A stretch of DNA of 24,139 nt from a virus. The stretch is taken from the IMG/VR virus record IMGVR_UViG_3300042561_000583, positions 1 to 24,139 of that record; one strand, 5' to 3'. This document shows, one piece after another, positions 1-24,139 of the stretch (positions within the stretch are counted from its first letter, which is position 1; every line of letters starts with the position of its first letter). The notes under the pieces were generated by a model that did no database searches, was not told where the DNA came from, and saw nothing but the letters and a program-made list of their open reading frames with translations. The translations under genes were made by a program, and so were the position numbers.

Positions 1-84
1 CCGGGCGAAGACCTGAAGGCGATCCACCAGTACAGCACCAAGCACACGGACGAGGGGAGGCCCAGCGAATGCGCGACCTACTAG
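1..84 (+). CDS. 3' end of an upstream gene (unidentified, possibly capsid)
   Basis: Frame 1 is open from the window edge to a TAG at 82-84 and encodes 27 residues ending SECATY. The next gene starts inside it at 69, a 16-base overlap typical of this operon, and a GGGGAGG ribosome site for that gene lies within this tail at about 54-60. From its place just before the head-tail connector genes it could be the end of the major capsid protein, but nothing in the 27 residues identifies a family. Confidence 0.55.
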   Translation, partial: PGEDLKAIHQYSTKHTDEGRPSECATY

Positions 85-287
85 TCATCCGCCGCAACTG
101 CGCCGTCTGGGAGGCGCTGCACGGGCGGCGTGATCTGAGGCCAGGGTGCATCGTGGAGGTTGACGAGCGCATCGCCGAGAAGCTCGTCGCAAGCGGAAGC
201 GCGGAGCGGCTGGTGAAGCCCGCGCCGCTGTTCGAGGACGCGGCCCAACTCGCCGCCGTGCCGAAGAGAAGGCAGAGGAAAGCCTGA
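69..287 (+). CDS. Small phage protein of the capsid-connector junction
   Basis: A 72-residue protein with a central stretch, RPGCIVEVDERIAEKLVASG, that follows the pattern 'pG-x-VVEVDe-x-xAxxLvxxGxAe' common in short phage proteins encoded between the major capsid gene and the head-tail connector. The C-terminus is basic (KRRQRK). The start has a GGGGAGG site about eight bases upstream. The stop overlaps the next start as TGATG. The family's function is not established; a minor head or connector-associated role is inferred from position only. Confidence 0.7.
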   Translation: MRDLLVIRRNCAVWEALHGRRDLRPGCIVEVDERIAEKLVASGSAERLVKPAPLFEDAAQLAAVPKRRQRKA

Positions 288-1093
288 TGTCTTCAGCACT
301 CGCACACGCCACGCTCGCAGAGGCCAAGGAGTTCCTTGGCCTCACCACGCAGGACTACGACACGATCCTTGACGCGTGCCTCGACCGCGCGTCGGCGTGG
401 GTCGACCGCTACTGCGGTCGGGTGTTCGTCTCGCAGCGCCACTACGAGGTCAAGGAGGGCGGCGGGGAGCGGCTCGTCCTGCGTCATCAGCCCGTCTCGG
501 CGGTCAACTTCGTCGGAACTTCGACGGATGTTTTCCTGACAGTGACGAGCACGACGGCCTCGGACATCGCCGCGACCGTGTCTGCGTTCGACGGCAAGCT
601 CGCGCTTCGCCGCATGGACAGCGTCGGCACGGCGACGGCCACCGACCTTGCGCTCGACACCTACCCGACCACGGCGGCTCTCGCGGCACAGGTGAACCTC
701 ACGGCGGGCTTTGCCGCGACGGTCGGCGTGTCCGCGCCGAGCCGCTACCTCGCGCGCGCGGCGGGCCGAGACTGCAAGGGCGGCGGCGCGGTCATGCTTG
801 GTTACTCGGCAGTCTCCGAGTGGCAGCTGGACGAGGAGCGCGGCATCGTCTACGGAAAGAGCCTCGACCGCTGGCAATCGGTGATGGTGGACTATCAGGG
901 CGGCTACACGACGCTTCCGCCCGATGTCGTGCACGCCACGCTGTCGATGTGCGGCAACTTTTTCCGCGACAGGACGCGCGACTCGGCTGTAGCCAGCGAG
1001 TCGCTCGGCGGCTACTCGTACTCGATCAAGTCGGGCGAGGACATGAGCCGCGAGATCGACGGGCTTCTCGGCCCGTATCGGAGGATTCGTTGA
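287..1093 (+). CDS. Head-tail connector (gp6-like adaptor)
   Basis: A 268-residue protein. The N-terminus reads LAEAKEFLGLTTQDYDTILD followed by ASAWVDRYCGR, the helical opening of phage gp6-like head-tail connectors (HK97 gp6 type), in which helices form a ring below the portal. It is longer than the usual 100-200 residues: residues about 60-200 form a beta-rich, Thr/Ala-rich insertion before a closing helical part with FFRDRTRDSAVASESLGGYSYS. It would form the adaptor ring through which DNA leaves the capsid. The stop overlaps a TTG start of the next gene, and the next four products continue the connector and tail-completion series. Confidence 0.82.
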   Translation: MSSALAHATLAEAKEFLGLTTQDYDTILDACLDRASAWVDRYCGRVFVSQRHYEVKEGGGERLVLRHQPVSAVNFVGTSTDVFLTVTSTTASDIAATVSAFDGKLALRRMDSVGTATATDLALDTYPTTAALAAQVNLTAGFAATVGVSAPSRYLARAAGRDCKGGGAVMLGYSAVSEWQLDEERGIVYGKSLDRWQSVMVDYQGGYTTLPPDVVHATLSMCGNFFRDRTRDSAVASESLGGYSYSIKSGEDMSREIDGLLGPYRRIR

Positions 1094-1458
1094 GCATCGG
1101 CTCGCTCGTCACGCGGTTCGGGCGCAAGCTGTGGGTCTACAGGCCCACGGTGGGCGTTGCGTCCGATGGCGAGGTCACGCGCACCTACGCGGCGGTGTGC
1201 TGCGTCAAGGGTTTCGTGCAGCCGACCACGCAGTCCAGCGATGTCGCGCAAGGCCGCATGGACGGGCGCACATCCTGCACGATCTACCTCGAGGGCGCGG
1301 TCGACATCCGCATCGACGACGAGGTGCGCGACAGCCTCGCGACGACGGCGCGGAACTACCGCGTGATCGGGTCGGTGAACCCCGGCGAACTCGGGCTGAC
1401 TCAGGCCGCGCCGCACCTCAGCATGACCTCCGTCGAAGCGGTCGAGGTGCTGTCGTGA
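1090..1458 (+). CDS. Head closure protein (head-tail joining)
   Basis: The start is TTG at 1090, overlapping the previous stop as TTGA; longer versions of this frame run as a shadow through the connector gene. The product is 122 residues: N-terminal FGRKLWVYRPT, then a small beta-barrel with CCVKGFVQPTT, DGRTSCTIYLEG, RIDDEV and NYRVIGSVNPGE. This is the layout of the phage head closure family (HK97 gp7 / SPP1 gp16 type), which binds below the connector and stops DNA leaking until the tail attaches. Family assignment rests on size, strand pattern and position. It ends in a GTGA overlap with the next gene. Confidence 0.75.
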   Translation: MSIGSLVTRFGRKLWVYRPTVGVASDGEVTRTYAAVCCVKGFVQPTTQSSDVAQGRMDGRTSCTIYLEGAVDIRIDDEVRDSLATTARNYRVIGSVNPGELGLTQAAPHLSMTSVEAVEVLS

Positions 1459-1976
1459 GCGATGTAACGGTCGACATCGACGACGAGTCGATCCGCAGAC
1501 GCGTGAAGCGCGGGATCGTGAACGGGCTTCTTTCTGTGCAGCTCGTCATCTCGCGGCTGCTGCGGTCGGAACTTTCGCGCCCTGGCAGCGGTCGCCGCTA
1601 CCGCGTGGCGCGCGGACGCAAGAACGGGCGCAACCTCCGCGCACAGGGCATCCATGTCGCCTCGGCGGCGGGCGCTCCTCCCGCCGTCGACACGGGCCGA
1701 TTGCGGCAGTCGTGGGCGCTGGCGGGCAACGCCGACCGAACATTCGGGCGCAAGGGCAGCAAGACGACGCAGACCCTCGCGGCGATCGAGGTCGAGGACA
1801 CGGGCGACCGCGTCGGGTTCTCCTACGGCTCGAACCTGAAGTACGCGCGCTTCCTTGAGTTCGGCACGCGGCGCATCAGGCCGCGCCCGTATGTGCGGCC
1901 TGTTTTCAACGCCGTATCAAAGCGCGCCGAGCGCATCATCGGGACAGCCGCACAGGAGGAGATCGACAAGCCATGA
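1455..1976 (+). CDS. HK97 gp10-like tail completion / neck protein
   Basis: GTG start at 1455, overlapping the previous stop; 173 residues. The C-terminal part reads YARFLEFGTRRIRPRPYVRP, the signature of HK97 gp10-like proteins ('YaxyvEfGTrrm.arPflrPa'). VDTGRLRQSWA at about 80-90 is the other conserved segment ('DTGxLrxS'). A basic loop (RYRVARGRKNGRNLRAQG) is typical. The protein acts at the head-tail neck or tail completion step. It is coupled to the tail terminator by an ATGA overlap. The family is clear, though its exact structural role differs between phages. Confidence 0.87.
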   Translation: MSDVTVDIDDESIRRRVKRGIVNGLLSVQLVISRLLRSELSRPGSGRRYRVARGRKNGRNLRAQGIHVASAAGAPPAVDTGRLRQSWALAGNADRTFGRKGSKTTQTLAAIEVEDTGDRVGFSYGSNLKYARFLEFGTRRIRPRPYVRPVFNAVSKRAERIIGTAAQEEIDKP

Positions 1977-2374
1977 AGGGCATCTTCGACACCCTGCGCG
2001 GGCGTATCAACGCGAGCACCGCGCTCCTGACGGCGTGCGGCTCCCGCATCTACCTCGACGAGGCTCCCGCGAACTCGCCGACTCCGCTCGTCGTGTACTC
2101 GTCAGTCTCGGCGACGGTCGAGCCGCACTTCGGCGGACAGAAGCGGTACACGCTCGATGTCGACTTCCTGATCGTGTACACGAACGCGGGCAACACCGCG
2201 ATCTGGACGATCGCTCAGGAACTCGAGACGGCGCTGTCGACTCCGATCGCGGCGGTGTCGGGTTCTGGCATCGACCGCGTGACCGCCGTCAAGGTCGCGG
2301 GGGGCGTGCCGTCATTCGATGACGACGCTTGGACGATGACGGAACGGTACAGGCTCACCGCTTGGGACATCTGA
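1973..2374 (+). CDS. Tail terminator protein (DUF3168-like)
   Basis: A 133-residue protein: N-terminal GIFDTLRGRINASTALLTAC helix, then RIYLDEAPANSPTPLVVYS, a strand with RYTLDVDFLIVYT, a helix IWTIAQELETAL, and a final TERYRLTAWD strand. This order (helix, 'Y...P....P.vv', 'v.v.v.s', helix, final 'r..l..r') matches the DUF3168 / gp17-like tail-completion family. These proteins form the hexameric ring that stops tail tube growth and joins tail to head. It directly precedes the tail tube gene, as is usual. Confidence 0.82.
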   Translation: MKGIFDTLRGRINASTALLTACGSRIYLDEAPANSPTPLVVYSSVSATVEPHFGGQKRYTLDVDFLIVYTNAGNTAIWTIAQELETALSTPIAAVSGSGIDRVTAVKVAGGVPSFDDDAWTMTERYRLTAWDI

Positions 2375-2384
2375 GGAATCGACC

Positions 2385-2807
2385 ATGCCAACCACCTACA
2401 TCATTGGAAACGACGGCGATGTCTCGCTCGGCACGGGCATCACGAACAAGATCAAGGTTCGCACCTTTGCGGCGACGCTCGCGCGCACCGAAAGCGACCT
2501 GACGGGCTTCGGCGACACGGGTCGCCGCCGCCGCCTCGGAATGCTCGACCTGACGGGATCGCTGACGGGGTCGCTCGAAGTGAACGACACGGGCACTACC
2601 TCGGTCGCCGTGATGTTCAACCAGACCGGAACCACGCTGATCACGCTCGGCCTGTTCGACGGCACGGCAACAACCGACGCGCGAATCGCTGCGAACTGCA
2701 TCTTGAACAACTACGCCTTCGCGTCCGACAAGACGGGCGATGTCACGATCACCGCGAACTTCGGCAACGCGGACGGCGCTGCGCCCGTTGTCACCTGGCT
2801 TGTCTGA
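2385..2807 (+). CDS. Major tail (tube) protein
   Basis: A 140-residue, Thr- and Gly-rich beta protein with no membrane segment. It includes GNDGDVSLGTGITNKIKVRT near the start, a central DLTGSLTGSLEVNDTGTTSV, and a closing strand TGDVTITANFGNADGA. Size, beta content and place between the tail terminator and the tail chaperone pair identify the tube-forming protein, which polymerises as stacked hexamer rings. A 10-base gap with a GAGG site precedes the ATG, so initiation is independent, as expected for an abundant product. No immunoglobulin-like C-terminal extension is visible. Confidence 0.78.
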   Translation: MPTTYIIGNDGDVSLGTGITNKIKVRTFAATLARTESDLTGFGDTGRRRRLGMLDLTGSLTGSLEVNDTGTTSVAVMFNQTGTTLITLGLFDGTATTDARIAANCILNNYAFASDKTGDVTITANFGNADGAAPVVTWLV

Positions 2808-3064
2808 TGCACCAAGCGGTCGGACTCTTCGGCCCAAGCGAAAGCGACTGGATCGTCACGCTCGTACTGCGCGACGGCACGGCGCGGACGCGCCGCGTCT
2901 CGCCAGGGACTGTCAGCGAGGAGCACGCGGTTCGATGCGCGGTGATGTCGGAGCGGGTCGACCTCAAGGGGATCGACGGTTGGAGCATCCGCCGTGTCGG
3001 AGACAAGCGCGTTGCCGCGCCTGACGATGCGTTCGCGGAGCTTTTGCGAAGGAGGATGCGATGA
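2807..3064 (+). CDS. Hypothetical protein between tail tube and tail chaperone genes
   Basis: An 85-residue protein starting in a TGATG overlap with the tail tube gene and ending in an ATGA overlap with the chaperone gene. It opens with SDWIVTLVLRDGTARTRRV, a strand pair, and has a basic C-terminal helix (FAELLRRRMR). I do not recognise a family. Its position, coupled to both neighbours, suggests a part in tail assembly, but nothing in the residues shows this. Confidence 0.6.
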   Translation: MHQAVGLFGPSESDWIVTLVLRDGTARTRRVSPGTVSEEHAVRCAVMSERVDLKGIDGWSIRRVGDKRVAAPDDAFAELLRRRMR

Positions 3065-3450
3065 TCAGGCTGTCTGCATGGACACATGAAGTGGAGGGGC
3101 GCGCGTTCTCGCTGCGCCCGCTGACGGTTCGGGAGAGGATCGCGCTCGGCGAGAGCCTCGCGGACGCGATGGCTGCGGACGCGGCGCGTGACGCGCGCGC
3201 GGCGGGCATGACCCCGAAGGAGGCGGTCGCGGAGGCCCGCACGGCCCGCGACGAGGCGCGGCGCGCGAGCGCGCTGGTCATGTCGTGCTTCTCGCTCTCG
3301 GGGGCGCTGCGCGTCCTTGACCGCGCGTGCGAGGAGAGCGGCGAACTCGTCGCGCTCGTCGAGCCACAGGTCGCCACGGCGCTTGCGCTTGGCGCGCTCG
3401 GCATCGACCTCGAGGAGCACGAACGGCGGGCCGCGTCGGGAAATCCGTAG
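3061..3450 (+). CDS. Tail assembly chaperone, short form (gpG-like)
   Basis: A 129-residue mainly helical product. It begins with AWTHEVEGRAFSLRPLTVRE, the 'f.lrpltv.e' opening seen in tail chaperones and related tail-assembly proteins, followed by Ala/Arg-rich helices (MTPKEAVAEARTARDEARRA). The stop at 3448-3450 lies four bases after a G GGA AAT slippery heptamer (3438-3444). Its position directly before the tape measure gene is that of lambda gpG, whose product chaperones the tape measure and recruits tube subunits. The assignment rests on position plus the frameshift signal rather than on close similarity. Confidence 0.75.
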   Translation: MIRLSAWTHEVEGRAFSLRPLTVRERIALGESLADAMAADAARDARAAGMTPKEAVAEARTARDEARRASALVMSCFSLSGALRVLDRACEESGELVALVEPQVATALALGALGIDLEEHERRAASGNP

Positions 3451-3644
3451 GCCCGCTGTCGCCAGAGCCGCCGCGCGACTGGCTCGCGCACGCGCATCTG
3501 GTGGCGCGGGCGTGCCCGGGACTCGGCAACCCGCTCGACCTCGTCTGCGGCGAGTTCGAGGCGCACCTCGTCATGGCCGCGAAGGGCAGCGGCGAGCGCA
3601 CGGATGATCCCGATTGGATGAGACGATATGTGGAGGGACGATGA
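3061..3644 (+). CDS. Tail assembly chaperone, frameshifted long form (gpGT-like)
   Basis: This is the predicted -1 frameshift product. Ribosomes read frame 1 from 3061 to the slippery heptamer GGGAAAT at 3438-3444, slip back one base, and continue in the third frame to the TGA at 3642-3644. The fusion has about 194 residues: 128 from the short form, then 66 starting SVGPLSPEPPRDWLAHAHLV and ending WMRRYVEGR. The downstream part has no credible start of its own, and its frame before 3430 is a shadow of the short form. In lambda the equivalent T domain recruits tail tube subunits to the tape measure. The stop overlaps the tape measure ATG. Confidence 0.72.
3426..3456 (+). promoter_or_regulatory. 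Programmed -1 ribosomal frameshift site
   Basis: The heptamer G GGA AAT (3438-3444) sits in the correct phase (tcG GGA AAT) and fits the X XXY YYZ rule; lambda uses GGGAAAG at the same point. The zero-frame stop follows at 3448. Perfect 7-base arms GCGGGCC (3426-3432) and GGCCCGC (3450-3456) flank it, so the slip site can lie in the loop of a hairpin. Usually a stimulatory structure lies wholly downstream, so the role of these arms is inference. Confidence 0.75.
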
Positions 3645-4618
3645 ACGCGGGCGCGATCAATATCTCCGTGGCGGCGACCATGACTCGCTTCAACGAGTCG
3701 ATGACCGCCGTGAAGACGACCGCCGCGACTAAGGGCGGCGAGGCGGGCAAGGCGTTCAAGGACTCGTTCGACAAGCAGGGCAGCGGACTCGGGGCCGACT
3801 ACGGCAAGCAGCTGCAGAACTCGATACGCGGAGCCATCGCGGTCGGCGCAATCTCCCAGGCGATGAAGGTCGCGATCGAGGAGGGCGCGCGCGGCGCGAA
3901 CTTTGCGGACGCGGTCGCCGCAGGGATCAAGTCCGTGCCTGTCATCGGCGCTTTTGCAAGCCTCATCGAAGCGGGGATGGACTATGCGATCGGCACATCG
4001 ACCGCCGAGGCAGCGCGCGAAGCGTCCCGCGCAATGGAGGCCGAGGCACAGAAATCGCTTGCCGTCGCGGAGGGCCGCGCCAAGCGCCTCGTAGCCGCCG
4101 AGTTCGAACTGCGCCGCAACGCGGCGCGCGAGGCGGGGGACGAGCGTCTCGCGATCGACCTTGAGGCTCAGGAGAAGCTCGCCGCGCTCGAGAAGCAATT
4201 CAAGGAGGAAAGCCTCGCGGCGACGCGCGACAACGAAAGGAAGTTCCTTGCGGAAATCTTTCAGGCCGAGCGCAAGCTGATACAGCAGTCCGCAGCCGAG
4301 CGCATCAAGGCGATAGACGATGCGGCGGAAAAACAGGCTCGCGCCGACGAGGAACGAATCCGCGCTGAATCCGAGAAGCTGGCGCGCGAGGACGAGGCTC
4401 GGCGTGAGAAGCAGCTCGATCTCCTCAAGCAGGAACTGGCAGAGGTCGAGTCGCAGCGCGAGACGATGCGGGGCGCGGTCGGTTCTGTCTCGACTGCCAT
4501 CGGAGAATTCAGGTTCGCAGCGTACTCGGACAACGAGAAGAAGCAGAACGACAAAGACCTTCTGAGCCAAGTGAGGCAGATCAACGCAAAAGCCGCCGCG
4601 CTTGGAGGGTTCATCTAA
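3641..4618 (+). CDS. Tape measure protein (unusually short)
   Basis: The start is ATG 3641, with a GGAGGG site four bases upstream and ATGA overlap with the chaperone stop; an ATG at 3614 lies inside the chaperone frame and has no such site. The 325-residue product has an N-terminal region (NISVAATMTRFNESMTAV), a hydrophobic Gly/Ala segment at about residues 58-115 (AIAVGAISQA, VPVIGAFASLIEAGMDYAIG), and a long charged helical coiled coil at about 120-310 rich in Ala, Glu, Arg and Lys. That is tape measure architecture, though lambda's has 853 residues. By the common rule of about 0.15 nm per residue it would set a tail near 50 nm. Confidence 0.72.
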   Translation: MNAGAINISVAATMTRFNESMTAVKTTAATKGGEAGKAFKDSFDKQGSGLGADYGKQLQNSIRGAIAVGAISQAMKVAIEEGARGANFADAVAAGIKSVPVIGAFASLIEAGMDYAIGTSTAEAAREASRAMEAEAQKSLAVAEGRAKRLVAAEFELRRNAAREAGDERLAIDLEAQEKLAALEKQFKEESLAATRDNERKFLAEIFQAERKLIQQSAAERIKAIDDAAEKQARADEERIRAESEKLAREDEARREKQLDLLKQELAEVESQRETMRGAVGSVSTAIGEFRFAAYSDNEKKQNDKDLLSQVRQINAKAAALGGFI

Positions 4619-5418
4619 TGGCGCAGGAAGTCCACGAACAACTTGATTCGCGATCGCTTGCGACCAACGGCGGAAGGCTGACAGGAACAAGGGTGTTCGT
4701 CGTTTGGGACGACGCGTCCGCGATCACCGAGCCGATCCAGATCGAGCTCGGCGCGAACGGAATGCCACAGGCTGGCGATGCGTTCCCGGGCGAAAACAAT
4801 GTCTTTGCGCAGACCCTCAGCTACGAGCCGATTCCCGCGTCGAACAACGCTTGGCGCGTCACATGGGGCTATCAGTCTGGCGAGTTCGTCGGACTGCTTC
4901 CAAGCGAGGAGGGATACCTCGGTGTCCATGTCGATTGGATCGCCGAGTTCGCGCTGTTCTACCGCGTGCCCCCTGGCCTTCTTCTCTTCGACGGCGCACC
5001 GACCGACGCGGACATCGGCGGAAAGTCGATCGACGCGGGAGGCAATCCTCTCAGCGTTGCGGTGAAGCGCGCAAAGCTCGTTCTCGAGGAGACGGTTTCC
5101 GCGTCCTCGATGGAGACGCGGGCAGAGCGTTTCTTCGATGCGGTCGGCGCAAGGAACGACCGACCGTTCTACGGAGCGGAAACTGGCAAGCTCCTGTACA
5201 TCGGTGCGCAGAGCAGCAGGACTTCCGTGTCGCTCTACAGCATCCGTCACGAATTCCTCTATGACCGCTACTACCACATGCAGCAAGTCCCGCGCATGAA
5301 TCCGCAGGGACGCGTCGAACTCGAGGTGACGGCCAACGGGTCGTATGCGGGCTGGGTGCGATGGATTCAGCCGTTCGAGTCGCTTGCCAACTTCAACAAC
5401 CTCAGCGAGAACTTCTGA
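4618..5418 (+). CDS. Putative tail-tip protein (distal tail position)
   Basis: A 266-residue soluble protein starting in a TAATG overlap with the tape measure gene. It is beta-rich, with aromatic motifs such as WRVTWGYQSGEFVGLLPSE, GAETGKLLYIGAQ and HEFLYDRYYHMQQVPRMNP. The gene after the tape measure usually encodes the distal tail protein or hub, which joins tube to tip, and the size fits. I cannot match the sequence to a named family with confidence, so the role is inferred from position. The stop overlaps the next start as TGATG. Confidence 0.6.
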   Translation: MAQEVHEQLDSRSLATNGGRLTGTRVFVVWDDASAITEPIQIELGANGMPQAGDAFPGENNVFAQTLSYEPIPASNNAWRVTWGYQSGEFVGLLPSEEGYLGVHVDWIAEFALFYRVPPGLLLFDGAPTDADIGGKSIDAGGNPLSVAVKRAKLVLEETVSASSMETRAERFFDAVGARNDRPFYGAETGKLLYIGAQSSRTSVSLYSIRHEFLYDRYYHMQQVPRMNPQGRVELEVTANGSYAGWVRWIQPFESLANFNNLSENF

Positions 5419-5780
5419 TGTCGAGCGAAATCACCATCAACCTCCGTCTCCGCGTGCAGAAGGACTTCCTCGACCACAGGGAAGACCCCGGGACATTCCG
5501 CGTCGACATGACGGGAAGCAACGCGACGGGCGGCGTTCAGGCCATCGGTACGAGCGGCGAAGCCTTGAGCGTCACCGATGTCTCGACGCCCGGGTACGCG
5601 TACTTCCGCAACCTTGGGCCGACGAACTATGTCGACCTTGGAACGGGCACGACGACCTTTGTCGCGTTCGCGCGGCTCAAGGTGGGCGAGGCCGCGATCA
5701 TGCGGCTCGGCACGACTGCCCCGACCGCGCGGGCAAACACGGCGGCGGTGAACCTCCAGTACTACATTCTGGCTGACTGA
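5418..5780 (+). CDS. Small tail-associated protein
   Basis: The start is ATG 5418 in a TGATG overlap; the same frame is open upstream only as a shadow of the previous gene. The 120-residue product is beta-rich, with GYAYFRNLGPTNYVDLGTGT, FVAFARLKVGEAAIMRLGTT and a closing NLQYYILAD. This 'yayfrNlg.tNyVdlG....f..f.rLk.GE...mRl' pattern resembles small proteins found in the tail-tip or fibre regions of other siphoviruses. A virion role is likely but not shown. Confidence 0.62.
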   Translation: MSSEITINLRLRVQKDFLDHREDPGTFRVDMTGSNATGGVQAIGTSGEALSVTDVSTPGYAYFRNLGPTNYVDLGTGTTTFVAFARLKVGEAAIMRLGTTAPTARANTAAVNLQYYILAD

Positions 5781-5781
5781 A

Positions 5782-6540
5782 ATGCCCCCACCATTCAAGC
5801 GATTCACTGCGGGACAAATCGGCGAGCTGTCGTTCGACATACTCAACGAGATGTTTTCCCGCATCGAGGCGCTCGAGGGGATCGCGCAGCCAGCGCCGCG
5901 CAACCCGCGCGAGACGGACTTCAAGGACATGATCGTCGCGCGCCTTGGCGTGCGCGGCATCAACAACCGCTATGCGTGGACTGAGGTTGCAGCCGCCACG
6001 AACAACCTGAGTTTCCCGACGATGAGCGGAGGGCTTAGGTCGACTGTCGGCTCCGATCTGTACGCCACCGAGGCGGTGGCGGTGGACGACTCCGTCTATC
6101 AGGTCGGAGACATCGTGTTCTTGCTGCCGGCCCGCAAGAGCGACGGGCGCGCGTACATGGCGATCGTGCGCCCCGCAGGATCGCGCGTCAGGGTGTTCAA
6201 GATCACCGCGTCGACTCCGATACCCGGGCTTCCGGCTGGAAGCCCCGCGTGGAAGTACGATGTGATTCGCAGCGAGGTGTCATTCGACCCCGCGACGAAC
6301 CTGTACCAGTGGACGGACATCGCGGCGCAGGACGAGGATGTCACCATCGCCCTGAACGCAGCCGAGACGGTGATCGACACGGCGACGAACATCGGGCTCG
6401 GCACGGCGCGTCCGCCATCGGTGACGGGGTTCACCCGTCAGCCCATCAAGGTCGGCGCGCGCGTGCTTTGCACCGACACTGGCGGCAACACGCTCGTCTT
6501 CTCGATGCCGAACGGATACGCCATCAACTGCGGGAGCTGA
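5782..6540 (+). CDS. Hypothetical tail-region protein
   Basis: A 252-residue protein starting one base after the previous stop. Residues 1-35 form a short helix (FDILNEMFSRIEALEG), followed by a mostly beta body with ARLGVRGINNRYAWTEV, SVYQVGDIVFLLPARKSDGR and a closing GARVLCTDTGGNTLVFSMPN. No signal peptide or membrane segment is seen. Location in the late operon supports a virion or tail-tip component. I do not recognise the family. Confidence 0.6.
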   Translation: MPPPFKRFTAGQIGELSFDILNEMFSRIEALEGIAQPAPRNPRETDFKDMIVARLGVRGINNRYAWTEVAAATNNLSFPTMSGGLRSTVGSDLYATEAVAVDDSVYQVGDIVFLLPARKSDGRAYMAIVRPAGSRVRVFKITASTPIPGLPAGSPAWKYDVIRSEVSFDPATNLYQWTDIAAQDEDVTIALNAAETVIDTATNIGLGTARPPSVTGFTRQPIKVGARVLCTDTGGNTLVFSMPNGYAINCGS

Positions 6541-6542
6541 AC

Positions 6543-7007
6543 ATGGAAATCGGTCAGACATCACCAAGCCTTTCCGACGCGGCTCTTCCGCTGCCTTCCG
6601 TTTCGGCGACTTCCGCAGGCGGCGGCGGAATCGACTCGCGGACATCGACGCTGCCAAGCGGCTACAACACGCGCACATGGCGGTCTTTCCCGCGCCGCAA
6701 GCTGTCGGGCACGGTCGCAAAGACTGCCATTCAGCAGATCTACGAAGTCCCGAACGAGTCGAGCGCGGTCGTCGAGGTGCTCTATGTGTCGTCGATCACA
6801 TCGAACAACACCGACTTTCGTCTGCACCACACTCGCCCAGGCGAAGCGCCGACCACGGCAAACGCCATCTTCTACGATGTGACGACGAACGGGAAGACGA
6901 CCACGCGCTACGAGGGGCCGATCTACATGACTAGCGGCGACCGCATCTGGTGCAGCGCCGCGAACTCAGACCGCATCACGGTAACGCTGTACGGGGTCGA
7001 GGGTTGA
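6543..7007 (+). CDS. Hypothetical tail-region protein
   Basis: Start ATG 6543, two bases after the previous stop; 154 residues. A Ser/Gly-rich, probably flexible N-terminus (about 1-45) leads into a beta domain with AIQQIYEVPNESSAVVEVLY, LHHTRPGEAPTTANAIFYDV, YEGPIYMTSGDRIWCSAANS and the closing RITVTLYGVEG. This resembles small 'stimulus-free' beta-sandwich proteins near phage fibre genes, but no name is justified. It overlaps the next gene, which begins with TTG, as TTGA. Confidence 0.58.
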   Translation: MEIGQTSPSLSDAALPLPSVSATSAGGGGIDSRTSTLPSGYNTRTWRSFPRRKLSGTVAKTAIQQIYEVPNESSAVVEVLYVSSITSNNTDFRLHHTRPGEAPTTANAIFYDVTTNGKTTTRYEGPIYMTSGDRIWCSAANSDRITVTLYGVEG

Positions 7008-7702
7008 CTCTGGAATCCGTCATCGCGTGCTGCTGCACGCCGCCAGAGATCGAGTGCTGCGCGTTCACAAGCGTGCTCGGCGCGTATGCATCCTTCGCGC
7101 CGCTGTCGGTCAACGCGTTGGACATGGGCGACGGGACATATCTCCAGACGGGAAGGCTGAACTTTTCTGGAACCCAGATAATCCCGGGTGCGATTGAAAT
7201 TTTTCCTTCGCTTTTGACAACGCGGACGATGCAAAGGTCGAACGCGCCGCAGAGCCGTTGCGGGTACAGGTTCACCTTGCAATCTACGGGGCCATTTGGT
7301 GGATGGCGTGTCGTTGGTACAAACTCAAATGGATTCATTTTCAGGGTGCTGGCAAGCAACGGTGCGATCCTTCAGCAATATGGAGGCGGCGCTCAATTGG
7401 TGTTTGGACTGTACCGCGCCTACTACTGGGTCTGCCCGTTCAGGTTCAACGCGGGCACATGGCACTACGAGATCGGCCTTGAGGTCGGAGGCTTGGCTGT
7501 CGGCGCGATCGCGCAGTACCCGAGCAGCGGATGCCCGAACGGACTGAGCTACGGCGACGGCAACTCGGCAAGCAGCAACGCCTATCGCGGATGCGCGAGG
7601 CCGATCCCACTGGGGGATTCGTGGGGCTACATGGCCACAAGCCCTTCTTCCGAATGGTTTCGTCCGTGGCCGTCCGTGTCCTTGTCGGCGAGCGTCACAT
7701 GA
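7004..7702 (+). CDS. Cys-rich N-terminus tail-region protein
   Basis: The start is TTG 7004 (TTGA overlap); earlier starts lie inside the previous gene. The 232-residue product opens with a cysteine cluster (ACCCTPPEIECC) and continues as a beta-rich body with GTYLQTGRLNFSGTQ, GPFGGWRVVGTNSNG and NAGTWHYEIGLEVGG, which has the feel of a lectin-like or fibre head domain. From about 7140 to 7400 the DNA is clearly less GC-rich and uses A/T third positions (for example ATTTTTCCTTCG), unlike its neighbours, which may mark transfer or fast change. Function unknown; a tip or receptor-contact role is inference. Confidence 0.6.
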   Translation: MTLESVIACCCTPPEIECCAFTSVLGAYASFAPLSVNALDMGDGTYLQTGRLNFSGTQIIPGAIEIFPSLLTTRTMQRSNAPQSRCGYRFTLQSTGPFGGWRVVGTNSNGFIFRVLASNGAILQQYGGGAQLVFGLYRAYYWVCPFRFNAGTWHYEIGLEVGGLAVGAIAQYPSSGCPNGLSYGDGNSASSNAYRGCARPIPLGDSWGYMATSPSSEWFRPWPSVSLSASVT

Positions 7703-7947
7703 CCGAGTGCCACTATCTACACGAAGGGCGGTGTCTGCTCGGCCTTCACGGCGGCGCGCCTTCGCCTGGGGTGTGCTTCTCATGCGACCGCTACGCGGGG
7801 CCGATGCGCGGACTCGGAGACATGATCGACGCTGCGACGACCGCGCTGCGGCTCAAGCAGCTTCTCGGCGACTGCGGAGGCTGCGCGGGCAGACGCGCCG
7901 CGCTGAACAGGCTCCTCCCGATGCCCGATACACACACAGAGGACTGA
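7699..7947 (+). CDS. Small six-cysteine protein, zinc-binding candidate
   Basis: ATG 7699 overlaps the previous stop as ATGA; 82 residues. Cysteines fall at 4, 12, 26, 29, 59 and 62, as C-x7-C, CFSC and CGGC, followed by RRAALNRLLP. Between them is YAGPMRGLGDMID. Paired CxxC motifs suggest a zinc site. Small phage proteins with a 'CxxCxxYxGxxRGLGD...CGGCxxRRxxLN' pattern occur in late regions of other phages, to my recollection without known function. The gene sits between two probable virion genes. Confidence 0.65.
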   Translation: MTECHYLHEGRCLLGLHGGAPSPGVCFSCDRYAGPMRGLGDMIDAATTALRLKQLLGDCGGCAGRRAALNRLLPMPDTHTED

Positions 7948-7950
7948 CCT

Positions 7951-9330
7951 ATGGCGCTCACCTACGACGGCTCGAACGGACTCTTCTCGCGGCTCGGCGC
8001 GCTCGTCTTCATGATGGACGCGGTGCGCACGCACCAGCTGAACCTGAAGACGCTCCTCGCCAATGTGCAGCTCGAGTACTCGTCGACCGACGCGTACATG
8101 ATCGAGGTGCTTGCGGGCAACATCGAGCGCCGCATCGCCGAGGCGGGCGGCGTGCTCAACGATGTGCGCGCCGCCGCCGAGCGCACGATCATCGAGATGT
8201 GCTTCACCGAGGCGAACACCTCGGGCGCGGCGAACACGATGCGGTCGAGGCAGATCACCGACGCGCTCGTCTGGCTCATTCGCCAGATGGACGCGGACTC
8301 GAAGACGATCGACGGCACGACCGTCACCAAGTCGAGCGCGACCTACGGCGGAAGCAATGTGGGTAACGGTCAGTTCGTCTACAACTTCGACGCGCCGAAC
8401 ATCCTGCTCGGATCGACCAACGACTGGCCGAATGTGCGCACGGAGACGCTCGAGGCGCGGTGCGTGCAGGACGCGGCGAACGGCGCGATCTCGCGCGGCG
8501 CGGAGGTGTTCGAGATTCGCGGTCAGCCCGCGTACGCGCCGCTCGACTACCGCTTCCCTGCGGGGTCGGGCACTATGACGCGCGTGGCTACGGTCAGCGC
8601 CGCAGTCGACGCTGGCGGCATCTACGAGAACCAACTCACGAACTCGGATTTCGAAGACCAGACGAGCAACCTCCCCGACCAGTGGTCGCTCGTCACGGGC
8701 ACGGCGGGCACGCAGTTCCAGACGGAGACGGGCACTTTCTACCGTGGCGCGCGGTCGATCAAGCTGAACGCGGGCAGCGGCGCGTTCAACATCCGACAGC
8801 AGCTCGGCGCGTCAGGCGGCACGCTCGGGCGACTCACGCCAGACAGGCCGTATGTGATCGCGGTCGCGTACAAGATCGACACAGGCTGCACTGGCGTGAT
8901 CCGAATCAGCGTCAAGGACGGGTCGGGGAACATCATCGACTCGGGCGCGTTCGCGAGCAGTCTCACGCTGACGAGCGGTTCGACATCGTGGACGATTTCC
9001 TCCATCACGATTAGGTCGCCGCGCAACATCCCGCAGGAAACCTACCTTCACATCGAGAGCACGACCTCGCTCACGACGGCGGCGGCGTACATCGACGAGG
9101 TGATCCTCGCGGAGCTTGTGCCGATCGCGCAGGGCGGTCAGGCCGTTGGGCTACTTGCCGGGTCGACCGATTGGCGCGCGGACGACAACGGGCGCTTCAC
9201 CTTCACGAACAACGACGAGGGCGCGTTCGTTCGCGCGTTTGATCGGCTGTTCGACATGTACGGCAAGGGCTTGAGCCTTCCGCAGAACTACCTCGGCACG
9301 GAGAATATCGCCGACTCGCTCATCGCGTGA
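7951..9330 (+). CDS. Large tail-tip protein with carbohydrate-binding-like module
   Basis: A 459-residue protein. Residues 1-115 are helical (LGALVFMMDAVRTHQL, MIEVLAGNIERRIAE). Residues about 140-220 are a linker or beta region. Residues about 228-388 look like a CBM4/9-type beta sandwich: NQLTNSDFEDQ, LPDQWSLVTG, YRGARSIKLNAGSGAFNI, LTPDRPYVIAVAYK and a final AAAYIDEVILAEL strand follow the usual 'N.dFE....P.gW', 'G..slkl', 'pG..Y.....' and 'v..D.v.l' order. The end is a helical tail. It is the last gene of the late operon and would plausibly help bind cell-surface sugar. It ends tail-to-tail with the minus-strand gene, overlapping by 11 bases. Confidence 0.65.
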   Translation: MALTYDGSNGLFSRLGALVFMMDAVRTHQLNLKTLLANVQLEYSSTDAYMIEVLAGNIERRIAEAGGVLNDVRAAAERTIIEMCFTEANTSGAANTMRSRQITDALVWLIRQMDADSKTIDGTTVTKSSATYGGSNVGNGQFVYNFDAPNILLGSTNDWPNVRTETLEARCVQDAANGAISRGAEVFEIRGQPAYAPLDYRFPAGSGTMTRVATVSAAVDAGGIYENQLTNSDFEDQTSNLPDQWSLVTGTAGTQFQTETGTFYRGARSIKLNAGSGAFNIRQQLGASGGTLGRLTPDRPYVIAVAYKIDTGCTGVIRISVKDGSGNIIDSGAFASSLTLTSGSTSWTISSITIRSPRNIPQETYLHIESTTSLTTAAAYIDEVILAELVPIAQGGQAVGLLAGSTDWRADDNGRFTFTNNDEGAFVRAFDRLFDMYGKGLSLPQNYLGTENIADSLIA

Positions 9331-9571
9331 GCGCCGTCAGGATCGCGCCGCGAGCCTGTAGGACGAGCGAGCGCAGTTCCGCGTCCTCGCAGATGTCGAG
9401 CGCCAGCGTGTAGAGGTCGTGCGACTCCCACGAAACCTCATCGATCACGCGGACGCGCCGTGCGTCGCGCTGCATATTCACGCGCTGGATGTATGAGAGC
9501 GTGGTGGCGACATGGTCGCGGACGCGCCGCGCCTTCAACTTGGTCGGGATGTGTACGGTAGGCTCGCGCAT
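9320..9571 (-). CDS. Only minus-strand gene; small helical protein, possible regulator
   Basis: An 83-residue basic protein starting at the ATG whose complement is 9569-9571. Codons have strongly GC-rich third positions on this strand (CGC, GTC, CTC, ACG, GAC), which supports real coding. It opens PTVHIPTKLKARRVRDH, continues with helices and ends DAELRSLVLQARGAILTAL. No clear helix-turn-helix is seen. No Shine-Dalgarno sequence precedes the ATG, so a leaderless message is possible. It is divergent from the early operon and convergent with the late one, the position of a regulator, but this is inference. An in-frame ATG further upstream (9703) would run through the promoter region. Confidence 0.7.
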   Translation of the reverse strand: MREPTVHIPTKLKARRVRDHVATTLSYIQRVNMQRDARRVRVIDEVSWESHDLYTLALDICEDAELRSLVLQARGAILTALTR

Positions 9572-9618
9572 GACGGGCAGGATATCGCGTCGATTTGCGA
9601 GATTGCGCGGAAAGTGTG

Positions 9619-9646
9619 TTGACTCGGGCGCGATTCGGACGATACT
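9619..9646 (+). promoter_or_regulatory. Sigma-70-type promoter for the early operon
   Basis: TTGACT at 9619-9624 (5 of 6 to the -35 consensus), 16 bases, then GATACT at 9641-9646 (4 of 6 to the -10 consensus). The predicted start point falls at about 9653, inside the palindrome at 9652-9666, so a protein bound there would block initiation. Confidence 0.6.
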
Positions 9647-9651
9647 TGCAT

Positions 9652-9666
9652 CGGACAAAATGTCCG
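9652..9666. promoter_or_regulatory. Perfect palindrome, operator candidate
   Basis: CGGACA (9652-9657), AAA, TGTCCG (9661-9666): exact 6-base arms with a 3-base centre, immediately downstream of the -10 element. A dimeric repressor site is the simplest reading. Confidence 0.55.
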
Positions 9667-9686
9667 CTGCCACAGGTCGTGGCAGC
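9666..9686. repeat. Inverted repeat in the early leader
   Basis: GCTGCCAC (9666-9673), loop AGGTC, GTGGCAGC (9679-9686): exact 8-base arms. In the RNA it makes a stable hairpin whose 3' foot is four bases before the AAGGAG site at 9691, so it may protect or tune the message. There is no T-run, so it is not a terminator. Confidence 0.6.
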
Positions 9687-9702
9687 AACGAAGGAGTCTG
9701 CA

Positions 9703-9801
9703 ATGCCTGAATGGGATCTCACCCCACTCGTCGTGGCCGCTGTCGTGTTCGGCCCTGTCCTCGTCGCAACCCTGTTCGGGAAGGGGGCGCGCGATGAGTG
9801 A
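9703..9801 (+). CDS. 32-residue single-span membrane peptide
   Basis: ATG 9703 follows AAGGAG (9691-9696) at the ideal six-base spacing, the strongest ribosome site in the region; in-frame upstream starts lie before the promoter. The product is a short polar start, one hydrophobic span (LVVAAVVFGPVLVATLF) and a charged tail (GKGARDE). It is the first gene after the early promoter and overlaps the RecT-like gene by eight bases. Early single-span phage peptides often act on host membrane proteins or superinfection, but nothing here proves a role. Confidence 0.7.
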   Translation: MPEWDLTPLVVAAVVFGPVLVATLFGKGARDE

Positions 9802-10672
9802 TCTCGTTCACACACCCGCGCAGAACGCGCAGCTAGACCCGATGACGGTCGCCAAGGTCTTCCGCGCCTCGGGGATGTTCCCAGACATCCAGAGCGAGGC
9901 GGCGGCGTGCGCCAAGCTCATCATCGGGCGCGGCCTGGGCCTTGCCGACTACGACGCGATGAGCGGGCTGCACATCATCAAGGGGAAGGCCGTACTCGCG
10001 GCGAACCTGATGGCGGCGGCGATCAAGCGGAGCGGCAAGTACGACTACCGCGCGACTTGCACGGATACCGAGTGTCGCGTGCAGTTCCTCGGGCGCGACG
10101 GCGGGAAGTGGGAGACGATCGGCGACACCTCGTTCACGCTCGAGGACGCGAAGCGCGCGGGCCTCGGCGGCGACAACTGGCGCAAGTACCCGCGTGCCAT
10201 GCTCTTCGCGCGGTGCATCTCGGCGGGCTACAAGCAGCACTGCCCCGACGCGCTCGGCGCGGCCCCTGTCTATGTCGAGGCGCACGGCGAGACGGAGATC
10301 GTCGAGGACGCACCGCCGCCGCCGGCGCGCAAGGCGCTTCCCGCGCCCGCCGCGCCGACCCGCGAGGAACGCCGCGCGGACACGGAGGCGCTGCTGTCGC
10401 CAGTGCCACAGGCCGAGCGCGCGCCAGAGCCGCATGGCGGCGGCACGCTGACCCTCGTCGCGCGCGGGTGGCAAGCCTCGGCGGTGAAGCGCCCCAACGG
10501 CACGACCATCTTCCGCGTCGATGTCGACGGTTGCGACGCTCCGTTCGCCGTGCTCGATTGCGACCTGATGCACAGCCTCGAGGCCGAGTCGGCATTTGGA
10601 CAGACCATCGAGGTGCGGTGGAAGCTCACAGCGGAGGGGAAGCGCGTGATCACGGGGGTGGCCGATGCCTAA
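9794..10672 (+). CDS. recT: RecT-like single-strand annealing protein with extra C-terminal domain
   Basis: A 292-residue protein. Residues 1-165 look like the RecT family: GRGLGLADYDAMSGLHIIKG at 46-64 ('lgl.p..al..i..i.Gk'), SFTLEDAKRAGL and WRKYPRAMLFARCIS (129-143), matching the 'w.kyPr.Ml.aRa.s' block. RecT anneals complementary single strands in phage recombination and replication. Residues about 168-215 are a Pro/Ala-rich linker. Residues 216-292 form a separate beta domain (LVARGWQASAVKRPNG, TIEVRWKLTAEGKRVITGVA) that RecT normally lacks and that could be OB-like. No partner exonuclease is seen in the window. The stop overlaps the next start by eight bases. Confidence 0.75.
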   Translation: MSDLVHTPAQNAQLDPMTVAKVFRASGMFPDIQSEAAACAKLIIGRGLGLADYDAMSGLHIIKGKAVLAANLMAAAIKRSGKYDYRATCTDTECRVQFLGRDGGKWETIGDTSFTLEDAKRAGLGGDNWRKYPRAMLFARCISAGYKQHCPDALGAAPVYVEAHGETEIVEDAPPPPARKALPAPAAPTREERRADTEALLSPVPQAERAPEPHGGGTLTLVARGWQASAVKRPNGTTIFRVDVDGCDAPFAVLDCDLMHSLEAESAFGQTIEVRWKLTAEGKRVITGVADA

Positions 10673-10949
10673 GCCCAAGGGAATCCCGCAGAAGCCGCGC
10701 AAGCCGAACGGCGACTACGCGCGCCGCGATGTGTTACAGCGGCTGTACGACGAGTGGCTGATGCGCGACTTCGGCGCGCAGACGGCGGGGATCAGGTCGA
10801 CCGCCGAGGACTGCCGCGTCGAGAGGACGATCATCCGCGATGCCATCGCGGAGATCCTGAGACTCCGAGGCCGCACGGATGCGGCTGACATCTGCTCTGA
10901 GTACGGCCCGTCAGTCGCATTGGAGGTGCTGAATGGAGCGAGTCATTGA
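10665..10949 (+). CDS. Small basic protein, possible DNA-binding
   Basis: A 94-residue protein with a basic, Pro-rich start (PKPKGIPQKPRKPNG), then helices RRDVLQRLYDEWLMRDFG and TAEDCRVERTIIRDAIAEIL. The last part has the spacing of a helix-turn-helix, 'ta.dc.v.rt.irdai.ei'. It overlaps RecT upstream by eight bases and the next gene by 17. An early regulatory or replication accessory role is plausible; I do not recognise a family. Confidence 0.6.
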   Translation: MPKPKGIPQKPRKPNGDYARRDVLQRLYDEWLMRDFGAQTAGIRSTAEDCRVERTIIRDAIAEILRLRGRTDAADICSEYGPSVALEVLNGASH

Positions 10950-11295
10950 GCCAGGGGCCGAGGCGCTCCGCGTCAGGCTCGGCATCGCGCAGGAAGACCC
11001 AGTGATCTTCCGCGCCAACTCCCTCGAGGAGTCCGTCGCCGTGGCGCGGATCATCCGCGACGATGACGCGCTGCCCGTCGCGGTGCGTCGAATGGTCGAG
11101 GTCGGCATCGTGCTCGACCTCATGCCCGACCACCTCACGCCGCGCCGCGATGTTCTCGCTCGGCGGCTCGGCTGCACCGTGAAGACGGTCAGGCGCAAGG
11201 AGCTTGCGTGGGAGGGGATCGACCGCCGCGTGCGCTTCGTCCTCGTCCACCGCGCGAGTCGACTGGTGATCGCCCTGCGCGCCGCGATCATGTGA
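10933..11295 (+). CDS. Helix-turn-helix protein
   Basis: A 120-residue protein. Residues about 70-92, PRRDVLARRLGCTVKTVRRK, read as a helix-turn-helix ('r..lA.rlg.t.ktvrR'), followed by a basic helix (IDRRVRFVLVHRASR). The N-terminal half is acidic and helical. It is the last gene of the first early operon, directly before a strong terminator, and may control the promoter just beyond (11393) or the divergent region at 9572; this is inference. Confidence 0.62.
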   Translation: MERVIEPGAEALRVRLGIAQEDPVIFRANSLEESVAVARIIRDDDALPVAVRRMVEVGIVLDLMPDHLTPRRDVLARRLGCTVKTVRRKELAWEGIDRRVRFVLVHRASRLVIALRAAIM

Positions 11296-11310
11296 CGGAC
11301 TTCTTCTTTG

Positions 11311-11350
11311 CGGGCGCGTCGGCTTCGGTCGACGCGCCCGTTTCCGTTTT
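11311..11350 (+). terminator. Strong intrinsic terminator with UUCG tetraloop
   Basis: CGGGCGCGTCG (11311-11321) pairs exactly with CGACGCGCCCG (11330-11340). The 8-base centre GCTTCGGT adds a G-U and a C-G pair capped by UUCG, the very stable cUUCGg tetraloop. TTTCCGTTTT follows at 11341-11350. It lies 15 bases after the stop of the helix-turn-helix gene and ends the first early operon. Confidence 0.88.
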
Positions 11351-11361
11351 GGGAATCTGCG

Positions 11362-11377
11362 CGATTTTTGGAAATCG
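11362..11377. promoter_or_regulatory. Inverted repeat upstream of promoter, operator candidate
   Basis: CGATTT (11362-11367), TTGG, AAATCG (11372-11377), exact 6-base arms. It ends 15 bases before the -35 element at 11393. The half-site CGATTT also begins the 9-base motif found in the two other control regions (9591 and 12204). Confidence 0.5.
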
Positions 11378-11392
11378 GGCGGCTTTCCCCCC

Positions 11393-11422
11393 TTGACAAG
11401 CGTGGCCCTTCCCCCCTAAAAC
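11393..11422 (+). promoter_or_regulatory. Promoter for the second early operon
   Basis: A perfect -35 TTGACA (11393-11398), an 18-base spacer and TAAAAC (11417-11422, 4 of 6 to the -10 consensus). It follows the terminator and precedes the structured leader, the right place to restart transcription for the genes from 11584. Spacer length and the imperfect -10 make it moderate in strength or regulated. Confidence 0.55.
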
Positions 11423-11484
11423 CCCCCAACCACAACAAGTGGTGATGTCGCTGAACGCGTGTCCATTCGGTGACACCGCACAGC

Positions 11485-11527
11485 GACTCCAGACACACAC
11501 ACTTCGTGTGTGTTTGTTTTTGGAGTC
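11485..11527 (+). repeat. Nested hairpin with AC/GT stem and T-rich 3' side
   Basis: Outer arms GACTCCA (11485-11491) and TGGAGTC (11521-11527) enclose an inner stem ACACACAC (11495-11502) / GTGTGTGT (11506-11513) with a TTC loop, then TTGTTTT. The inner stem plus the T-rich run could act as a weak or conditional terminator; pairing of the outer arms would compete with that. Attenuation is inference. Confidence 0.5.
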
Positions 11528-11583
11528 GATACGGATGCGTATCGCAGTTGGTGGCGCATGAAGCGCCGCTGAGGGAGCACGAC

Positions 11584-12114
11584 ATGACAAAGGACGAACT
11601 CGCGAAACTGCGGCTGCGCGTGGCCGCGCTCTTCGGCGCTGGCCATGAGGACGAGGAGATCGCTTGTCTCTGGATCCGCGAGGCCGCGCAGCTCGACCAC
11701 CAGCGCGCCGACCTGGCTCTGAGCCGCTACGCGCTGCTCGACGGCGGGCCAAAGCGGCGGTTCATCGCCGGGAAGTTCATGCGGATGTACGGCGAGACCC
11801 CCGAGCGCGCGGAGATGTCGCGCACGGCCATCGAGGAGCGCGAGCGGATCGCCGCCCGCGATGCCGAGCGGGCGGCGCTGGCCGAGGAGTGGCGGCGCGC
11901 CCGCGCGCGGTGCGAGCGCCTCGCGCCCGAGCAGATCGAGCAGATCAGCGGCCTACTCGCCCGCACCCGCGCGCCGCTGTCGCGCGACCCGTCGACATGG
12001 TCGCTCGCGACCGTGTGGCTCGTCGGCGCGATCCTCGACGGCGACCCGATCCCCGAGGTGCTGCGGTCGGCTTGCCCGTCAGGCCCGCAGAAACCCGCCG
12101 AGGATCGCGCCTGA
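11584..12114 (+). CDS. Hypothetical early protein, first gene after the structured leader
   Basis: ATG 11584 has GGGAG (11573-11577) six bases upstream. The 176-residue product is helical and charged: TKDELAKLRLRVAALFGAGH, DEEIACLWIREAAQL, an Arg/Glu-rich central helix (RTAIEERERIAARDAERAAL) likely to coil, and a C-terminal part with WSLATVWLVGAILDGDPIPE. I do not recognise a family. As the first gene of its operon, behind a leader with many hairpins, its expression is probably controlled at RNA level. Confidence 0.65.
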   Translation: MTKDELAKLRLRVAALFGAGHEDEEIACLWIREAAQLDHQRADLALSRYALLDGGPKRRFIAGKFMRMYGETPERAEMSRTAIEERERIAARDAERAALAEEWRRARARCERLAPEQIEQISGLLARTRAPLSRDPSTWSLATVWLVGAILDGDPIPEVLRSACPSGPQKPAEDRA

Positions 12115-12306
12115 GCCGTCCGCGCCGCGCGGCAGGGTGTCGGGAGGGTCTGGCGCTGCGGCGGCTCACAGGCGATTCCCGCGCGGGTCGGCTCCGATAA
12201 ATGCGATTTGCGGGAAATGCGAGAAATATTGCAGCAATGCCACGCATTGCGCCGAAACTCGGAGTAACATCCATCAGCGGCACGAAGCCGCAGAAAGAAG
12301 GAACCC
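12115..12306 (+). promoter_or_regulatory. 192-base intergenic region with overlapping inverted repeats
   Basis: No credible gene. The second half is AT-richer than its surroundings. AAATGCGA occurs twice (12199-12206, 12215-12222). ATTGC-A-GCAAT (12228-12238) and GCAATGC-CAC-GCATTGC (12234-12250) are exact overlapping inverted repeats. CGATTTGCG at 12204-12212 matches 9591-9599. These could be an operator cluster; an origin is possible, but I see no DnaA box. I could not assign a good promoter. AAGGA at about 12297 serves the GTG start at 12307. Confidence 0.5.
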
Positions 12307-12834
12307 GTGAGCAGCACCAGCAATCACCGCGAACCAATGGAACTGTCGTGCATCCCCGCCGCGCTCGGCGAGCTGCACGCGGCCATTACCGCCGCGATCG
12401 AACGCGTCGACGGTCGCATCGAGGTCACCACGCGCCCGCACATGGCGGAGCGATGGAGCGAGATCCGCGACGGCCTGACCGAGGCGCGTGAGCAGATCGA
12501 GCGTCAGTACACCGATGGCATCCTCCCCATGTCGCACGACTGCGCGCACCAAGTGTGCGAGGGAATGCCGCTCGACAGCCTCGAGGGCGCGGACTGGACA
12601 GACCGCTGGCCGTGCGCCGAGTGGGACGAGAAGTCGGGCAAGTGGATTCTCGAGTTCGTGCTCGAGGGCACGGAGCGCGAGATCGAGGACTACAGGCTTC
12701 GCCCCGTTCGGATCTTCGACGACGGCACGGTCGAGGCGATGCTCCCCGAGGACTACCGCGACGGCTTCATTGACTTTGATTTCGATGTGTTCGGACACAA
12801 CGCGGCGATCGCCGCAAAGGAAGGTGCGAAGTGA
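12307..12834 (+). CDS. Hypothetical early protein
   Basis: GTG start at 12307 after an AGAAGGA site; 175 residues. The N-terminal half is helical (LGELHAAITAAIERVDGRIE, EIRDGLTEAREQIERQYTDG), then a Cys/Trp-containing part (CAHQVCEG, DWTDRWPCAEWD), and an acidic beta end (LRPVRIFDDGTVEAMLPEDY, DFDFDVFGHN). It lies directly before the Gp157-like gene and is joined to it by GTGA. No family recognised. Confidence 0.6.
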   Translation: MSSTSNHREPMELSCIPAALGELHAAITAAIERVDGRIEVTTRPHMAERWSEIRDGLTEAREQIERQYTDGILPMSHDCAHQVCEGMPLDSLEGADWTDRWPCAEWDEKSGKWILEFVLEGTEREIEDYRLRPVRIFDDGTVEAMLPEDYRDGFIDFDFDVFGHNAAIAAKEGAK

Positions 12835-13352
12835 AGCAGACCCTGCTCGACATCACGGCAGACATGGAGTCGCTCGACGCGCTCCTCGCGGCGGCGGGCG
12901 GCGAGATCACCCCCGAGACGGAAGCGACCATTGACCAGTGGTTCGCCGAGAACGAGGCCGCGCTCGCCGACAAGGTCGATGCCTACTGCCGACTCATCAG
13001 CGAGATGGAGGCGCGCGCCGAGGTGCGCAAGGCCGAGGCCAAGCGCCTCGCCGAGCGCGCCAAGGTCGACGAGAACGCCGCCGCCGCGCTGCGTGAGCGT
13101 CTGCGCTGGCACTGGGAGGCGAAGAGCCTGGGGAAGGTGCAGACCGCGCGCTACACCGTCAGCCTCGCGAAGGTCGGCGGCGCGCAGAAGCTCGACCTCC
13201 GCGCGGGCGTGGAAGACCTCCCCGCTTGGGCTGTGGTGACCGAAGTCGTGGCCAAGGCGAATACGGACGCAATCCGCAAGCGGTTGGAGGCGGGCGAGGC
13301 GCTCGACTTCGCCTCGCTCATGGAGCGCGGGACGAGGATCAGCATCCGATGA
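12831..13352 (+). CDS. Siphovirus Gp157-like protein
   Basis: GTG start at 12831 in a GTGA overlap, after AAAGGAAGG; 173 residues. It follows the Gp157 family layout: short N-terminal helix (LLDITADMESLDALLA), GGEITPETEATIDQW, a long coiled coil with KVDAYCRLISEMEARAEVRK and AKRLAERAKVDENAAAALRE, then beta strands (ARYTVSLAKVGGAQ) and a C-terminal helix. The family is common beside RecT-type recombination genes in siphoviruses; a lactic-phage member was linked to phage resistance when cloned, but the mechanism is unclear. Genomic context with RecT and RusA fits. Confidence 0.85.
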   Translation: MKQTLLDITADMESLDALLAAAGGEITPETEATIDQWFAENEAALADKVDAYCRLISEMEARAEVRKAEAKRLAERAKVDENAAAALRERLRWHWEAKSLGKVQTARYTVSLAKVGGAQKLDLRAGVEDLPAWAVVTEVVAKANTDAIRKRLEAGEALDFASLMERGTRISIR

Positions 13353-13540
13353 GAAAGCCCTACTTCGACTCAACCGTCCGCGATGGCCTACGCGGCCTCA
13401 TCGTCCGCGTCGAGCCGCGCAGCCTCCCCGAATGGGAGGCGCACGCGTGGATCGTCGGCATGGCCGCGTGGTACGATGCGAGACAGCGACAGCGCCAGGA
13501 TGGCGAGAGCGGGGTCACTCCTTCCCCCGTCGCGCCGTGA
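13349..13540 (+). CDS. Small hypothetical protein
   Basis: ATG 13349 overlaps the Gp157-like stop as ATGA; the frame is open further upstream only as a shadow. The 63-residue product reads RGLIVRVEPRSLPEWEAHAW and WYDARQRQRQDG, amphipathic and without cysteines. No family recognised. It is followed by a GC-rich hairpin. Confidence 0.5.
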   Translation: MRKPYFDSTVRDGLRGLIVRVEPRSLPEWEAHAWIVGMAAWYDARQRQRQDGESGVTPSPVAP

Positions 13541-13569
13541 GGCGAGGAGGGGCGCAAGCCCCTCCCGCC
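13541..13569 (+). repeat. Intergenic hairpin with GCAA tetraloop
   Basis: GGCG-A-GGAGGGGC pairs with GCCCCTCC-CGCC around a GCAA loop (13554-13557): a 12-pair stem with one bulged A, capped by a GNRA-type tetraloop. No T-run follows, so it is not an intrinsic terminator. It sits just before the AAGGAGG ribosome site at 13584-13590 and may set message stability or processing. Confidence 0.6.
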
Positions 13570-13596
13570 GCGCGGAGGAACCCAAGGAGGTGCGCA

Positions 13597-13833
13597 ATGA
13601 CCCACTACCGAAACAAACCGATTGGCAAGCGGCTCTACCGCCCAACCTACTCGCAGGTCGTGCGGAACGGCTTGTCGATGATCGCCGCGCGCACGACGGC
13701 GACGAGCGACGAGGAGCGGCGCGCGCTCCAGTGGATCGTAGAGATGCACACATGGCACACGCGCGTCATTCAGCCCTACGCACACGCGGAGCACAAGCGG
13801 CGCAAGAAGCGCCCGGAAGGAGCGACAGCATGA
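13597..13833 (+). CDS. Small basic hypothetical protein
   Basis: ATG 13597 follows AAGGAGG (13584-13590) at six bases, a near-perfect site, so this start is secure. The 78-residue product is basic and Tyr-rich at the start (THYRNKPIGKRLYRPTYSQ), has a helix DEERRALQWIVEMHTWHTR and a Lys/Arg end (HKRRKKRPEG). It may bind nucleic acid. It restarts translation after the hairpin and leads a run of coupled small genes. Confidence 0.62.
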   Translation: MTHYRNKPIGKRLYRPTYSQVVRNGLSMIAARTTATSDEERRALQWIVEMHTWHTRVIQPYAHAEHKRRKKRPEGATA

Positions 13834-14429
13834 AGACGAACGACGAAGAGCACCCCGACATCAACGAGCTGCGCGCGCTGTGGTGCGAAGAAAAGTCGAA
13901 GAGCATGACCTTCCACGCGGAGGTGGAGAGGCTCCGCGCCGACCTCGCCACGCGCACCGCCGAGCGCGACGCTCTCGCAGCCGAGGTCGCCGCGCTGAAG
14001 GCTCAGGCCGACCCGCAGACCGATGCTCAGGTGCAGGAACAGGTCGCCTCGATTGTCTACGCCGCGATGCGCTTTGCCCGAGAGGATGTGACTCCTGAAT
14101 GGCAGGCTGGCAACAGTCACGCCGAGTACAGGGCCAGACAGGCCGCGACGGAGATAGCGTCGATGCTGCGGTGCGCGCTCAAGGCGCACGACCCGCTCGC
14201 GGAGATGTGGCGCGAGTTGGAGGCGTATCACGAGCAAGCCGACCGCGATGGACACGGGGAGTCGTGGCGGCGGATGTGCAGCGAGCGCACGGAGGCGGCG
14301 GCGTTGGCTGCGTCGCGGGTTGCGACATGGGTTGCGGCGCGGGCTGCGGGGTATGCGGCGCGTTCGTTTGCGCGGGACGCGGCGTGTGCGGTGGCAGAGA
14401 TCCGCCGCGCGAAGGAGGGGACGCGATGA
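13830..14429 (+). CDS. Coiled-coil protein, paralogue A of a duplicated pair
   Basis: ATG 13830 (ATGA overlap), GGAAGGAG upstream; the same frame runs far upstream as a shadow. The 199-residue product has a coiled coil (VERLRADLATRTAERDALAA), then a domain with DPLAEMWRELEAYHEQADRD and GHGESWRRMCSERTEAAA, and an Ala-rich helix ending AEIRRAKEGTR. The last 85 residues closely match the gene at 15415. The last codons (AAG GAG GGG) also form the ribosome site of the next gene. Function unknown. Confidence 0.65.
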   Translation: MKTNDEEHPDINELRALWCEEKSKSMTFHAEVERLRADLATRTAERDALAAEVAALKAQADPQTDAQVQEQVASIVYAAMRFAREDVTPEWQAGNSHAEYRARQAATEIASMLRCALKAHDPLAEMWRELEAYHEQADRDGHGESWRRMCSERTEAAALAASRVATWVAARAAGYAARSFARDAACAVAEIRRAKEGTR

Positions 14430-14800
14430 AAGACATCGGCCACACCTTCGGATGCGTTGACCCGTGCGCGCATTCAATCAAGTTCCACGGGACGGACATC
14501 AATCAGGTGATCCTTCAGATAAAGCCAGACGGCACCGTCCTGTGGAAGGGCCGCGAGGTCGAGTCGGACGCCGACTTCCGCGCCGCGATGATGGAGGTCA
14601 AACGACACCTGTGCGGCTCCGTTGATATGGATGCGCGGGTATTGAGCCTTCGAGGCGAATTGGACTTTGTGACCAAGGACCGAGATGCCCTGCAAGCCGA
14701 TGTGAAGCGCCTCACGGCGGCAGCGATGGTGCTGACGGTTATGGCCGTGGTCTGCTTCTCCGTACCGCTGATCGCGTACCTGATCTGGGGGGGCGCATGA
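14426..14800 (+). CDS. C-terminally anchored membrane protein
   Basis: ATG 14426 in an ATGA overlap; 124 residues. A soluble part with HTFGCVDPCAHSIKFHGTDI and ILQIKPDGTVLWKGREVESD leads into a short coil (LRGELDFVTKDRDALQADVK) and one C-terminal membrane span at about 98-120 (MVLTVMAVVCFSVPLIAYLI). No signal peptide; tail-anchored, with most of the protein probably in the cytoplasm. No family recognised. Confidence 0.62.
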   Translation: MKDIGHTFGCVDPCAHSIKFHGTDINQVILQIKPDGTVLWKGREVESDADFRAAMMEVKRHLCGSVDMDARVLSLRGELDFVTKDRDALQADVKRLTAAAMVLTVMAVVCFSVPLIAYLIWGGA

Positions 14801-15069
14801 GCGAATCCCGCTTCCGATCAGGCCCGCTCCCGTGCCTCCCGTGGTCGCCGTTCAGGCATGGCCGCGCGTGGTGGGTCGGCCATGTCCCGTGGTGGTGGCC
14901 GAGGCCGCTGTACGACATGACCACGAAGCAGCAGATCGGATGGGTGTGGCGGCAACGCGCCGCGCTCGTCCGCAACCTACACGCGGGGTGGATCGCGTTC
15001 GCCGACGATCAGACCGAACAGAACTTGAAGCCGCGCTGCGAACGGTGCGGGAGGGAGTGTGAACAGTGA
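14797..15069 (+). CDS. Trp-rich small protein with C-terminal cysteine motif
   Basis: ATGA overlap; 90 residues. It is rich in Trp and Arg (RAWWVGHVPWWWPRPLYDM, QQIGWVWRQRAALVRNLHAG) and ends CERCGREC, C81-x2-C84-x3-C88, which might bind zinc. No membrane span is convincing. The stop overlaps a GTG at 15066, but the next gene more likely starts at 15102. Family unknown. Confidence 0.55.
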   Translation: MSESRFRSGPLPCLPWSPFRHGRAWWVGHVPWWWPRPLYDMTTKQQIGWVWRQRAALVRNLHAGWIAFADDQTEQNLKPRCERCGRECEQ

Positions 15070-15089
15070 CCGAGACCAACCAACCAACG

Positions 15090-15104
15090 AAGGAGACACG
15101 AATG
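15090..15104 (+). promoter_or_regulatory. Ribosome site fixing the start of the Acb2/Tad1-like gene
   Basis: AAGGAG at 15090-15095, six bases, then ATG 15102. The alternative GTG at 15066 overlaps the previous stop but would only add 12 polar residues (TETNQPTKETR) and lacks a comparable site. Confidence 0.65.
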
Positions 15105-15428
15105 CAGGATCAGACCATCACTTGCCTCAATCACACCAACGAGAGCGGTCGCCCGGCGGGCGGATCGGTCACGGGAATCGGTCTTTACATCAACTGGCAG
15201 GACGGGCCACTCGGTCGCGGCGAGGAGCGCGTCTTGCCGAACGGCGCGTTCGTCGAGACCGTCATCGCTGCCGCAATCCAGCGCATCGAGTACTACCAGA
15301 CGCTCCAGTTCAAGTGCCGCGAGAACGCTCTCGCGATCACCAAACTGGAGGAGGCGCTGCATTGGCTCAAGGCCCGCACGAATCGCCGCGAGGCGCAGGG
15401 AACGGAGGGGACGCATGCAGGGTCTTGA
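15102..15428 (+). CDS. Acb2/Tad1-like cyclic-nucleotide sponge (anti-defence candidate)
   Basis: A 108-residue protein. Its N-terminal half is a small beta region with LYINWQDGP (28-36) and LPNGAF (45-50); its C-terminal half is a helical hairpin, IAAAIQRIEYYQ (55-66) then CRENALAITKLEEALHWL (72-89), KARTNRREAQ and the closing GTEGTH (100-105). The '.f.CrENalAitkLeeAl.wL..RT..R..rGvEGth' end is the hallmark I recall for Acb2/Tad1-domain proteins. Family members bind and hide signal nucleotides: CBASS cyclic di- and trinucleotides, and for Tad1 the Thoeris gcADPR signal. That blocks abortive infection. Which ligand this one binds cannot be read off. It lies among small coupled accessory genes. 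Confidence 0.72.
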   Translation: MQDQTITCLNHTNESGRPAGGSVTGIGLYINWQDGPLGRGEERVLPNGAFVETVIAAAIQRIEYYQTLQFKCRENALAITKLEEALHWLKARTNRREAQGTEGTHAGS

Positions 15429-15882
15429 AAAAACCGACACAACCGAACCCCCGCCGCTGACCGAGCGCGAGATGAACCAGTTCATCATGCTCGCCGCGCT
15501 GCCGACGCTCGAACGGGCGCTTGAGCGGCTGCGGTGGCTTGAGGCGGAGGTGGTTTCCCTCACGGCGCAGCGGGACGAGGCGTTCAAAAGCGCGATCAAC
15601 GCGGCGCTGAGGGCCGATGGCCGCAGGGCCGACCCGCTCGCGGAGATGTGGCGCGAGTTGAGCGAGTACCAGCCGCAAGCCGACCGCGATGGGCATGGGG
15701 AGTCGTGGGCGCGGATGTGCGAGGAGCGGACACATGCGGCGGCTTGTAATGCGGCGGGTGCTGCACGGAAAGCGTCGCGGGAAGCGGCGTGGTCTGCGTC
15801 GTATGCGGTGCGGGAAGCGGAGCATAGCTCGGCAACGGACGCCATCGCCGCGATCCGGCGGGCGAAGGAGGGGCAGCGATGA
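15415..15882 (+). CDS. Coiled-coil protein, paralogue B of a duplicated pair
   Basis: ATG 15415 overlaps the sponge-like gene by 14 bases, with GGAGGGG upstream inside that gene's end. The 155-residue product has a short polar start (TDTTEPPPLTEREMNQF), a coil (LERALERLRWLEAEVVSLTA), then DPLAEMWRELSEYQPQADRD, GHGESWARMCEERTHAAA and an Ala-rich helix ending AAIRRAKEGQR. This end matches paralogue A at 14429 nearly residue by residue in its core. Function unknown. Confidence 0.65.
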   Translation: MQGLEKTDTTEPPPLTEREMNQFIMLAALPTLERALERLRWLEAEVVSLTAQRDEAFKSAINAALRADGRRADPLAEMWRELSEYQPQADRDGHGESWARMCEERTHAAACNAAGAARKASREAAWSASYAVREAEHSSATDAIAAIRRAKEGQR

Positions 15883-16214
15883 GCGACGACACCCTTCAGA
15901 TCGCGAGCCGACGAACCATCATGGACGGCGAGGTCGTGACAATCGCGATTGGCTTCAAGGCTGTTGGCGGAATGATCGGCACTGAGCACGAAGCCTATGG
16001 TCCCTTTGAAATTTCAGCAAGCCGCAACGCCGTGATTGTGCATCAGGCAGTCGTTAGGACAGTTGCCGACTGCTATCTGCTCATCGACGCGATCCGCTTT
16101 GCGACAGCGGTTCGCATGAATCTCGGCAGTCAGCGGGATTCCCAGCCGTCACGATACCCATCGAAACCCACGACGATCTCGGCGTGGATCAAGGCGAAGG
16201 AGGGGGAGCAATGA
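15879..16214 (+). CDS. Hypothetical accessory protein
   Basis: ATGA overlap; 111 residues. Beta-rich first half (TIMDGEVVTIAIGFKAVGGM, GPFEISASRNAVIVHQAV) then a helix (VADCYLLIDAIRFATAVRMN) and a polar tail ending SAWIKAKEGEQ, whose AAG GAG GGG codons form the next gene's ribosome site. Codon use is slightly less GC-rich than its neighbours. No family recognised. Confidence 0.55.
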   Translation: MSDDTLQIASRRTIMDGEVVTIAIGFKAVGGMIGTEHEAYGPFEISASRNAVIVHQAVVRTVADCYLLIDAIRFATAVRMNLGSQRDSQPSRYPSKPTTISAWIKAKEGEQ

Positions 16215-16486
16215 GCGACACACCGAGGACGAAAGAGGCGGCGCGCATGGGCTTCATCGAGGGGGACATGCTCCGCTCCGTGTTTGTCGTGCCGCTGAAG
16301 GTGGCCGAGGAACTGGAGCGCGAACTCGCGCAGCGCACCGCCGATTTCGGAAACGCCATAGCCGAACGCGATGTGGCACGCTGGGAGATCATCGAGGGGC
16401 TGAAGGAAATGTACACCACCGCAGGACTGCGCCGCGAACTATTGCGGCGCGGATGGTGGGACTGGTACAAGGAGGTGAAGCCGTGA
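16211..16486 (+). CDS. Small helical accessory protein
   Basis: Start ATG 16211 (ATGA overlap) with a long purine ribosome site. The 91-residue product starts SDTPRTKEAARMGFIEG and has the coil VPLKVAEELERELAQRTADF, a layout ('tDTPRTd.........v....a..LErEl') frequent in small phage accessory proteins of unknown role. It ends with a Trp/Arg-rich helix (LRRGWWDWYKEVKP). Confidence 0.55.
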   Translation: MSDTPRTKEAARMGFIEGDMLRSVFVVPLKVAEELERELAQRTADFGNAIAERDVARWEIIEGLKEMYTTAGLRRELLRRGWWDWYKEVKP

Positions 16487-16701
16487 ACTTCCTCGTCGGA
16501 CTCAACAGCGACGAGTGGCCGACCGCCATTCCCCTCGACCGGGTCAGCTCGATCCGCGTCGACCCCGAGGACATGGCGGCAACGGTCGAGTTCCTCGATG
16601 ACACGCGGTCGGAGACGCTCACGAAGGCCGTCCTCTGCAACGAGGCCGAGACGATGTGGATGCTGCGCGCGCTGGCGACCATTGCGAAGGAGGACGCGTG
16701 A
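16483..16701 (+). CDS. Small hypothetical protein
   Basis: GTG start at 16483 (GTGA overlap) with AAGGAGGTG upstream; 72 residues. It reads FLVGLNSDEWPTAIPLDRVS, SIRVDPEDMAATVEFLDDTR and a C-terminal helix WMLRALATIAKEDA. A small alpha-beta fold with an acidic surface is likely. No family recognised. It leads into RusA by GTGA. Confidence 0.52.
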   Translation: MNFLVGLNSDEWPTAIPLDRVSSIRVDPEDMAATVEFLDDTRSETLTKAVLCNEAETMWMLRALATIAKEDA

Positions 16702-17141
16702 TCCGCATCACGCTCCCGCTGCCCGACGCGATCCTCTCGCCAAACTCGCGCGGCCATTGGGGCGCGAAGTACCGCGCGGTGCGCTTCCACCGCGACTACG
16801 CGCGGCGCGAGATCGCGCTTGCGCACGGCGGCGATCTGTTCCTTGCAGAGTGCCGCATCGACATCACCGCATTCCACAAGATCGCGCGCCGCCGCGACAG
16901 GGACAATCTGATATCCGCGTGCAAGTCCTACTTCGACGGGCTTGCGGACGCGGGGTTGGTCAAGAACGACAGCGGCATCACGCTCGGCCCCGTGCGGTTC
17001 GAGGTCGACAAGGAGAATCCCCGGCTAGAAATGGAGATCACATGGCCACCACAGGCCCAGGCACAGGCGGCTTCGTCCGCAGCTTCAAGCAGGACGAAAG
17101 CATCCAGTTCAGGATCGGGGAAGAGATCATCGGCACGCTGA
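16698..17141 (+). CDS. rusA: RusA-family Holliday junction resolvase
   Basis: GTG start at 16698 (GTGA overlap); 147 residues. It carries LPLPDAILSPNSRGHW near the start, then RRRDRDNLISACKSYFDGL (64-82) and GLVKNDSGI (86-94). The D67-x-D69-N pair, K76, FDGL and VKND are the RusA signature: paired aspartates bind magnesium and cut Holliday junctions symmetrically. Here it would resolve branched DNA from RecT-type recombination before packaging. The true fold ends near residue 115 (LEMEI). The last 30 residues (Pro/Gln/Ala then Ser/Lys-rich) overlap the next gene and look like incidental read-through. Confidence 0.88.
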   Translation: MIRITLPLPDAILSPNSRGHWGAKYRAVRFHRDYARREIALAHGGDLFLAECRIDITAFHKIARRRDRDNLISACKSYFDGLADAGLVKNDSGITLGPVRFEVDKENPRLEMEITWPPQAQAQAASSAASSRTKASSSGSGKRSSAR

Positions 17142-17515
17142 CCGTCGCTCGCGTCGGCAGCAAGCCTCGGTTACATTTCGCATTTACCAAGGCCGTCAGG
17201 ATCGACGGCGGAAAGAAGGAACAGCCATGCAAGCCTACAGAGTCGAACGAAACCGCGACCGCGAAGACGAGGAGCGACGCTTCCTCCGAAGCCTCGACCG
17301 CATCCACTACGCGCTCATCGGGGCGGGAGTCGCCCTCATCCTCCTCTCGCTCGGCTACGCCGCCGGGAGGTTCATGTGAATCGCTACTCCCACGACCCGC
17401 TGATGTCAGCGCCCGCTGTTCCAACGGCTCTCGGTTCTCTGTTCGCGGCTGCGGCTGCGGCAAACGCCCGCTCGAGCGACCCGTCGACAAGCAAGGCGGC
17501 GGCGCGCAGCCTTGA
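17042..17515 (+). CDS. Small beta protein, weakly CsrA-like, with overprinted tail
   Basis: ATG 17042 has GGAG (17033-17036) five bases upstream. The first 60 residues look real: SFKQDESIQFRIGEEIIGTL, VARVGSKPRLHFAF, KAVRIDGGKKE. They resemble CsrA ('GE.i.IGd.I.v.v..v.g..vRlgi.ap..v.v.reE'), an RNA-binding translational regulator, but the match is loose and needs testing. After about residue 62 the frame runs on to 17515 (157 aa in all) as Ser/Thr-rich sequence overlapping two other genes (17227, 17376), so that tail is probably a shadow or dispensable. Confidence 0.45.
   Translation: MATTGPGTGGFVRSFKQDESIQFRIGEEIIGTLTVARVGSKPRLHFAFTKAVRIDGGKKEQPCKPTESNETATAKTRSDASSEASTASTTRSSGRESPSSSSRSATPPGGSCESLLPRPADVSARCSNGSRFSVRGCGCGKRPLERPVDKQGGGAQP
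17227..17379 (+). CDS. 50-residue single-span membrane protein
   Basis: AAGGA at 17216-17220 precedes ATG 17227 by six bases. The product has a highly charged N-terminus (YRVERNRDREDEERRFLRSL) and one membrane span (YALIGAGVALILLSLGYAAG). It ends in a GTGA overlap with the next gene. This lies within the tail frame of the previous gene; the ribosome site, clean hydrophobic span and coupling argue that this is the real gene here. Charged cytoplasmic face, orientation and function unknown. Confidence 0.65.
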   Translation: MQAYRVERNRDREDEERRFLRSLDRIHYALIGAGVALILLSLGYAAGRFM

Positions 17516-17732
17516 GCCGCGCGGACAGCTTGGCATCCTGTCGCGCGCCTACGCGGCGGCGGGGCCGCGCGGCATGACGGACGAGGAGGCGGCGCTGACC
17601 ACGGGCCTTGCGTCCGCGTGGAAGCGGTGCAGCGATCTGCGTCGGCTCGGGTTTATCGCGGCCACGGGCGAGACGCGCACGGGGTCGAGCGGGCGCGAAG
17701 GGATCGTGTGTCGGTGGAAGGTGGACGCATGA
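17376..17732 (+). CDS. Winged-helix DNA-binding-like protein
   Basis: GTG 17376 with GGGAGG (17365-17370) five bases upstream; 118 residues. After an Ala/Ser-rich start, residues about 47-115 follow a winged-helix pattern: LGILSRAYAAAGPRGMTDEE, ASAWKRCSDLRRLGFIAATG, RTGSSGREGIVCRWKV, i.e. 'GlTdeE.a...gl....rr.seLrrlGfi...g..R....G...iv'. Such small phage proteins recur in early regions and may regulate transcription or bind replication origins. Confident on the fold type, not on the target. Confidence 0.7.
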   Translation: MNRYSHDPLMSAPAVPTALGSLFAAAAAANARSSDPSTSKAAARSLEPRGQLGILSRAYAAAGPRGMTDEEAALTTGLASAWKRCSDLRRLGFIAATGETRTGSSGREGIVCRWKVDA

Positions 17733-17896
17733 AGACCTACACGATCAACATCGGCAAGGAGCTGCACGACCTCATCACCGACATCGCGCGAGAGCGCAAG
17801 GTGTCGCGCGCGGCGGTGGTGCGGCTGGCGCTCGAGCGCCAGCGCAAGAAGCGCGAGAAGGCCAAGGCGGCGCAGCCGCAGGAGGTGCAGCCGTGA
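17729..17896 (+). CDS. Ribbon-helix-helix protein
   Basis: ATGA overlap; 55 residues. The sequence KTYTINIGKELHDLITDIAR then ERKVSRAAVVRLALERQ fits the MetJ/Arc ribbon-helix-helix: a short strand that pairs in the dimer to enter the major groove, helix, turn with 'vSra.vvR.Al', helix. A basic tail (RKKREKAKA) follows. Likely a small DNA-binding repressor or co-regulator; its operator is unknown. Confidence 0.72.
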   Translation: MKTYTINIGKELHDLITDIARERKVSRAAVVRLALERQRKKREKAKAAQPQEVQP

Positions 17897-18153
17897 CCGA
17901 GCAGGAACCCTACGAGACGCTCCGCGAGGAGATGGACGAACTCATGGCCATGACCGCCCGTCTCCCCGATGACGAGACGATCCGTCTCCCCGCCGGAAAG
18001 GTGCGCGCCATACTCGACCTCTGCGCGGTCGTGATGGACGATGCGGTCGAGGAGGCCGAGCAGAACAAGGCGCTGACGGACACCGTGTCCGTCGCCCAGA
18101 AGTTACTCGACGAACGCGACGAGATCATCGCGGGAAAGAAGCCGCTGCTATGA
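17893..18153 (+). CDS. Small acidic helical protein
   Basis: GTG 17893 in a GTGA overlap, preceded by GGAGGTG; 86 residues. Acidic helices PYETLREEMDELMAMTARLP and KVRAILDLCAVVMDDAVEEA and a final coil VSVAQKLLDERDEIIAGKKP. The frame is open upstream only as a shadow. No family recognised. Confidence 0.55.
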   Translation: MTEQEPYETLREEMDELMAMTARLPDDETIRLPAGKVRAILDLCAVVMDDAVEEAEQNKALTDTVSVAQKLLDERDEIIAGKKPLL

Positions 18154-18314
18154 AGCCGTTCCTGAAGATTGTCTGTGGTGGGTTCTGCCTCGTCTTCGTC
18201 GTGGCGGCTGTCCTCGCCATCGTCCTCAAGCCCGACGCGGTCGCTGGGTGCTTGCTCGGCGCATTCTCGTTCGGAGGCTTGCGCGCCATCCTCGCAGTCG
18301 ATAGGCTCTTCTGA
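18150..18314 (+). CDS. 54-residue two-span membrane protein
   Basis: ATG 18150 overlaps the previous stop as ATGA. The product is almost wholly hydrophobic: KPFLKIVCGGFCLVFVVAAV (span 1), a short KPDAVAG turn, then CLLGAFSFGGLRAILAV (span 2), ending DRLF. Two spans joined by a short turn can form a hairpin in the membrane, as in small holins, but this gene closes the early operon, so a holin call is only a possibility. Confidence 0.58.
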   Translation: MKPFLKIVCGGFCLVFVVAAVLAIVLKPDAVAGCLLGAFSFGGLRAILAVDRLF

Positions 18315-18334
18315 CGCTATTCCCTTTCGGCGCG

Positions 18335-18366
18335 CCGCCCCGTGCATGCGGGGCGGTTCGCTTTTT
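18335..18366 (+). terminator. Intrinsic terminator ending the second early operon
   Basis: CCGCCCCG (18335-18342) pairs with CGGGGCGG (18349-18356) around TGCATG, followed by TTCGCTTTTT (18357-18366). It lies 20 bases after the membrane protein stop and 43 before the phosphoesterase. Confidence 0.85.
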
Positions 18367-18409
18367 GTGCAGACGGGATCGGGACGCGCAATGAGCCGAT
18401 GCCTACGGC

Positions 18410-19276
18410 ATGAACGCGAGACTCGGAGCCAAGGCTACGGCGGGCGTGACGGTCGTCGAGATCGACCTCAAGGCGAACGAGTGCCAGCAATTCCTCCTTC
18501 GCTCGGACGCGCACCACGACAGCACCTCGGCGGATCAGGCGATGGAGGAGCGTCACCTGAAGGAAGCCGTCGCGCGAGACGCGCTCATCTGCGACATCGG
18601 CGACCTGTTCGACTGCATGAACGGGCGGTACGACAAGCGCGCCGACCGCGAGCATCTTCGCCCCGAGTATCAGCACGGGCCATACATGAACCGCCTCGTC
18701 GATGTCGCCTACGAGCGGTATCGGCCCTACGCCGACAGGTGGCTGCTCATGTCCCCTGGCAACCATGAGACGGCGGTCGCGAAGCACAACGACTTCGACC
18801 TGACGCAGCAGCTCTATTCGCGGCTCAAGCCCCACGCGCCGCTCCTGAACCTCGGCAAGTACCAAGGGTTCCTGCGCATCCACTGCACGCGCGTCAACCG
18901 CACGGTGCGCTGCGGCTCCGCGACGATCGCCTATCACCACGGCTTCGGCGGCTCCGCGCCCGTCACGCGCGGCGTGATCCAGTCCAACCGGATGGCGATC
19001 TCGTATCCCGACGCGGACATCGTGTGGTCGGGCCACACCCACACCGAGTTCTATCTGTCGATCGCGCGCTTGCGGCTCATTCAGGACGCGGTCAAGCGCG
19101 ACGAGCAGATTCACATCCGAAGCCCTGGCTATAAGGAAGACACCTCGCACGGCAGCGGGTGGGCCGTCGAAAAGGGCTTCATGCCGCAGTCGCTCGGCGC
19201 GTGGTGGCTCAAGGTCTGGATCGAATGCGAGGGCCGAAACTACATCGTCCGTTATTCTCTGGAGGCCGCGAAGTGA
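18410..19276 (+). CDS. Calcineurin-like metallophosphoesterase
   Basis: A 288-residue enzyme with all metal-binding blocks in order: SDAHHD (D33, H35), GDLFD (64-68), GNHE (117-120), YHHG (175-178) and SGHTHTE (207-213). This is the two-metal phosphodiesterase/phosphatase family that cuts phosphate esters, often DNA ends or nucleotides in phages. A stop at 18392 limits the frame, so ATG 18410 is the first possible start; it lacks a clear ribosome site, and GTG 18446 is an alternative. An ATGCC/GGCAT repeat covers the ATG. It follows a terminator without an obvious promoter. Substrate unknown. Confidence 0.85.
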   Translation: MNARLGAKATAGVTVVEIDLKANECQQFLLRSDAHHDSTSADQAMEERHLKEAVARDALICDIGDLFDCMNGRYDKRADREHLRPEYQHGPYMNRLVDVAYERYRPYADRWLLMSPGNHETAVAKHNDFDLTQQLYSRLKPHAPLLNLGKYQGFLRIHCTRVNRTVRCGSATIAYHHGFGGSAPVTRGVIQSNRMAISYPDADIVWSGHTHTEFYLSIARLRLIQDAVKRDEQIHIRSPGYKEDTSHGSGWAVEKGFMPQSLGAWWLKVWIECEGRNYIVRYSLEAAK

Positions 19277-19578
19277 GCGACGAAGCGCCCGAGCAGAAGC
19301 CCGAGCCGAAGCCGAAGCCGAAGCGGTCGGCCCCCGACCCTCGCCGCATCGAGGCCGAGGTGGTCGCGCAGCTCGCGCGCGAGGTCATCGAATCCATCGG
19401 GGCCGACGCGGTGCTCGTCGTGTGGACATCGCAACGGCGGCGCAGGACGAGCGTGAACATGACCGCGCTCGGCAACGCGCTGACCGTGCGCGGCCTCATG
19501 CAGTGGATCTCCGCCAAGGTCGAGGAGGAGGAAGAGGAGGACGAGGCTGACGATGGCGAGGACGATGCCGACGAATAA
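19273..19578 (+). CDS. Small protein with Pro/Lys start and acidic tail
   Basis: GTG 19273 (GTGA overlap with the phosphoesterase); 101 residues. It starts with EQKPEPKPKPKRSAPDPRR, has a folded middle AEVVAQLAREVIESIGADAV, VVWTSQRRRRTSVN and LTVRGLMQWISAKVE, and ends in an almost purely acidic run (EEEEEEDEADDGEDDADE). The acidic tail could mimic DNA or buffer a basic partner; that is inference. No family recognised. Confidence 0.58.
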   Translation: MSDEAPEQKPEPKPKPKRSAPDPRRIEAEVVAQLAREVIESIGADAVLVVWTSQRRRRTSVNMTALGNALTVRGLMQWISAKVEEEEEEDEADDGEDDADE

Positions 19579-19602
19579 TGCGTCACCAGTAAAGGGGGCG
19601 CG

Positions 19603-19899
19603 GTGCGCAGAAATGCCGACCGCGCCGATGAAAGGCGCATGACGGAACGAGGTCGGCAACAGGTCGCGCTCTTCGCCAACTGGTTCCAGCTCGCCACGAT
19701 GGTGCTCGGATTCGGTTCGGTCGTGTTCGCGCTCGGCCAGCGCGGCGAACAGCTGGAGGCTGCGCGCCGCGCGATGGAGAAGGTAACGGCGACCGTCGAG
19801 CTTCTTGCCCGCGAGGACGCGGCGAAGACGAAGGCGCTCGAAGACATCCAAAGGCGGCTCGACGCGATCGAGCGCCGCATTGAACGGAGCGAAAGATGA
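19603..19899 (+). CDS. Membrane protein with coiled coil (lysis or membrane role possible)
   Basis: GTG 19603 after AAAGGGGG; an ATG at 19639 is a possible alternative. The 98-residue product has a charged start, one span at about 24-45 (FQLATMVLGFGSVVFALG) and a long coiled coil (EKVTATVELLAREDAAK, LEDIQRRLDAIERRIERSE). This N-in membrane plus coiled-coil layout is common to spanin-like and holin-associated proteins, but also to others. It is coupled to the next membrane gene by a four-base overlap. Confidence 0.6.
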   Translation: MRRNADRADERRMTERGRQQVALFANWFQLATMVLGFGSVVFALGQRGEQLEAARRAMEKVTATVELLAREDAAKTKALEDIQRRLDAIERRIERSER

Positions 19900-20405
19900 A
19901 CTGGATCAAGGAGAACCCCGCCGCCGCATGGCTCGCCGTGCTCACGGTCGGGGTGTTCGTCGTGCTCGGCACGCTTCAGGGCTGCGACCTCCGCAGCCGC
20001 ATCGTCGTGAAGGCTCCCCCCGACCTCCTTGCGACGGTCGATGTCGACGAGCCGCTGACGCTCGACGAGGCTGGCCGGGTGTGGGAGGACTGGACGGCGT
20101 GGGTGCAGTCGCGCAGCAAGCAGTACCAGAGCGCGGTCGGAGACGCGGAAGACCGCGCCGCGCGGATCGAGGCGCTTCTCGACCTTGGCCTCGCGGCTGC
20201 AAACGAGGGTGCGGCGCAGATTCCTGGCGGCGCGTTCCTCGTCGGCGGTCTGTCGCTCCTCACGGGCCTCTTCCTGAAGCGCCCAAGCGAGGACAAGCGC
20301 ACGGCCAAGGAGAAGGAAGACTCCTACAACGCGGGCCTCGAGGAAGGCAAGCGGCTCATCATGGCCGCGATCAAGGGCGACAAGCCCGAGGAGCCGAAGG
20401 CATGA
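19896..20405 (+). CDS. Membrane or lipoprotein of the putative lysis region
   Basis: ATGA overlap; 169 residues. The N-terminal span (WLAVLTVGVFVVLGTLQGC, about 12-30) ends in LQGC, a lipobox-like cleavage site with cysteine 30, although Gln at -2 is unusual. A helical region follows (WEDWTAWVQSRSKQYQSAVG), then a second hydrophobic segment at 111-128 (GGAFLVGGLSLLTGLFLKRP) and a charged tail with KEKEDSYNAGLEEGKR. I recall similar proteins in other phages next to tail or lysis genes; function unproved. Confidence 0.62.
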   Translation: MNWIKENPAAAWLAVLTVGVFVVLGTLQGCDLRSRIVVKAPPDLLATVDVDEPLTLDEAGRVWEDWTAWVQSRSKQYQSAVGDAEDRAARIEALLDLGLAAANEGAAQIPGGAFLVGGLSLLTGLFLKRPSEDKRTAKEKEDSYNAGLEEGKRLIMAAIKGDKPEEPKA

Positions 20406-20620
20406 CCGCGCCACAGGAGCCGTTCGGGTGGATGGACGCGAGCGCCGCGTACACTCAGCGCATGATGCGCGAGACGGACGCGGCGGGCCGCATGGAGCTG
20501 CTCAGTCAGTTCCCCGTCTACTCCGTGTGGAAGGACACACAGGCGGCGCTTGCGGAGGGCGCGGCAGAGATTCGCCGTCTGCGGCGGTTGCTCGAGGAGA
20601 AGACCAATGACGCGTCTTAG
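20402..20620 (+). CDS. Small helical protein
   Basis: ATGA overlap; 72 residues: QEPFGWMDASAAYTQRMMRE, MELLSQFPVYSVWKDTQAAL and a basic coil EIRRLRRLLEEKTNDAS. Soluble and helical. It overlaps the next gene by 14 bases. No family recognised. Confidence 0.52.
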   Translation: MTAPQEPFGWMDASAAYTQRMMRETDAAGRMELLSQFPVYSVWKDTQAALAEGAAEIRRLRRLLEEKTNDAS

Positions 20621-20771
20621 CGTGACGATGGCGAGGCGCAGCGCACGGGTCGTGGTCGCGCCCGAGCCGCTCGCGGAGTACGCGCCGACCGATGTGGTGT
20701 GGTGCGTGGCGCGCGCGGCGCTCGCCGCCCTGTTCGCGCTCGCGTGCCTGTGGTTCGCGCTAGGAGGTTGA
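20607..20771 (+). CDS. 54-residue membrane protein
   Basis: ATG 20607 with GAGGAGA upstream. Basic N-terminus (TRLSVTMARRSARVVVAPE) and one C-terminal span (VARAALAALFALACLWFALG). It ends one base before the next gene. It is the third membrane protein in 1.2 kb, which fits a lysis or envelope-directed cassette, but no holin family is recognisable. Confidence 0.52.
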   Translation: MTRLSVTMARRSARVVVAPEPLAEYAPTDVVWCVARAALAALFALACLWFALGG

Positions 20772-20772
20772 C

Positions 20773-21150
20773 ATGAGTTGCTGCGACGGCACATCTGACG
20801 CATCGTTCGTCCAGTACGACCTGACGCTTAAGCAGGGCGCGCGGGAGGTGCTCACCATCGTCTACGAGGGCAGCCTGAGCGGCTACTCGGGCCGCGCGCA
20901 GTTCCGACAGTCGTTCGACTCGACGGCGACCGTGTTGAGCCTGACTAGCCCCAGCGCGGGCCTCACGATTGCCACGGCGGCGACGGTGGCTACGGTGGTG
21001 ATGACGATCAGCGCGACCGCGTCGACGGCGCTTACGGCGCAGCAGATGCGCGGCGTGTGGGATCTCGAGCTGTTCGATCCGCTCGACGCGAGCGCGACGA
21101 TTTCGCCCGTGCGCGGTGGTTACATCTTCGTGCCCGAGGTGACGAAGTGA
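20773..21150 (+). CDS. BppU-N-like fibre-attachment protein
   Basis: A 125-residue beta protein preceded by AGGAGG. YDLTLKQGAREVLTIVYEGS, LSGYSGRAQFRQSFD, a run of Thr/Ala strands, QMRGVWDLELFDP and RGGYIFVPEVTK follow the pattern '.dl.l.qG......v.....p.dLtGy.ar.qiR......', '..yDlel...', '.l.G.v.v.peVT' of the N-terminal domain of phage upper baseplate (BppU-like) proteins. It likely links the fibre, encoded next, to the tail. Confidence 0.7.
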   Translation: MSCCDGTSDASFVQYDLTLKQGAREVLTIVYEGSLSGYSGRAQFRQSFDSTATVLSLTSPSAGLTIATAATVATVVMTISATASTALTAQQMRGVWDLELFDPLDASATISPVRGGYIFVPEVTK

Positions 21151-22937
21151 GCACGCTCACGGTCACGCCAATCGTTCGCACGCTGACGATCAGCCCGACC
21201 GTCAGGACGCTGACGATTGAGCGGAACGCGTCGACCCCGACTGGCCCTGCGGGCGGCGACCTGTCGGGGTCGTACCCGAATCCTGCGGTCGAGACGCGCG
21301 GACGCATCGCGTTCACCACCCAGTATCTGATGGACGGGACGAGCGTGGGCGACTTCCTCGCGCCGACCTCGGACAGCGGAGCCGTGGCCTTCTCGACCTA
21401 CGCGGAGATGACGACGCAGCAGGGGGTCTTCCGCTCCCGCTGCGCGATCCGCCACAACGGCGCGACTCTTCCTGGCACTCCGACATGGCAACTCGGCCAG
21501 CACGCGGGAGTCGAGGTGGAGGCGAGCATCCGTGTCGTGGACTACGACACCGCGACGCATCAGTTCATGGTCGGAATCCACAGGCTGCACACTTGCCCCG
21601 ATCTCGTGACGATCGGAGCGGAGACGCTGGTCGGTTTCTACCCGAAGAACGGCACATGGTGGGTCGGGGTCTACATCTCTGACGGGATGAACCAGTGCGA
21701 CAACGCGGGCGTGGTGAACCACGACACGGGCGTGAGCACCTCGGTGGACAGGCTCCTCCGCGTGGTCGCGTTCCCTGGTCAGTCTGGCGCGCTGTTCTAC
21801 ATCGACGGCTCGCCCGTGTACCGCTACTCGGGCGCACTTGAGGATTCGTTCTACGCGACCATTGCGTACCTCGGCTGCATGCTTCAGGACCGCGCTGGCA
21901 CATCGGCGTTCGGCGCAAAGGTTCGCGTCAACTCGATGGTCGCGCGCCACACGCTCGCGCGGAACGACTCGCGCCTAGACCCACAGACGATCACCCTCAC
22001 TGGCGATGTCACGGGCAGCGGCACGGGTTCGTTTGCGGCGACCATCGCGAACGACGCGGTGACCTACGCCAAGATGCAAAATGTCTCGGCCACCGACCGC
22101 CTCCTCGGGCGCTCGACGGCGGGCGCTGGCGATGTCGAGGAGATCGTCTGCACGCCGTTCGCTCGGGGCGTCCTCGACGACGCGGACGCGGCGACGGTGC
22201 GGAATACGCTCGGACTGGGTACGACCGACACGCCGCAATTCGCGGGGATCAGCCTCGCGAGCGGCGAGTTCCTGTCGAACGCTTCAGACGGCCGCATTGA
22301 CATCGGCCCGAACGGCACGCACCCCTCGCAGCCATCGCAGGACTACTACGCGCTCACCGTCGACGGTCAATCGTGGGGTTTCGGCGTTCGCATCGGCACG
22401 CGCAACACGCGCACCGACACTTTAAACACATCGTCAAGCCTGAACTTCCTAGTTCCCGTCGTTCTGAACAACGACACACGGTTCGCGTTCGGCTCGTCGC
22501 AGAACTACTTCCTGAGCCATGTCAGCGGCGCGCGCGACGGCCTCGCGTGCGGACTGCTCGTCAACAGCGCGGGCAGCACGGGCGCGCTTGCGATCTGCCA
22601 AGGCAACCAGATCAGCGCGGCGAACCGCATCCCCGCCACCGCGCACGCGCACCCGACGCTCTACCTCTACGGCAACGGCTCGGCCAACGCCAACGACTTC
22701 GTCCGCCTGTCCCACGACACGACGAACGCCACGCTCGAGTCGGGGCGCGGCAAGCTCGTCGCGAAGGCGGCGTCGGTCGTGCGCATCGAAGGCCCGAGCG
22801 GCGGGTTCGATCTCCCCGCGACGGCAGGAAGCAGCGGACAGGTTCTCACGACTGACGGATCGAATGCATCGTGGCAGACCGCAAGCGGCGGTGGCGTGAG
22901 TCAAGCATTCGTAATCGCGATGGCGGTGGCCCTATGA
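21147..22937 (+). CDS. Tail fibre protein
   Basis: GTG 21147 (GTGA overlap); 596 residues. A repeat VRTLTI occurs near the start, then GPAGGDLSGSYPNPAVE, a fibre linker found in many phages. Residues about 60-270 form a lectin-like beta domain (GVEVEASIRVVDYDTAT, GTWWVGVYISDG, LFYIDGSPVYRYSG). Next come LTGDVTGSGTG, DAVTYAKMQNVSATDRLLGR and VRNTLGLGTTDTPQFAGI, typical shaft motifs, and a C-terminal part with SSGQVLTTDGSNASW. It trimerises as a shaft with receptor-binding domains. The C-terminus (AFVIAMAVAL) is hydrophobic. Confidence 0.8.
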   Translation: MSTLTVTPIVRTLTISPTVRTLTIERNASTPTGPAGGDLSGSYPNPAVETRGRIAFTTQYLMDGTSVGDFLAPTSDSGAVAFSTYAEMTTQQGVFRSRCAIRHNGATLPGTPTWQLGQHAGVEVEASIRVVDYDTATHQFMVGIHRLHTCPDLVTIGAETLVGFYPKNGTWWVGVYISDGMNQCDNAGVVNHDTGVSTSVDRLLRVVAFPGQSGALFYIDGSPVYRYSGALEDSFYATIAYLGCMLQDRAGTSAFGAKVRVNSMVARHTLARNDSRLDPQTITLTGDVTGSGTGSFAATIANDAVTYAKMQNVSATDRLLGRSTAGAGDVEEIVCTPFARGVLDDADAATVRNTLGLGTTDTPQFAGISLASGEFLSNASDGRIDIGPNGTHPSQPSQDYYALTVDGQSWGFGVRIGTRNTRTDTLNTSSSLNFLVPVVLNNDTRFAFGSSQNYFLSHVSGARDGLACGLLVNSAGSTGALAICQGNQISAANRIPATAHAHPTLYLYGNGSANANDFVRLSHDTTNATLESGRGKLVAKAASVVRIEGPSGGFDLPATAGSSGQVLTTDGSNASWQTASGGGVSQAFVIAMAVAL

Positions 22938-24139
22938 AGAAACTCCTCGGCGTCGATGTCCCTGGCTTGTACTCGTTTAGCCCAGATGGCCCTGGCGCTG
23001 GAACCATCACATTCAGCCGAATCTCGCTGAAACTCAGCCAGATTCTCCTGATCGTGAATGTCACGGCAAACAACACGATCATCTACAACTTCGCGGACGC
23101 GGCCACGGGATCGGCGGGCTTCATTGCCCTGACCAGCGGGAACTTTGAACTGACGCTCGCCGCCGACACGGGAGCGATGAACTCGACCGACGAGCTGCTG
23201 ATCTATCTCGATCTCGAGGAAGACGGCGATCAATACACGCGCGTCGGCGGAATCGACCCCAACGGCTACCCCATGGGGCTGAGCGTCAACGCGCGCGGCC
23301 ATGTCGTGCCGAGCGATCAGGAGATCGTGACCAGGAGACTCGACCGCGTCGGCTCCGTGGCCTCCGTCGATACGACGGGCTACAACTCGATCGTCGTCCA
23401 GTTGACGGGCACATGGGCGGGCACGCAGTCTTTCGAGGTATCGAACGACGGCTCTTCGTGGTCGGCTGTCGCGGGATGGATCGTCGCGAACGCGGCGACT
23501 CCCGTTACAAGCGTCACGGCCTCTGGGCACTGGATCTTCCCGTGCGCGGGTCGGTTCTTCCGCGTGCGCTTCTCGACTTACACAAGCGGCAATGCGGTGG
23601 TGAACCTCGTCCTGAAGAACCAACCCGCCTTCTTCCCGACATCGTCTCCGAACATCGCCGCCAACTCGTCGGTGAACATCGGCCAGATCGGCGCGGGCGC
23701 GATCGTCGCCGAGGACACGGCATCGACGGCCAACCCGCTGATCGTCGGAGGCGTGGTGCGAACCGCGCTCCCCGCCGCGACGGTGGTTGCTGGCGACGCG
23801 GTGCGCGCGACCTTCTCGCGCAGCGGTCAACTCGTCCTCAAGCAGTTCGCGCCGGGCGACCTCGACTTCGCCGTCTCGACGACCGTGACCACGGCCACGC
23901 AGACGGCGATCCGCGCAGCGCAGGGCGCAGACATCCGCCAGAGCGTGACATCGGTCACATTCCAGAACACGAGCGCCACGGCCACCACGCTGACGATCCA
24001 AGACGCGAGCGCGACGCTCGTCACCTTCAGCGTCCCCGCGAGCATGACGCTTCCCGTTCAGCTCGACTTCCCCACCCCGCTGCGCGGGTCGGCCAACGCC
24101 GCGCTCAACTACACCGCAGGAACGACAGGATCGAACATC
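22934..24139 (+). CDS. Large fibre-associated protein, cut by the window end
   Basis: ATG 22934 (ATGA overlap with the fibre stop). The frame is open for 402 codons to the window edge without a stop. It is beta-rich and Thr/Ser/Ala-rich: KKLLGVDVPGLYSFSPDGPG, ITFSRISLKLSQILLIVNVT, then a domain with SIVVQLTGTWAGTQSFEVSN and ASGHWIFPCAGRFFRVRFST that resembles a discoidin-like or sandwich repeat, and TATTLTIQDASATLVTFSVP near the end. Probably a second fibre or tip adhesin. The end and full size are not visible. Confidence 0.68.
   Translation, partial: MKKLLGVDVPGLYSFSPDGPGAGTITFSRISLKLSQILLIVNVTANNTIIYNFADAATGSAGFIALTSGNFELTLAADTGAMNSTDELLIYLDLEEDGDQYTRVGGIDPNGYPMGLSVNARGHVVPSDQEIVTRRLDRVGSVASVDTTGYNSIVVQLTGTWAGTQSFEVSNDGSSWSAVAGWIVANAATPVTSVTASGHWIFPCAGRFFRVRFSTYTSGNAVVNLVLKNQPAFFPTSSPNIAANSSVNIGQIGAGAIVAEDTASTANPLIVGGVVRTALPAATVVAGDAVRATFSRSGQLVLKQFAPGDLDFAVSTTVTTATQTAIRAAQGADIRQSVTSVTFQNTSATATTLTIQDASATLVTFSVPASMTLPVQLDFPTPLRGSANAALNYTAGTTGSNI

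What the first reader, a model, noticed from the sequence alone, without database searches (positions are those of the whole stretch)
1..24139. The tetranucleotide ACGT is absent from the whole window
I read every line for ACGT, including across line breaks, and found none. With about 64% G+C a random sequence of this length would hold about 80. The genes show workarounds: Asp-Val is written GAT-GTN throughout (for example 923, 2157, 5577, 10520, 18704, 22954) although GAC dominates elsewhere, Asn-Val and Tyr-Val use AAT and TAT, and Thr before Trp or Ser uses rare ACA (6675, 7447). It holds in intergenic DNA too. Other palindromic 4-mers (GATC, CATG, GTAC, TGCA) are common. This suggests long exposure to a restriction system that recognises ACGT, or a mutational process acting on it. 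No methyltransferase in the window would explain it.
Basis: seen in the sequence. Interest (0 to 1): 0.78.

Follow-up and report, generated by a model that had tools for sequence, protein, structure and literature searches.

The report
Phage DNA purged of restriction sites
This bacterial virus has lost every copy of the four-letter sequence ACGT and nearly every copy of several other restriction-enzyme target sequences, most likely because its hosts cut DNA there; its relatives have lost different sets of targets, a known escape strategy seen here in an unusually rich form.

Summary
In detail: ACGT occurs 0 times against 78-82 expected from Markov models, and 0 against 69.8±5.0 in 400 synonymous-codon shuffles. 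The window is also nearly free of CCGG (24/160), GGWCC, GGYRCC, GACGCC, CCGCGG, CGGCCG and GRGCYC, while GATC, CATG, TCGA, GCGC, CGCG and GANTC are near or above expectation. Of testable 6-mers holding no depleted 4-mer, 44% of palindromes but 1.6% of non-palindromes are depleted, as expected for orthodox Type II restriction. In related phages the avoided set is mix-and-match: ACGT, AGCT, CCGG or GGCC, alone or together; two contigs nearly lack all four. On a terminase tree of 79 rows, ACGT avoidance changes state at least 11 times. At 347 ACGT sites of relatives' orthologues the window phage keeps none; control palindromes are kept at 28-51%. Best explanation: removal of Type II sites under restriction by hosts carrying several systems. 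No gene is found only in ACGT-avoiders, so a phage-encoded nuclease is unlikely; mutational decay does not fit the replacements. Host and ACGT enzyme were not identified. The phenomenon is known; this is a new, strong, comparative example.

The parts
1..24139 (.). Entire window free of ACGT on both strands; also depleted in CCGG, GGWCC, GGYRCC, GACGCC, CCGCGG, CGGCCG, GRGCYC
287..1093 (+). head-tail adaptor (PHROG 442)
   Evidence: E=2.7e-25
1455..1976 (+). tail completion/Neck1 protein (PHROG 5); scanned as ORF 1131-1976
   Evidence: E=9.8e-14
7951..9330 (+). conserved 459-aa protein, no family match; used to collect relatives
9794..10672 (+). RecT-like single-strand annealing protein (PHROG 561); used to collect relatives
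11584..12114 (+). fast-evolving core gene of unknown function, present in avoiders and non-avoiders; no invariant acidic/lysine nuclease residues
12831..13352 (+). Mu Gam-like DNA end protection protein (PHROG 253)
   Evidence: E=3.9e-22
18410..19276 (+). calcineurin-like/DNA repair exonuclease (PHROG 7339, PF00149)
21147..22937 (+). protein with a DUF5907 repeat (PF19264)
   Evidence: E=2.5e-8 (scanned as ORF 21057-22937)

Best explanation
[quoted passage not shown] Each unmethylated recognition site is a chance for incoming DNA to be cut, so variants that lost a site, mostly by synonymous changes, were selected until ACGT reached zero and CCGG, GGWCC, GGYRCC, GACGCC, CCGCGG, CGGCCG and GRGCYC nearly so. 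Related phages, met by hosts with other enzyme sets, purged other sites. Shown: the absence, its palindrome specificity, its independence of codon usage and protein sequence, the loss of ACGT at orthologous sites, and the switching of avoided sets between relatives. Inferred: that restriction is the selecting agent and which enzymes act.
For: ACGT 0/78-82 and 0 against 69.8±5.0 in codon shuffles. Other Type II sites against the same shuffle: CCGG 21 vs 133, GGWCC 3 vs 65, GGYRCC 1 vs 38, CCGCGG 0 vs 25, CGGCCG 1 vs 27, GRGCYC 2 vs 39. Of 6-mers with 8 or more expected and no depleted 4-mer inside, 8/18 palindromes but 16/976 non-palindromes are depleted. Among 80 contigs of 8 kb or more, strong depletion hits ACGT (29), AGCT (28), CCGG (11) and GGCC (2), and no other testable palindrome. 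At least 11, 9 and 5 changes of state for ACGT, AGCT and CCGG on the terminase tree. At 347 ACGT sites of relatives the window phage keeps 0; control palindromes are kept at 28-51%. Phages that share little more than recT with the window also lack AGCT entirely (G024, G025, G030) or nearly lack ACGT (G027). No MTase found among scanned proteins of G001.
Against: No host is established and no ACGT-specific enzyme was found. HpaII-family enzymes were absent from 198 Rhodobacteraceae genomes, although that family may not be the host. Eco29kI-family enzymes (CCGCGG, by established specificity) pass the cut-off in only 4 of 198.
Confidence: 0.88

Rival explanations
1. The phage encodes its own ACGT-cutting nuclease without a methyltransferase (to destroy host or competitor DNA) and so must keep its own genome free of the site; relatives encode variants of other specificity.
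For: Complete absence rather than reduction; no methyltransferase found; a fast-evolving core gene (window 11584-12114) occurs in most relatives and variable small genes lie between it and gam.
Against: At least seven separable sites are purged in one genome. No G001 gene is present in the ACGT-avoiders and missing from non-avoiders. The core gene occurs in both and its alignment has only L, Y, G, F and W invariant, no D/E/K set. Phages of otherwise different gene content avoid the same palindromes. No restriction-nuclease hit was noted in Pfam, PHROGs or PADLOC scans.
Confidence: 0.05
2. A mutational process removes ACGT, for example deamination of a methylated cytosine in CpG.
For: Of 201 one-step replacements of ACGT, 124 are ATGT or ACAT.
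Against: The transition excess comes largely from codon position: when the site starts at codon position 2, C-to-T is the synonymous change (82 ATGT); when it starts at position 1, ACG (Thr) goes to ACC 19, ACA 17, ACT 9. CCGG is replaced mostly by CCCG and CGGG, not CTGG/CCAG (67+63 against 16+9). TCGA and GCGC, which also contain CpG, are fully frequent.
Confidence: 0.02
3. Codon usage, codon-pair bias or oligonucleotide composition gives the absence without selection against cutting.
For: Hosts often share mild 4-mer biases with their phages (general knowledge).
Against: Synonymous shuffles give 56 or more ACGT every time; relatives of similar GC have normal ACGT but zero AGCT; depletion is specific to palindromes.
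Confidence: 0.02
4. Another sequence-specific host defence that reads short palindromes (for example phosphorothioation-based systems) selects against the sites.
For: Such systems also read short motifs; no enzyme was identified here.
Against: The avoided list includes degenerate palindromes typical of Type II enzymes (GGWCC, GGYRCC, GRGCYC), which favours Type II restriction.
Confidence: 0.03

Closest known systems
Elimination of Type II restriction sites in prokaryotic viruses (Rusinov et al. 2018, PMC6286503)
   Same: Near-complete exclusion (O/E below 0.1 with more than 15 expected) of orthodox Type II sites in a dsDNA phage genome; they report 3.9% of site-genome pairs excluded and about one genome in ten with complete or almost complete elimination.
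   Different: Here the host is unknown; many sites are purged at once, and the avoided set is compared over about 80 relatives that differ in it.
HF1-group haloviruses (PMC7230728)
   Same: Complete absence of GATC and CTAG across isolates, GGWCC and many 6-mer palindromes absent, with a member-specific extra absence of AGCT in HRTV-7.
   Different: Archaeal viruses with one largely shared avoided set; in the present family the avoided set switches between close relatives and is centred on ACGT, AGCT, CCGG and GGCC.

Membership tests
Anti-restriction by Type II site elimination | Observed/expected below 0.1 with more than 15 sites expected | tested here: met
   ACGT 0/78-82; GGWCC, GGYRCC, CCGCGG, CGGCCG, GRGCYC at 0.00-0.05 of the codon-shuffle mean; CCGG 0.15-0.16
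Anti-restriction by Type II site elimination | Restricted to palindromic, Type II-like motifs | tested here: met
   6-mers depleted: palindromes 8/18, non-palindromes 16/976
Anti-restriction by Type II site elimination | Not a by-product of codon usage or protein sequence | tested here: met
   synonymous shuffle z = -13.9 for ACGT
Anti-restriction by Type II site elimination | Host encodes the cognate restriction enzyme | tested here: inconclusive
   host not established; HpaII family 0/198, Eco29kI family 4/198 over cut-off in Rhodobacteraceae; ACGT enzymes were not searched, no family for them being known to me
Anti-restriction by Type II site elimination | No protecting methyltransferase in the phage | tested here: met
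   none found in the scanned proteins of the window and G001; a ParB-N6 MTase fusion occurs in relatives G004, G005, G010 and G011 but not in G001
Phage-encoded methylase-less restriction nuclease (considered) | A gene present in all avoiders of a motif and absent from non-avoiders | tested here: not met
   within tblastn sensitivity and contig completeness

The most novel reading that the evidence does not exclude
Within one phage family the avoided set turns over so fast, and over so few palindromes (ACGT, AGCT, CCGG, GGCC plus a shared list of 5-6-mers), that it is a readable barcode of the restriction repertoire of the recent hosts, usable to match uncultured phages to host strains and to order host switches in time.
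Probability: 0.3. Interest if true: 0.6.

Novelty: new member of a known kind. Interest (0 to 1): 0.42.

Why it matters
Restriction-site avoidance is known, but here dozens of related uncultured phages show different total absences, so gain and loss of avoidance can be counted on a tree and the avoided set could serve as a clue to the host's restriction enzymes. It also shows that a single missing 4-mer in a phage should be read together with all other Type II sites.

Tried and rejected
Window DNA against phage records: no match. Terminase against phage isolates: only distant hits below 40% identity, so no isolated relative. Host search: one close terminase relative (74%) in 84,980 species genomes, an all-phage contig binned in a Rhodobacteraceae MAG; another contig of that MAG has low GC and is poor in CpG words, so the bin looks mixed; two further Rhodobacteraceae genomes hold distant terminase relatives at 36-43% identity, and one other weaker hit appeared in a phylum-wide sample. 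Host therefore left open. REase families PF09561 and PF09517 as above. Gene 11584-12114 as candidate nuclease: rejected on alignment and distribution. PADLOC on ten window proteins: nothing but one weak match. No RNA families or tRNAs in the window. A C5-methylase match (PF00145, 5.3e-9) in one member of the accessory set A1 was seen but not traced to its protein; it may belong to the same fusion protein or another relative.

Full report
Observation. ACGT is absent from the whole window: 0 against 78 expected from an order-2 Markov model on one strand, 82 on both strands pooled. Shuffling synonymous codons among 45 called genes 400 times, which keeps the proteins and the codon usage, gives 69.8±5.0 and never fewer than 56. 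About 2.0 kb lies outside called genes and also has none; at the window's mean rate 6 to 7 would be expected there (calculation).

ACGT is not alone. CCGG is at 24 of 160. Against the codon shuffle the window has GGWCC 3 vs 65, GGYRCC 1 vs 38, GRCGYC 6 vs 71, CCGCGG 0 vs 25, CGGCCG 1 vs 27, GRGCYC 2 vs 39 and CCWGG 20 vs 67, whereas GATC, CATG, TGCA, TCGA, GCGC, CGCG, GANTC, GCNGC, CTCGAG and GTCGAC are at or above expectation. Some of these overlap (GACGTC holds ACGT, RCCGGY holds CCGG, GGCGCC lies in both GGYRCC and GRCGYC), but ACGT, CCGG, GGWCC, GGYRCC, GACGCC, CCGCGG, CGGCCG and GRGCYC can be told apart (GACGCC and GGCACC on their own). Among 6-mers with at least 8 expected sites and no depleted 4-mer inside, 8 of 18 palindromes but 16 of 976 non-palindromes are depleted. 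This is the mark of orthodox Type II recognition sites.

What the window is. It is an IMG/VR virus record with no near relative among phage records. A relative, G001 (33,704 b), carries its genes at 100% identity and adds terminase, portal, protease, capsid and more. G011 and G438 carry 127-base terminal repeats at 34.9 and 35.7 kb, so the genome is probably about 34-35 kb. The window itself encodes head-tail connectors, a RecT-like annealing protein, a Gam-like end-protection protein and a phosphoesterase/exonuclease. No methyltransferase was found in the scanned proteins of the window or G001; a ParB-adenine-methyltransferase fusion occurs in G004, G005, G010 and G011.

Relatives. Scans with RecT, terminase and the 459-aa protein gave well over a hundred loci. 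Among 80 contigs of 8 kb or more, strong depletion (below 0.12 with 20 or more expected) falls on ACGT (29 contigs), AGCT (28), CCGG (11) and GGCC (2); no other testable palindrome, and only GCCC among non-palindromes (7). A few of these contigs share a source record, so the counts are approximate. Examples over whole contigs: G025 AGCT 0/100 and G030 AGCT 0/123; G428 ACGT 0/84 and CCGG 0/144; G426 ACGT 1/99, AGCT 0/100, CCGG 7/93, GGCC 2/69. Most AGCT-avoiders have near-normal ACGT and the reverse. The 5- and 6-mer sites vary as well. On a terminase tree of 79 rows the avoid/not-avoid state changes at least 11 times for ACGT, 9 for AGCT and 5 for CCGG; phage genomes are mosaic, so these counts belong to the terminase tree. 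G024, G025, G027 and G030 match the window phage in little more than recT yet lack AGCT or nearly lack ACGT, so the property is not bound to one gene set.

How the sites were lost. In 103 pairs of orthologous genes, relatives that do not avoid ACGT have 347 ACGT sites at aligned positions; the window phage (read in G001) keeps none, whereas TCGA, GCGC, CATG, GATC and TGCA are kept at 28-51%. Replacements follow synonymy: sites starting at codon position 2 become mostly ATGT (82), sites starting at position 1 become ACCT 19, ACAT 17 and ACTT 9; 125 of 201 single-base replacements are synonymous, against 38 of 148 for TCGA. CCGG goes mainly to CCCG and CGGG. This is selection against the site, not decay of a methylated cytosine.

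Mechanism. The best-supported explanation is removal of recognition sites under restriction by hosts that carry several Type II systems. The selecting agent is inferred. A phage-encoded nuclease would need a gene that follows the avoided motif; none was found when every G001 gene was sought in 12 ACGT-avoiders, 9 contigs that avoid neither and 10 AGCT-avoiders, and the one fast-evolving core gene (11584-12114) is shared by all groups and shows no nuclease-like invariant residues.

Host. Not established. The only close terminase relative in species genomes is an all-phage contig in a Rhodobacteraceae MAG whose bin looks mixed. HpaII-family enzymes were not found in 198 genomes of that family and Eco29kI-family enzymes pass the cut-off in 4. 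Sampled stretches of two Rhodobacteraceae genomes do not lack ACGT (0.79 and 1.38), but they may not be hosts.

Comparison. Site elimination is documented for about one viral genome in ten (PMC6286503), and HF1-group haloviruses show the same kind of complete absences with one member-specific extra (PMC7230728). The window is a new and strong member of this known kind. What is unusual is the breadth within one genome and the fast change of avoided sets between close relatives.

Noticed in passing
L166, L171, L172, L185-L187; whole contigs G430 and G444: A sub-clade lacks the non-palindromic 4-mer GGGC/GCCC almost wholly (3/80 in G430) as well as AGCT; no simple Type II palindrome explains it.
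   Followed up: partly
window 11584-12114 and homologues in most well-covered relatives: Fast-evolving core gene (about 28-60% identity while terminase is 65-88%) near recT and gam; motif ALxxYALxxGGPxRRFIPGKF; the homologue scanned (L060:4410-5075) matched no family.
   Followed up: partly
L058:17866-19377 (G005) and G004, G010, G011: ParB-like domain fused to an N6-adenine methyltransferase in some relatives, not found in G001.
   Followed up: partly
window 12115-12830 (between the core gene and gam): The interval between the core gene and gam holds different small genes in nearly every relative, a variable spot.
   Followed up: no
G426/G427 (L232-L235), G428 (L236-L237): Contigs with extreme purges: G426/G427 nearly lack all four of ACGT, AGCT, CCGG, GGCC; G428 lacks ACGT, CCGG, CCNGG, GGNCC, GGYRCC and RGCGCY.
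   Followed up: partly

Follow-up and report, generated by a model that had tools for sequence, protein, structure and literature searches.

The tad1 locus

The sequence studied here, referred to as the window, is a 24,139-base stretch of the uncultured phage record IMGVR_UViG_3300042561_000583, which matches no cultured phage at the nucleotide level. Its left part encodes a head-tail adaptor and a tail completion protein and then, at 9794, a RecT-like annealing protein with only distant similarity to four phages whose hosts are unrelated. Downstream of the RecT-like gene, a series of small genes lies between a Gp157-like gene (12831) and a RusA-like resolvase (16656). The tad1 homologue is one of these small genes; about 6 kb separate it from the head-tail block on its upstream side. 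The window also encodes a 288-aa calcineurin-like phosphoesterase at 18410-19276 (PF00149, 6.1e-6; PHROG 7339, DNA repair exonuclease), and no tRNA genes were found in it.

The tad1 ORF, exact from ATG to stop, spans 15102-15428 on the plus strand and encodes 108 aa; it is identified by PDB matches to CmTad1 and CbTad1, in both sequence and fold, and by an AlphaFold2 model. All four motifs quoted in an earlier, sequence-only reading of this DNA (INWQDGP, LPNGAF, CRENALAITKLEEALHWL and GTEGTH) are present in the 108-aa protein. Six nucleotides 5' of the ATG, the sequence reads AAGGAG (15090-15095, plus strand), a likely ribosome-binding site that is also present in the three nearest relatives of the window (L001, L002 and L003). 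An alternative in-frame GTG at 15066 would extend the gene over 15066-15101 on the same strand, adding 12 residues (VTETNQPTKETR) and overlapping the stop of the upstream gene. This GTG is likewise preceded by a purine-rich stretch and retained in L001-L003, but the ATG is preferred because the proteins of the family start there.

Cassette exchange and neighbouring genes

Comparison with related records demonstrates that tad1 behaves as an exchangeable, single-gene accessory cassette. L001 and the window are the same phage (99.95% across 8.4 kb), and L002 has 641 bp around tad1 in common with the window, at 97%. With L003, the shared block is a 369-bp unit (15060-15428, plus strand; 97%), and the rest of L003 aligns only as fragments of paralogous genes. 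The upstream gene, which encodes 90 aa (14797-15069, plus strand), is kept in L104 and L105, where another gene replaces tad1: L104 aligns with window positions 14174 to 15073 at 89%, the match stops after the upstream gene, and the tad1 position is held by a different, coiled-coil-like gene, followed by a RusA-like gene and then an integrase. The same arrangement is repeated in L105 as far as the contig end. From the block shared with L003 and the replacement in L104 and L105, it follows that tad1 is gained and lost as a unit cut near gene boundaries and thus moves between related phages on its own, as a one-gene cassette. That some relatives of the window phage are temperate is suggested by integrase matches in the L002, L003 (below the cut-off) and L104 records; no integrase was present in the window or in the record of L001, both of which are possibly fragments.

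Flanking tad1 are two paralogous accessory genes on the plus strand. The first (13830-14429; start approximate) has the C-terminal pattern DPLAEMWREL..ADRDGHGESW..MC.ERT..RRAKEG, and the second (15415-15882) shares its first 14 nt with the end of tad1. Each contains one copy of a 135-bp direct repeat (14189-14323 and 15630-15764; 79% identical), and three copies of the gene family are present in L002. Cassettes could plausibly be exchanged by recombination between the paralogue repeats. Each phage carries two to three accessory genes that share a part of about 50 aa (ADRDGHGESW.RMC.ERT), placed around its exchangeable genes and strongly alike in DNA (window 14189-14323 and 15630-15764; L002 972-2527); they might provide the homology by which cassettes are swapped. 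At the conserved RRAKEG tails of these genes (window 14394-14434 and 15847-15887), the codons GCGAAGGAGGGG seem also to provide the ribosome-binding site for the gene that follows.

The small genes surrounding tad1 had earlier been proposed as candidates for other anti-defence roles, an idea that was not upheld. No relevant Pfam or PHROGs families were found among them, and a search for relatives of three neighbours gave no support, so that the neighbours were rejected as candidates for further anti-defence factors. The gene at 15879-16214 has no IMG/VR relatives beyond the same phage, and the neighbours vary by locus: clustering of tad1 neighbours across the other fetched loci revealed no conserved partner, the small recurrent groups coming mostly from closely related contigs. 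Likewise, Tad2-like domains were absent from 12 virus records with tad1, which are possibly fragments.

Sequence evidence for Tad1 identity

Tad1-type proteins are molecular sponges for the alarm molecules that bacteria make on virus attack. In a phmmer search of PDB chains, the best match to the 108-aa protein was CmTad1 (8kbb; E = 4.6e-14), with phiKZ gp184 (8y6v) at about 1e-5 and CbTad1 at about 2e-5. When a profile of 63 relatives was used instead, CmTad1 improved to 1.1e-17 and CbTad1 to about 7e-15, and phiKZ gp184 was again matched. Among cultured phages, identity tops out at only about 51%, with SBSphiJ7 Tad1, named as such in its own record (51% over 76 aa; tblastn, 1e-16). Both proteins match PHROG 2428, the 108-aa protein at 1.3e-19 and SBSphiJ7 Tad1 at 8e-47. 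As judged from these searches, the likeness to Tad1 is far above chance.

The Pfam model for the group, PF24729 (Acb2_Tad1_hairpin), scores the protein at 26.3 bits (E 8.3e-6), missing its curated cut-off of 27 by less than 1 bit, and routine annotation would therefore leave the gene unnamed. Other Tad1 relatives, the phiKZ-like protein among them, likewise fall below the model, which is matched at E <= 0.01 by 45 of the 63 branch members. The miss is a limit of the model and not an argument against homology.

A profile built from the branch separates Tad1 from Acb2. Its scores were 114 bits for SBSphiJ7 Tad1, 80 for CmTad1, 65 for CbTad1 and 44 for the phiKZ-like protein, with all Tad1s between 43 and 125 bits, where CmTad1 and CbTad1 were represented by the C-terminal parts printed by phmmer and where SBSphiJ7 and one Vibrio protein were themselves among the profile rows. 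The Acb2 of PaMx41, in contrast, scored -1.0 bit (E 2.4), its frame being read through the stop that truncates it in the PaMx41 record, with X in that position. The annotation of the T4 106-118 kb region contains no Acb2 homologue.

Predicted structure

An AlphaFold2 monomer model made with the 63-sequence alignment reached a pLDDT of 89.2 and a pTM of 0.79. Strands are predicted at residues 7-12, 18-25 and 28-32, and two long C-terminal helices (51-66 and 73-99) form a hairpin, with pLDDT values of 97-98 over most of the helical part. The predicted N-terminal sheet, with three clear strands and a single bridge residue as against the four antiparallel strands of Tad1, is shorter than in the reference proteins.

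Searched against the PDB, the model matched 20 chains at E <= 0.001, all of them CmTad1 or CbTad1 (probability 1.00; TM 0.63-0.73, query length), including gcADPR-bound CbTad1 and cyclic-trinucleotide-bound CmTad1. The first match after these 20 chains had an E of 1.1, and no Acb2 chain was among the significant ones. In BFVD, the best fold match (TM 0.86) was a protein of Vibrio phage VP-1 that bears the name Acb2/Tad1 hairpin. The structure and profile check called for in the sequence-only reading thus returned only Tad1 chains as significant by fold, with the sequence profile in agreement. Membership of the Acb2/Tad1 group, as that reading had supposed, is borne out by the phmmer and profile matches to Tad1 chains together with the predicted fold; its further remark that the beta half is more like Tad1 than Acb2 also agrees with the N-terminally predicted strands and with a profile that favours the Tad1s over PaMx41 Acb2.

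An environmental branch of short Tad1 proteins

One IMG/VR scan found 132 stretches encoding relatives, of which 80 were kept; at least 80 IMG/VR loci therefore hold a relative, and the 80 loci yielded 64 distinct proteins. The members of this branch are phage proteins, mostly of about 106 aa, with the common motifs GNPAGG, W-Q-x-G-P-L-G-R-G, P-N-G-A-F-V-E and C-R-E-N-A-x-A-I-T-K-L-E-E-A-L. Compared with SBSphiJ7 Tad1, CmTad1 and CbTad1, they replace FQ by WQ, carry a four-residue insertion ahead of NG and have a shortened beta half. Tree building places the branch in one group (support 84/86, not decisive), with Vibrio phage proteins nearest.

Seven residues (N47, G48, R61, N75, R92, R96 and G103) are invariant in the 63-row alignment. 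CbTad1 residues F82, N92 and R109, which we take to line its ligand pocket, align with Y65, N75 and R92 of the 108-aa protein; N75 and R92 are among the invariant positions, and residue 65 is conserved as an aromatic. This alignment is offered as a lead only.

Five bacterial contigs with relatives belong to unrelated MAGs. Two contigs of one Omnitrophota MAG (L085 and L086, 10001-10330) each carry a relative at 50% identity, possibly as viral contigs binned with it.

The tad1 gene, which falls just short of the Pfam cut-off, is now placed in a large environmental Tad1 branch, and this branch is a promising place to seek new ligand specificities. Should it act like the rest of the Tad1 family, its many natural hosts would face nucleotide-signalling defences.

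A module fused to sponge domains

In L004 (2545-3078; the same as L121), a 177-aa ORF joins a module of about 72 aa to a Tad1 domain of this branch. The module, with the consensus YIGxK..PM.R..YN.YRGW..P.DE...DEGYLVEY.DGG..NHP.H.GYISWSPK...AYR, had no match among Pfam families, PDB sequences or PDB folds, and its predicted model is very confident (pLDDT 96.4). It also occurs in L122-L200 and in the cultured phages L115, L116, L118 and L119. Across 80 IMG/VR loci, its partners, which were assigned by BLAST to seed sequences with examples confirmed by Pfam, were Tad2-like in 58, the helical hairpin domain crAss001_48 in 14, and Tad1 in four (two Tad1 types), the remaining loci having Gp49_66 (one), crAss001_48 and Tad2-like together (one; L125), or unclassified partners (two). 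Since the module has repeatedly been fused to signal sponges of two unrelated kinds, crAss001_48 and Gp49_66 become candidates for the same job, and on the basis of the fusions these proteins may also be anti-defence signal binders. A literature search on fusions of the module found no paper on the subject, and this side lead is possibly weightier than the tad1 finding itself. A fusion of another, unusual kind is seen in Burkholderia phage FLC9 gp131 (L111, 78-1094), whose 338 aa combine an N-terminal cyclophilin-type peptidyl-prolyl isomerase (PF00160, 2.5e-44) with a C-terminal Tad1.

Proposed function

Homology to structure-solved Tad1s, the predicted fold and the conserved core residues make it quite probable that the gene encodes a Tad1-family sponge, sequestering Thoeris and/or CBASS signals. 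Tad1 proteins are described as hexamers whose dimer pockets take up gcADPR or cyclic dinucleotides and whose trimer faces take up cyclic trinucleotides; the ligands are sequestered rather than degraded (PMC12043709). By analogy with the family, the homologue would be made during infection, assemble as a trimer of dimers, and hold Thoeris signals (gcADPR isomers) uncleaved in its dimer pockets, and/or bind CBASS cyclic di- and trinucleotides, again uncleaved. With the signals sequestered, host effectors would stay off and the cell would live long enough for phage release. That the protein binds signal nucleotides and that its host therefore uses them, as the sequence-only reading supposed, is a reasonable expectation. 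CbTad1 and ColiTad1 also set off Panoptes in E. coli, probably because they take up 2',3'-c-di-AMP (PMC12657218).

It is doubtful, if by no means far-fetched, that the branch has kept the Tad1 fold and either switched ligand or lost sponge activity. The shortened beta half, the WQ for FQ exchange and the loop insertion are branch-wide, and in the tree the branch is separate from the Tad1s whose ligands are known, but core residues that are invariant or nearly so in 63 diverse members speak against loss of function. A more specific proposal is rather unlikely: that a dimer pocket rebuilt by the four-residue insertion and the reduced beta half now captures some signal outside those known for Tad1, the gcADPR isomers and cyclic nucleotides.

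That the protein is carried in the virion, injected or structural, and acts at entry rather than after synthesis in the cell appears very unlikely. The Tad1 of phiKZ is injected into host cells (PMC13282480), its solved gp184 (8y6v) matches the family, and some homologues, in Lactococcus phage 1706 and Bacillus phage P59, are annotated as structural proteins; here, however, tad1 lies well away from the head-tail block, among the genes between Gp157 and RusA, and the 108-aa protein does not have the N-terminal extension of the phiKZ-like protein. Finally, an Acb2-type sponge, composed of helices only and binding cyclic oligonucleotides only, is rejected as exceedingly improbable: Pfam does place Acb2 and Tad1 in one hairpin family, to which the protein scores 26.3 bits, but the branch profile gives PaMx41 Acb2 -1.0 bit against 43-125 bits for all Tad1s, the significant fold matches include no Acb2 chain, and a beta half is predicted.

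Comparison with known Tad1 proteins

Acb2 (PaMx41 gp24), also a nucleotide sponge, is named in the same Pfam hairpin family, but its sequence similarity is undetectable here and, by published description, it has no beta half. Within Tad1 proper, the loops of the N-terminal beta half line the gcADPR pocket. The 108-aa protein falls short of CbTad1 and SBSphiJ7 Tad1 by some 15 to 34 residues, which are missing from this beta half, and its four-residue insertion sits in the loop before helix 1; ligand specificity is therefore not transferable from either of these proteins. SBSphiJ7 Tad1 (UPI13470.1), the anti-Thoeris protein of Bacillus phage SBSphiJ7, is 51% identical over its C-terminal 76 aa, whereas its 142 aa include a longer beta half at the N-terminus and it has FQLGP where WQDGP is found here. 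CbTad1 (7uav, 7uaw, 8smd, 8kbe-8kbh) is about 15 residues longer and only about 20% identical over the structural alignment, yet it matches the predicted fold at TM 0.64-0.73 (query length) and its presumed pocket positions are conserved. The closest full-length sequence from cultured phages is the Tad1-like protein of Vibrio phages VP-1 and SD25 (44% over 97%; TM 0.86 between models), which is 18 residues longer and does not have the loop insertion. Finally, CmTad1 (8kbb, 8kbc, 8kbd), although 132 aa long, with another N-terminal beta region and without the four-residue insertion before NG, is the top sequence match, having in common with the 108-aa protein the hairpin motifs CRENA.AITKL and RT..RE..GTEGT as well as the FQ/WQ-x-GP loop.
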